Source of the DNA: Acheta domesticus
Taxonomy: Eukaryota > Arthropoda > Insecta > Orthoptera > Gryllidae
NCBI GenBank assembly: GCA_031308135.1
Contig: JAHLJT010004567.1
Coordinates: 130,564,971-130,628,970, forward strand
Direction of reading: 5' to 3'
DNA length: 64,000 bases
Numbering within the stretch: position 1 is the stretch's first letter; each line of letters opens with the position of its first letter. Below the pieces are notes generated by a model. That model did not search any database and was not told the origin of the DNA. It saw only the letters and a program-made list of their open reading frames with translations. Shown here piece by piece: positions 1 to 64,000 of this stretch. Both the position numbers and the translations under genes were made by a program.

Positions 1-425
1 GCAAAAGAGAGCGGGGCAAAGGAGAGCGGCAAAGGAGAGCGGGGCACAGGAGAGCGGGGCACAGGAGAGCGGGGCAAAGGAGAGCGGGGCAAAGGAGGAG
101 AGCGGGGAACAGGAAGAGCGGGGCAAAGGAGAGGGGGGCAAAGGAGAGCGGGGCAAAGGAGAGTGGGTGCACAGGAGAGCGGGGCAAAGAGAGGGGGCAA
201 AGGAGAGCGGGGCAAAGGAGAGCGGGGCAAAGGAGAACGGGGCACAGGAGAGCGCGGGCACAGGAGAGCGGGGCAAAGGAGAGGGGGCAAAGGAGAGGGA
301 GCGGGGCAAGGACGAGCGGGGGCAAGGAGAGCGGGGCAAGGAGGAGCGGGCAAGGGAGCGGGGGCAAAGGAGACGGGGCAAAGGAGAGCGGGCAAAGGCG
401 AGCCGAGCAAAGGAGAGCTGGCCAT
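1..425. repeat. 15-bp GA/GC-rich minisatellite, cut by window edge
   Basis: The unit GGGGCAAAGGAGAGC repeats about 28 times with small indels (GGGGCACAGG, GGGGGCAAGG variants). Short open frames across it come from the repeat and are not genes. The array runs off the left edge, so its full length is unknown. Confidence 0.93.
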
Positions 426-1160
426 GCCAGGTCAGACCCTATAGAAAGAATGTATTCCTTCCTAAAAATTCATCTTAATTACCAATGTCTGTGAAACTTC
501 AATTGTTGTAATTTAAAATAATATGCTATATATTCTTCCAGAACAGGGGGAAATTATTTGTAGAAATTCAATTAAACGGATGATGCTAAAATAGCACTTA
601 ATCTCGCGTACTTGTAACTTACGCAATTTCTGAAAATTCAGTATCAAAGAACATCAGAGTAGCACCCTTTTTGTAAGCAGATTGGTAATAACAAGAAAAA
701 ATAAAGAAAAGCTTGTAGCCGTTTTTGAGGGGTAGAAACATCGAAACATGTTTTTAAAATCGAATTTATTTTACATAAAATAACACAATTACATGTTTGG
801 AACTTAGCTCCTCACATCCACTCCGTAGCGTGCCTATGGAGAGATCATAAAAGAGTATAAAATCTAAATCCATTTAAAATTAATTTACTCTTCAATAGGT
901 CTGCCGTAACAGGCCTAGAATGCAGGTCGCAAGTGCTCGAAATTGGATCCAGAATGAAGCTAATTTTAATTTAAAACAATGATTTTCGCGGAGTATTTGC
1001 ACGCGTCAGCTAATATTTAATAAGTGACTTGTTTATTTAAGTTACGTTGACTTTTTAGATGCAATAAGAAAATGGACACTTCGCAAGAATCCTTCCTTAA
1101 AATATCATTAGAATTCGCCTAACAATAGTTAAAAAGTTCGCGATTTTTTGTAGAAATTTA
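426..1160. other. No gene seen
   Basis: AT-rich unique-looking sequence between a minisatellite and a TTA tract. I see no long reading frame, tRNA-like box or terminal repeat. By position it would lie in the intron after the 5722-5850 exon. Confidence 0.5.
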
Positions 1161-1236
1161 TTATTACTTATTATTACTATTATTATTATTACTATATTAT
1201 TATCACTATTATTTATTTATTATTATTAGTATTATT
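1161..1236. repeat. Degenerate TTA/TAA microsatellite
   Basis: A run rich in TTATTA and ATTATT that directly abuts the 3' end of the LINE copy at 1237. It is the probable target or tail tract of that element. Confidence 0.8.
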
Positions 1237-1341
1237 TTCCATTACATCACGACTAAAGATGTTATGAGTCGGCTGAATATAAAATCTACTCCAGGTTGCA
1301 ACCAGCTACCTAAGGAGTATATCCGGTGACTATCAGTGCCT

Positions 1342-1940
1342 CTACAATACTTTACGCAAAATGTGGGATCTTCCAAATAAAGCAATTTCTTGCACTTCCC
1401 AGTCTTTTGAATTACCAGGGAGTTTAGACAAGTTCTTACTCAAATTTTGCGGAACAAATCCCAGAGCTCCGATAACTATCGGGACGACCTGTGCTTTTAC
1501 GACCCTACATTCGGCTGATCTCGATTTCCAAACTCTTGTATTTAAGACGTTTCTCTGCCTCCTTGGCAACGACGTTTTGATCGCAAGGGTACAGCAACAT
1601 CGATAAGTAACACGATATTTTCGCCAATCCCGGATAACATATACCGGTTTGTTTGCTGCTATCGTGCGATCAGTTTGAATTTAATGGTCGTACAATATCG
1701 TACACAATCCAACAGACGTCACCGGTTTCTGTGAGTGTTCGTACCACTTGGGCATGTGTTTGGAACTTCGAGGGCGGTACAGATCTGCCAGTGGAGGTAG
1801 CTACACACCCTGTCATGTCTTTTCAGGTATTCGGTCTTTGCTAGGATAGGACAAGCTGAGACAATATGATCAATGGTTTCTACTTGCTGGCAAATGCGGC
1901 ATTTATCATCTTTGGAAAATTTTGAGACCCGCTTTATCAT
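1342..1940 (-). pseudogene. Zinc finger and endonuclease end of the R4/Dong-like element
   Basis: The open stretch 1719-1940 has a CCHC finger (CRICQQVETIDHIVSAC) followed by YLKRHDRVCSYLHWQIC, the usual bridge to the restriction-like endonuclease. The stretch 1342-1569 has VVPIVIGALGFVPQNL and ends ILRKVL, the usual C-terminus. The catalytic middle is damaged by frameshifts. The same end is repeated in the copy at 6016-6820. Confidence 0.75.
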
Positions 1941-2287
1941 AATGTCGTGTTCTCAAGGCCTGATCTTGGGCAGCTATTACAATGCTTCCGATTCTGGCTT
2001 CATTCTTCCCCTTTTAAGCCACATAAATGATTGATCTTTATTGATCTGCACTTTGTCCATTCTTTTTAGGTATTGTCCGTGGAGTGGTTTGTCTCTCCAC
2101 GATTTCTTTAACATTTTTGTGTCTCACACTTCATGTTTAGCAGCATCAGAAGTTCAGTGTCTGTGTATTCGACGTGTCTTGCCTAGTTTTCTTCGCAATG
2201 CTTCTTGCTACACTAACAATGCCTCTGTTTCCTATTCTTCGGTCAGATTCATGACCTGTCTCATTAGGGGGCCATCTTGATGGCTGA

Positions 2288-2843
2288 CTACATACTTCCC
2301 CAACCCGACTTGTGCCAGGAGGCCTCAATTTGACTGAGGCCTCTTCCCCCTTCCTTACGTGACACATAAAGTCTATGTAAATCAGCTCGAGGGTGGGAAA
2401 CATGATGCATTGTAAGCAGTTTTCTTTTTTTTCGATCCATGATGCGAATTTCTTGCTCAGTCCAGTCCACTAGTCCAATACTGTATTCGGCTACAGGTAC
2501 CGCCAAACTACCTATTGCAGATATTTTATTCCTGGAATTCAGAGCGGACTGCAGGACCAGTCTCACTCTCCTATAATACTCCCTAAGAATTCTCTCTTTC
2601 ATTGTGTCGTTCAAGATGGTTTCAACATTCTTCAATGCGCAGATATTTGTAAGTTTTACCTGGCTCAAGATATTGAATCACAGTGTGCGTATCAATTTCA
2701 ATGTTCTCAGACGTTGTAAGTTTCCCTCTTTTTAAATTGATTTTTGCACGCTTGTCAAGACCAAACTTCATGCAGATGTCATTGCTAAAGTCATTCACGA
2801 CAGACAGCATTTGGGAGAGAATCGCTTCATTCTTTGCAAACAC
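2288..2843 (-). pseudogene. Reverse transcriptase thumb region of the R4/Dong-like element
   Basis: Two overlapping open stretches (2622-2843 and 2288-2668) follow the YMDD box. The first begins FAKNEAILSQMLSVVNDFS; the second holds EIRIMDRKKRKLLTMHH and RLYVSRKEGGRGLSQIE, the conserved post-polymerase motif of R2/R4-type and related LINEs. A frame change joins them near 2640. Part of the same broken open reading frame. Confidence 0.75.
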
Positions 2844-3888
2844 TTATCATCCATGTAATCATCCATGTAAAACAAATGTGATACTGGCCTTTCATCACCA
2901 TGGAGCTTAAAACCAAAGTCAGCTTGCGACAACTGTCTCGATAGTGGGATCAAACTAATGCTAAACAGCAGAGGGGATAGTGAATCTCTTTCAAAATACC
3001 CCTGTTAATCTGAATACTTCTGGTTTCTACAACTTTCTTTCCGCTGTGTATTAGTAACCTGGTACTCCACGACTTCATACTAGCCTTGCAAAATTCAATA
3101 ATTCTAGGATGAAATCGATAGATCTCCAGGGTCTTCAAAATCCAACCGTGTGGTACACTATCAAAGGCCTTTTGGTAGTCAATACAAGCCATGCTCAAAT
3201 TACGTTTGCGTTTCTTTACATCATTCAAAATGACTTTATTCAGTAGCAAGATTTCCTTACAGCCATAAGAGCCTTTACGACATCCTTTTTGTTCAGCTGG
3301 CATTAGATGATTTTTATCTAGATGTCTGTACATTTTGTCAGCTATAGCTGCAGTGATAACTTTGTACAGTACAGGCAGACAAGTAATTGGCCTGTAGTTC
3401 TTCGCCAAAGAGCTGTCTCCCGCTTTGAGTAGCAAATACGTGATGCCGCGTGTGAGCCATTCCGGGAGTTCCTATGGGTTTTCAAATATTTTATTAACAG
3501 CCTTTGCTAGATGAGAATGTATTGCTGTTAATTTCTTAATCCAATAAATCTGGATCTTATCAATACCAGGGGACTTCCAGTTTCCCATGTTTTTAATTGC
3601 TTGGAAGAGGTCCTCTTCCGAGAATTGGTGAACATCTTCCACTCTTTCTACAAGTTCATCGGCAACATCAACTTCAGATTGAATCCAAGATGCGTCTTTG
3701 TTGTAGGATCTGGTCTCCTCCCAGATTACTGCCCAAAATGCTTCGACGTCATCTTTTGAAGGAGTAACAGCTTTGCCATTCGGTTTTTGAGTCAGATTGC
3801 GATAGAATCTCTTCGCGTCTGTTTCAAACAACCGGTTCTGTACACGGAAATCTATTCTACGATTGTAACGTCTAATTCTTTGAGCCAA
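2844..3888 (-). pseudogene. Reverse transcriptase domain of the R4/Dong-like element, frameshifted
   Basis: Two open stretches (3472-3888 and 2950-3435) and a short third piece carry reverse transcriptase motifs in order: NWKSPGIDKIQIYW, NYRPITCLPVLYKVITA, GCRKGSYGCKEILLL, the motif A core IDYQKAFDSVPHGW, then GDSLSPLLFSISLIPLS and FYMDD. Frames change near 3440-3470, near 2990 and after the YMDD box. The enzyme would copy element RNA at a nicked target; this copy is dead. The YMDD box is present twice in tandem (see 2846-2869). Confidence 0.85.
2846..2869 (-). repeat. 12-bp tandem duplication of the YMDD codons
   Basis: The 12-mer ATCATCCATGTA occurs twice in a row on the plus strand. Read on the minus strand it gives YMDDYMDD where the family has a single YMDD, so it is a local tandem duplication at the polymerase active site. 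Confidence 0.85.
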
Positions 3889-4702
3889 TGCTTGAATTTT
3901 GCTCTTTCAGCTTCTCAACTACCATTAGCCTGCTGGTGTCATTTTCAATTTGGTATTTTTGTTCAACATTGCATATTTTCCGTTGAACTTTAGAGGTGTG
4001 CATTGATTTAGAAGATGCCTCAGCTAAGAGTGATATTTTGCGCCGGGTGTCGGCTATCCGTGTCATAATTCTGTTCATCCATGGGGGTACAGAGCTGTTT
4101 ACTCTGTTTTGCTGTCGGCCGTCGGTGTTCTTGGCTGGCCCCAAAATTATCTGAGATACTAGATATCCAGTTGCATATATGATGTGATTGATTTCAGTGA
4201 TATCTAGATCTCTGGCTGGGGTCTCGACCACCTCATTTAAGACAGAATTCACTGTTTCTATCACTCTTTTAGATTTGGCATTTTCGTATATTCTCCTCAA
4301 CTGTTCACGAGATTCAAATGGAAGTTGACTAACTCTTTCTATCTCGCGCCGAAGGATATTTCGCATTATGTCCTTATCGTGTAATTCATTGCCAGATGAA
4401 TTTTCACCACTGACGTGTGTTTCATTGGAAAGAGATGAACCTTCCACGGGATCATCATTTTCAAGTTCTACATGTTCGTCATGTGGATTGTTCGAGCGAA
4501 GTACATACTCCGCATTTCTCTCAATGTCAGCAAGTTGTTCTGCTGTGAATTTTCCACTGCTGAGTATGTATCGTCGTTGACTGGCAAGCTTCTTTGTGTC
4601 TAGGGTAGGTCTCATATCTGGGTTCCGCTCTCTCCATACCTTGAAAACTTCTATTTCTGAGCCCCCCTTTTTCGCTTTTGCATAGTAAAAGCAACACATC
4701 AC
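3872..4702 (-). pseudogene. N-terminal part of the R4/Dong-like polyprotein
   Basis: A 276-residue open stretch just upstream of the reverse transcriptase in the same element. It is rich in charged residues and has no domain I can name with certainty; the stretch around RPTLDTKKLASQRRYIL resembles the linker between N-terminal DNA-binding fingers and the polymerase in this group. It ends by running out of frame at about 3880, where the next segment continues in another frame. The real start is unclear: the leader 4703-5263 has no long frame on this strand, so a missing or frameshifted first part is likely. Confidence 0.6.
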
Positions 4703-5263
4703 CTCCTTTAATTCATTGCGGGTTCATCTCTGACGATGGCTTCGAGCTACTCCCGGCTCTGGGTACCTGGGACTAACATCCGTGGGATGGCCAGATGTCG
4801 ACAAGGTGACATTAGCTCGGTTTCTGAGCAGGTATGGGACATTGGTAGAACAAGGCACGTTAAGATTCATTACATTTCTTGTTCTATCCATTTTGCTCAT
4901 TGGTTTGAACTGAAGATTCCCAGGACGCAAGTTCGAGTTCACAGATCACACTTAACCCTCGGGTTGTTTCCTGCCATCCGTTACTGCGACCCACAGTGGC
5001 CTCGGGGCATCCCCCCGCAGGGCCCAGCAAGGGGTCCCTCCGGTCGCCAGTCGGCATTACTAAACCCTACGGGATTTTCACTGACTGCTGAAGGCAGCCT
5101 CCTTCGCTGGCTAGTGCAAGGTTCGGGCCTCCACTCTAATCAGTGGCCTGGGTGCCAACCCAGTTTCTCTCCTGTACCCTTTATGGGCCGACAACAGGAA
5201 GTCCAAAGGTTCATGACCCTTCCCTCTCTACTTACTTCCCACTCTCCTCAAAATGGAGTACTT

Positions 5264-5264
5264 C

Positions 5265-5295
<31 letters not shown>
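5264..5295. repeat. TTA microsatellite between two LINE copies
   Basis: About eleven TTA units separate the 5' end of the long LINE copy from a 3'-end fragment of the same family. Confidence 0.9.
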
Positions 5296-5298
<3 letters not shown>

Positions 5299-5380
5299 CA
5301 TTACATCATGACTAAAAATGTTATGAGTCGGCTGAATATAAAATCTACTCCAGGCTGCAACCAGCTACCTAAGGAGCAGG
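5296..5380 (-). mobile_element. 3'-end fragment of the same R4/Dong-like LINE
   Basis: An 85-bp sequence nearly identical to 1237-1312 and also to 6016-6095, with TTA repeats on both sides. It is a severely 5'-truncated insertion; only the last part of the 3' region remains. Confidence 0.85.

Positions 5381-5434
<54 letters not shown>
5381..5434. repeat. Pure TTA microsatellite, 18 units
   Basis: Fifty-four bases of uninterrupted ATT/TTA repeat next to the 85-bp LINE fragment. Its purity suggests it is young or still expanding. Confidence 0.95.
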
Positions 5435-5474
5435 GGGACGCCAAGAGAGACTTTTTCCACAGATTGCAACATTG

Positions 5475-5700
5475 AGGGCTCCACTCGCATCTTGCGAGGG
5501 TGTAAGAGGTGCGTGTAAGTTTGTGAAGGGTGACATGCGAGGGTGTGAGGGGCGGTGTGTAAGGGCGTGAAGCATGATGTGTAAGGGGCGTCGTGTGAAG
5601 GTGCGAGGGGTGTAGTGTGGGGGTGTGAGGAGTGTAGTATGAGGGTGTGAAGGGTGTCCTCTGAGGGCACGAGGGGCGTCGTGCGAGAGTGTGAGGGGGG
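5475..5700. repeat. Degenerate GAGGGTGTG-rich minisatellite
   Basis: Imperfect units of roughly 20-25 bp built on GAGGGTGTGAGGGG. It lies just downstream of the exon at 5722-5850 on the minus strand, so within the first bases of that intron. Open frames crossing it are repeat artefacts. Confidence 0.75.
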
Positions 5701-5721
5701 ATGTCACGAGAGGGCACGTAC

Positions 5722-5850
5722 GCGATGATGTGGCGCAGGGAGTCCTGCAGGGTGCGCAGCTCGCGCACGGCGTGCAGCATGTAGGCGAAGTACTCGGTGG
5801 CCGTGGCCGGGTCGGGCACGCGCCGCTCGTTGCTGTAGATGTCGGAGCGC
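5722..5850 (-). CDS. Exon 5 seen of NIT-domain receptor (membrane-proximal helix)
   Basis: A 129-nt exon with acceptor TGTGCGCAG at 5851 and donor GTACGT starting at 5721; a second possible donor (GTGCCC) four bases further would give 133 nt. It starts with one base that completes the TG left by the exon at 19039-19290, giving a tryptophan. The product begins RSDIYSNERRVPDPATA and holds TEYFAYMLHAVRELRTLQ, an amphipathic helix that fits the segment between a NIT domain and the membrane span of receptor guanylate cyclases. Nearly every third codon base is G or C. No following exon is found between here and the left edge, so the membrane and catalytic parts are outside the window. The exon itself is firm; the family call rests on the joined exons. 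Confidence 0.75.
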
Positions 5851-6015
5851 CTGCGCACACAGTCACATATCAGAGGCGCAGCGTTGAATCGAAGTTGGGA
5901 AGCAGGGTTAACGTTTTCTTTAGTTGACAAAAATTACAAAATGGAAAAAATAATCTGATATGAAGTGAAATAATTGTTATTAATTATTGTAATTTATTCT
6001 TATTCTTATTATTAT

Positions 6016-6820
6016 TCCTCTATATCACGACTAAAGATGTTATGTGTCAGCTGAGTATTAAATCTATTCCAGGTTGCAATCTTCTACCTAAGGAGCAGAT
6101 TGGGAATGTCGGTGCCTCTACAATACTTTGCGCAAAATGTGGGCTGTTCCAAATAAAGCGATTTCTTGCATTCCCAGTCTTTTGAATTGCCTGGGAGTTT
6201 AGACAAGTTCTTACACAAATTTTGCGGAACAAATCCCAGAGCTCCGATAACTATCGGTACGGGCTGTGCTTTTACACCCCACATTCGGTAGATCTCGATT
6301 TCCAAACTCTTGTATTTAAGACGTTTCTCTGCCTCCTTGGTAACGACGTTTTGATCGCAAAGTACAGACAAAGTAAACACAATTTTTTCTCCATATCCCG
6401 GATAACTATATCCAGTTTGTTTGCCGCTATCGTGCGATCAGTTTGGATTTGTTGGTCATACAATATTGTACGCTATCCAACAGACGTCACCGGTTTTGTG
6501 AGTGTTTGTAACATTTGGGGCATATGTTCGGATCTTCGAGGGCGGTACAGATCTGCCAGTGGAGGTAGCTACACACCCTGTCATGTCTTTTCAAGTAATC
6601 GATTTTTGCTAGAATTGGACAAGCTGGGACAATATGCTCAATTGTTTCTACGTGTTCCTGGCAAATGAGGTATTTATAATATTGGGAAATTTTGAGAACC
6701 TCTTTATCATAACGTCGTGTTCTCAACGCCTGACTTGGGTAGCTATTATAAGTGCTTCCGATTCTGGCTTCATTTTTCCTCTTTTAAGGCAAATAAATGA
6801 TTGATCTTTATTGATCTGTG
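6016..6820 (-). mobile_element. 5'-truncated R4/Dong-like LINE copy (3' end only)
   Basis: Closely similar along its whole length to 1237-2050. It keeps the zinc finger (CQEHVETIEHIVPACPIL) and a better preserved endonuclease end, including DQNVVTKEAEKRLKYKSLEIE and PVPIVIGALG. The 3' end abuts TTATTATTA at 6001-6015 and the truncated 5' end abuts a TTA tract at 6827-6851. It lies in the intron between the exons at 19039 and 5850. Confidence 0.85.
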
Positions 6821-8265
6821 TGATTGTATTATTATTATTAATATTATTATAAATATCGTAAAGGCCTTGTTGAAAATCTAAATAACTTCTGGATGGATTC
6901 GTATAATCAAATTTGAAAGTTGATTTAGCATTTACGTCATATTTTTCATATTTGTTTAGTTCATCTAAGAACATTATTTACCAATAAAGGTATTTGTCAA
7001 AAATGCATGTTGCAGACAAACCTGTAAACACGCTCTGATGGCTTCTCAATGAAATGCGGAGTCAACATAGTTCCGGATGTAGCGACCACTACTGGATGTG
7101 CGGAAAACTGTACTAAAATTCTATTTCCGTTTTCGAAGTACATGTGCACTTGAATGAAAAAATCACTAACGTCATAGTGTGTAAGGTAAATTTGTAATGG
7201 AGTGTTTCACAGTATTGTAAATATATGAATTTCTGTGCGAATTATTCATTTGGAGCGGAGAGAGAGATTGCAGTAATACAAATTTGACTTCAAAACCCAT
7301 ATTCTTATTCATCGATGCCGGTATTTAGCAAATTTTGATGTTCTATTCAAATGAAACAGCTATTTTGCATATGTTGAGTTAGAATAATATACTATACAAA
7401 CGATTACAAAGTTTGTGGTTCTCACTTCTAACCATTTAATTACATAAATTATAATCTTCGTGCATCCTGTCACCCTGCAATTCGTATATAACGTTTAAAC
7501 ACCCTGCATGCCGTTAATGAAAAATATTTCAATTAAAAGTTCTCTCACTACTTGCAATTATCCTGATTAACATAAAAATTCAATAAATATAGGACAACGA
7601 CTCCACTCCACTTTTTTCTAACGATGCTCGACTAGATCGATTAATGTTTGTGGGTCGAACAATATTCCTTCACAATCATTGATCCATCAATATGTAACTA
7701 TTGAAGAATTCAGTCAATTCCCAAATTCCACTTCTTTACGCTGAACAATTTCAAACCACTTTCGTCACCCCTCATACTTGTTTATAAGCGGAACACTAGC
7801 TACAAGAACAACAAAATCTTATTATCTCGGCGCCTCTTCTTGTAAATCTAACAGCACTGCGCACACCGCCTCTCCTCCAATATGCGATATACACATTATC
7901 ATTTCATGCTGTATTGTTCCTCCAAGGACTGTTTCCCAATAAAGTAATATAAACTCATATTTTATTCTAAACATCGTTTTTAGTATTCTCCTAAATTTTT
8001 AATATTTCATATTTAACCTTTATATTTTCACATCAATCTTCGCAATATTTAGTTATTTTGGCTTATTCTACTTGCTTAAAGTTATAATGTGTATTATTTT
8101 AATATACATGAATAATTCTAATATTTTAAACGTTATTTAAATTTTATTTTATTTTTATATTATTGTGAAAATTCAATAAGTCTCATAAAATTTAAGGAGG
8201 GAAATTCATCCTAAGACACGCCTTTCAATATCATCTTCATCATTATCACCGTCATTATTACTCTA
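6821..8265. other. No gene seen; short TTA tract at its start
   Basis: After a TTA/ATA tract to about 6851, the sequence is AT-rich and unique-looking. I found no reading frame of interest, no terminal repeats and no tRNA-like boxes. Confidence 0.5.
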
Positions 8266-8269
8266 AGGA

Positions 8270-8460
8270 GCTGGCTTCTGTGAGCGTTCTTTATGGAGTA
8301 TGAATCAGCAAGCTACCTTTCCGGCTATGGGTTCCAGAGTTCAAGTCCCCTTCCTCACCCTGAATACGTTAATGGAACTACGTGACCAACGAGATATACA
8401 GGCCTGGGTGCTAGACTCCATGTTTCGATGTCCCGGCCAATATTTCTAATCAATCATGAG
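8270..8460 (+). mobile_element. Possible tRNA-derived SINE remnant
   Basis: The segment has a B-box-like GAGTTCAAGTCCCC at about 8335 within a sequence otherwise unlike its neighbours. A good A box is not evident upstream and there is no second copy in the window, so this is a weak call. Confidence 0.25.
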
Positions 8461-8773
8461 GGAACAAAGAAATTTATTTGCGAGAAATACGATTCCGAAA
8501 TGATTGCCATTTCCACGAATATGATATTCCCCGAGATCAAACGTCCAAATGTTGGCTGTCAGCTGTCATCGACGATTTTCGTTCTATTGAAACGAACTTT
8601 CCCCGCACCGCTCAGGAAAATTCTACAGAAATGTCGTGGTTGGTCATTTATTTAGTGGTAAATCGTTATATTTAGGAGAGTATGAAATGCGTGAGACGAT
8701 TGATGTACAATAGAGATTGAGAGTTTTGTCAAGACCGATAAGTCAAAACAAAATCTGTACAGTATTTTGCACA

Positions 8774-8945
8774 CAGAGGCGTATCTAGGCATTCAGGCGC
8801 TCGTGGCAAGTATCGAATTTTCGCACCCGACTGGATGCTTCAAATGAGAGTTGTTGTTATTTGTTCAAGTGGGTACACTGTAAATAGCGCCCTTAGTCAG
8901 TGGCGCCCATGGCACGTGCCATGCCATACCGTAAATACGCCTCTG
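8774..8945. mobile_element. Short hAT-like MITE, old
   Basis: A 172-bp element with inverted ends CAGAGGCGTAT and ATACGCCTCTG. The flanking 8-mers TTTGCACA and CTTACACA match at six of eight positions, as expected for an aged hAT target duplication. It contains no coding sequence. Confidence 0.65.
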
Positions 8946-8953
8946 CTTACACA

Positions 8954-11900
8954 ACAGTATCTTGCCACAAACAATAATTTCACTGAAGAAATAAATAACA
9001 TTTTCTCCACGGTCGTGTAATATATTTTATTACACGAGGAATCTAAACTTTCAATTGCAAGGTTGGAAAATAAACCCACGATGCATTAGGCGAGAGGATT
9101 AACCAGGTGAGCGAATAAAAAGCGTTGATTTCGCCATTAATACCTTGTTTTATTTAATTTCTACGTTGAAATTATTACAAATACAATTTTCTTGCCTAAC
9201 TGGAGGAGTAATGGAGTATAGATGATGGTAAATTGGCTATCATAGTACGTATAGTAATTATTAAATACGTACCAGTAATTATTAAATGCTCGTGCAAAAG
9301 GTCACGGCGAATATTTAGAATGAAAAGTTCATGCGAATTGCAATTTCAAAATTATTATGAATGAAAATATAAATATAAAACTTGTGTATGAAGTTGAGTT
9401 CAAGACCCTAAAAACGTCAGTGTGTTTGCTTAGAAATGGTATATAACCTACCAAAATGCAATAATTTGTATCAGGACTGGAAAAAAAGAACCTTCTTACG
9501 AGAAACCGAGAAAGACGTAGAATAAATAATTTTATTATTGCTTTTATAGAATCCTTTCTATTATTCATTCCGATAAGGTGAGCTTCCACAGATGATGATT
9601 GTTGTTATTACTTTAGTTGTCAAAGTTCATGTGCCTTTTTTACTAGAAATACCTACATACATGGTGACTCAGTAAATATTACAAACTTCTAGGAGATGTA
9701 GAGGGTCGAAAATGGTAAATTTTTGCTAATGAACATGTAGGGGAAATTTCATATAACGTAATTATATGCATATAATACATGTGGCCTTTGACGCTGATTT
9801 TGAAGCAATATTGTGAACATAGATGTTAGGCAGGCCTCGTTCTAATGCAGTCAACGGTATTTTATGTCGAACAAGTTTGGCAAAAATCAGAAGTGACATA
9901 CATAAATGCATATAACTCCATAATATGCAATTTTCCAATTTACGTTCATTTGAAGAAAGTGATTAATTTACTGACGCATCTACTTGCCCTAGACGTAAAT
10001 AATTCTGATACATCTTGTATACTCGTAAGATGAATTGTTCTAATGTTTTTCTATATTACTGCGTTTCAATTTCGTAATAATAAAATAGATAATCAAAGGT
10101 TTCTAAAATCTAAATACGAATATTCACTTTTTTTACTTTAATTTGCGTGAATAACACTTGTAACGGCCATACAAATGAATCTTCGTTTACACATGTCGTT
10201 GCTAAGAAGTTAAAAGAATGTATATCACATGAAATTAATTAAACATGCTTGTTTTATGAACCTTGAAATGTTTTCATTTATAATCTTCATGGTTTCTTTG
10301 AAACGCAGCGTCACACATCTTTGTGAATGATTTTACAACAAAGATTGTGGTCTGTAATCGAATGTAATCAAATGTAAAGAAAGTATGCCTAGCGTATTGT
10401 TAGTAAACAAATTTCATCATTAAAAAATGTTACAACTAGGTAAACCCTTGCGATTCCATAGCACAAAAGGAACAATTGTAGAAGAGTCATAGCTGAAAAC
10501 TAAATCATTTGCATAAAGAAAATAGTTATTTTGTATACGGGAAATAGAAAACCCCAAATATATTGTTACGCGATGTTCAGTACTTATTCTCCAAGACTAA
10601 TGAAATTAGAGAGGTTAACAAATTTAGGAACAAGACAATGACAATAAATTACAGTAAATTTGCCTAAAATTGCCAAAATATTTAAGTTTAGACAATTTGC
10701 GAAGAAATGGAAGAGCTAAGAAGTTGAAAATATGCATTTAGAAACATTGTAATATTATCAACGAGGTTTCAAGTTTTTTCAGAAACTATTATCTTAAAGC
10801 CTGGAATATGTTTTTAATACTAATTTTTTTCGGTGACTTAGCTGATATTTTTTACTATGTATTATTTTATGAAAAACTGACTTTAATTTCATTGAATATA
10901 TCAAACAAAGGTTGTGCAAGTAGGGTTGTCGTGCGTCCCGATTACTCGGGAATGCCTCTTTTTACCCGGTGTCTCAATTTGTCTCGGTGTCTCAATTTGT
11001 CCCGGTGTCCCAAGAACACTTTGGTGGGGGCGAACCCGATTTTTGAAAGTAGTTTGAAGAGTCGATTAAACACAAAGCTGTGAAAATATTTCTGGCTAAT
11101 TTTGAAGCTTGAAGATGATGAGAATAATGAAGATATGGTAACTAAACAAACAGATACTAGATTCTGTACAGGATGAAACATTAGAAATAATATCCCACTT
11201 ATACATACGAAAAAGCTCTCAGTAAACCCGAAATTAACCCAAAAGTTGTGTTGCATTTTGCAAAGACAACTGCGGTACAAATTTTGATAGACTAAAACGT
11301 AACGGTGATGATAAATTCTTTCACTAAAGAGAAAATTCGAAAGGATTAGGAAGGAGTGGGCTGTCCAACCAACATTTTTGCAACACTATTTCATTTCCTG
11401 TAGGCATCTTTGCGGTATTTGTTGCGGTAATTTTAGAGACGATTTTTATTATCTTTCAGTTTTCACAAAAGGCAACGCTAAATGTACTGAGTTTTGTGAA
11501 TTTCTTGATATTTGTTGCAGATAACGTCCGTCTCAAAGACTTGACAGCTGTGTTAATGTATGCATTGGAAAAAATCTTATACACGTGCGAAGAAGTTAGA
11601 TTTCGTAAGTTCGATTTCTTATCACAAGAAAAGCCACCCAAAGATTCTAGAGAATTTTTCTCCAATCCTCTATCTGAAGTTATTTTTGGTTTCTCAATCT
11701 TCAGTTGAGTTTATTGTGCAAACACATTAAGAAAGTTGGGAGCAGTGACATTCTATGAAGGAAGTGAAATTTATAGTTGAAAACACATGTTCGTACAAGA
11801 GAGTTGTGTGAATTTCATAATTGCATTGGTGTCGTGCATTGGTGCTTGGGAGGTTACGTTTTAACGCAGTCAATGAGATTACATGTACCAGCCGCATTTG

Positions 11901-14390
11901 GATATATACATTCAAGACAACTATATACGAGCATATTCATATAATTCCCTCTGACTAAGATAAATATATTGCCCAACACCCTACCTCTGGTCCCACTGGG
12001 AGGTGTGGTAATTACACGATCGTGATTTATTTGATGTATTTTTCATGTCGTTAATACGTACGTTTTTTAAATATTTTCGTATTTTTGAATACAAGTTCTT
12101 CAAGAAATTTCCCATGAAGTTCCCCGAAAATTCAAATGTTTTCTGTGAAAATGAGCTCAAGTGAGCGTATTGAGACACGCTCAAACGACATTTTCGCGAA
12201 AACGGTCTCAAATTTTTCAATGTAAAATAGCATGAAGAATAAGGTTTTACTCTTCCATAATATTCCTCAAGTCAATTGTACCATTAGGGTACAAAAAAAA
12301 TTGAGAAAATGTAAAATATAATTTAGATGCCGATAGATTACAGCTGGGAAGAAGGCAGAGCAAAACCAGGAAGCTAGCTCAGACTGAAGACATACGGAAG
12401 CTAACTAGTACGGGAATATCTGCGTCATTCTGTAGCACTACTAGTTTGATATTCTTGGTACGTAAATAATTGTTGTATTTAAATACTTTACTATGTTAAA
12501 TGTAAACATACTATACTATGTTATTGGAGTATGAAGACTGTTTTTGGTAAAATTTTTAATTAATTGCAGTGTTACGGGAGCGTATTTTCTTTATTGTCCT
12601 TAAACAGTCAATATACTATTGGAAAACATTATTGGAAAATATTTGTGTAATTTGTTTCAGTAGCGTTTTCGTGCTGTCTACCACTAGTAATTTATTAAAT
12701 GCCCTTGCGATATTACAACGCCACGCCCTTTCTGTCAGTTCTCGACGGTCGGTGACCACGGGGAGGGAAGTAAGGAAGTAGCAGGCAGTAGCAGCCAAGA
12801 CAGGCTGGCGGCTGGCAGTTCAGGGGCGTTTGGTTCTAGGTCGCCCAGGAACCCCGTACAGCATTAATTCCCCCCTTGGTCAAGTCCAAAGGTAACCGTT
12901 GAGAGGGCGCTGCCCAACTTTACTTCCCTTTCAACGAGCGGCCAGCGACAGGCGACTTTTCTTTAAACTTTCCCCTCTCCAGTATCGCTAGAGAGGCCGG
13001 AATTTATTCATTATTCGAGATACAAGTTTGTATTGCATCCGATTAGGCTTTCGAAACTTAGATGGTATTTTTAAGAAAGGCCCTCATCTAAACTTCCTTA
13101 TTCTATTTAAAACTAAACTAGCGTGCCGGTGCGAGAACTCTCGCATGCTATACCCCACCCTCTTCCTTATTTTTGCATTACCATATAAAGCCTGTAATAT
13201 ATACTTTTCTTCAAGACCCTCTTATCCTCCGTCACTTGTTCTAAATGTCACCTTGCAATTGATAACAATATAGTACTCCCTTGTCAATACAAACTATTCT
13301 TATTTTACTTTATTATCGAGCAAAGAGGTACACCCGTGTAATTCAATCGCATAGAATATCAAGTAATTAGTAATTTCACATACAGTTGCAGATTCTACAG
13401 GCTGTGAACAGGTGGGGTAGAATCGAAACGCGTCGAGGCAGCAAAAACGTGATAGAATGGTCAAGAACATCTCATCTGTAAATTACGGTGTGAGGAGGTA
13501 ATCATTTCTTTGAGGATTTTGGCCTCAACATTTTAGTTTTGAAGGCCCTACAATGCTTCGTTTAAGAGTTATTTAATGATATAGATTCAAAAATCCGGAC
13601 GTGCCTCGCGGGTTGCATTTTGCATGAATATTTAGATGCGTTTTTTTTAAAACAAATCCTCCTTATTTTTAAAATCAAAGTGCAATTCGCCACGTCTCAG
13701 TGAAATTCTCTTTCTTTAGAGATCTCATTTATAAAGACTGGTTGCGTGTGAGAGCCGAAAAGGGAAGGTATACTACTGAAATAATATAGGAGATGATTAC
13801 AAATGCGGCTTTGGGCTCTTATTAGTTACAAGGACGGTCATGTATTCGGCGGGCCAGTCCATGACCGCATTCGCGGGGGCGGCTTCGACGGAGATGTGAG
13901 GCGGGCGTAAGGGCCCGAGCGGGGCATCTGGATGCGATATGCATACCAACGCTGAGCCGGGCGGGCGGGCGTTTGTCCTTCACCACAATGGCATGGATGG
14001 GAAATCACGCTCACATGCAACCGGCAACTCACATTACTCCGCAACTATTTTTACCGTCGCGCATAGCTCGGAAACTATGCGTCCTTAAAACAAGATTTTT
14101 GTGTTCCTTCAGGAACACGTTATGCTTTTTATGTCGTAATCTACAAAATGAGACATTTTTGGACCTTATTACATTTTTGGAAGATTCCCTCACTATCACG
14201 CTGTCGATCGGATTGCCTGAAACGCTGGAAGTTGGATTCCCCAGTGAAGCTATTTTCACTTTTAAAACAACGATGTAAAAAGTAATATTATTTGGAGACT
14301 GGAATTTCTTTTGAAAAACATTTGTGCTATTCTATTACTTTTTTGGAGTTGCCGCTCTTGGAGCCACTTCCATTTTAATTTCCAGAATGC
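8954..14390. other. Intronic AT-rich DNA, no gene recognised
   Basis: Within the 13.2-kb intron. There are small oddities only: two and a third copies of an 18-bp unit (GGTGTCTCAATTTGTCYC) at 10968-11015, a GC-richer patch at 12700-12960, and another at 13840-13990. Short open frames such as 11496-11708 have no recognisable motif. Confidence 0.5.
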
Positions 14391-14394
14391 GTAA

Positions 14395-14645
14395 ACATGC
14401 AATGTACGTGTGGGTGGCATGTGGGGGAACATGTAGGGATACAAGAGAGGGAATGCAGAGGGAACGTTTGAGAGAATATGTAATTGGGAATGCGATGAAC
14501 GTATGAGGAAACAAGTAGATCATACGAGGAAACATGCGAAGGAACTCGTGGAACAGATGAGGGGGAACATGAGGAACTTGAGAGGAAGAGACTGGGCAAC
14601 ATGAGAGCGCGTGCTGGGAATATGAGGAGACATGCAAGGAGTGAG
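14395..14645. repeat. Degenerate purine-rich repeat (GAGGAAACATG-like)
   Basis: Many loosely spaced variants of GAGGGAACATG / GAGGAAACATG. No single clean period; probably an old minisatellite. Confidence 0.5.
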
Positions 14646-14708
14646 TGGAGTCTGAGTTGTTTCTTAAGCAGAATTTTACAAATGAAACCCTTTTGAACCT
14701 TTTTTTTT

Positions 14709-14820
14709 CAATTTTTTGAAATTTAGCTCTTTTTTGGGTACTCCTACTCCGTAGCAAGCTTGTTTTCAATTTTTTGGAGATTTAGCTCTTTTTGGGTACC
14801 CCTACTCCGTAGCAAGCTTG
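14709..14820. repeat. 54-bp direct duplication (dispersed repeat piece)
   Basis: Two near-identical 54-bp copies (14709-14762 and 14767-14820), each ending ACTCCGTAGCAAGCTTG. A diverged relative of the second copy and its flank occurs at 35255-35395, so this is part of a dispersed repeat family. Confidence 0.75.
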
Positions 14821-15227
14821 GGTGGTCAGAAACGAGAAGAAACTCTGTATTTATGTAAAATGAAATTGACGCGTCAGTAAGTTCGTTATGACTAGGGGAC
14901 GGATTTTGATGACCTGAAACGTCGTCAAATATTATCAAGAAAATACTCTTAAAATATTTTTAAAATTCCCTCTAAATAATGAAAAATGAAAATATGTGAT
15001 CAAAACCAGTTCAGAAGAACAACTAAAACTGTTAGAAACGTTTCTGATGAAATCGCGGCTCCTTCGTTTAGTTCAAATGACTTACGCTTGCAAGCTTTTG
15101 GTTTGGACTGTTCTTTACCAGGAAATCTCCATCTGTAGATATCGCACAATCATCTGAACTGACAACAGCGCTTATAGGCGTAACAGGAAGCTTACATTAC
15201 ATACAAGGGCTGACATTACTATTTCTG

Positions 15228-15533
15228 GGGACCTATTCTTAAGACCGCTCGACATATCAAATATTCGTGATGTCTTGAACGGCTACATCTATAAGGCTAC
15301 GAGAAAACCATATCAACAATGTATCTGTACGCACTATGCACATAGAAGCACAATATTTGTGGTTATGTTACCCTTCGCGATGCATTTCACGCGCTGACAT
15401 GCCACTCGCAGTATCTCGAAAGAATATCTCGAACGGTCGTGGCGAGGCGCTTAGCAATACGATTCTTTAATTTTCGTTCGGGATGACGTCAATCTCGAGC
15501 GTTCGAGAATGACTCTCTTTAAGAATAGGCCCC
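15228..15533. mobile_element. Harbinger-like MITE with CTG target duplication
   Basis: A 306-bp segment with inverted ends GGGACCTATTCTTAA and TTAAGAATAGGCCCC, flanked by the trinucleotide CTG on both sides. PIF/Harbinger elements make 3-bp duplications of TWA or CWG type and often have G-rich termini, so the class is a reasonable inference. It has no coding sequence. Confidence 0.5.
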
Positions 15534-15847
15534 CTGAGTGAAGAAATCAAATAGGCAACTCAAGAATTCTGTGGAGAATTTCTTGTATCTCGTAAATATT
15601 ATTTGAAGTACAATTAACCCTCCAACGGCCAAGGTAATTTTGTGCGTATAGCCCATTGTTGTCGCGTTCGAGCTCGCGTAGGAGCCGTTGGAGCCCTCCA
15701 GCAGCATGTTTTTGCAATATTTAGTGCTATAGCTCCACCAAGCGAAGAATGAAGGAGGTTATTGCGGCGTATCGTGGAACTAACAGTGTAAACACTGGTC
15801 TATACAGTCAGTTTCGCTAACAAAAGTCGCGGGGAGCATGAAGCGAG

Positions 15848-16108
15848 TTGTTTATCGGTGTAGCTTTGGGAAACATGGCTTCTCGTCGAGATGTGACACT
15901 TCGCGGGCAGGCAAGACGTCTTACATATAATGTTATTAAATTTTGTAATAGTGAAAAAGACAGACCTAAAATACCTCCAAGAAGCGCAATCAAACGTGCA
16001 GCAGCAGCAAGCGTAAAGTTATGTGAAGCTGTGAGAGAGACATGGGTTTTTGATAACGTCGCCGAAACGATCAAAAGTGACACCAAAAAGAAAAATTGTT
16101 ATGAATGA
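15848..16108 (+). pseudogene. Short frame resembling a transposase N-terminal helix-turn-helix
   Basis: An 86-residue frame. From the second methionine it reads MASRRDVTLRGQARRLTYNV and then IKRAAAASVKLCEAVRETW. The pattern YNVxKF, a gap, then AxAxxVKLxxxxVxxxW resembles short DNA-binding heads seen in insect DNA-transposon proteins. No catalytic domain follows. It may be a remnant or a chance frame. It lies in the intron on the strand opposite to the receptor gene. Confidence 0.3.
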
Positions 16109-16867
16109 AATGTTATTGTTGAATTCAAACATATTGTATTCTTCTTCATTCATCTTTTTTTATACTTTATGCCACTGATGAGGTACGCAATAAAGCAAAA
16201 TAACATTAAATTTACTGTCCTAAGTATTTAAAATATTCTTCATTACGGTGGTAGTTGCTTTTTACATCATAAGAATTTGATTTGGTATATATTCTGAGAA
16301 ACTACTTAATTAAATTAAATTAAATTAAATGATTAACAAGTATATGAATGTTACAGTACAAATTTTCTGCTCATCAAAGGAATTCGATCAAAATTGAATG
16401 ATTCTGCAGAGAAAAATAAAATTTTATTTCTTCCAATACGAGGTGCAGACATGTTCAAATACAGTTAAAATATTAATTGGGAATATATCAGATTTGTAAC
16501 GAAATAAATCACCCTTTTCCCGATATAGTTCGGCAGGGTTCCATTTTAAATTTGATTTGAGTGTCGTTATATCTCCGCCTCTGTCGTTTCGGCTGTAAAC
16601 ACAGCAAGTGGCGCGCTCCTGTAAACATCATTCTCAACTTGGTCGAGTTATTTTTTAATTGTTGCGTTGCTAAATATTTACTACAAGAGCGCTCCAATGC
16701 GCCAACCGTTGGTTATAGGAGCATTTATTTTCTCCAAGAAGCAAAACCGTTAGAACTGAGCTGCTATGTGCCCCGTCAACGTCGATGCGGACCAACCCCC
16801 GTTTGCTTTACATCGGGAAGTGGAAAGAAAAATAGCATTTCATTGAAGTCCGTCCCCTGGTTATGAC

Positions 16868-17129
16868 CAGTGGCGTATCCATGGGAGGGGCATGGGGCCA
16901 TTGCCTCCCCCCAGAAAGTGTAGAGTTTTCGTTTGTTACCTTACTTTATTTGGTAAATTAATTAAAATATTTATTTATGTTAACATTTTGGAATTATTTA
17001 AACAATAATATTGTCTAATATCGTATGTACACTAGAAAAAACAATACACAATAATAAATATATTTATTATTTAACAAAAATATGGGATGCCCCCTCCCCC
17101 CCAAAAAAGATTTGTTGGATCCACCCTTA
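16868..17129. mobile_element. hAT-like MITE
   Basis: Starts CAGTGGCGTATCC and ends GGATCCACCCTTA, so the ends are imperfectly inverted. Flanks GTTATGAC and CGTATGAC match at six of eight bases. The CAGTGGCG start and 8-bp duplication are hAT features. No coding sequence. Confidence 0.6.
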
Positions 17130-17550
17130 CGTATGACGGACATATTATGTTTAAAAATACAGTTCAGGGTTGGTCTTCCAAAGTTGGGATGAAGCATTAG
17201 GCATTTTTCACTTTAAAACAATGATTTACAAAAAAGCAACTAGTTGAAATCCTGCTATTACATCGCACAAAAGGAAGGACTGTTGTAGTGGAATAAATCA
17301 GGAAATCCTGCTATCCACCTTAATTTAAAAAAAGTAATGCTTCAAATGTCATTATAGTCATCAACATTTTTTGTGAAGACACAGGTGTTTCAAATGATTA
17401 CATCACATTGAGTTTCGAATACACTCTCACCAATCTTTGCAATTAAAAACATTCGATCTCCGAATTTAAAAATCTTGTCATATTTAGTTCGATAAATCAA
17501 TAGACCGATTTCAACTCCAAAACCCAAACGACGACATAGTAAACGAATGA

Positions 17551-18870
17551 ATGAATGGGAGGCGGAATGGGAGGCGGAATGGGAGGGGGAATGGGAGGCG
17601 GAATAGGAGGCGGAATGGGAGACGGAATGGGAGGCGGAATGGAGGCGGAATGGGAGGCGGAATGGGAGGCGGAATGGGAGGCGGAATGGGAGGCGGAATG
17701 GGAGGCGGAATGGGAGGCGGAATGGGAGGCGGAATGGGAGGCGGAATGGGAGGCGGAATGGGAGGCGGAATGGGAGGCGGAATGGGAGGCGGAATGGGAG
17801 GCGGAATGGGAGGCGGAATCGGAGGCGGAATCGGAGGCGGAATCGGAGGCGGAATCGGAGGCGGAATGGGAGGCGGAATGGGAGGCGGAATGGGAGGCGG
17901 AATGGGAGGCGGAATGGGAGGCGGAATGGGAGGCGGAATGGGAGGCGGAATGGGAGGCGGAATGGGAGGCGGAATGGGAGGCGGAATGGGAGGCGGAATG
18001 GGAGGCGGAATGGGAGGCGGAATGGGAGGCGGAATCGGGAGGCGGAATCGGAGGCGGAATCGGAGGCGGAATCGGAGGCGGAATCGGAGGCGGAATGGGA
18101 GGCGGAATGGGAGGCGGAATGGGAGGCGGAATGGGAGGCGGAATGGGAGGCGGAATGGGAGGCGGAATGGGAGGCGGAATGGGAGGCGGAATGGGAGGCG
18201 GAATGGGAGGCGGAATGGGAGGCGGAATGGGAGGCGGAATGGGAGGCGGAATCGGGAGGCGGAATCGGAGGCGGAATCGGAGGCGGAATGGGAGGCGGAA
18301 TGGGAGGCGGAATGGGAGGCGGAATGGGAGGCGGAATGGGAGGCGGAATGGGAGGCGGAATGGGAGGCGGAATGGGAGGCGGAATGGGAGGCGGAATGGG
18401 AGGCGGAATGGGAGGCGGAATGGGAGGCGGAATGGGAGGCGGAATGGGAGGCGGAATGGGAGGCGGAATGGGAGGCGGAATGGGAGGCGGAATGGGAGGC
18501 GGAATGGGAGGCGGAATGGGAGGCGGAATGGGAGGCGGAATGGGAGGCGGAATGGGAGGCGGAATGGGAGGCGGAATGGGAGGCGGAATCGGAGGCGGAA
18601 TGGGAGGCGGAATCGGAGGCGGAATGGGAGGCGGAATGGGAGGCGGAATGGGAGGCGGAATCGGAGGCGGAATCGGAGGCGGAATCGGGAGGCGGAATCG
18701 GAGGCGGAATCGGAGGCGGAATCGGGAGGCGGAATGGGAGGCGGAATGGGAGTCGGAATCGGAGACGGAATCGGAGGCGGAATCGGAGGCGGAATCGGAG
18801 GCGGAATCGCAGGCGGAATCGGAGGCGGAATCGGAGGCGGAATCGGAGGCGGTGGTGGAGGCGGAGGCGC
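17551..18870. repeat. 12-bp minisatellite, about 110 units
   Basis: The unit is AATGGGAGGCGG, with an AATCGGAGGCGG variant and rare 13-bp AATCGGGAGGCGG units. Because 12 is a multiple of three, long frames stay open in several frames on both strands, giving spurious proteins of 440-480 residues (GGGM, EAEW, GRRN or HSAS repeats). None has a plausible start, splice context or unique domain. One strand is very G-rich. Confidence 0.96.
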
Positions 18871-19038
18871 TTGCGGGGTGAAATGATATACAATATTATT
18901 AGTAAAGCATTTTATTACAGGGCAATGCTGATCATTATTAATCAATGTGATTTAGCGCACCCTGCGACCAAACTCCTTCTCTAATGTAATCTATTAATAA
19001 TACATTTAATCTAACAAGAGCGCGAGAGAGCAGCTCAC

Positions 19039-19290
19039 CAGTGCGAGGCGTTGAGGGCGGCGGGCGTGGGGGGCAGGGCGAGCGCCAGGGCGCGGGCCGG
19101 GCCGCGCGCGGCGGCGCGCGTGAACTGGCGCGTGGCGGCCAGGTAGTCCCTGCCCAGCGAGTCGTGGTACACGAACTGCGCGAAGGCCGACGGCGGCAGG
19201 TGGCCCGCGCTGAAGTAGCCCAGGCCGTACACGGACGCCGCGCTCAGGTGCTCCACTGCGCTCAGGATGCTCTTGTACGCCACCAGCAGC
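19039..19290 (-). CDS. Exon 4 seen of NIT-domain receptor (second half of NIT)
   Basis: A 252-nt exon with acceptor GTGCGGCAG ending at 19291 and a strong donor GTGAGC from 19038. It takes two bases from the exon at 46850-46999 to make an arginine codon and leaves TG for the exon at 5722-5850. The product starts LLVAYKSILSAVEHLSA and goes on GYFSAGHLPPSAFAQFV, YHDSLGRDYLAATRQF. This matches the NIT pattern of a helix with LLxYxxLLxxxE, a G-L-xx-F/Y turn and a YLxxAxxF helix. The end (AARGPARALALALPPTPAAL) is low-complexity and alanine-rich. Third codon bases are almost all G or C, unlike the surrounding intron. Predicted to lie outside the cell. Confidence 0.8.
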
Positions 19291-19299
19291 CTGCCGCAC

Positions 19300-20230
19300 G
19301 CGCCGCGCACATTACCACCTCCCATTGGGTCTCCCAGCCACGCCTCTCTGTGGGGCAAACGACGGCCCGGCGGCCATCATGCACCTGCACGCTGCACCAC
19401 ACAAACGCTCCTTTGCTACGCAAACAACACACAATAAGGCCATTCGGGCGGTTAACGAACATCATTTACTATACCTAGGGATGGTTTGATCAGCAAGGGA
19501 CTATAGAAAGGGGACGTTAGAAGTAACGTCTCTGTTAAGATATGTTCCGTTTCATGTTTCCCCGGTCCCGGATTATTAATCCTCTTAACTTTCATAGGTG
19601 CTTGTCATGCTTATATACTCGTACATAAAAGGCCATAGAATTAACACTGTGGAGAGCATATGTTTAATCTCTGAAAAATCGTATGAGATGGTAGAAAAAT
19701 ATAACTTTGATGCATGAAGGTGAGGGTTTGTTGATTTATTTGAATCAGGTTTCTTCTAACTTCGAATTTATATAAATTTAAAAAGTAAAACACAACAATA
19801 ATTTAAAAAATATACTTCATTTGATGTTAAATAAAATTTGTATTAGTTTGTGTAAATTCACCCACCTGAACTCTGTTCTACTTTGCTCTGAGCCATTGCG
19901 AAGACATTTAAAACAAAATGACACTGTTTTTCCTAGTTATGAAGTGAAGCGTGCTTATTCTCCATTTTCCTCGTATGTTCTGATTTCAGTCAAGACACTG
20001 TCTAATCAGGCGTTGACTGCTGCTAACGGATCTGAGTTCGCCCTTTAACATTAACGAAAGATTATTGAGCGTTTTAATGAAACCTAACTTCTCTCAATTT
20101 GACTTTAACAACTTTTAATATCTCATACTGTGTCAATAAGTGATAGTGAAATCAGAAATTAGGATAACTCATGTAGACGGTTCAAGACCATTTTTAAGGT
20201 TGTTCCGTTAGTAGTTTTTCTCGTGTCATC
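19300..20230. other. No gene seen
   Basis: Start of the 27.6-kb intron seen from its 3' side. AT-rich, with no repeat ends or frames that I recognise. The plus-strand frame at 19041-19478 is an antisense shadow of the exon. Confidence 0.5.
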
Positions 20231-20235
20231 GGACC

Positions 20236-20462
20236 GGCGGAAGTGGCTCATGGAAACAACTGATGTCATTGGAGTGCCTGGGACAGGGACGTCCTAGGGT
20301 TGAAGTCCCCAGGAGGCAGGATTTTCGACACTAGCTATCAAGCTAAGTCCAATTCAGCCGTTGTCTGGAGGAGAATTCTAGCTGTCGGCTGCTATCATCG
20401 GCAATTTTCCGTGATTTCTCCGAACAACATCCGGCGAATGCCGAGGACCCTAACAAACGAAT
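20236..20462 (+). mobile_element. tRNA-derived SINE, family A, plus copy
   Basis: Contains an A-box-like GTGGCTCATGG and a B-box-like GGGTTGAAGTCCCC, then a body reading GGCAGGATTTTCGACACTAG. A clearly related copy lies on the other strand at 31965-32190, over the same length. The two share the tRNA-like head and the body up to ACCCTAACAAAC. Confidence 0.75.
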
Positions 20463-23270
20463 CACGGATCACGCGCTCTCCCAGCTCATCCTTTCTGTTC
20501 TCACCCCTTACGCACACTCAATTACAAGTACTCCACTACCACACATGTGGAGAGACCAGACGGGAACGTAGAGTTTGTCTCAGCTAGGTGATGGCGGATC
20601 CCTAATGGGCCTATGCCTTGATGATGAGGGATATTTAGACGGTGAAAATCCCGCAAGCCGACGTGTGGGTCCAATGTCAGGGTCCGGCGCCGTGTCTCGC
20701 CATCTACCGGGAAAAGAACACCCACGTCCCATGATAAAAACCTACACTACAATTACGGACTAATGACCATAGCAGTTGACGCGCCCGGAAACGCGAAATA
20801 ATAAATAAATCAATCGCGTCATTTGCAGTGTCCTGTTTTCTGTATCAACAGCAGTCGTAAGTTTTTGTGTAGGTTGATCCACATGCGAGAAGGGAACTTG
20901 TGACGGTGACGGCGGCCCTGAAATGGGAGTTGCAGAGGGTAAAATCCCGCAATAAATTATCTATGACGAAGGTTGCTACTCCAATCTTTCATTAAGAAAT
21001 ACTCGGTATCCTATATGTATTTATGGGAATTTTATAGACACGATATGGAGATATAAAACGGAAAATATATTTATTTTATTACCTTTACCTTATTACTTTA
21101 TTACCTTTAGAGAGGATGAGTGTTTGTTTTTGCAATTTCCAATTTCATCGCAACCTGAATGTCACCGGAACTTCGTGCGCGTTTCCAAGACTCCAAGCGC
21201 TGTTGTAGGCTCGGGAAGTCATTAACGTCGTTTGGGATAAGCCAGTGCAATGCGGACGGCTGGAGGGGAATTCTGACAGTCTAAAATTGCGCCCAATCGC
21301 GATACTTGACTGAAATGCACCCCAAATCCGCCAATTCAGTATTTACATTCTTCGTTGTTTTTATCCGAAAAATGTAGATTTTTTTCTTCGTCAATACTTA
21401 GAAATAACAGCGCTTTGGCTGATTTTAAGCATGCTCTATTGACTTTATAGACGAAGTGATATAAAAAAGAAAAGAAATTGCTGTGCAGTAACAAAGCGTT
21501 TCTCAGCAAAGATGCGTATGTAATTATAAACCTATGGAAATAAGGAAAATGTGTGTTTTTTGCGTGAATAGACTCACTTCTGTATAATATAAATGATACA
21601 AGCATGTATAAATAGGGTAGCAAATTTATCTCACTTTTCTTGTTTTTACTTCCTCGTATTTCTAGAACAGAAAAAGTCCTACTACAGGAAAAATTGCCAA
21701 CTTTTTTTACAGAAGAAAACGGTTTGTGGATCCTTGACCCCCCCCAATCTTTTTGCTCATATTCGTGGTATATTATGTTCTAGTAAACGTAGTGTAGTAA
21801 AAATCCACATTTCAAAGTCACTGAAATCGAAATAGTATTTTTTTGAAATACGTACTGTTCCTCCGCCCGTCTGTGGATAGCACTAACGAGTAATTGTTCA
21901 CATACTTTTCTTCAACGTGGATACTCCCTGATCGGTTTGATCACACTCGAGGCCCTGCCAATTTGAAACGAGTATTTTAAGTTGGAGGTACTGATACGAA
22001 ACCTGAGGGACATTTTCAAAATGGTCTCAAAATTGGGCTCTAAATATTTCTTTTACTGAATAGAGCAAAGTATTCTTATAAAAATGGTGTATGCCCGATT
22101 TTCAGTAAAACTTGTCGTCAACTTACGCAACTTGTCTTCGTGATTGAGAATAGCGTAATGCAAGGTTTAAAGAAGCGTTTCAATTTGCAATATGTAATAG
22201 TATTGTAACAGATCTAGCAAGACATTTCTCAAACCTCTTCAACAGTTTATTAATGTCTGATATAAAAGCAAATAACTGTAGCGATATTTGCAATACTTAT
22301 CAAATTGCGGACTTCAATGTTACATCTCAGTGTGATGTAACTGTGATAATCGTGTATTTGAACGAATGCAAATATATCCCATTATCACTGCTACCAGTTG
22401 CACTGCCCAATTTAATTATGTTTCTCTTTAAATTATCATTAGGATATAAAATCTTATTAAGGTGTTCATTGTCTGAATTAGAAATTGGACACAATAATTC
22501 ATTGTGATGTAATTTTCATATTAAAGAATTAACCTCTCTAGCCCAATATACTCCGGCTATATTTCGTGCACGCGGATGTATGTCATAATGCCAAGATTCG
22601 AACCAACGTAGCACCACCGTAGAAATTAAGCAAAACTGCTCGCTTTTAAAAACTAGTGGCGCTACAAAAGCACATACTTTCCCGCGTTATTGGAAACAGC
22701 TACGTAGTGTTGAAATGTTTAACTTTCTACGCTACTAACATCTTAGTTATTATTTGAAAACGTCCAATTCAACCAAGAAGCGTACAACTCACTGTTTCCA
22801 TCGCACTGTTGTCAAGACTATGTGATTTCTACAACTGCATAAAAATATAATACATCAGTTTCGTAATGTATTTGAAAAAGAAGCCTGATACCCCCAGACA
22901 ATATAGAAATGCATTTCATAGGGCCATGATTAGAGAAGAGTATTCTAAAACCATGAAAAAATACTCCACTCATTGCAAATAGTACATTTGGGGCGACAAC
23001 TACATATTTTCATGCAGATATCAACATAAATTTGACAATTAAAACTCCTTTTCATGCAGTTATATCAAGTCACAACAATGACCCGTAATTAACAGAAATT
23101 TGCGAGTGCGAAATGGAATTCCATTGTTGCATTATCTGCATTGTCGCTATTATCTGAGAGCGAGCATTTTTTTATTTCAAATAAATAATTTCTAAAAGAC
23201 TAATGTGTAAATGTATTATAAAAGGTCGAATGTAAGAAACAAAGAAATAATATACAAAACTGCAAATTTC
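20463..23270. other. No gene recognised
   Basis: Mixed intronic DNA. Short frames occur (for example 22253-22507) but without motifs, codon bias or splice context that would support a gene. Confidence 0.5.
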
Positions 23271-23274
23271 AATT

Positions 23275-24470
23275 TACGTTGGCTATTATGTTTGTCATGA
23301 AATTTTTGAAAAACTACTCAGTACTATTTTCAAAAAAATTAAGCGTGTCCTTATTTAAAGATGGAGTTTTGATAAATACATTTTATTGAGAAAAAATTGT
23401 ATTTTCACAATTGTCGTTGTAAGAAGACGCCTAAAACGAAGCGCAGTGAATTCCGAGCGGGCTATTATGTTTGTCACGAAATTATAGAAAACCTACTCAT
23501 ATTTTCAAATAATTCAACTTGACCTTGTTTGAAGCCCTGTTTTTGATGATCACGTTTCATTAAGAGAAAACAATTGCATCTACACAATTGTAGTTGTAGG
23601 AAGAGACCGACATTTTTTAAATTTTTTAAAAGTTTTGCAAAATTAGGCATTTCAACGAACATGAGACCTGGACCATTCTCTTAAGCTTCTTTTATGCTAA
23701 GTTCCCATTATAATACAAAAGTGCGGTTTTTAAGAAAAAACACTTCAAAGAAAATAAAAAATTGCCTATGTTTGACACAAAATTTCGAAAAAAAATACTC
23801 GTGTCTTTTTTAAAAATTGAACAAGACCTTATTTGAAGATATGTTTTTTATATACACATTTCATTAAGACAAAAAATGTATCTTCATAATTGTAGTTGTA
23901 GGAAGACGCCTAAAAAATTTGAACTTTCTCAATTTTAAAAAAATCAGAATTTTCAATCGACATGAGACCTGCGTCATTCTCTTGAATGACTTTCAGACTA
24001 TCCAAAAACAAAATTTTGTCAAAAATGTTAGCGCCATATTTTTGAAAATTTTTAAAATGTTCCAGGGGCTTCATGTTAAATACTCCTCAAAATTAAATTA
24101 TCGGTTTCAAATTCAAGAGGTCATGAGATCAGTCAGATCAATCGGAGCGTATCAGTTTTGGAGAAAATAGGCTGAACGGTTTAGTCGCTAGCATTGTTCA
24201 TAGACAGACAGACGAACGGACAGTCGTTTTCTTTGAATTGTTTTTCGGTATCAAGGACCCCACAGAACAGGGATTCTGTGTGCAACACGTGTTAGGGGAT
24301 TTTTTCTTAATTTAGAAACTAGATTTATCCACCTTTTCGTTACCAGGGCCCTGTAATAAGAATTTTTCTGCCGAAAATCCTCCGTTTTTTGTGCAACATT
24401 ACATAAGTTTCCCTATACTACATATATATTCCGTATATACGTACGTATACGGGCAAATAAAATTGTAATG
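23275..24470 (+). repeat. Repeat family U, copy 1, with three internal monomers
   Basis: Three imperfect monomers start at about 23280, 23460 and 23762. Each begins TATGTTTGTCA/TATGTTTGACA, has a TTATTTGAAGAT-like middle and ends GTTGTAGGAAGACGCC. They are followed by a GACAGACAGACGAACGGACAG-like box at about 24203 and by TTTTTCGGTATCAAGGACCC at about 24241, then TCTGCCGAAAATCC. The same blocks recur in the same order elsewhere in the window. I cannot assign the family to a known class. Confidence 0.75.
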
Positions 24471-24599
24471 GCCTTTTTAAATATATAATTTTTAAGATCC
24501 GATTTCTTTTAAGACCAAAATCTCTATTTTCACAATTTTAATTTTTTTGCAATTCTCAAAAATAGAGGGAGTTCTCAGAAAATGTGACGAGCACCAAAT

Positions 24600-25690
24600 T
24601 TTTTAGCGTCCTTTGATAGATACGAGTATGGGGAGAAAATTTAAAGAAAAAATTGAGTCCTTTTTGAGAAAACAATTAAACTAATAATATTTTTGAAAAA
24701 TTGTACATGGCCTTAATTCAAGATTTGTTTGAAGAACAGATTTCAATAAGGAAAAAATCTCTTTCTGTCGAAATAGATGGATTGATGGATAGACGAATAG
24801 ACGGAGAAAAGGAAAGGCAGAGAGAAGAAAAGTCGGAGAGAAGAAAAGTGGGAGAGAAGAAAAGTGGGAGAGAAGAAAAGTGGGAGAGAAGGAAAGTGGG
24901 AGAGAAGGAAAGTGGGAGAGAAGGAAAGTGGGAGAGAAGAAAGTGGGAGAGAAGGAAAGTGGGAGAGAAGAAAGTGGGAGAGAAGGAAAGTGGGAGAGAA
25001 GGAAAGTGGGAGAGAAGGAAAGTGGGAGAGAAGGAAAGTGGGAGAGAAAGGAAAGTGGGAGAGAAGGAAAGTGGGAGAGAAGGAAAGTGGGAGAGAAGGA
25101 AAGTGGGAGAGAAGGAAAGTGGGAGAGAAGGAAAGTGGGAGAGAAGGAAAGTGGGAGAGAAGGAAAGTGGGAGAGAAGGAAAGTGGGAGAGAAGGAAAGT
25201 GGGAGAGAAGGAAAGTGGGAGAGAAGGAAAGTGGGAGAGAAGGAAAGTGGGAGAGAAGGAAAGTGGGAGAGAAGGAAAGTGGGAGAGAAGGAAAGTGGGA
25301 GAGAAGGAAAGTGGGAGAGAAGGAAAGTGGGAGAGAAGGAAAGTGGGAGAGAAGGAAAGTGGGAGAGAAGGAAAGTGGGAGAGAAGGAAAGTGGGAGAGA
25401 AGGAAAGTGGGAGAGAAGGAAAGTGGGAGAGAAGGAAAGTGGGAGAGAAGGAAAGTCGGAGAGAAGTCTTCTGTCAAATCGTTTTTCGGTATCAGGAACC
25501 CACAAAACTGTTAAAGTAAGTAATGTACTACATGTAGCAATAAAACGAATCCACTTTTTGTTACTAATTACAGTGTTCCAGAATTACAGAGTTTCTGCCG
25601 AAAAATTGCTGATTTTGGAGCACGTTTACAATACTTTCTCTTCTTACGTAGTAAGTCGAGAAACTACAGTAAAACAATGTTTTACTTAGT
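24600..25690 (+). repeat. Repeat family U, copy 2, interrupted by a minisatellite
   Basis: The left part (24690-24800) matches the monomer middle and the GATAGACGAATAGACGG box. The right part (25475-25640) matches TTTTTCGGTATCAGGAACCC and TTTCTGCCGAAAAATTGC. The 16-bp minisatellite lies exactly between these two blocks. Confidence 0.7.
24825..25465. repeat. 16-bp homopurine minisatellite, about 38 units
   Basis: The unit is GTGGGAGAGAAGGAAA, almost all purine on one strand except one T. Since 16 is not a multiple of three, each frame repeats with a 16-residue period, giving spurious proteins such as VGEKESGREGKWERRK. Not coding. Confidence 0.96.
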
Positions 25691-26295
25691 ATTTTTAATG
25701 TGGAGCTCAATATATGAACAGGTTTTGTAGCTACATGACCGTGGTATTTTATAAATAGCACAAATTGTACGCAAATGATTTCAAATGTGCGTTGGATTTG
25801 TATCAACTTATTCGGTAATTTTCTGTAAAAACTCGTGTTCATTGAGAAAGTTGGTTTTATTGCTCGATTTACATTAGTCGATTAAGTCGAATACGTACTA
25901 GCATTAGCAGAGAAATGTCGGTGGACTGTGACTTACAAGAAGAGAGCTCATGGGTATCTCTTGATAGTTTGGTTAGGTACTGTTTGTCCTTTTCTACATC
26001 TCGATATTAATCTTGCCCGTGACCATTTGGAATCATTTATCCAATGTTTGTTTCTAAGAAAGTTTATTTCAAGTTATTTAAGATGTCTGTCTATGAGCAA
26101 GAATTTGTATTTGTGGGATGTGTTTCATTGGTCTTGCCAAGGGTTGTTAATCATTCTTGGTCTTGAGTTGAAGTTGTGAATTTTCTTTGTCTGAAATTCT
26201 GTTACCGTCCTCTCCAGTTATTCGTTTTTGTTATTTGTTGGTTATATTGATTGTTGTTAATATTACAGATGTATCCGCGTTTGATAAATTTGGTA
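25691..26295. other. No gene seen
   Basis: AT-rich intron sequence with no recognisable repeat end or supported reading frame. Confidence 0.45.
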
Positions 26296-26299
26296 TGTT

Positions 26300-26342
26300 T
26301 CTTCTAACTTCTTCTTCTTCTTCTTATTATTATTATTATTGA
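26300..26342. repeat. TTC then TTA microsatellite
   Basis: A compound simple repeat, about six CTT/TTC units followed by about six TTA units. Confidence 0.85.
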
Positions 26343-26689
26343 CTGCTATTATATTATTATGGACTGCATTTTTGACAGTGGATGAGCCGATGGTTTGAGA
26401 ATGTACGCCTATCCTTCGGTATGTATTCGACGGTTCGTTACCGATGCTTGCAGAAAAATCTTCAGGAGATGCCATTAACTTTTATAATATAAATTTCAAT
26501 TTCCATTCGAAATCTTTCGGAAATAACGCGATAATCGTTTTTTTTCTTGCTGCCAACATCGTATGAAAATTGGATATTGGCACATTATAATATTGTCGAA
26601 CTCTAATACAGTATTGTTATTTTGCAGGAAAACTGTTTAAACCTGAGTGAGATATTCATTTAGCCGTCAAAGACTACGTTGCTTACTGA

Positions 26690-27125
26690 ATATACAGATT
26701 GTCGTAAGAACGTACCCTCGTGGAAACATAAAATTTCGCGTCGAAAATGCCTTGGCCCGCGGGCTTGATGGCGATGGGCATCCCTGACCGCCGACAACGA
26801 GATCTACCGGTGAGTTTGAAAAGTACGTTCTCTAGACCGAACTATGAAGATTAAATTTATTTCATTAGCGAGCATATAAAATATTTTAACGTTCATTGAG
26901 AGCTAACTGTAGTATTACCGAGGTAAAAGGCTTCCATGATTAATAACCATGAAACTAAATTGACAATTTTTGTATATGTAATCTTGCATTCAAGTTTCGT
27001 TAATTTAAAATGTGTTGTTATAAGAAGAATAATGGAGCAGCAAATAGATCAGTACCATAGTGTTGTTCCAGAATTGGAGAAGTGGTGGGTTCGATTCCGC
27101 GTCTAGGAAGATATTTTCTCAAATG
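26690..27125 (+). repeat. Left arm of a 2.1-kb imperfect inverted repeat
   Basis: The arm starts near CGTGGAAACATAAAATTTCG, runs through TCGAAAATGCCTTG and CTCTAGACCGAACTA, and ends in a tRNA-like box (GTGGGTTCGATTCCGCGTCT) at about 27085. The reverse complement of 28372-28800 follows the same order. It may be one of two SINE-like copies in opposite directions, or the arm of a fold-back element. Confidence 0.7.
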
Positions 27126-28371
27126 ATATGAAAAAATCAACATACGTAAAAATTAAATGTTAACACTTAACGATACTTGCAGTGTTAGAACAATTCAGCA
27201 TTTATTTCAATAGCATTGCCATTAGATGCATCTGAAGATTGCTTTCGTTTTTTAAAGATTTTTCTTATTCTAAACAACATCAAAACAAAATAATACTTCG
27301 GGAAGGGAATCACTTAACAAGAAAGAATTCTAGCGACTCGAATGTGAATTAATTTCCAAGATCTAGCACCCGTCACCCAATCGTCGTTTTTGAGGGAAGC
27401 ATACACTCAGAATATTGAAGTAAAACAAAAAACTAAATCCCCCTATATTTAATTCCGTTTAATAAACGACATGCCACATTTAAGTATTATTTATGAATGT
27501 CTAAATATCTCGGAGGATTTTCAAACATTGACCAAAGTGTGGCAAGATAAGCAATCTGATGAATGGTAACATAACTGTATTCGTTTGGCTCAATGATAGA
27601 AAGCTTTCTTCAGGCACGTTAGGCAGCAGAATCGAATCCGATGAAAAACGCTTTGCTTATACGTGATTTTTTTTGTCAAATTAACGTATTGCAGTACGGA
27701 TTTCTTAGCGTAATTATTTTTTTATTTTAAATCATGGTAGTTCTGAAAAGAGGTATTTATCTTTCTACGAAATATATTTTGTATTTTCCTATTTTCTGTA
27801 TATTTATTTTATTCTAGGAAACATAGGGAACACATGACAAATAAGGAAACCAAAAACGCCACCTCTGAGACAGATAGGTGTCTCTCTCCACTAATGCGAT
27901 AACTCGCTCTCGTTTGCATGGTGAGCGTAGTCGAAAAATGAATGGGGGTTGCAAGTTCTATTTGCTTGGCTGTGAGTGAAAATATTGACTTTTCTTTCAT
28001 TACCGACAGGCAACGCTGCATGCTTATCTCATTTTGACCAAGGACAGTTCACATTCTGAGGCCTGATACTTAGAAAGGGAGAAATCGATAATGTTTCTCA
28101 ACAAAAGAGATGAGTTTATTCAACTGAACTATAAAATTGTAGCAAGCAGAAAGACATCCTTAGCATAGTTGTATAATAATACTAGAAGCAGTCGTATTTT
28201 ACGTTAATTGTTTATACAAATCGGTTTACTAAATCGAATTTACATAATCGTCAAAAATGTAATTTCTTGAGAATTCAAATATTCGTAATGTTTGCGAATG
28301 AAACTTTTGAGTTTTTAATGCAGAACATTGGAAAGACAAATGTAGAATATTGTACTTTAGACGATCTTGTG
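27126..28371. other. Spacer between inverted arms, no gene seen
   Basis: About 1.2 kb of AT-rich DNA between the two arms. No transposase-like frame is visible, so if the whole is an element it is non-autonomous. Confidence 0.5.
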
Positions 28372-28800
28372 GCAATGTAGAATGAATAAAAATATCTACC
28401 TAGACCGGGAATCGAACCTGCCACTTCTCCAGTTCTGGTAGAACACTTTAGCACTGAGTTGCGCTTGTGCATTTGCTACTCTCGTGCTTTTCTTATAACA
28501 ATACATTTTAAATTAATGAAACTTGAATGTAAAATTACGGATACAAAAATTAATGTCAATTTAGTTTCATGGGTAGGAATCACGGAAGTATTTTACCTCT
28601 GTACTATTACTGTGAGTTCTCAATGGGCATTAAAATATTTTATAAGCTCTGTAATCAAATAAATTTAATCTTCGTAGTTCGGTCTAGAGAACGTAGTTTT
28701 CAAACCCGACGATAGATATCGCTGTCTGCGGTCAGGATTGTCTATCGCCCTCAAGACCGCGGGTCAAGGCATTTTCGACGCGAAATTTTATGTTTCCACA
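28372..28800 (-). repeat. Right arm of the imperfect inverted repeat
   Basis: Reverse complement of the left arm. On the minus strand it ends with GCGCAACTCAGTGCTAAAG (A-box-like) and GCAGGTTCGATTCCCGG (B-box-like), better preserved than in the left arm. The tRNA-like part faces the spacer in both arms. Confidence 0.7.
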
Positions 28801-30375
28801 AGTGTACGTTACTTACTGTATATGCCGACTGTATTACATGTAACTGAGATTTACATTTATGAAATTTTTACTGTTGAAAATAGATATTTTTCTAAATTAT
28901 TTCGTCATGTAACTAAATTATGATAGTATTTCCTTGTGCAACAACGATGTATGGTTGCTGTAAAAGTCTGGTCTGCAATTGACTTCGAATGTTCACTTCA
29001 GAAATGAGTAATTAATGGAATATGTCAAAAGGATAAAGTACACGCAGGAATCGCGACATATTTAATCAGCCGACATCTCGCAGGATTCAAAATTAATTAA
29101 AATTGGAGATAACCGATTTCATTAAGATCGACATCTGAGGGATTCGTGAAAGACAGTGTCGTGAAATTAAATTTCGATATTAGGTAGGATTGGACTAATC
29201 AATGAAGGACAAAGAACGTTAATGACAACGATTCTTATGTCTCGTGTATTTCTCATCGGTTGCAAGGTGTTTGCACAATATGTGATGTAAGGCGAGGAAA
29301 AGGCAAACATCTGAAATTTTGAACATTTTCTTATTTCAGAATTATTTAAATAGTATGTACATGCTGTTTTCTGAATAATTTTATGCATAATTTATGATGA
29401 ACAAGTAATAAAACAAACTTTATGTAAATATATGTCTGTCAAGATGGAAGTAATGTTTGAGATGCTGAAGTTTAAACAGGGCGTTTAAACCTTTAGGTAC
29501 ATTGGATCTAGATTTGTTGCTGTAAACAACAGCTTAGATCAACACTTCAACTACAGTGCAGTTTGTCTCCTAGACGGTAATTGGTCTACAATCCCCCTTA
29601 GAAGCCGATTTCCTCAACTGGATTTGGCAGAGAGATTTTTGATTCCAGTGTACGTGAATACGGAATGGGTTTTATCTGAAAAGTTGAGAAGTAGCGGTGT
29701 ATTTCGCTAAATGCAATTGAAGTAATAAACTACTGAAGAAATGAAAAATGAAGATGATGAAAATGTTGAAAAAGAAGATTCAGTGATTTTCTTTGATTAA
29801 ATGCCCAGTGTAATCAATAAGGACAACCACCTACAAAAACCTCTAAAAATATAAAATAGTCCATTAAATGGAAATATAATGTGCAATACCAGCTACAAAG
29901 TAGGCAGATAAAAACATTTAAACCATTACAAAAGAACAAATAAAAACTACTCGCCAGTTGCAGCACCGCGTTCATTGACAATGCTCCTGTTCCTTACGCC
30001 TCCGAGAGAAAAAGTTTACTTTTTCAGAAGAGCGTTTGCTTCTGGAAGAAAACGTGTTGTTTGAAAAACATTTGACGATTTAAATTAAAGCTGACCCCGA
30101 CAATTTGAAGGTACAGCAAAGTTTCATGGGACTTCGAGCCTGTCTTTCGTCTATCAGTTTTGAAAGTTTTAGTCCGTGTCACCAACAGCCATGGAGAGAA
30201 GGAATCGATGCTCAACGGAGATTATTTTTCTTCGAAGGGAGAAAGCTTAGTTCCTCAAGCGAAGTCTCGCTCAGAAAAAGTCTCTCAAACACTTTGAGAA
30301 TAGAAATGATTACGACCAAGCAAGTGCCAACTCGCTGAGACAGGAAGTAAGAAGGGAAGAATATAGAAAGAAAGA
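28801..30375. other. No gene recognised
   Basis: Intronic DNA without supported frames or repeat ends. Confidence 0.45.
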
Positions 30376-30379
30376 AAAG

Positions 30380-30740
30380 AGAGAGAGAGAGAAATGTGAG
30401 TGAGAGATGTTGATACTCCTAAAGTCTCGAGTTTGTTTAGATCGATCGGGAATATCAATTTGGAAGAGTTTAGGCACTAGCGTTGACCACAGACAGACAG
30501 AGAGACAGACATTTTGTCATCAGTCGATTTTTCAGGTATCAAGGAGTCACAAACGATGGATTCTGGCTACACCGCGTGGTAGATGAAGTATTTTACTGTA
30601 CATAGAAATGGGATTATCCAATTTTTCGTTTCCTGTTGAGAGTTTTTATGCCGAAAATTCGCCGTTTTCGGGCGCACGATTACATAAATTTCTCTTCTTA
30701 CGAATTGAAGTGGGAGAAAGTAAAAGGGACTCTCAGGAAC
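30380..30740 (+). repeat. Repeat family U, copy 3
   Basis: Has a GA-rich run, TTAGATCGATCGGGAATATC, a GACAGACAGAGAGACAGACA box at about 30490, TTTTTCAGGTATCAAGGAGTC at about 30528 and TTTATGCCGAAAATTCGCCG, in the same order as copy 1. Confidence 0.7.
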
Positions 30741-31289
30741 GATAGTACATTTATCTCCGAGTATTTTAAAGGTTCTTTTATCAGGAGATTTTTCGTGAGG
30801 GTCATGATGATGGCAGATTAACGACACTTATCATCTGTGTAGCCGGGTCGGAGCCAACTTCTCTCTCGATGAGAATTAGAGTGACTTGATCATTAGTTTC
30901 TTCGGCTTTCTCAAGTCAATTCTTTCAACTGAATGACGTGACTTTTCTACAACTGACCACTGACAACACGCAATCCCTTCTTCATAATTACCACCACTCC
31001 CTCAATACGTTACATTCGCTCGTTCGTACTTGCTCCAGCGTTTCATCCGCGATCGCCGAAAATATCCTGTGCTTGCTCGCGGTAGGCTGATACACGGGTC
31101 AGATAGAAAAATTAATCAAGCATAAAATGTACCATTGGAACATTCAAACGTCTCCTGAAAAGAACGCAGAAGAAAAGGAAAGGGGATAATGGATGAAGTG
31201 CAGCGCAATGGGATTAGAAAGGGAGAAATATTTGCCGAAAAATTACAACCATTCTCAACAATATGATTTTTCAGTGACCACTATTTCAA

Positions 31290-31860
31290 GGAAAGTGTGC
31301 ACCGAAAAAAGCCTCAGTGTTGCTTTTCCAATGCATTTCTGAATGGAACACGGCCGGGCATTTTCCCCGACAAAGGCGATGTGTCCAGATCGGGTCGATC
31401 CGCAGCCGACACACATCGCCAAGGCGCGCGCGGCGACCCGTAGGGCTTCGGAGGATCCTTGTGCGTCCGCGGCTCAGAGTGGTGTCGAAGGGTGGTGGTG
31501 GTGGTAGTGGTGATCCTGCTGGTGACGGAGAGGGGCGAAGCTAGCGTGGAGCGAGGGCGGACTGTGACGGGGATGGCGATGCGGAGACGGGGCTGAAGAG
31601 GACGCGGGGAAAGTGGGAGTGGGGCGTGCGAAGGTTGGATTTTGATTGATTGTTAAGTGATTCCGGGCGCGTCAACTGCTAAGGCCATTAGTCCCGTAAG
31701 TATAGTGCATGTTTTATCGCGGGAGATGGCGGTGATCTTTTCCAGCTGGAAGGCAAGATCCGGCGCCGACCTGCGCGTCGGCTTGCAGGTTTTTCCCAAC
31801 CAGATATCTCCTACCAGTGAGGACAGCCCCAGCAGGGACAATCTCTAAGCTCGCGACTGG
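31290..31860. other. GC-rich, CpG-rich patch 1
   Basis: Markedly richer in GC and CpG than its surroundings, with a GGTGGTGGTGGTGGTAGTGG simple run at 31487-31512. No supported exon is seen. It sits in the 27.6-kb intron of the receptor gene. Confidence 0.5.
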
Positions 31861-31964
31861 TTTCGTGACCTATGTGGTTGCGTAATGCTTGTAATTGAAA
31901 TTGTGTGTAAAAAAGGGATGAGAATTGGACAAGGAAGAGGAATGAAAGATCGCGTATGGTCCGT

Positions 31965-32190
31965 GGTCCGTTTGTTAGGGTACTGCTCCGGCATTCGCTC
32001 CTGGTGTTGATCGGAGAAACTATGGAAAACTAACGAACCGAGCAACCGCCTGCTAGAATTCTCCTCGAGTCAGCAGCTGAATTCGATCTATGAAGCTAGT
32101 GTCGAAAATCCTGCCACCGTCGGGACTCGAACTTAGGACCTCCTGGTCAGAAGCACTGCTGTAACATCAGTCGAGTTACCTCTCCCAGTG
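31965..32190 (-). mobile_element. tRNA-derived SINE, family A, minus copy
   Basis: On the minus strand it reads GGTAACTCGACTGATG at the head, then the B-box-like TAAGTTCGAGTCCCGAC, then GGCAGGATTTTCGACACTAG and ends TACCCTAACAAAC. It is related over its whole length to 20236-20462. Confidence 0.75.
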
Positions 32191-32199
32191 CGGAGACTG

Positions 32200-32700
32200 G
32201 AGAGGGACGGAAACGGAGGAGAGGTTGAGGAGTGGGAGGGCGGCTGCTGAGGCGGTCAGGGTCAGGGCAGTTAGGGGAGAAGGATTGGCGGGGAGGGGAA
32301 GAAGCGGAGGTGGGTGAGTGCGAGGAGGCGGGGTCGGGGCACGGCAGATGCAGGCGGGAAGGAGGGTGGTGGCGGGTCAGGGGCGATGGCAAGGACATAG
32401 CAAGTGGGGGCGTGGTATTGGCGAGAGAGAAGGAAAGAGAGAGAGGGGGAAGAGAGGGGGAGAAGGAAGGAGCGGAAAGGAGGCTGGGCGGAACGGGGCG
32501 GTCGATCGCCCGCGCATCGCCTGCCACGTGGTTGAGAGCCTTCCGCCCGCCAGCCCGCGCCCGGCCCTCGACCGCCCTGCCGGCGCCCTCTCGGCGCGCC
32601 CACAACCTAATAGGCCAGCTACGCTCGCCCTCTGCCGCGAATGGGGCTTCCGCCGACGCAATCGGAGGAATGCGTGCGCACGATATGCAGAACGGTTGAA
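32200..32700. promoter_or_regulatory. CpG-rich island, possible intronic promoter
   Basis: About 500 bp of strongly GC-rich sequence with many CpGs, especially 32500-32650 (CGATCGCCCGCGCATCGCC). Long frames exist on both strands (for example 32147-32743 minus) but they are low-complexity and lack domains. It could be the promoter or first non-coding exon of a nested or alternative transcript. That role is inference only. Confidence 0.35.
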
Positions 32701-33139
32701 CATAAAATAGTTCAGAAGTCGCTGTTATACAAAATTTCAACAAAACCCTTTTAATTCATACTAAACAATTTTACATAATGTTTAGGCATCTTTCATAAAT
32801 AAAGCATATCAACAAAATTCATATAAACTTCTTAAGACTATACAATTTTATCGTTCTACATCATATCCCCCCTGCTTAAAAATTACAATACTGTATTGTG
32901 TAAATTTGCTTACATCCCCTCTTATATATCCTGATTAGGATCACATGATTTGATGAATTATACTTACTACGACAGGGAGAGTTCTATCAAAGGAGATCTA
33001 CAAACGCACTGTCGAGATACGTTTCTTTTGATGGCCACGCGCAAGTCTAAATTTATCTCCATTTGCGTCATGGGTAGAACGCAACGGCGCCATCTACGCA
33101 CGGGACGAGTAACAACTCCTCAACACCAAAATGAGGCGC

Positions 33140-33345
33140 GTAGAACCGGCCTGGATAGCCGAGACCTACTAAAGCTGAAGAGCCGTAGCTGCCTCGTGCC
33201 TGTAGAATCACGGGTTCGGATCCCACCCGGGGCATGGATGTTTGTGTCCGTATACCGTTACCGTTACCATTACCCCGACTGTCACAGTGATTTCAACCTT
33301 AGTAGTTGAAAAGCGATCTTAAATAAGTAAAAAAAGGTGCCTAGT
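33140..33345 (+). mobile_element. tRNA-derived SINE, family B
   Basis: Starts near GGCCTGGATAGCCGAGACC (A-box-like) and has CACGGGTTCGGATCCCACC (B-box-like) about 60 bp on, then a CCGTTACCGTTACCATTACC-like simple tract and an A-rich end. The spacing and boxes are typical of a tRNA head. One copy only in the window. Confidence 0.65.
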
Positions 33346-33454
33346 GTTTAGGAGTGTAGAGATAAAAGCGATGGTAATACATGCTTTCGTTAGAATCGGT
33401 TCTATCACCCGAATCCTCCCCCTGAACAGATTTTAAAGACTTCAGTAAGAACAT

Positions 33455-33690
33455 ACAAGTCCCTCAGGTGGCTGTTGGACAGAGTGATAGTTTTCCGTGG
33501 CGCGATCCCGTGTTCGATTTCCATTCAGGGCAAAAATTGAGCCGTAGCTTTCCGTTACGACCTTTTCAGTTTCTATTGGTGTATGTGGAAAGAAGTGCTC
33601 AGGATCGCTAAGTATGGTAAGTACAGTGAAGGGAATACGTCATTCTCGCCACTTAGCTCCCTTACTCCCAGGAGTGAAAAATAAATAAAA
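33455..33690 (+). mobile_element. tRNA-derived SINE, family C
   Basis: Has CTCAGGTGGCTGTTGGACAG as a possible A box and CCGTGTTCGATTTCCATTC as a B box, followed by a body that ends with AAAAATAAATAAAACC. One copy only, so boundaries are approximate. Confidence 0.5.
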
Positions 33691-33770
33691 CCAGAGCCCA
33701 GACCTGATTACACCGGTAGCTGGAACAAGTTGGTTTAATCGGATCCTAAAATGCCTAATACTCATATATA

Positions 33771-34465
33771 GGTTGGATAAAAAGTAATGAGAATATTGCT
33801 GTCACTTAAAGCCGGTGTATCGGTATGCTGCCATCTGTTGTAACAAACGGAAGGACTATTAGACGAGTATGTACAGCGAGCGGCAACACTACTTTGTCAG
33901 TCTACTGCAGTGTGTAAATTGTTGAACTTCGTAGAAAACGTGCAAGAGCCCTAACGTGATGTTTACAAAGGTCAAGCAACGTTCGTGGCTTAAAATTGAA
34001 GGGGCACGGGGAAGAAGCAAAAATGTTTTCATGGACTGCGTAAAGCATGGTGTGATGTAGAGTTGCCATACTCCACAGTCGCACGATGGGTTAAAGCGTT
34101 CACGTTCGGCAGAGGTGATGTAAAGGATAACCCCCGTACAGGAAGACCTCACGTGGAGAATTTTTCGTCGCTGACAATTGGATATTCTGGAACATTCACC
34201 TTGCTCACCCGACATGAGTCCCTTTGATTATGATCTCTTCAGTAAAATGAAAGAACCACTGCAAAGGATCCGGTACTCTACCAGAGAAGAAATTATACAT
34301 GCTTTAGGGTGGTTTATATGGGACATCAACAGAAATAGCTGCGAAGATGATGTACGACACCTTTTTAACATTTGGTAACGGAGATGATTATACTGAAGGT
34401 GTGTAAATATAAATATCTCTGTCAGTAAAGTCATTTCAGAGAAAAATTCTCATTACTATCCAACA
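33771..34465 (+). mobile_element. Internally deleted mariner element
   Basis: About 695 bp with imperfect inverted ends (GGTTGGATAAAAAGTAATGA and TCATTACTATCCAACA) and TA at both borders, the Tc1/mariner target. The interior holds two joined pieces of a mariner transposase and lacks the middle of the catalytic domain. It cannot move by itself but could in principle be mobilised by a related enzyme. Confidence 0.85.
34020..34378 (+). pseudogene. Mariner transposase, head joined to tail
   Basis: The first piece gives LRKAWCDVELPYSTVARWV, the second helix-turn-helix of mariner transposases, then NPRTGRPHVE. The second piece (34178-34378) gives HSPCSPDMSPFDYDLFSKMK, the region of the third acidic catalytic residue of the DD34D triad, and ends near VRHLFNIW. 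The segment carrying the first two catalytic aspartates is missing. The junction lies at about 34165-34180. An early frame change also affects the head. Confidence 0.8.
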
Positions 34466-34469
34466 TACA

Positions 34470-37400
34470 TTATACATACGTTATACATTCAATAAGTATA
34501 CCAAGACAATAAATGTCAATCTTGCGAACGTTTGTGTCCACACCGAATATCATATCGGCTTAAGTATTGCAATGCTTCTGATTACAATGCATGTAATGGT
34601 AGTGAGGATGTCATGGTGGGGAAATCACCCGTTGAATTGCGCTTACTGAGGCTGAGCTCTCGAAGATAATTACACAGGCCCCTAATCGAAGGTGCCCATC
34701 CCCGGCTTCCCTTTGCGTCCGGTGTAGGAGGGCCGCCGCTTGCATAGTATCTGTGTCTCGCAGGGCCTCCTGTTGTCATAGCCAAGTCGGCGCCACTGGT
34801 TGAACTCTGGCATTCGCTATAGATATGCAGCGCTCTAACCGTACCTCTAGAGCCAGTGGTGTAGCTAGTGCATCCGCAGTTTTAGCGCATCGATTCAATC
34901 TAGTATTGTACCATATAATACAAATGTACTAGTTTTACTGGATTTGGTTGTACTCGAGTAGGTAGCTCGAAAGTATTCTGGAAAATCCTAGAAAAAATTA
35001 AATTCTAGAAACTCTCTCTCTCTCTCTTTCCCTGCACTTTCTTTCTGTCTTATATCAAGGAAAGATGGTGGTGAGTATGGTTTTAGAAGGTGCAAACGAC
35101 ACAAAAAAACAATTGCTGAAAAAAACTTCAGACAGAAAATATAGAATTGTGTATATTATGCTATCAAGAATATATCATGCAGTCCACAAGTTATGTCACG
35201 TTCTAACACCATTACTATAGTGAGCAACTCGCCAAACATTTAAAAATTATTTTCGGGGCTCCTGTCACGCTGCTTAGATTTTAATCTACAAAATCATACA
35301 TTTTTCGATCTTCAGTTACATTTTTGGGGGCTTAGCTCTCCTGGGTACCTGGACTTCATAGCACGGGTGGTCTAAACGAACTGATTATCAAACTGAATGT
35401 AAAATGTGTTTGACTGTTTTTATGTGAAAATACATCACACGTATCTAACAATATATATCTGATTGTTAATAAACGCTTAGCTATATTACGATGCATATCC
35501 TCAAACCGTACCGGAATACGTTATAACTCACAGTTCAGAGGCTATATGTTCGAAGTTGGGTTTCAGTATGAATCTATTTCCATTATAAAACAATTATTTA
35601 CGTAGGGTAGACGGTTACATACACGGTTATTTGCACTGCATTTGTGCATACAATATTATATACTCCGGGGAAAAAGTCACTAGTTATCTTTACGTAATTT
35701 AGTATGTTTTGTAACTGTAATATCTCCGACGTTCACATTTTGTTTCCATTTACCATACTTAATAATTTTGGAGAGGTACATGAACATGTATAAGATATTT
35801 TATTAAAAAAACAAATTCAATACATTTTGTTGTAAAATTGGTTCAGTATTACGACATCGTAAATTTAATATAATTTTACACTTATTCGTGAAATGTTCAA
35901 ATATAGATTAAAGAAGTAAATATTTTAAATAAAAATACCATTGAGTGTTTGTTGTAGTGTGTACTGTTGTCATGTGTACCATAATAAGACAATGCTGTAT
36001 TTCCATTGCATATTCCACAGAAAAAACTTGAACACTCCCCTTCCTTGGATTACGAGCTCAAAGCTATTTTTGTGATCTTATGGTAGAAAATTCTTTTTCA
36101 TTGCCGATTATGACCACGCCATACCGTTGCGGCGTCTCTAAGTAGCCGCCATACTGGGTCAAAAATGTCGAATCATACATGGATTATCCGACACCGACAG
36201 GCCGCCACACTTCGTTTCCTTGTTCCTCGTAACACTGACTAACTTCTCAAAAAGTTTAACTTTGAGATTATCATACGTCGATTTTCTTGCTGGCTCCCGG
36301 TCTCTTTGTTTGATGAAGCTCTAAGCAAACAGCCAGAGCGTCCGCAAGCTGTGAGATGGTGACCCTCGTGGTGAGCAGGCTGCTATTGGAACTGTTCCGA
36401 AAACAGTCTCGTGTACCAGAGTGATTGCAAATGCCTTCGGAGCTTTGGATTCTACCCGCGTCAATATTACAAGCAGTATGTGATGAGTTGTTCTTGCGAA
36501 GTTGTAAGCATATTCCCTCCAGCGAAGAAAAATGATGTGCTCTATTGTGACATTTTAGTTGAACCGCATTACCAAGTTCTTGGCGTTTTATGTGTGGCAC
36601 CTTTTTACCTTACTATAACATAAGCAGTGATGAAATTGCGGCAATGAAATTGGGGAAAATAAATTATGAAAATTGTGTATGTTTATGTGGACAATGTATT
36701 TCACTGTAAGGCAGTTTTTATAAGCGTCTCGTATTGCCAGTAAAATATTTTCACTCCCAGAAATAGCATCATATGAGTAAAAGAAGTCCCTCTGTGGGTT
36801 CGAAGGCAAATCCTAATCATTTGCATAGCGTAGTTCGACTTACGGAGTGATACTATTTACCAGTCCATACAGCGGCGAGATCTCTAAACTACCGGTGCAA
36901 GCAGAAACTGCAGACCATTTCTTTTAGTTCTGTTGTTAGTCTCGGTTTTGTTCGGTTTTTTTGTAATGGTAAATAGTACACCCGGTGTATGTCAAGAAAA
37001 CTTAATATATTAAAATTAAAACACACTTGCAAATCTGTGGTCACGGGGTAAACGTTCTTAGTCAAAAATTTTAGTTTGGAGAAATCAAGGGTTAGATTTT
37101 GAGCCAACGCTTTTTCCTACGCTCAACACTATTTCCCAACGCTTTTTTGTCGTAAAGGAGACATTCGCATTCGGTCGTTTTAGTAAAATAAAATATAGAT
37201 ACTTAACTTGCAGTTTCAGTACTTTACTCAATTTCGCCAAAAATTGACTTTAGAACTTTTATCCCGTGGCCACAGAAATGTATTTACCTTTCGGTGGGCG
37301 CGCCTTTTATACAAAAGCGAGCGCGTAGAGGCACTGCATACTGCCTCAAGAAAACAGTATTTTCCCTTCTCAAAACTTCTATTATTTAATTGAAGAAGGA

Positions 37401-40400
37401 AGAATAAAAATTCTAAACTATTCGTTATCACATTTTAAATAATTCATTTTACAAATCAGAGAAATGTGGCTAGTTTTAGGTACAGAATAATAAATAAAAC
37501 ATCTTTTCAGAAAACCTTAATAACCCTAAATAACCAAACAAAAAAAGGATATAAGTAATAGGAAAAAATTAATAAGAAACAACATTGAACATCTTCATTT
37601 TTTGTTAAAATCATCGAAAATACATGTAGACGAACAATCTGAGTATGTCAAATGTTTGTTTGGAATACTAAAAATACTAACATGAGTGGGCGCGGTAAAG
37701 CACGAAATGCTGCAGGTCAGAACTTATCTTCAAATCTTCATTACGACTGATAAGGAGAATGCAAAGCAATCGGGGATTCCCGTGTTACATTCAGAATGTT
37801 GCCAAGTGAGAATAATGAAGCCCCCTGACATGTCAAATCGCCGTACTCCTTTTGAGAACAATAAAAGCACAAAGTCAGCACGGAGTGCTGCCGCGTGCCC
37901 ACCGGAAGGTTGAAAGTAAACTTAGACAAAAGCGCATTTTCCATTTCCAAAACACCACTTAGAGTCTTTACTTTTTCTGACGTTATTAATAGAATATCCT
38001 ACTCGTAGCTCTGTACGTTAGATAATGCAATCCTCAGTCTTTTCAGTATCCAGAGTACCTTTAAGTCGTATTCTGTCCTTGATCACGGAATGACATGAAA
38101 TCTATCATTGTTTCCAAGGAGTTGGAAATTGGCCCCAGGAAATTTTGTGATGATATTCTGGAGAGGAACAATAAATGACCCTGGGAATATCGATTGTTTT
38201 ACAATTAACCCCTCAAGAAGCATTCTCAATACGTGTATTGTAATTTTCTCTTTCGTTCAGATTATAATTCAGAGCAGCCCTAACTCTGTCCAAGGACGTC
38301 TTATAGAACAAATTTGTCATCAACACAATTGACGGCTTATCTTCTTTGACCTATACACCAATTAAAAGGACTCCGGAATTTGTTAAAATTCTCCACAATC
38401 GTGTAGGACTTTCTTCACAGATTTTGCATCTGTGCGAGAACTATCTCACACAATGAAAAGAAGAAAGAAGTCTGCAGAAATACTCACATCTTGAACTTTC
38501 ACGAATGAAAAGAAGTGTCAAAAACAAAACAAGAATAAAACTAGACAGAAGGATATAAGATAAGAAAACGTAAGCCTACATGACATTGAGTATTTTGACA
38601 AAGGTACAAACACTAATTGTTCCTTGGAATATCCAGTCACTACCAAAACTTTTATGACAGTGAAACACATTTTGAAAATATTATGAAAGCCTTATTAGTA
38701 ATATCACGAGTTTCTTCTTCATTTCTGCTTTTGAAAATGTTTCACCTTACTCCGATGTCGAGAATAGATGCCCAAAATGTAGACTAATAAGAAAAAATAT
38801 ATTTTGGGAATATATTTATTCGCATTTTGTTAAATTTACTACAAATAAATTCTCAATATACATAGATTGTATTCTAATGCTAATTTAAAAATACGTGTTT
38901 CCTATCTAAAACTAACTTTAAAAATAAAATGTAAACTTCCCTTCTTCCAGTCTAATTAAATCAACCGCAGCGATTCAATCAGTTGAAAAGATCTGTTTAA
39001 GGAATGAAAGGAACGTGGTAGAGTGTGGAAAAGCGAGTAACAGGAAGAGACGATAAAGAAGGAATGAGTAAAGAGGGCACGACGGGAACAGACGTCATTA
39101 AAATACATTTTCCACAGAATTCGTTAATAACATGCAGGGATTTTTAATTCTAAAATGGAAATGTGCCGGAACAAAAAATAATAATTACATTTTTTCTAAA
39201 TGATGGTGTCTATTCAAAGTTATATTTTTTATACGGATTACGAGGATTACCAGGATATTATTTGCACATTTCAATAACACCTGTACCTAAATAATTCACT
39301 GTCGATCTCTTCTTGGCACTCACTACTAATTATTCAATAATCACATTGTTTCTGTTCATATCACTTACAGAACTTGCTAATGAAAGTTACCGTTTATAAT
39401 AGATTATAATATCAATATTAGAAGTGAAAGAAGAGTTACCTTTGATAGTAAAAGGAATATTCTTTGCAAAAACAAACATGAATTAGTACGATATCATATA
39501 TTTCAAATTAATAGCAAAGGAAATAAAATCTAATTCGAATGCAGCTTACCATAAAAAGGAAATGTACGCATCATTGAAAATTAACCTTGATCGATTGACT
39601 GTTAAATAATATTAAAGAAGAAACATTCATGAATCTCTACATTCTGGCAAACCTAAAATGATATCTCCATAAAGTCCGAATTGATCTGAACACAAAATTA
39701 AGTTCATTATTCAGAATTCTGTACGCCAACGTACGTTTGCGCCGATTGCCTTAGTATTGTCGGGAAACAGATTATTTCGTTGACACGCATTTGGGCTACA
39801 GAAAGGAATCGTACGAATAATGAATAAATGTCAGCCACGTGATTCCTGTTGTACAATATGACAATTATTGAAAATGTACTCGTGACATCCTCGTAATCAT
39901 CATACTTTTCCATATTTCAGGAATTAGAATTCCATTTTCGCTCTGACATGATATGCGTTTTCATTCACCCCAAGGCTGCGAGATTTAAAAATCTAAATAT
40001 AACTTGTATATTACGGAATTCCTGATTCTCGGGAAAAGCGTCGGCGTCGGTTATGTATCCTATATAGAATATTCTTATTGCGAAGCCCATCGACACTCGC
40101 TTGCAATTCCAGAACATGAAAGAAATCCCTGGGACAAGGGATGAGGGTGGGGAGCGAATGAAGAAAGAGATATTAAATATCAAGGACATCTGAGTATAAA
40201 TACAGTTTCAAATGACCTTCATTCGTCGGTGCAAATAAATATTCGAGATTGCCTTATGTGTTTCATTTACATTTTTGCTTGTTAAAGTTGCAAGAAGCTA
40301 CGAGTGTTACTGTTGGCAAATAGGTGTTTGGCACAAGATTATTCATTTTACTCATACGTGGAGAGTATCAGAATGTTTGGGCGGTCTAGAAAACATGATA

Positions 40401-40885
40401 ACCAATATTGCACATCGGTATACGCTGATACGGGGTAACATAAAAGGGATTACTATGCGACCTTGTGTAAGGGTTGTTCGTGAAATGACAATATCCGTTG
40501 ACTAAAACGATGAACGACATTTGAAAACAATATTCTGCAGCGGGCAATGGGAATCATAATTGGTTTCAGGGAACTATCGTCTTTGCTTGTGACCACATTG
40601 CAGATTTACTGATTGTGACTGTTTTTAGCACATCCAGAGTAGCGTTCGCCGGCCTGCTCGTCACATCTCCGGATATTACTTATTTTCGATATGTAGAATG
40701 AAAATGAATGTATGTTGAAATGTCAGCGGTTGAATGCGTTGGTCCTCTTGAGTGAGAGAATTTTCTGCAGTGAGTGTATGTCATGTGGAGGGGGGGTAGG
40801 CGGATGTAATATCCTTCACCAGCACGTTTAACTGCCGTGTCGTCAGCCGGTATACTCAGAGAGAGCCGCGGGATCCTCAGTGAGA
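34470..40885. other. Long intronic stretch, no gene recognised
   Basis: Contains a CT-rich simple tract at 35010-35040, a dispersed repeat piece at 35255-35395, and a GC-richer block at 34590-34800. Frames such as 36271-36600 minus have no motif that I recognise. Confidence 0.45.
35255..35395 (+). repeat. Diverged copy of the 14.7-kb dispersed repeat
   Basis: TTAGCTCTCCTGGGTACCTG followed by CATAGCACGGGTGGTCTAAACG matches the second 54-bp unit and right flank at 14767-14835. Confidence 0.45.
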
Positions 40886-40893
40886 GTCTCAGG

Positions 40894-41515
40894 CAGTGGT
40901 GGGGATGGCAAAATCACATCAATGTTTTTAAAACATCGATATTTTCCACCAGAAACATCGCTATATTAACTTCGATTTTTTTTCAGATCGGTATATTTTT
41001 ACAGAATCATCGACGTTTTTTTAAAAAAAGGTTTATTTTTTCGATAATTTTGTACGTGGTAATATCATTACACTGCATTTTGAGCCTTGTGTGTATAGAA
41101 TATTGATTAGAAAATAAAGGTGATAGAGTGCTTTAAGGCAAAATACTATACTTTAAACTAATGTTTACGTATTATCTGTATTAGATACAGGAGGTTTTCC
41201 TTCGATGATTTCTGAATGAAAGTGAAAACGTGGAATAATAAGAATACACGATGTCTTATTTTTTATTTTCTTATTGAAGGGAGACGCGCATTCGATAAAC
41301 ATTATTATTAACATTATTTATAGTGCGTCTCCAAACAACAAAATATAACAGCATTTCATTTAAGTACTCTCAAGAAGGGAAACAGAACGGGTAAATACCA
41401 TTTGTTTTATCACATTTAAAACATCGGTATTTTAAATATCAGTGTTTTCATCGATATCGAAAACGTTTTGGTGATGTATAGACATGTCGATGTGTTTATA
41501 AAATCTGCCAGCACT
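40894..41515. mobile_element. Possible hAT-like non-autonomous element
   Basis: Starts CAGTGGTGGGGATGGCAAAAT and ends CTGCCAGCAC. Both ends carry repeated ACATCGATATTTT-like and ATCGATGTTT-like words, as seen in subterminal regions of some insect hAT elements. The flanking 8-mers do not match, so the borders are uncertain. Confidence 0.35.
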
Positions 41516-41519
41516 AGGC

Positions 41520-41700
41520 AGCGGTCTTCTTGGCCGTTGCGCTTCAGGAGGCCCGCCGACGCGGACCTGCGGCCGACGGGCGCGTTCACGTCACCGCCTT
41601 ACACTCGCGCTGCCTTCGCAAACGTGCGCTGCCTCCGCAAACGGGGAGCGCCAAAGAGGTCGGCGTGCGCGGTCCACCGGGTAGAAAAGCCAGCGAGTAG
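41520..41700. other. GC-rich patch without a supported gene
   Basis: CpG-rich block next to the hAT-like segment. Frames on both strands lack domains. Confidence 0.4.
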
Positions 41701-41704
41701 AAGG

Positions 41705-42720
41705 CAGGAGTTGCAAAGAACCGTCTAAAGAACTATTATAAATGTGAATTAATACCTTACTGTAACTAAAAATTGAAACGAAAAATTTGGGCCCTTTGTC
41801 AGGAACTTTTAGGGGGGCTCGGGTGTGTATATAGCAGTGTGTATATATTTCAAATGCCAATAACATTTTTGCAAGTAAGTAAAATTTACATTACCCCTAA
41901 TCAAAAGTTTGTAATGTCTCCTTCAAAAAAATGTAACGTTCAGAAGACATACGTATGTAGCGAAATCAAGCAACTCAGAAAAAGCACTTCAGAAATCTTT
42001 CTTTTCACCGTTCGTACTAATGGCCGATTGCCGGGCAACAGCTGAAGATGAAGACACTGCCGCTTGACTGGTCTGCGGTCTTGCAAAGAACTGCTATTTT
42101 AGTACGTTTCCGATATGCAAGAGCTCTCTACAGAGCTACGAATCAAGATACTCGCATCAGGAACCGGGCTCGGGTATGGGTACTTCCCTCTATTCATGAC
42201 AAAAAATGCAAAATTAGGTACTACGAAGCATGGAGAATCGTGAGTTATTCCGAATAAGAATTTCAGGTACATATAAGTAGCTTCACATTTCACCAAATTA
42301 TTCCCTCATTTCTTTTCTGAGTTCATCCCTTTGTTTACATATTTTTAATTTAGGAAGAACTAGTGTTGAAAATGTACGTATCAAATCACGCTCACCCAAT
42401 TTTGATTCAACACTATATTATCTAAGGTTGACCTCCTATCCTTTCAATTCCATCTTCATCCGTTTATGAGGATGGGAGTGGGAAACAAAATGGCGAATCA
42501 ACGAAAAATCACGTGCGATCCTTTCATAGAGGGCTTCTCTCTCACTCTTCTGGAAGTGAATACGTAAATAACAGATCAGAGGAGTCGACTAATTCGATAC
42601 CGACAGAAACCACGATCATACTCCTAACTGATGTTGAACACTAAAAAAAAATCTGGCACCGCTCAAAATCGTTCGCGCTATCCACTAGTCAGCCGAGTCT
42701 CTCTAACGTCATTCTTACTG
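41705..42720. other. No gene seen
   Basis: AT-rich intron sequence; no repeat ends or supported frames recognised. Confidence 0.45.
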
Positions 42721-42722
42721 AA

Positions 42723-43465
42723 ATGTTCGTGTGTCTTTTTGTGAGCGTGAGTGCCTTTCTGTCTGCGTGGGTATCTTTTTGCACGCTTGGGTGTCTTTCT
42801 GTGTGTGTGGGTGTCTTTCTGTGTGTGTGGGTGTCTTTCTGTGTGTGTGGGTGTCTTTCTGTGTGTGTGGGTGTCTTTCTGTGTGTGTGGGTGTCTTTCT
42901 GTGTGTGTGGGTGTCTTTCTGTGTGTGTGGGTGTCTTTCTGTGTGTGTGGGTGTCTTTCTGTGTGTGTGAGTGTCATTCTGTGTGCGTGAGTGTCATTCT
43001 GTGTGCGTGAGTGTCATTCTGTGTGCGTGAGTGTCATTCTGTGTGCGTGAGTGTCATTCTGTGTGCGTGAGTGTCTTTCTGTGTGCGTGAGTGTCTTTCT
43101 GTGTGCGTGAACGTCTTTCTGTGTGCGTGAGCGTCTTTCTGTGTGCGAGAGTGTCTTTCTGTGTGCGTGGGTGTCTTTTTGCGTGCTTGAGTGTCTTTCT
43201 CCGTGCTTGGGTGTCTTTCTGTGTGTGTGTGTGTGTCTTTCTGTGTGTTGTGTCTTCTGTGTGTGGGTGTCTTTCTGTGTGTGTGGGTGTCTTTCTGTGT
43301 GTGTGGGTGTCTTTCTGTGTGTGTGGGTGTCTTTCTGTGTGTGTGGGTGTCTTTCTGTGTGTGGGTATCTTTCTATGTGTGTGAGTGTCTTTCTGTGTGT
43401 GCGTGGGTGTCTTTCTGTGTGCGCGTGGGTGTGTCTGTGTGCGTGTATTTCTGTCTGTGTACCAT
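42723..43465. repeat. 20-bp minisatellite, about 36 units
   Basis: The unit is GTGTGTGTGGGTGTCTTTCT, with variants in which the middle GTGG is GTGA or GCGT. The ends are more diverged than the two homogeneous blocks (42790-42960 and 43255-43365). Cysteine-valine or histidine-threonine rich frames over it are repeat artefacts. Confidence 0.95.
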
Positions 43466-44263
43466 GAAACGCCCGACCGCGTAGAGTACGTAGCAGTGAA
43501 AGGGTAAAATTCATTTGCGCCACGTGCAGAGGCTGTGTTGCAAAAACGCGACCGCTGGCAGCTCATCAGGAAGGCAACCACGCAACAGAGGCAAACTACG
43601 TCAAATTACAAAAAGCAGCAAAGCGTGTCTGCCCTTCCTTTCTCGCCACCCAGGGCTCCAAGCGAATGACACACATTGCCCCTGGCATTGTGCAGACAAA
43701 GTTTGGAGACAGTTGTCATCAAATGGGTCCCGGTTATGAAGTCACCAAATACTTCACCTTTAATAAACCTCAGAGAGTCGTCATATATTTTAGACTGAAG
43801 GAAGAAGATAGAAGGAAGGACTGATAGAAGTACCTAATAAGCATACAAGTCAATCGGGCAAATAATAGATTACATAAACTTCTCACCATCTAAAATACCA
43901 TAGTAACTAACTACAGCAATATAAATGACTCTATAGAAGGCTATATGTCGGTTTCCTTCTGCTACAATATGACTTCCCTGTCAGATGCAGTGCAGAACCA
44001 TGTCACATTAAGAAGTTAATTAGCCTTATAGGAGTTGCTTAATTCTTTTTGCAAACTACGTTAGCTAGTGTTTGGGGTTGTTTTTGTTGTCCTAAATGGT
44101 GCGTCCATCTTGTTAATTCCAACCACAAATACCTGATACAGTCAATAAATTGTATTTTCATTTGTAAATAAGATTAATAGGCCTAAAAACATAAGAGTAA
44201 AATATATTATGTAATCGCACCAGACTATTTTGTGAACTGAAATTTTGTATAAAATATTTGTTT
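43466..44263. other. No gene seen
   Basis: Ordinary intronic sequence between the minisatellite and the hAT MITE. Confidence 0.45.
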
Positions 44264-44271
44264 GTGCGTGG

Positions 44272-45047
44272 CAGTGGCGTAGCGTGACTCACACGTTTGG
44301 GGATGCTCAACAATAACACACAAAATGTCACTATCAACTACTTCGTCTAACAGGCGAACGCCACACAAGGCAGATACTCTGGGACTACTTCCACGATCTC
44401 GATTGCTTACGACGGTGTAGGCGCTTCCCACAAAATCCTCACAGCAGTCAGGGCTGCCGATGTCTTGAAAGCAAATTATACAATGGCTCAGCTTTAATTC
44501 TTATACGCGAATGGCAATAAGACCATTTGTTAATTTATACATTGCAGACTTAAATAATATGTAATCTATTTAAGAGATAATACAATTTCTTGGATATTAA
44601 TTAAGAAATAGTAGTCAGGCACTATTTCTACAGTTTGTACCATGACCAAGCGGGGACTCCCGAGTGAGAGAGAGAAAGATAATTTACTGAACGCCTGAAG
44701 TGTGCTGCGCTCTCGTGCACAAACGAGGTTCTTTCCGCAGTAGACGCTAGCGTAAAGCAGTCGGGTTTCTCTGGGCCAGGGGTGAAGAGGGGAGAGGGGG
44801 ACCTCGCCATCTGCGCATGCGTCATTGTTCGTCGCGATCTGGCGGCAGACGCTGAAGTATTTTAGCTTTCAAGCAATCAGAGGCCAGCTTCAACAGCCCG
44901 CCGAATTCAATCATAGGAAATCAATTTTAAATTAATACAAAACGTGTTTCGCTCAACAGACCACTTGTAAGATTATCAATACAGTACTTAAGGTTCTTAT
45001 ATACGGGGATGCTCAGCATCTCAGCGTCCCCTGACGCTACGCCACTG
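44272..45047. mobile_element. hAT non-autonomous element with perfect target duplication
   Basis: A 776-bp element with inverted ends CAGTGGCGTAGCGT and ACGCTACGCCACTG, 14 bp each. The 8-mer GTGCGTGG flanks it exactly on both sides (44264-44271 and 45048-45055). GGGGATGCTCA occurs near both ends in the same direction. There is no transposase frame, so it depends on an enzyme elsewhere. The perfect duplication suggests a fairly recent insertion. Confidence 0.88.
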
Positions 45048-45689
45048 GTGCGTGGTACAGCAGATTTGTTTCCTGGGCAGGACGTCTTGTAACTATTGTA
45101 CAATTTCGTGAGGAACTTATCCAAAATTGTCTGTGATTGTCAATGGGCACCCATGTTGGTGCTGTGGCTAATATAACAAGATAAACACAGAGCATAACCA
45201 TGTACAGTTTTTCATAGATAAAACGAATTTAAGCATACGCTACATGCTTGTGAGAAGTTATTCGTTTGTGTACTGAACATTAGGACCTTTATGTAATTAG
45301 GTACTCGAAATAATTTCATTTATTGTAATTGTATTCAAAACAGTTAAAATTTGTCTTAAAGACTGGAACATTTTAGAAGAGATGAGATTAATTTTACAAA
45401 TAAAATACCTTACACAAATTTCTCAAAATTAATATACTTGGGATCTAATAGACTGCGTACGATATGTAACAAAGCAACTAATGAAAGTATAATCATTATA
45501 CTTTTCATAACATTTATTACTACGACGTAACATTGTAATACTAATTGAACACTTAAAAATATTTGGAAAGAGGAAAAAAAGACCAGGCAGTGATTTTAAC
45601 ATGAGAAAATAGACTCCACCTCAACGATCGTATTCAACTCAATTAGCGCTGGCTAAGTATACCGTAACTCACAGTGGTTGAAAAAAAGT

Positions 45690-46400
45690 TGAAATTTTAC
45701 GATCTTGAAAATTTCAGACATTTTATGGAAATGGAAATAGGATCTGCCGTATTATTATGCGCCCTTTGATGCATTCGGACAAAAAATCGAAAAACAAATT
45801 GGAGCCGTTATTGAAAACTTATTTTAATTTTCAAATAGTCATTATTCAAAATTACACAAAAACAACTCACACTAAAAAAATACTTGACATTACTTCAATA
45901 TTTCATATTTAAGATGAGAATTAAGAAAATCTATCTTTAATTATATCCTTAATAATAAAGTGGTTAAAGAAGAGAGTAGAAAAAATTATAAACTCTTGGA
46001 ATTTTAGAAAATTCTAACGTTTGACACAAAATAGGCCCTGCGCCATTTTCCTAATCGTACTTTGCTCTATTCAACCTGAAACTTTAAAAAAAATTTGGAG
46101 GAAAAAGTTGTGAAAATCTTGAAGGTACTTTACGTCAAGTACTTCCAAAAATTAAACGATAATTTTCGAACTCGATGGTCCGCGAAGTCAGTCAGATCGA
46201 TAGGTTAGTCGATCCATTTTGATGAATATTTTGTGCACGGTGCGTTGATAATGGTCCCCATGAGACCGACGGATATGCAGATAAAATATTTGATAAAAAC
46301 AACAACACTTTTTCAGAATCAGGGACCACTAAACCCTGAATTTTGATTACATATACATTTCGTATAAGATATAGTAACAGACTAAGTCTGTGAGAAAGGG
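45690..46400 (+). repeat. Repeat family U, copy 4
   Basis: Has GTTTGACACAAAATAGGCCCTGCGCC-like text (matching the copy 1 word GACCTGCGTCATT), AAGTCAGTCAGATCGATAGG at about 46186, and CTTTTTCAGAATCAGGGACC at about 46309. Block order is the same as in copy 1, but the GACA box is eroded. Confidence 0.6.
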
Positions 46401-46849
46401 AAATCCATTATTTCGGAAGCAGCGTCGTACAAAAACTCTTCTTTTTTGTTTCTTTCCCTGTAGCATCACTCAACTCTCTTAGCACGGTGGATTCGAGAAA
46501 GTATAATTGTGTCTGGGCAGGGACTTACAAAGCATTTTTTGTTACTTTTTCATACCACATTTCAGAACTCTCTAAGCATGGAGAATACGAGAAAGTACAA
46601 TTGTATCTGTGCAGGGATTTACAAAATATATTTTTCATTACTTTTTCCTGTCACATAACTCTCTTGGCAGGATACGAGGGAGTACAACTGTGTGTGCAGG
46701 GGTTTACAAAACAGCTTTTTCGACACCTTTTCCCTTTTCGTCACCGTCACCATTGCATAACTGTCGTGGCTCGGAGGATACGAGGAAGTAGAATGGTGCC
46801 CGCGCGGGGTCGGGAGCGCCAAGGAAGCCTTCGCGCGTGCGCCACCCAC

Positions 46850-46999
46850 CGCCAGACGCCGCCGGTGTTGGTGTCGCGCACGATGCGGCCCAGCTGATCG
46901 AGCACGTGCTGCGTGGCCTCCGAGTACCACTGGATGGTGGGCAGCGCGCGCAGGGCGGCCTCCTCCTCGTCGATGGCGCCCTGGCCCTCCGCCCAGCCT
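46850..46999 (-). CDS. Exon 3 seen of NIT-domain receptor (NIT middle helix)
   Basis: A 150-nt exon with acceptor GTGGTGCGCAG ending at 47000 and donor GTGGGTGG from 46849. It needs two bases before it and leaves CG, which with the first G of the exon at 19039-19290 makes arginine. The product starts GWAEGQGAIDEEEAALRA and holds TIQWYSEATQHVLDQLGRI and TNTGGVW. In NIT domains a helix with a W-Y motif comes between the first helix pair and the LLxY helix; the order here is right. Codons end mostly in G or C. The flanking introns are 14.6 and 27.6 kb. Confidence 0.8.
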
Positions 47000-47483
47000 C
47001 TGCGCACCACGCACACCAGGCATGCAGTTAGTTTAGTACAACTCGGAAATCGTTCGTGAAAAGGAAGTCAGAGGTCATGAAGAACAGGAAGGGGGCAGTC
47101 AAAGAGGAACGCCTTTCTTTCTACTTAAATAAAATCAAGAGAAAGTGAAGTGATGTTATTAACTAAAAAAATTGAATTTGGCAATATTACTCAAACCTTC
47201 TTCTACAACTGTGTTGCCAAGGTCGATGCCACGAGCAGGAGTTCGTGGCACGAGTGCCACCAGGAAATCACCCCTCCATGAAGTTCAACACCCTGCCACC
47301 AGAGACAACACCATTCCTATTGTAAAACGGCGGAGTTACTAATATTTCCTTTCCCGCCGCTAGTTGCGCAGAGAAGCTCGTGTCATTCTGCTGTGCCACA
47401 GGGCGTGCACTTGCCATCAGTAGAAGACCTTGACACCACTGTTCTACAACCTACTTCAGTAGTAACTTTCTACGTCAACGTGT

Positions 47484-47885
47484 GGTAGCACAGTTGCATG
47501 CAAAATGGTCGTCATCGATGCTCGTTAAAGAAGAATTGTGTGATTGAATTCTTGCAATCTGAAGGTGAAATGTCCATTCGCATTCACGAAAGACTGGAAA
47601 ATGTCTACAGGTAATGCAACGGTGGATGTCAGAACTGTTAGACGATGGATTCGACGCAGTAACAAAGCTGAAGAGCAAGCAGCGTTGGGTGACGAAAAGC
47701 GGTCAGTAACTGCAGTTCCACGTAACTTTCAGCAAGTCGATAACATTCATGGTGATCGTATCGGTCAAAGTGCCAAACGGTGACAGAAGGAACGGAATAC
47801 TGCCAAATTCAAAATGTTCATTTTATGAATTTTATTTAAGCAGAAAAAATAGGAGGCATTACTTCCTGACTGACCTACGTAAGTA
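47484..47885 (+). pseudogene. Mariner transposase remnant, head only
   Basis: The piece gives VIEFLQSEGEMSIRIHERLE and, after a damaged glycine-like site, ATVDVRTVRRWIRRSNKAEE, the paired helix-turn-helix of a mariner group common in insects. A short DNA-binding tail follows and the catalytic domain is absent. Downstream, TAGGAGGCATTACTTCCTGA at about 47850 looks like a 3' terminal sequence of the same group. A matching left end was not found, so the element seems 5'-truncated and internally deleted. Confidence 0.65.
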
Positions 47886-49440
47886 CTACAATTTGTCAGG
47901 AATGTCCCTTCGCAGTAGCATCTTGATGGTGAGAGAGCTAGTAACAAAACTTACGTTGGTAGCACGAACTGCAGCTTGTAATAAAAGGAAACGTAAGTAG
48001 CGTACTCTCCACAAACATAACAGATGCTAGAAGTGTCTCCTTCACTTATTTCTCAGTCATCTGGTTGCTACCAACGTAAATGCAATTTTTATTAGGAAGC
48101 TTGGCTTGCTCCTGACTTGGGTCGGTGCGGAGAGAATTTCCTGGCCCGCTATATACTAGTATGTACAAGTTGTCTTGATATTCCACAGCGGGAACTGCAG
48201 TGAGAGGAAGACTGCCTACGTGACGGCTTAGAAGGGCGTACAAACTATTGGATGAGCTTATCGCTCCCAAGCGAGGCATGAGGAATATGATTATTTTGAA
48301 GGTACGAGATGGATGTTGGCAGTATTGTAAATTAGTACGTGCCGTTCCGAGTTGAACCTTAGTATCTCAATGGGCCGTGCAATTCAGCGCTGGGCAAAGA
48401 CTAGCGAGCTCGTACATCAAGAAAATTTGCGCGAGAAATAAATCAGGTCTTACACACGTGTGTATAGGGGTCCTTCAACTGCTAACCACATGCAGACCCA
48501 TGGATATTGCTATAATGAGTAAATTAAAACGATGCTGATGATGAGATGTATTTTGATGGAGAAGTAGTGGAATTAGAGGAAAGGGATACAGAAGAACACC
48601 AAGAAAACCTGTCGAGAGCTCTCTCTATTAAGTACAAATTCCACGCGAATTGACCTGGTATCTAAACTAAGCTCCAGCAGTGTAAGGCGTATGTGTTTGG
48701 TATTATGCCACAAGCCACACCCTCCTGAAACAGTAGAGCGTTGGGTCGACATGCCCGAATCCATGGAGAACGGGAAACTCGCGGAAAATGTGGATGAGGA
48801 GTTGGCTAAAAATTCGAAAGCAACGTAACAAAAATATAACAGAATACAATACACGCAATGCAAAGATGTAATTCATCGATATACTGAGCTGTTGATTTAA
48901 ATTGACACATCGAAGTATCTCCAGAAATAAGCATCACGAAAAACAATATTGGAATAGATAAATTGAAATAGATAGAATTGATAAAATAAAATCCCAACTT
49001 TTGATTTGAATCCTAAGCACAACTATTATTTTTGTCAGAAATATGTTTTCGATTCATCGCCGATGGCTCAGAATGATAAAAATTGAACCCATTTTGAATT
49101 TACGTTTATTTAGGAAATACCATTAATAATTGAAATTGTTCAAAGAAGGTTGGACGTTTAATTACGATGCGTACTTGAAGTATTACGTTATTTTTAAGAG
49201 CCTGTGTACAATATATTTTATCATGACTTGTGCAACTTCAACGAGAAGATAAATGAGCAATTAACTTTATTCTCAGGAACCCGTTTTTCAAAGGTGTTAA
49301 TTACTCCTAAACAAAGATTGTGGGATGAAGGGTTGATTTATAAATTCAGGAGTTCTTGGCCTTCCAATCTTTGCAGTCCATTGATCACCAATTGGATTTT
49401 AATTCTGTAATTGACTGTTTGATCTGTTAAAGCTCTGGCT
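47886..49440. other. No gene seen
   Basis: Intronic DNA of ordinary composition; the short frames present have no motifs. Confidence 0.45.
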
Positions 49441-49448
49441 TGTCAAGG

Positions 49449-49585
49449 GTCGAGCGAGAGATGAAGATCTCTTCTGTGGACCAAAGCTTTTCTCTACCTT
49501 AATATCGCGTTTCCAAACCCTGAAAGCTTTCTTGTGAGTAAATCTTTGGTCTACAGAAGAGGTCTTCCTCTCTCGCCCGTGCCGA
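49449..49585. repeat. Imperfect hairpin with arms of about 45 nt
   Basis: The left arm has GCGAGAGATGAAGATCTCTT and TGTGGACCAAAGCTTTTCTC; the right arm has the complement of GGCGAGAGAGGAAGACCTCT and TGTAGACCAAAGATTTACTC. The loop is about 45 nt. It could be a very short MITE or a small-RNA precursor; the sequence alone does not decide. Confidence 0.6.
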
Positions 49586-49699
49586 GCTCATGCCAATGTA
49601 TGTAAAGTACATTGTCCACATGCGAACGGGCGTCCGTTAACGTGTCCTAATTAAGCATTCACTGTTTACGAGAAATAAAAATAATAAAAAATGTTTACG

Positions 49700-50715
49700 C
49701 ATTTTTAAAAAAATTCCCTTAAAGTCATTCAAAATTACACGAAAATACTCACATTTTCAAAAAGTTATACATAATATTATTTAAAAATCTAACTTTGAAG
49801 AATAGACTTCATTAATCTTATGCCTTTATCTGATCTTATTTCTTATCGAAACGAATCCATTGTGATGTCACAAGATTGGTGAACGAAAGCGAAATCAAAG
49901 GAGTGGTGGGAATGAGGGCATTCTGTTTTGTAGTTAAAATGAGAATGAAGGGGGTTAAAATGTATGGATCAAAAGTCGAAACTCTTCATGAAATTTGGAC
50001 ATGCGTAGTAAAGCATCAACTCGCCTTAAAGTTTGAGGTTATAGACACGACGCCATTCCGCTCGCAAGGCCTTGTTTTTGGTGACCTTGTTCTCAGTGAA
50101 GGGATCAGATTCCTTCAGGTTAATCTGTTACAATAACGATAAAGAGCCAAAATGTCTGTCTTCAATATTGCAGCTGATTGAGGCAGTCGAACATTTTTTA
50201 ATCGTTTGAAATTTTCAAAATTTTCAGGTATTAATGTAATTCGAACCTGAACCATTGTTATAAGCGTACATTTATCTATTTCAGAACAAATTAAAACAAG
50301 AACATGTGGAGCCATTTTTTAGAAAATGTTTAAAATGTCGTTGGAGCTGTGTGTAAAGAGCCCACAAAAATACACGCTTCAAATTCGCAGGGTTTTCAGT
50401 ACGGTCAAAATGATTGACGAATATCCATTTTGGGGGAAAATCCTGAAATTATTTAGGCATTAGTGTTATTTAACGACGGACGGGCAACTGTTTTGAGGAA
50501 AAAACAACAACAAACTTTTTCAGGAATCAGAAAACCATAAATCACTGATTCTTGCTACATTAATTATTCGAGAAATTGATTTACTAATTTAAGAGAAAAT
50601 CGCTTTTTCGAAGCCAGGGAATCGCAAGATACGTGCTTTACTGTCGAAAACTCGGCACGTTTTCCTGCAATCGCCATTCTTTCTCTATACTACGTATTCG
50701 AGAAAGTAAAAAATT
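49700..50715 (+). repeat. Repeat family U, copy 5
   Basis: Has the monomer-like TTACACGAAAATACTCACATT at the left, GAACCTGAACCATTGTTATA in the middle, ACTTTTTCAGGAATCAG at about 50513 and TACTGTCGAAAACTCGGCACG at about 50640, then CTATACTACGTATTCGAG. Same order as the other copies, more diverged. Confidence 0.55.
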
Positions 50716-51725
50716 ATGAAAAAATAATTATTTCTGAACATTATAAATAAAGACAAATAATGTGAATTGAGACAGGGGGTGGGTGAACGGGTTATTTTTA
50801 CAAATTTGCCCCAACCTTTCATAAAAGGCTTGGCTAGTGTCACAACATTCATCGTCTTTCAGCTTGAAACACGAAGAATATGTGAATATAGACATTTCAC
50901 TTGTTATTAATGTAAAAGATTTAAAGGCAAGTTTATGAAAAGTTGCCACGTTGCAAACCAGTACTGATATGATTGTAGTTACTGAAATTATTTGTGTTCA
51001 AACCAACGATAATCACTGATCAAAGGCAAAGACGTGATAATTTTCTGTAAACTCTTTACGCCCCAATCTGTTATCTTCAGACCTCTCCCCTCCTCGAATT
51101 AGGGATGAGACAAAGGCTGCAGCAACTAAGCATTCGCGCGGCAGTGCAAAGAATGTGCGTGGCTTGTCGCGATATCCTGGCGACTGAGCATGGAAATGTG
51201 TTGTGACCTGTGAAGCGAATGTGGTCATCATCAGGGCGGCAATGTTTTATTGCAACTATACGTGAATTGACTGAAGAGGATTTAACGGCAATTTTACGAT
51301 TTCAGGAAGCACGGCAAAGGCTTTGGAAATGTTCACCACTGCAGAAATGGAACTGATATGCAAAATATGTAAGTACAACTAATTTAAATTATTGGATTTG
51401 AGATGTAGATACTGGAATATATCTAAATTTGAAACAGTAACCTGAAGGCTGGAAACAGTTGTGAATTAAAAAGCAAAACTGGAAAGTTTAACTATTGTTT
51501 TACAGTGATGGTAGATTTACAGTTTAGTGAATTTATTTTCTTCTTTTATTAAATGATAAGTGTACGTGCAATAATTTTTTAAGCGATTGCAATCTACTGA
51601 ATCAATTCCCAGGCGCATTCAGCCTCCCTACAGATATCTGCAATAAGGTAGCATAATTGCTGAATCATATCTCTGACAATTGGTTTAGTATTTCATTAAG
51701 AATTTGATACGTATAGTGCTTATTT
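50716..51725. other. No gene seen
   Basis: Ordinary intronic sequence without supported features. Confidence 0.45.
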
Positions 51726-51730
51726 GTTAG

Positions 51731-52345
51731 AGACCTTACAGGCGTTGGACAAAATAATATGAATACCATGCAATATTGCACATCTTTTTTCATGTTGGCG
51801 CTACCGCGGACATGTAAACTCTGCGATGCAGCTGCATTGCACACTTATGCAATTCAACTGCCTTTAGTGCCACCTTTTGAAGATTATACTGCAGTGTATT
51901 ATAGGCTTTGGTATGCGAGGGTGAACATAAGCGATTGATGAGTGTGTGAATCTTTCGGACTTCGAAAGAGTTTGTGCACGGTTAGCGGGAGCATCGGATG
52001 AAAACAGCTGAACTGTGAATCGTTCCACGAGTGTCCACGGTAATGACAGCATACACAAAAGATGGTAAAACATCATCGACGATGAGGAATAATGGGCAAA
52101 AGGCGAAGTTAACTGACAGTTAATAGTTTACTTAACAGACAGTTGATAGTTGACAGATGACTAACGAAGATCGACGAACATTAAAAAGAATTGCGGTCAG
52201 ATAACTTGGAACTCTCGCGGCAAAAGTGACTGCGGAACTCAACACTCACGTGAGTAATACTGTCTCGACAAAAGCAGGACGTCAGTTAGCTTCACAAAGC
52301 TACATTAATGGAAGGGCTGTAATTGCGAAATATTTCATAATGGAA
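51731..52345 (+). pseudogene. Tc1-like transposase remnant
   Basis: After a start resembling a Tc1 terminal sequence (GGCGTTGGACAAAATAATAT), the frames give LSDFERVCARLAGASDEKTA, then STVMTAYTKDGKTSSTMRNN and TLKRIAVR, then TAELNTHVSNTVSTKAGRQL. These are the two helix-turn-helix units of Tc1-type transposases in order. Several frame changes and stops break it and the catalytic domain is missing. Confidence 0.75.
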
Positions 52346-53380
52346 GCCGCACGTCTTACTGCAGTCTTATTTGGAATTCCGCACTTCTATCTCTTGCCTT
52401 CTAATCCAGTTCGGAAAAACAATGAGTTTCTAAACTCTGTGAAGCATTTACAGATTTCTCTATACAAATAAAGGCCTAAATGATCAGTGAGAAAAACAGA
52501 ATAGAGTTCTTATATCGGTCTCCAGGGAACATGAAAGAAACGAGAATGATTCTAGAAAGGAAAAGACACCTGCGCTGTAAAAAAAATTCAGAAAGCAAGA
52601 AGCATGAAAGATAACGCGGAAAGCATTTTATTTAATGAAACAAACTGCAAGAAAAGACAAAAGATTGACACACCTGTGGACTCTGTACGATGGATCACTG
52701 GACACTGGTACCTCTAGATCCATTCTCAGGAGAAGGAGATGCGTAGAAACATCGAGAGTTTGTGTTAATATTATACAGAAGAATACATTTGTGCATGGGA
52801 AATGTGTCGTTTGAGTAATATGAACTCTTCCCTGAACCCGACGCTCGATTCATCGAACAACTCGTGCGTTATGTTATTGTGTTCAACACTGCGAGCATAA
52901 TTTATTCCTTCTTCATTGCTAATAATTTTAAACAAAGATAGCTATTAAAAACCGATTCAGATGACAAGATTCCTAATAGTTTTGTGTAATTTTTATTTTT
53001 CAAATTTTGACTCTATTTACACGACTTTTCCAGAGTAGAAACACCGTGGCAAGGATCTGAACCTTTCATGGCACAAGTTGGGATTGATAACGGCTGCGAC
53101 ACCAGAAAACTTGAAAAAGCTTACTTATTAGGAAAGGTCGCCTTTTTGTGTTATTATTTGAATTAATATTTAAAAACTGTTAACGGAAACATAAAAGTTG
53201 GGACTTCATATGAAAGTACAAGAATATTTCTTAAAAAAAAGAATCTTGCTTCTATGTTTATTGCTTTAGAAGATATGACCATTCAAATATACTCCAAAAC
53301 CTTACGACCTGTGGGGCAAAAAGTACTGAGATTGCGACCTGAATGTGTTATAGTAAAGCTAGAATTGGCCTTTGCTTAAT
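52346..53380. other. No gene seen
   Basis: AT-rich sequence up to the target duplication of the Penelope-like element. Confidence 0.45.
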
Positions 53381-53393
53381 GGTAAAGATTTTA
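53381..53393. repeat. Left target duplication of the Penelope-like element
   Basis: GGTAAAGATTTTA, identical to 57123-57135. Confidence 0.8.
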
Positions 53394-53765
53394 TTGAAAT
53401 TGATGTAAATTCTCCTGTTGATCTGATATAATTGTAGGCGTTGATGGTACGAATAAAGATATGTATTTGACCATATAGGATCAATCAAAATTGATTACAG
53501 GAATTAAACTTCTTTTAAAAAACATTTATTATTGGCTCAACGTTTCGCATGCTTTGTACATGCCTTGTCAAGAGCAATTATGGCAACGGTTAACAATGTT
53601 AAATAAATTAATATAAAACAATAGAATTTACAATTTTTAAGTTAAATATTTACAATACTGTTACATCCACAAAACCCTGAAGGTTTGTCAAAACAATATT
53701 TACATTATGCAATTGATGAGAGTAGTACATTTAGATATGTTAAGGAATAAACATTTCAAACATGT
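53394..53765 (-). repeat. Terminal-repeat unit of the Penelope-like element, left
   Basis: Nearly identical and in the same direction as 56269-56640; the reverse complement recurs at about 56780-57122. Confidence 0.85.
53534..53575 (-). ncRNA. Hammerhead-ribozyme-like motif, degenerate
   Basis: On the minus strand CTTGACAAG precedes a stem GCATG...CATGC and the invariant-looking GAAAC. Penelope-like terminal repeats are known to carry hammerhead motifs. Here the CUGANGA core reads UUGACAA, with two unusual bases, so activity is doubtful. Copies at 56408-56449 (minus) and 56980-57021 (plus). Confidence 0.45.
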
Positions 53766-53775
53766 AGGATTGGCA

Positions 53776-53802
53776 AAAAAAAAAAAAAAAAAAAAAAAAA
53801 AA
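53776..53802. repeat. A/T homopolymer in the 3' region of the Penelope-like element
   Basis: About 27 A on the plus strand. The inverted right copy has a T run at the same place (about 56756-56779), so the tract belongs to the element. Confidence 0.9.
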
Positions 53803-53913
53803 CACAATTATGGAAGTTGGTGCAGCATTAACATTTTATAAATTTGGTTCAGCTTCTGTATGTCACTTTTGTGTTCATCGTATCATTCATTATTATATAC
53901 AACATTTCAGCGA

Positions 53914-54394
53914 TTAGCCTTTTGATGTTTGTTTTTCATAATGTAAAATTTTGACTTTGTCAAATGCAATAGAATGGTTAAGTTCCGTCCTATGCTTGGT
54001 TAAAGATGTATGCAAATCCGCGTCTTTGTTAATGTCGTATTTATGCTGGTATATCCGTCTGCTAATATATTGCTTAGTCTCCCCAATATACACCTGCTGA
54101 CAATCATTGCAAGGAATGGAGTATACAACATTTGATTTATCTCCTAGTCTAGGTTTATCCTTCTGCTTGTCATAAAGATGGCTAGTTTTATTTAGATTGT
54201 AAAATACAATGTCTAAATTGTATTTTCTGAAATAGGCTTTTATTTTATCATTGACAGGTTCATAAAATGGTAAGGGTATTCGTAAATTTGTATTGCTGGT
54301 AATTGTTTTGGATTTGTGTGTTAATCTTTTTGAATATATTTATTAATAAAGAATGATGGGTAGAGATTGTTTTTCAGGATATTTTCGACTATCT
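53914..54394 (-). pseudogene. GIY-YIG endonuclease part of the Penelope-like element, out of frame
   Basis: From about 54325 the frame gives KAYFRKYNLDIVFYN, then VVYSIPCNDCQQVYIGETK, ISRRIYQHK, LTKHRTELNHSIAFDKVKIL and a stop at 53914. The cysteine pair in IPCNDC, the YIGET box, the RRIxQH arginine and the HSIAFD segment fit the Penelope-type GIY-YIG nuclease. It is separated from the polymerase by two probable single-base losses, in A runs at about 54398-54403 and 54327-54331. With those shifts it would be the C-terminal domain of the same protein, about 770 residues in all. Confidence 0.8.
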
Positions 54395-56230
54395 TTAGAT
54401 TTTGTTGTGAAATTCAGGATTAGCTAAATTTAGAGCGGAATCTACAAGATTGTAAACCATGGCTATTTTTTGATTCTTAGAATGCTTGGATAGATAATTT
54501 AAAACTCTTCCTGAAAAGGTTGGCTTTTGATACCAGTCTGTTATAATTTTATTTTGTTTAACAATTAATTTAAGATTTAAAAAACTAATTTCTCTTTTTT
54601 CGTTCTCAAATTCTGTGGTAAAGATTAACCTGGGGTGGAATTTGTTATGTATATCGACCAAAGTGTCGACATTGGATTGATGTAAACAAGTAATCAAGTC
54701 ATCCATGTACCTGTAATAAAATAAGACATGGAATTGAATTTGGGAGAAGCAGAAGACCTCTATTTGTTCCATGATTAGATTGGCAAGTACAGAGGAAACA
54801 GGAGACCCCATTGCTAATCCAAAGGTTTGAAGGTAAATTTTTTTGTTAAAAGAAAATGCGTTGTTATTTAAAATGGCTCTTAAACCTATTAAGAATTGAT
54901 CTAAGGATATGGGGGTGTATTTACTAATGTCAGACCAATGTTCTTTAATAATATTATCAAATAATTCAATTGGGATGTTGGTATATAAAGACTTAACATC
55001 CAAAGAGCAGAGGATATATCCAGGTGGAATGGATATAGAATCAATGCATTTTTTAAATTGCAGAGCATTACTAACATGACTCGACTTTTTTCCTGTAATG
55101 TGGCTTAAAATTTGATGGTAGAATTTGGCTAATCTGTAAGTAGGGCTATTAATACCTGCTACAATAGGTCTCATAGATAAAGGTTGCTTATGGATCTTAG
55201 GTAAAGTATATAATTTTGGGATGACACCATTGTGACATATGAGAGAATTTTTTTCATTTATAGAGATGTATTGTTTTTTGTGCCAATCATTAATTAAGAA
55301 ATTAATGTTGTTCTGTAAAGATTTGGTATTATCTTTAGGGATATTTTTATAGGTGTTAGTATCATCCAATAGTTTAAAACTGTTATTAATATAATCTTGC
55401 TTATCCATGATAACTGTAACAGCTCCTTTATCAGCTGTTGTGAGGAATAAATTTTTGTTATATTTAAGGAAATGTTTGGTTTTCTTATAAATGTTGATTA
55501 TAAATTTGTCTAAACCATTGGATTTTTGATTTTTTAAAGAGTTATATAGAACATTGCAGATTTGATTCCTTAACTTATCTCTTTGATTATTATGCAAAAA
55601 TTGTAGATTATTTTCCACATCACATATGTAATTGACAATTGGAATATTCTTTTTCACTTGAGGTAAACCAAATTTAGGTCCTAAACTTAAAAACTTTTGT
55701 ACATCTAAATCAATAGGCACATCAGTTAAATTTAAAATCCACTTGCTATGGTCAAAGTTGAATAATTGTTCTTCGAAGCTTAACTGTTCTTGCACCAATA
55801 TAGTAATTTTGTTAATATATTTATTCTGTAGTAGCTTGGTTAACTTTTTACTTCTGTTATTCAGAAGGTAAATAATATTTCGAAGATCTTGGTCGTCTAT
55901 TATACTTTTTATATATCGTTTTAGTTTACTAAAAGTTTGATTAAGATTTCGTATGCTGTAGTATAGGTCATCAATTTCCAATCTGAGAATTCGATCTTTT
56001 ATAGAAGTTATTATATTATAAAATTTTTCTCTATATTTTGAATTATCGAATGTAAAATCTTTACATATATTTATTAAATGTTTTGGTAGAACCCCTATTT
56101 TTTTACATGAACATAAAAACACTTTTTTGTTGAGAGACTGTATTATCTTCTTTTTAATGTTCAATAATTTGGCAATGCAACCATAAACCGCTGATCCATA
56201 CCTTGTTTTAATTAGTTTGAAAAATCCCAT
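54395..56230 (-). CDS. Penelope-like reverse transcriptase
   Basis: A 611-residue frame. LSLGPKFGLP (181-190) is the box seen upstream of the polymerase in this class. Polymerase motifs follow: TADKGAVTVIMDKQDY (265-280), LPKIHK with MRPIV (343-356), motif A LDVKSLYTNIP (410-420), motif B MGSPVSSVLANL (474-485) and motif C YYRYMDDL (505-512). FLNLKL further on is also typical. All catalytic aspartates are present, so this part is intact. The protein is rich in K, N and I, matching its AT-rich DNA. The frame stops just after NPEFHNKI, before the endonuclease; see the next entry. The first methionine is used as start; an earlier start was not seen. Confidence 0.92.
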   Translation of the reverse strand: MGFFKLIKTRYGSAVYGCIAKLLNIKKKIIQSLNKKVFLCSCKKIGVLPKHLINICKDFTFDNSKYREKFYNIITSIKDRILRLEIDDLYYSIRNLNQTFSKLKRYIKSIIDDQDLRNIIYLLNNRSKKLTKLLQNKYINKITILVQEQLSFEEQLFNFDHSKWILNLTDVPIDLDVQKFLSLGPKFGLPQVKKNIPIVNYICDVENNLQFLHNNQRDKLRNQICNVLYNSLKNQKSNGLDKFIINIYKKTKHFLKYNKNLFLTTADKGAVTVIMDKQDYINNSFKLLDDTNTYKNIPKDNTKSLQNNINFLINDWHKKQYISINEKNSLICHNGVIPKLYTLPKIHKQPLSMRPIVAGINSPTYRLAKFYHQILSHITGKKSSHVSNALQFKKCIDSISIPPGYILCSLDVKSLYTNIPIELFDNIIKEHWSDISKYTPISLDQFLIGLRAILNNNAFSFNKKIYLQTFGLAMGSPVSSVLANLIMEQIEVFCFSQIQFHVLFYYRYMDDLITCLHQSNVDTLVDIHNKFHPRLIFTTEFENEKREISFLNLKLIVKQNKIITDWYQKPTFSGRVLNYLSKHSKNQKIAMVYNLVDSALNLANPEFHNKI

Positions 56231-56268
56231 CTTGCAGGTTCTTCAAAGTTTAAGGTCAGTGATGATAT

Positions 56269-56640
56269 TGAAATTGATGTAAATTCTCCTGTTGATCCTG
56301 ATATAATTGTAGGCGTTGATGGTACGAATAAAGATATGTATTTGACCATATAGGATCAATCAAATTGATTACAGGAATTAAACTTCTTTTAAAAAACATT
56401 TATTATTGGCTCAACGTTTCGCATGCTTTGTACATGCCTTGTCAAGAGCAATTATGGCAACGGTTAACAATGTTAAATAAATTAATATAAAACAATAGAA
56501 TTTACAATTTTTAAGTTAAATATTTACAATACTGTTACATCCACAAAACCCTGAAGGTTTGTCAAAACAAATATTTACATTATGCAATTGATGAGAGTAG
56601 CACATTTAGATATGTTATGAAAAACAAACATAAAAAAGGC
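56269..56640 (-). repeat. Terminal-repeat unit, upstream of the reverse transcriptase
   Basis: Begins TTGAAATTGATGTAAATTCT as the left unit does and differs from it by a few bases. Probably carries the element's promoter. Confidence 0.85.
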
Positions 56641-57122
56641 TAATCGCTGAAATGTTGTATATAATAATGAATGATACGATGAACACAAAAGTGACATACA
56701 GAAGCTGAACCAAATTTATAAAATGTTAATGCTGCACCAACTTCCATAATTGTGTTTTTTTTTTTTTTTTTTTTTTTTTGCCAATCCTACATGTTTGAAA
56801 TGTTTATTCCTTAACATATCTAAATGTGCTACTCTCATCAATTGCATAATGTAAATATTTGTTTTGACAAACCTTCAGGGTTTTGTGGATGTAACAGTAT
56901 TGTAAATATTTAACTTAAAAATTGTAAATTCTATTGTTTTATATTAATTTATTTAACATTGTTAACCGTTGCCATAATTGCTCTTGACAAGGCATGTACA
57001 AAGCATGCGAAACGTTGAGCCAATAATAAATGTTTTTTAAAAGAAGTTTAATTCCTGTAATCAATTTTGATTGATCCTATATGGTCAAATACATATCTTT
57101 ATTCGTACCATCAACGCCTACA
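56641..57122 (+). repeat. Inverted 5'-truncated Penelope-like piece
   Basis: Plus-strand copy of the end of the endonuclease frame (AAAGGCTAATCGCTG), 3' region, T tract and terminal unit. It is joined head to head to the minus-strand unit near 56620-56640. Confidence 0.85.
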
Positions 57123-57135
57123 GGTAAAGATTTTA
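57123..57135. repeat. Right target duplication of the Penelope-like element
   Basis: GGTAAAGATTTTA, identical to 53381-53393. Confidence 0.8.
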
Positions 57136-58035
57136 GTTTTTGGTGTCGTTAGGCTAACGCCGAAATTAAAGATGTCCCAGAGGTCAGTGAGTATGCGCGG
57201 CGATTGTAAAGCTCTATGTGCTGCGAAAAGTCGACTACCGCCCGAGACTACCAGCCCAGCGCGCGGAGTACGACCTGGAACTGCGCGTACCACCTTTGTG
57301 AATCTGAAGCCACCGATCGATCAGCTGTCGGATGCCGTCGGTTATCATTGGTTGTCGTCGCTTATCGTCGGTTGCGTGTTGCCCGGCGTTAGGTGAAGTC
57401 GGTCTCCCGCTCGTAGCGTTCTCAATTGATTGTGGAGATCCAGAAGTCTTTCGAAGCCGTTGAACTACCCTTTCCAACATCACGTTCACCGCTCACATTC
57501 AAGTACACACGTATTAAAATTAGCAGATCATGAACAGCGTTGAAGCCACGCAGCTCCAAAAGAAGTTAAAACAATTGTCATGGAGAGGGAGATTTGGAAA
57601 GAGCTGGTAAAGTTAAACACTTTTATGGAAAACAAGAAAATAGTAATTATTACAAGATTTTGCCATTAAAATCCTGATTTTATTTTACAAATATGATTTG
57701 AAATGTATAATAAAGGCTCGTAACACTTACACATAGACAAATTAAGAAAATAAATGATTAATATGTTTCAAGAAGTTTATTTGGTTATAATGATCTCTGA
57801 ATGATGAAACTAAAATAAGAGAGAGTAAATTATATTACGTACGACTTCAATAAAGTCTTCCTTGTTCTCATCCTGTAGAAGCCAGTGAAAAATAACCGTA
57901 CGCATTCGCCGAGAGGGAAATACAATTTCTTAAATGTCACATTCAGAAAATAAACATTGCCAAGAAACCCACGCCCAACGTCATGAATGGCAGAACTTGA
58001 AAAAGAATCTGTGGACGCGTTCATTCAACAAGTTG
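57136..58035. other. No gene seen; GC-richer at 57170-57430
   Basis: A CpG-rich patch follows the Penelope-like element, with GTCGGTTATCATTGGTTGTC-like short repeats of GTCGGTT/GTCGCTT. No supported exon. Confidence 0.45.
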
Positions 58036-58038
58036 CAA

Positions 58039-58222
58039 GTTATCTAGGATATGTGGACGAACCGCTTCTCTGTCGGGGGAGGGGGGCTGAAGTTCCGAAA
58101 AACGTATTATGGCCTTCCTCAGAGCGTACTACATAACAGTGCACCCTGAGGAAGGCCACAATACGGAAACGTCAGCCACCACGACAGAGACGTGGCTCGT
58201 CCTTGATAGCCTAGGTAATACC
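58039..58222. repeat. Long hairpin with CTGAGGA...GAAAC words
   Basis: Two arms of about 80 nt, pairing from TATCTAGGATATGTGGACGA at the left to TCGTCCTTGATAGCCTAGGTA at the right, with a loop of about 10 nt. Both arms contain GGCCTTCCTCAG or its complement. On the plus strand CCTGAGGAAGGCC is followed by GGAAACGTC, the words of a hammerhead core, though stem II is poor. Confidence 0.65.
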
Positions 58223-61200
58223 ACTGCTTTCAAGGTCGTTCAAGCACGGTAAAGTTCCCTACACTGACAGGCGGCAGGAGCCCGGTCGGTCGTGCGCAGT
58301 TGTGTTACACAGAATGCAGAACTCGAAGCGGTTGATAAGAGCCGAAATCGACGCAAATGCCATTAAAAATCATTGCGAGCTTGTGTGCAGTCTAGAATTC
58401 AAAGATTCTTCCTTTCTTCCGCCTTTTCCATCTCTGCTAATTATTGGCCAATAATTTTTTTTCTATCAGTTATATCCATTACGGGATTTCGCCGATGTTG
58501 TTACCTGCTGCCAGCGTTAATTTGAAACATCATTTTTTATATTTTTCAAATAAACCAAGATCCATTAATCCGTGTGTCTTCCAACCGTGACTTTTCTTAG
58601 TCAGGTTACTTGGGATTGCAACATTTCGAGATTTTCGACACGTCTTTCTTTAAAACGCGTGGGCATTCTTCGCTACGAATGCTTAAGGTAGGCACATCAA
58701 TTCAGCACGAAGGATTCTTACAGGTGTCATTAATTCCTCATTTCTCAATCCTAAATGTCCCTTTTTAGATTTATCGAGAGTGTAATAATTTTATTTGCGT
58801 TAATGTATAAAACTATCTGTGAATATCCCAATATAATATAATGCCAAAATCTATTTTTAAAGTATTAGCTATAAATGAATGTGAAAAAAGTTATTGGAGC
58901 GATTTATATGAAACTTGGAGATTCAGCGTACATATTTTAGTCGTATTCATACGTAAGTTGACCCACACCCTTCTTTTTCCATTATTTGAAAAGAAACATT
59001 GTGTTCAATGTACTATCAGTAGTAATTAAAAAATATTTCGATAATACATACAGCACATTTCTGGTAATTTTATCAAATCGAACTCTTAAACTGAAGAAAC
59101 AGCTTCAATGACGCAATTATTTTACGTTTTTGGGCGCATGGTATATCGTATGGGTTCGGTCACAAATTGACCCTTACGTCTAACACTATTAACGACATTT
59201 TGCAAAGTGTTCACATACGGTTAGAGAAAATAGAATAATTTCTTTAAAAAAAATAACATGAACTTAATCGCATAAACATATCAAATTACCTCTCACACGT
59301 TAAAAGTCAAAAGGGATGACTTACACAATTAAAGACAAGAGGGAGAAGATGTTTGTTGGAAACATTAGGATGTATGGGAACTATAGTCGCTCACTGTCGA
59401 CCGACCATTTGATGAATAGAGATTTGACTCACTGGGATCAAACGTTCATAACTGAGAGAATTATTTTTAAATGATATCTCCAAATTGTCTTTCTTGCATC
59501 TGAACTGTTAGGAAGGATGTATTGTAGAACGAAATATAAAATATTATTTAAATAATTATTTGACATAAAAATATATATTTTCTAATAAAGAACTACTGAA
59601 ATACTTAGATTCAAACATTGTGGTTTTATCTCAGCTTCTACTATTAATTTATATTTGTTTTTTAATTATTCATTTTAATATAGTTAAAAGTACATTCTTC
59701 CAAAATACCACAAATGTCAAAATAAGTTCTAATATTATTATACAGGTATACTGATGTTTAAAAAACCTAGTATGTTACTTCCGCCATCCCTAATGGCAGT
59801 GTGTAGTGAAGGTGGCACGTAATTTTCTAGACCATTTAATATAGAGAAATATTGAATTCTTAACAATAGTAATCATATTGTTAAATAGGTTTGAAACATA
59901 TTTCATAATTATTGCCTGATATTTATCATTACTTTATGAGTAAATTAATTAATATTAATACATGTTTTCATTCAAAATAATGAAAGAGGGCTACGAAAGA
60001 GAGCAAATCAATTTCTAAGTATAATAAATTGTAATGAGCATTGTCCTTCAATTAACTTAGTGTAGCTATTAAGTTCTGAATATAAAAATTAATATGTGTA
60101 AACGTTTGTAACGTACCTTGTACCATGTTTTTCGGAAAATTTGAGTGAGCCAGAGAACACTTATTGGCGTGTTTGATCATTATCATGCCTCCGCTACTGC
60201 CACCATAGCCAATGAATTGGAAACGATTGAAAGCAGATGATTAAATCGCCGGAGCGTAGCAATCCCACTACCGATTGAGCCAGCAGTTAGTGGAGGCATG
60301 GGGAGACCACCACAGGAGAGATTATACAGGAGATAATTGGGGGCAAATAACATCGATTGAATTGCAATCCCTTTCAGAACAGTATATGAATTAAGTCTGT
60401 GGTTTTTGTGCAGTTATACGAGTATACGATAAAATACTTTGCAAGGTTCGCATTTTTTAATATCCTATCACGAAATATTTAAAAAGGAAAAAAAATGATT
60501 AACGTAAATTTCTAGAGAGATTAATGAGTATTAACCCTCGCGACCAAGGACAGTACGTTTTCTTAGAGTACTGATCAAAGGGTTTTTTCTTTCATGTAAA
60601 ATATCTTGGTAATGTTGCATGAATTAACAGAGCAAATCGTAAACTAGAATTGTAAATTTTTACGCATCAACAATAATTTTTAATAAACAGAATCCTCGAA
60701 ATTGACAATACTGCACTGATTCTCAATTCGTCATTCAGCTGTTCAATCCCAATTTCATGGTACTTTCTCATTTAAGAAATGTTTTATACCAGAAAACATT
60801 TTCAAGGTTAATTTGTTACTCAATGGTTCTCCAGGTTGCGCTTTTAACATATAATAATAACAACATATCTATTAACGTTTTTCTTTATTCGAGAATTTGA
60901 AAATAAATACTTAAGGTTCACCAAGAATGTCAGATGATCGGTGTCGCGACTGAAATATTATCTAATTGCTCTAAAATGTGTATATCTATTTGTTTTATAT
61001 TTTTTTAATGAAATGAGTGGAGGAGTTCATAAACAATGAACACTGCCAAATAAGGTCAATCATAATGTGTGCATTGTAAATACATGGTTTAAATTACTTT
61101 TGACTGCAATTAAATTCTGACTTTATAGTGGGAATTTAAATATTTAAAATAATGAATAAAGATTCAATCCAAAAACTTCAGATTGCTTTAAATTTTATTT

Positions 61201-61580
61201 GTAATAACTTCTGTAGAACATAACATTGCAACAGCCCCTTGAGAATTACTTACGTCAGATTGAGAACCTCTCCTCTCTTAGCGCTGCATGCAACAATAAA
61301 GGAGAGTACGTGGAATTATGATACTATTGAATCTGAAAAAGGAACAAAACAACATTCATACGAACTTTTGCTTTGGAGAGAAACGGACAATCGATGAAAA
61401 CATATTTAAAAGGTTTTATGTTTACTAAATATTAAGTTAAAAGCGCAGCGAGCAAAAAGAGCAAGAAAGCGCTAAAGAGTAGGAATAGGAATATTCAGAA
61501 AGTAAAGTTAAAATTTAAGGATTTGGGGAAGGTAGAGAGCAAAATAGAGGAGAAACTTATAGATTCTATGGGGATTTTAC
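58223..61580. other. Intronic DNA, no gene recognised
   Basis: AT-rich. A small imperfect inverted repeat (CATGCCTCCGCTACTGC with its complement near 60285) lies at 60185-60301. No supported frames. Confidence 0.45.
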
Positions 61581-61699
61581 CTGAGAGCATCTAGATGGTG
61601 CCACAGCGCCTCTTCATCTTGATGACATCTCCCCATGTGTGACATTGCATTCTCTGAATGGTCGCGTTTGTCTCGTAAAACGCTGACAATAATTCTGTT
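61581..61699 (-). CDS. Exon 2 seen of NIT-domain receptor, with a frame anomaly
   Basis: Acceptor TGTCTGCTTTCAG ends at 61700 with a good pyrimidine tract; donor CTCAG/GTAAAA starts at 61580. Entered in the phase left by the exon at 62714-62805, it reads RTELLSAFYETNATIQRMQ, a close match to the second NIT helix (xxFxETNxxIxxM), then TWGDVI, but it meets a TAG stop before the donor. The last 38 bases in another frame read DEEALWHHLDALR, also as expected, and end in the phase needed by the next exon. So one base seems missing: the length is 119, not 120. The alternative is an upstream acceptor at 61713, giving a 132-nt open exon with a peptide (NRIIVSVLRDKRDHSENAM) that does not look like NIT. 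Confidence 0.7.
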
Positions 61700-62713
61700 C
61701 TGAAAGCAGACACTGCAATTCTTTCAATGTATTCAAGAATACGGACCTGTCTGAAAAGTATCCTTGCCATGCAAAGTAATCTGTAGTCAGAGTCGCTTCG
61801 TAAGAATTGCCTGTATGTGCAAGCGTTACTGTTTAGCTTCACTGAGGTAGAAAACAGTTCTGGGATTAGCCATTGTGAGGTCTATTATGTGTGCGTCGCA
61901 TTTCTGTTTCGCTCAACATGATAAACTCGGTGGACCGCAGATAATGTATTAAGTGGTGTCAGAAAATTTGGTGATTTCTAATCTACAGCAATTTTCATTA
62001 ATTATAACACGTTTATAGATGACAAAGAATGGGAACCCAATTCAATGAGTTGTTCAAACTGGCGAAAAATATCTTTTCTCAAGGCAGGAAACAAGTAGAT
62101 AAATACAGAGCAAAATGAGGATATTGCTCCTTGGCAGTCGTGTAGTGAAAGTGACCACTGGTAAAGACAAGCGGTAGTTTACCGTTTTAACAGTCGAGAA
62201 AAAGTAATATAGACTTGACTTTAGAGCGACTAACCATTCCAAAATACGCCTTTTATGTTTGTGTCTAGAAATGGAAGGGTCTGTTGAGTCAGTGTTTTGA
62301 AGTCAACGGGCCTGCTTTTGAAGGCGTGTTAGAGAGCTAACCCTAACGTGTAAGCAAGTTTGTTTTCTCCTCAGAAGGTCGGATACTTTTAAGACAGGGC
62401 TCGTATTGTTGAGGACGTCAGTAGATTGTTCTTTGATGGTTTGATTCAACGTCCTTTTGTCTTGGAATTAACAATTGATAAGATAAAAAATAAGTTTAAT
62501 AGGTCTTTAATAGGCTATTTAACATTTCCTTTTATTTCTTTGTATGAATGTTCTCTGCACTATTCTTCTGAGAATATTAGAGACAACATCCATGAACACA
62601 TTGAGTTCATTATTTATTCTACGTATTTCATTATTCATGTTGAAAATATTAATATTCAATTTAGAGTAATGTGATAAATATTAAAGTTAAAAGGTATTTC
62701 AGAATTGTCTTAC

Positions 62714-62805
62714 CTGTTCAGATCGTTCATAACTACATAGGCAACCCTGGCCCTTTCTTCTTGAAGTGCTGTCAACAGCCGCACTACGTCTACTGTAAGC
62801 TCGAT
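62714..62805 (-). CDS. Exon 1 seen of NIT-domain receptor (first NIT helix)
   Basis: A 92-nt exon with acceptor CATTGCTGTAG ending at 62806 and a strong donor AACAG/GTAAGA from 62713. It starts in phase 0 and leaves AG. The product is IELTVDVVRLL followed by TALQEERARVAYVVMNDLN. The core LQxER after a leucine-rich helix is the hallmark of the first NIT helix (HALQxERG in many members). The exon is not GC-rich, unlike exons 3 to 5. Upstream exons coding the signal peptide and start lie right of the window or were not found. Confidence 0.75.
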
Positions 62806-62825
62806 CTACAGCAATGAAATATTAT

Positions 62826-62848
62826 CATATTATTATTATTATTATTTA
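62826..62848. repeat. Short TTA microsatellite
   Basis: About seven ATT units, 20 bp upstream of the exon acceptor on the minus strand. Confidence 0.85.
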
Positions 62849-63109
62849 AAATCTTAACCTAGAATAACAAGAAATGTTTAGTTAAGATTGCTAAGAATGT
62901 TATGAATGATTCCGTAATTGATGTACGAATATGATTTTTGACAGGTAAATAACATTCTACCAAATTGTAGAAATTTCATTGCACTTCCCACTTCAACGGT
63001 CTCTACACGCAAGACACGTAAGGGTCTACACGCAAAACACATGCGTCGCACTCCATTTGCATCACAAAAAAGAAATATTATTTAATATGAAATACTTAAA
63101 CACCTATAA

Positions 63110-63255
63110 ATTATTTAGAGAGACACAGAGACAGAGAGATACAGAGACAGAAAGAACAGACAGAAAGAACGGAGACAGAGACAGAAAGATAAGACAGAGA
63201 GAGACAGAGACAGAGAGAAAGACAGAGAGATACAGAGACAGACGGAGAGAGAACC
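63110..63255. repeat. Degenerate GAGACA/AGAGAC simple repeat
   Basis: Variants of AGAGACAGAGAC and GACAGAAAGA over about 145 bp. It resembles the GACAGACA box of repeat family U in composition, but the other family blocks are not visible here. Confidence 0.85.
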
Positions 63256-64000
63256 CCACCGACGTATTCTATGGATTCTGTTGGTTTGTTTTAAAGCGAA
63301 GCATCAATGCATCAACGGTAATCGGACTCACCACAGAGAACATCGAGGGCTTTCCGACATGTCAATACTTTTTTTAAAAGGTCACTGTTGCCAATCCTTT
63401 ACGAGAAATTATGATATTCGTGAAATGAAACTTATCGATTTTTAGAACAAAATTATCTCTCATTTTCTCATTTAAATAGTATACGTTACATTTCCACCTC
63501 CTCCTTTCTACATAAAGTTTTCCCCTATGAAAACTGGTTTTTAATATTATTTATTCAATTATATCCAGCCGCAGCTATTATCTATTAATTACCAAATAAA
63601 TAAATCACATGCCCAACTGGGATATCCCCCCTCTACGCTTCCGTTTTAACGTAAACAATGTTTCTTTATTTCTTTTTAAACACTTAATCCCTACATACTA
63701 TTTGAGTAAAACTCCTCGTGTGCGTGCTTGAGGAAAAACGGTTCGGTCTCCTCGGTTAGACCACTTCCCGAGCACCGATCGAGATATGAAGTGTCATTGA
63801 ACACGCCTCGGTCTCGTGATGGGGGACTGACAATTTGTTTTCCGATCCGGCAAAGATTTCAAGAAATTGCCAAAGCGTATTGTTTCATGATTTGGCGCTG
63901 CGATCTTTGTATGACGGAATAAAACCAACGCCACCTAAATAGATCTACGTAGGTGGCATTGATTAAACCCCTTCATTCCGTGGTTATTTTCAGTCCACGA
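63256..64000. other. No gene recognised
   Basis: Sequence upstream of the first visible exon. A possible donor GTGAGTCC on the minus strand at about 63329 follows a short open stretch, but I do not call it an exon. The frame 63728-63922 has no motif. Confidence 0.4.

Follow-up and report, generated by a model that had tools for sequence, protein, structure and literature searches.

A split NIT-domain receptor guanylate cyclase gene predicted in Acheta domesticus

Five minus-strand exons (E1-E5) within a 64,000-nucleotide stretch of Acheta domesticus DNA, referred to here as the window, very probably belong to a gene of at least 12 exons for an animal NIT-domain receptor guanylate cyclase (NIT-GC), of which they encode the extracellular sensor. 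The joined E1-E5 peptide, carrying XX at a frame break, matches the Pfam NIT profile (PF08376) with 60.3 bits (E 4.9e-16; curated cut-off 24.9 bits) and covers profile positions 2-236 of 239, that is, nearly from end to end. Because downstream exons follow in order and in phase and match PF00211 with 221.6 bits, we take the exons to come from a single receptor guanylate cyclase gene that is split and includes a NIT domain. Read from the sequence, its anatomy is a NIT domain between membrane segments 1 and 2, followed by a putative helical linker, a class III guanylate cyclase domain and the stop. A sequence-only reading of the window had proposed one split receptor gene of this class spanning it, and had named the NIT profile as the check; the profile match, the split NIT gene and the assignment to receptor guanylate cyclases were borne out, the last by cyclase exons on the same strand and in phase, while the gene proved to exceed the window.

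The product is probably a membrane receptor, predicted to sense nitrogen oxides and to make cGMP. Its ligand would be a nitrogen oxide (nitrite, nitrate or an NO-derived signal) that binds the extracellular NIT domain of a two-subunit receptor, paired through its linker helices and its cyclase domains. The resulting change would travel along membrane segment 2 and the linker to the cyclase pair, which would convert GTP to cGMP.

Exons of the window and the frame break in E2

All five exons lie where they had been placed, each preceded by AG and followed by GT, and the lengths and phases given for E3, E4 and E5 were the same on checking (Table 1). The donor of E1 scores as strong and that of E5 as weak. 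In-frame GC3 is 0.98 in E3, 0.99 in E4 and 1.00 in E5. Across the exons of the window gene, GC3 ranges from 0.30 to 1.00.

Table 1. Exons of the gene model, with positions in the window
Feature	Position	Strand	Description
E0	upstream of window exons	(-)	membrane segment 1, LYLGQAVLLPFLPIAALIA, hydropathy 1.98
E1	62714-62805	(-)	92 nt, 0-in/2-out; NIT domain start, IELTV...LQEER...NDLN
E2	61581-61699	(-)	119 nt, 1-in; donor 2-out only after frame change
E2 peptide	61581-61699	(-)	...FYETNATIQRM...DEEALWHHLDALR; frameshifted in window copy
E3	46850-46999	(-)	150 nt, 1-in/2-out; mid NIT domain, ...TIQWY...TNTGGVW
E4	19039-19290	(-)	252 nt, 1-in/2-out; NIT domain, LLVAY...GYFSAGHL...NASHW
E5	5722-5850	(-)	129 nt, 1-in/2-out; final NIT helices, ...VRELRTLQDSLRHIIA
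E6	left of window	(-)	membrane segment 2, IAITLLVMVLAISPVIILL, hydropathy 2.97
E7	left of window	(-)	putative helical linker exon
E8-E11	left of window	(-)	four cyclase/C-terminal exons

The claim that four junctions inside the window agree in phase held for E3-E5 and failed at E2, where the entry frame meets a TAG and the donor suits another frame. The assembly contains another copy (L028) whose E2 has 120 nt and stays in frame, and substituting this E2 leaves the NIT score above cut-off at 60.4 bits. Over 3.2 kb the two copies differ by 25 gaps versus 7 substitutions; 24 of the gaps are of one base, and 17 of these 24 fall within runs of at least three. Since the difference between the copies is so rich in indels and L028 is in frame, the frameshift probably arose as an error in the assembly consensus and not through breakage of the gene. 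Two other treatments of E2 were rejected: an unshifted exon that starts at an acceptor 13 nt further upstream (a very poor one, at -7.0), which scored 55.1 bits, and an E2 read throughout in the frame of entry, its stop replaced by X (56.5 bits).

That the window holds a decaying NIT-GC pseudogene, with a real and fixed frameshift, is very unlikely. Such decay would fit the out-of-frame 119-nt exon and the missing GC3 bias in E1 and E2, but it is countered by the in-frame L028 copy, by differences between the copies that resemble long-read error, by the other 11 exons of the gene, all of which were found open, and by cyclase motifs that align with natriuretic peptide receptor 1 (the stretches FSDIVGFT, KVETIGDAY and YCLFGDTxNTASRMES). 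The high GC3 of E3-E5 is not seen in E1 and E2; a foreign origin of these two exons as a relic was rejected because the secure exons E6, E8, E10 and E11 are low in GC3 as well.

The gene outside the window

Beyond the window, the assembly has seven further exons on the same strand and in order, which gives a gene of about 102 kb with at least 12 exons (E0-E11) and introns of up to 27.5 kb. The exons for the second membrane segment, the linker and the cyclase and C-terminal part are located 5.6-33.9 kb left of the window and continue in phase, so that 10 of the 11 junctions agree in the window copy; the exception is E2, and the 11th junction fits with the 120-nt E2 of the other copy. The PF00211 match runs over profile positions 1-182 of 183 and thus represents a complete guanylate cyclase domain; E8 and E9 were also recovered independently by a genome-wide PF00211 search. 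A stop codon and an AATAAA terminate the model.

The two highest hydropathy peaks in the 635 residues (2.97 and 1.98) flank the NIT domain; both membrane segments are assigned by hydropathy, which in the first is moderate. Four candidates were compared for E0, and the one that ranked best in donor and hydrophobicity was taken; which acceptor marks its start is a guess. Upstream of E0, neither the first coding exon or exons nor a start codon was found. Inside the window, no candidate for an upstream exon passed within 62806-64000, and in the left 5.7 kb the filter for a membrane exon passed only one repeat-like frame. The acceptors of E7 and E9 are weak. E7 aligns with natriuretic peptide receptor 1 in the stretch that precedes the cyclase, and it matches only the last 38 of 216 positions of HNOBA, with 24.4 bits in the fragment and 22.6 bits in the 635 residues against a cut-off of 23.4.

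These findings bear on a second alternative, a peptide hormone receptor guanylate cyclase of the natriuretic type, with a kinase-homology domain and merely a NIT-like stretch. By sequence, the solved structure nearest to linker and cyclase is indeed that of natriuretic peptide receptor 1 (228 bits); guanylyl cyclase C scores 205 and soluble cyclases 140. However, Pfam matched neither an ANF-receptor nor a kinase domain across the 635 residues, which begin at E0, and the membrane exon E6 is spliced directly onto the linker exon E7 (0-out/0-in); we consider this alternative highly improbable. Of the exons expected left of the window, those for membrane segment and cyclase are present and no kinase-homology exon was found. 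Judged from its sequence, the NIT-GC gene of the window is devoid of a kinase-homology domain, and the family it belongs to is already known and little studied.

The NIT profile match and its controls

The contribution of the individual exons to the NIT match is uneven. E3-E5 by themselves score 49.9 bits; E2 adds just 1.3 bits (51.2) and E1 about 9 bits more, taking the match up to profile position 2, while E5 lengthens it from position 181 to 236. Ten decoys were prepared in place of E1 and E2, and the eight that were scored gave 47.4-48.7 bits; with the exon order reversed the score fell to 27.1 bits. Scanned singly, three of four exon pieces matched no family and E4 reached 22.2 bits for NIT, which lies below the cut-off; E1 and E2 without the other exons had no match in Pfam. 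Weak sub-cut-off matches of the joined peptide to DNA_pol_B and DUF1877 were taken as noise. In a scan of the whole window on both strands and in all frames, open 126-nt stretches with GC3 of at least 0.97 occur only at E3, E4 and E5, on the minus strand and in the exon frames. That five unrelated open stretches had been chosen by eye for their resemblance to NIT motifs, as the silent single-exon scans, the sub-cut-off E4 and the unmatched E1 and E2 pair might suggest, can be dismissed in view of the joined E-value, the reversed-order score, the failure of any of the eight scored decoys to exceed 48.7 bits, the exon phases repeated in a sister gene and, already refuting it, the in-phase membrane and cyclase exons downstream.

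A PF08376 search of the cricket's own genome returned no match, the probable reason being the shortness of the individual exons, and 14 control genomes were silent too. The NIT part had no match in NCBIfam and none in the PDB up to E 1 or up to E 10. The proposed search against insect receptor guanylate cyclases yielded no relative when run with the NIT part: with the query X-padded so that the filter admitted a wider span of lengths, none of 7999 scored protein-database candidates reached E <= 0.001, and without padding none of 7749 reached E <= 0.1. A control search with a Penelope open reading frame of the window matched 57 proteins, with insects as the named source of some and a frog as that of one, and hence the database includes animals; NIT-GCs may have escaped the word-based search, or may have lengths beyond the filter.

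Arginines in LQEER and ELRTLQ are candidates, in a tentative register, for the two ligand arginines of the NIT domain, and the latter is shared with ELRKLQ of the sister gene.

The sister gene and known relatives

Two NIT-GCs were found in the genome, the window gene and a diverged sister, which lies on the same strand at a distance of 334 kb. From NIT to linker the two are 39% identical over 241 columns, with introns at four matching places. Five sister exons share phases with their counterparts and three are equal in length (129, 130 and 123 nt); the counterparts of E3, E4 and E5 measure 132, 240 and 129 nt, and the junction from membrane to linker is likewise 0-out/0-in. Over about equal stretches the sister scores 64.5 bits to NIT versus 49.9 for E3-E5 of the window gene. 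The window gene could be the diverged second NIT-GC, free to change its ligand, and the neighbours a nitrogen-oxide receptor pair with split roles, a suggestion we regard as tentative and rather unlikely; Platynereis NIT-GC1 and NIT-GC2 are the parallel proposed for such a pair.

What is new here is a further NIT-GC gene together with its sister, which offers a near-complete gene model and two testable receptors in one animal. The analysis also illustrates that very split genes can be followed by matching joined exons to a profile and scanning for GC3, and that a frameshift can be explained through comparison with a second assembled copy.

Drosophila CG33958, which we take to carry a NIT domain, is a probable arthropod relative by class alone. 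It is listed as an inferred membrane guanylate cyclase receptor (PMC10248080). The family itself is older in the literature: insects were named among its holders in 2006 (PMC1592074), as were sea urchins in the same year, followed by placozoans and many bilaterians in 2020 and Platynereis NIT-GC1/2 in 2023, and among the reports consulted a role has been demonstrated only for a Platynereis NIT-GC (PMC10584369). The architecture given in PMC7400543, which names arthropods, is a NIT domain between two membrane segments plus a cyclase, and both this source and PMC1592074 propose NIT-GCs as sensors of nitrite, nitrate or NO that are distinct from the classical haem cyclases.

Compared with these published descriptions of animal NIT-GCs, no feature was found that separates the window gene from the family: it shares the NIT domain between two membrane segments, a putative linker helix, the C-terminal PF00211 domain of natriuretic-receptor type and the absence of a kinase-homology domain. 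With natriuretic peptide receptor 1 (GC-A) it has the putative linker helix and the cyclase domain in common, aligned over 177 residues, and differs in having neither peptide-binding nor kinase-homology domain in the 635 residues searched. Soluble guanylate cyclases have a haem-binding HNOB domain and no membrane segment, whereas the 635 residues of the window gene have no Pfam match to HNOB and include two membrane segments by hydropathy. By profile, the sensor domain is also that of bacterial NIT proteins, Klebsiella NasR among them, but NasR has an RNA-binding ANTAR domain as its output, where the window gene has a cyclase preceded by a membrane segment.

Exons and NIT domain of the window gene

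The sequence-only reading had proposed five minus-strand exons that join into a NIT domain with their four internal junctions in phase. All five are present as proposed, from 62805 to 5722 and with AG and GT at their borders. The joined peptide (249 residues, with XX at the break in exon 2) matches the NIT family of Pfam, PF08376, over profile positions 2-236 of 239 with 60.3 bits and an E-value of 4.9e-16, the curated cut-off being 24.9 bits, which bears out the domain assignment. The phases likewise hold, but not at exon 2, which with 119 nt is out of frame; over the whole gene, 10 of 11 junctions agree.

Scanned singly, E4 gave a NIT score of 22.2 bits, under the cut-off, and the three other single pieces (E1 with the start of E2, E3, and E5) matched no Pfam family, while E3-E5 joined reached 49.9 bits. 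With the exon order reversed the score drops to 27.1 bits, and with the order rotated it is 41.9 bits, split over two stretches. Ten decoys were used in place of E1 and E2 (five shuffles and five open window stretches), and the eight of them that were scored gave 47.4 to 48.7 bits as opposed to 60.3 bits for the real exons, so E1 and E2 contribute to the NIT signal. As E2-E5 without E1 reach only 51.2 bits, most of this contribution comes from E1. Splice sites were scored with a metazoan consensus. The donors of E1-E4 rank in the top 2% among all GT of the window, that of E5 is unremarkable (top 9%), and the acceptors of all five exons lie in the top 4-9% among all AG.

An exon hunt covering 200 kb to the left and 20 kb to the right of the window extended the gene by E0 and by E6-E11, the latter on the same strand as E1-E5 and in gene order. 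AATAAA begins 86 bases past E11. The gene extends over C2935:130531081-130633283 (about 102 kb; C2935 is the contig of the window in assembly G000) and codes for at least 635 residues; a start codon was not found in the 20 kb covered to the right of the window. Of the repeats in its introns, the Penelope-like retroelement has named relatives from beetles, sand fly and frog, and the 12-base array, with 108 copies, ends less than 190 bases from E4. The gene family and the relatives of the Penelope-like element are weak pointers to an arthropod.

Features of the window gene, its introns and its neighbourhood. Window position p corresponds to C2935:130564970+p; negative coordinates lie to the left of the window. 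L-numbers are sequence pieces from the assembly.
Feature	Position	Strand	Length or unit	Remarks
E0	68066 to 68313	-		first membrane segment; best of four candidates; 5' border uncertain
E1	62714-62805	-	92 nt	AG before, GT after
E2	61581-61699	-	119 nt	AG before, GT after
E3	46850-46999	-	150 nt	AG before, GT after
E4	19039-19290	-	252 nt	AG before, GT after
E5	5722-5850	-	129 nt	AG before, GT after
E6	-5688 to -5559	-		second membrane segment
E7	-8152 to -8030	-		linker helix
E8	-10959 to -10746	-		cyclase
E9	-18954 to -18736	-		cyclase
E10	-33665 to -33574	-		
E11	-33889 to -33752	-		cyclase end, TGA
Penelope-like retroelement	53914-56242	-		615-aa reverse transcriptase ORF and GIY-YIG piece; E2-E3 intron
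LINE-like pieces	2288-4723	-		broken reverse transcriptase, PF00078 at 2950-3471; E5-E6 intron
Tandem array	17553-18852		12 bases	
Tandem array	24803-25466		16 bases	
Tandem array	42731-43460		20 bases	
Tandem array	1-418		15 bases	
Sister gene	C2935:130967500-130988792	same as window gene		pieces L036-L038, L049, L050

Exon 2, second copies and a sister gene

In the phase that E1 imposes, exon 2 meets a TAG, and its donor joins E3 in frame only after a change of frame. With an acceptor lying 13 nt upstream, the exon can be read unshifted, in its second frame throughout; this reading gave 55.1 bits, would depend on a very poor acceptor and was rejected. A DNA search of assembly G000 (2.33 Gb, 6511 contigs) located exon 2 at two places, the window and contig C5620 (L028). 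On C5620 it is 120 nt long and in frame, and the peptide joined with it scores 60.4 bits for NIT. Comparison of the two copies along 3.2 kb shows 7 substitutions and 25 gaps; 24 of the gaps are one base long, and 17 of these single-base gaps fall in homopolymer runs of at least three bases. The frameshift may be a real allele; yet because such a gap-rich pattern is that expected of long-read consensus error, an error of this kind is, judging from the sequences, the probable explanation. The assembly as a whole probably carries many one-base indel errors.

A search of the genome with the guanylate cyclase profile PF00211 listed 99 matching stretches, E8 and E9 among them. Two matches on contig C2959 have scores and spacing near those of E8 and E9, by which they apparently belong to a second copy of the window gene; one of them crosses stops. 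Both C5620 and C2959 resemble second haplotypes that the assembly left unmerged. On contig C6096, two frames with cyclase matches, 619 and 359 aa long (L023 256-2115 and L025 724-1803), are intron-free over the pieces covered and, judged by eye, look like parts of membrane adenylyl cyclases.

Three further matches (C2935:130967500-130976067), which share the strand of the window gene and lie 334 kb from its E0, come from a different gene, the sister gene. By tblastn with the window gene over 50 kb on the 5' side of the sister, five exons were located, three of them at E-values no higher than 4.3e-7 and two weakly (0.028 and 0.35); counterparts of E1 and E2 were not found in these 50 kb. The five exons measure 132, 240, 129, 130 and 123 nt, compared with 150, 252, 129, 130 and 123 nt for E3-E7, with identical phases and an open joined frame. 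In the alignment, the four introns between them lie at positions matching those of the window gene, as does the donor after the last exon. The NIT part scores 64.5 bits (profile 84-238), and the two proteins share 39% identity over 241 aligned columns. When the NIT and membrane exons of the sister were searched against the genome, 6 matches at E <= 1 came back: three in the sister itself, two in the window gene (E4 and E6) and one on C2959, where the E6 of the second copy would be. Thus two genes for NIT-domain receptor guanylate cyclases (NIT-GCs) are visible to this search, which more distant ones may escape.

GC3 along the exons

Among all frames of the window, the only open 126-nt stretches with GC3 >= 0.97 are the minus-strand exons E3-E5, a result independent of any profile; a 72-nt scan (GC3 >= 0.95 plus a filter on the GC3-GC2 difference) retained only E3-E5 in the exon frames and their plus-strand mirror frames. 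Within this one gene, GC3 ranges from 0.30 to 1.00: 0.98 in E0, 0.50 in E1, 0.62 or about 0.47 in E2 (two pieces), 0.98 in E3, 0.99 in E4, 1.00 in E5, 0.53 in E6, 0.93 in E7, 0.52 in E8, 1.00 in E9, 0.37 in E10 and 0.30 in E11. Beside the high-GC3 exons, GC drops back within about 50-150 bases on several sides and stays high further out upstream of E0, downstream of E9 and, at E4, on the side rich in repeats. Six other cyclase genes including the sister gave 0.38 to 1.00 over 20 stretches, which were picked from the 99 PF00211 matches, grouped into genes by judgement, and may contain some intron bases; one of these genes runs through 0.97, 0.38, 0.91, 0.46 and 1.00 in succession. The swings, seen over the window exons and pieces L001-L022 and L029-L048, are therefore not confined to the window gene, and local GC-biased gene conversion may be behind them. 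A limited literature search surfaced no report of such exon-to-exon swings, though this does not prove them new.

The predicted protein among NIT guanylate cyclases

In the 635 residues, PF00211 scores 221.6 bits (profile 1-182 of 183) and NIT 56.9 bits with XX or 57.1 bits with the intact exon 2 (profile 2-236 of 239). HNOBA reaches 22.6 bits, under its cut-off, with only the last 38 profile positions, at the linker helix; neither a kinase nor a peptide-receptor domain is among the Pfam matches. The top two hydropathy peaks, 2.97 and 1.98, are the segments on either side of NIT. For the linker and cyclase (without E10 and E11), the closest PDB entry by sequence is natriuretic peptide receptor 1, at 228 bits, followed by guanylyl cyclase C (205 bits) and, in third place, soluble cyclases (140 bits). 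FSDIVGFT, KVETIGDAY and YCLFGDT.NTASRMES are kept in the alignment with natriuretic peptide receptor 1; in guanylate cyclases, these motifs contain the metal-binding, guanine-selecting and transition-state residues. At the level of sequence, domain order and aligned cyclase motifs are thereby established.

Guanylyl cyclases of insects and sea urchins that join an extracellular NIT domain to a signalling helix and a cyclase have been set apart as a third animal class (PMC1592074, 2006). In placozoan NIT-GCs, two membrane segments are described as flanking NIT, with PF00211 at the C-terminus; these proteins cluster with natriuretic-type cyclases, and the same source attributes NIT-GCs to many bilaterians, arthropods included (PMC7400543, 2020). 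It also points to a pair of conserved arginines in the NIT interface as presumed ligand binders (PMC7400543); the arginines in LQEER and ELRTLQ of the window gene are candidate ligand residues. Because most of the defining features tested were found and none was contradicted, we place the window gene in the NIT-GC family.

By analogy with the family, two subunits would form a dimer, the extracellular NIT would bind a nitrogen oxide, the membrane segment and linker helix would relay the signal, and cGMP would be produced inside the cell. The Drosophila candidate CG33958 presumably has a NIT domain. It appears in a table of genes expressed by larval and adult astrocytes (PMC4390571), and in the account of PMC10248080 it is an inferred receptor cyclase grouped with those uninvolved in NO reception, which, as far as that account goes, speaks against NO having a general role in insects. 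NIT-bearing animal cyclases were predicted, in the account of PMC1592074, to be sensors of extracellular nitrogen oxides, and in Platynereis, NO feedback to photoreceptors is reported to require NIT-GC1 (PMC10584369).
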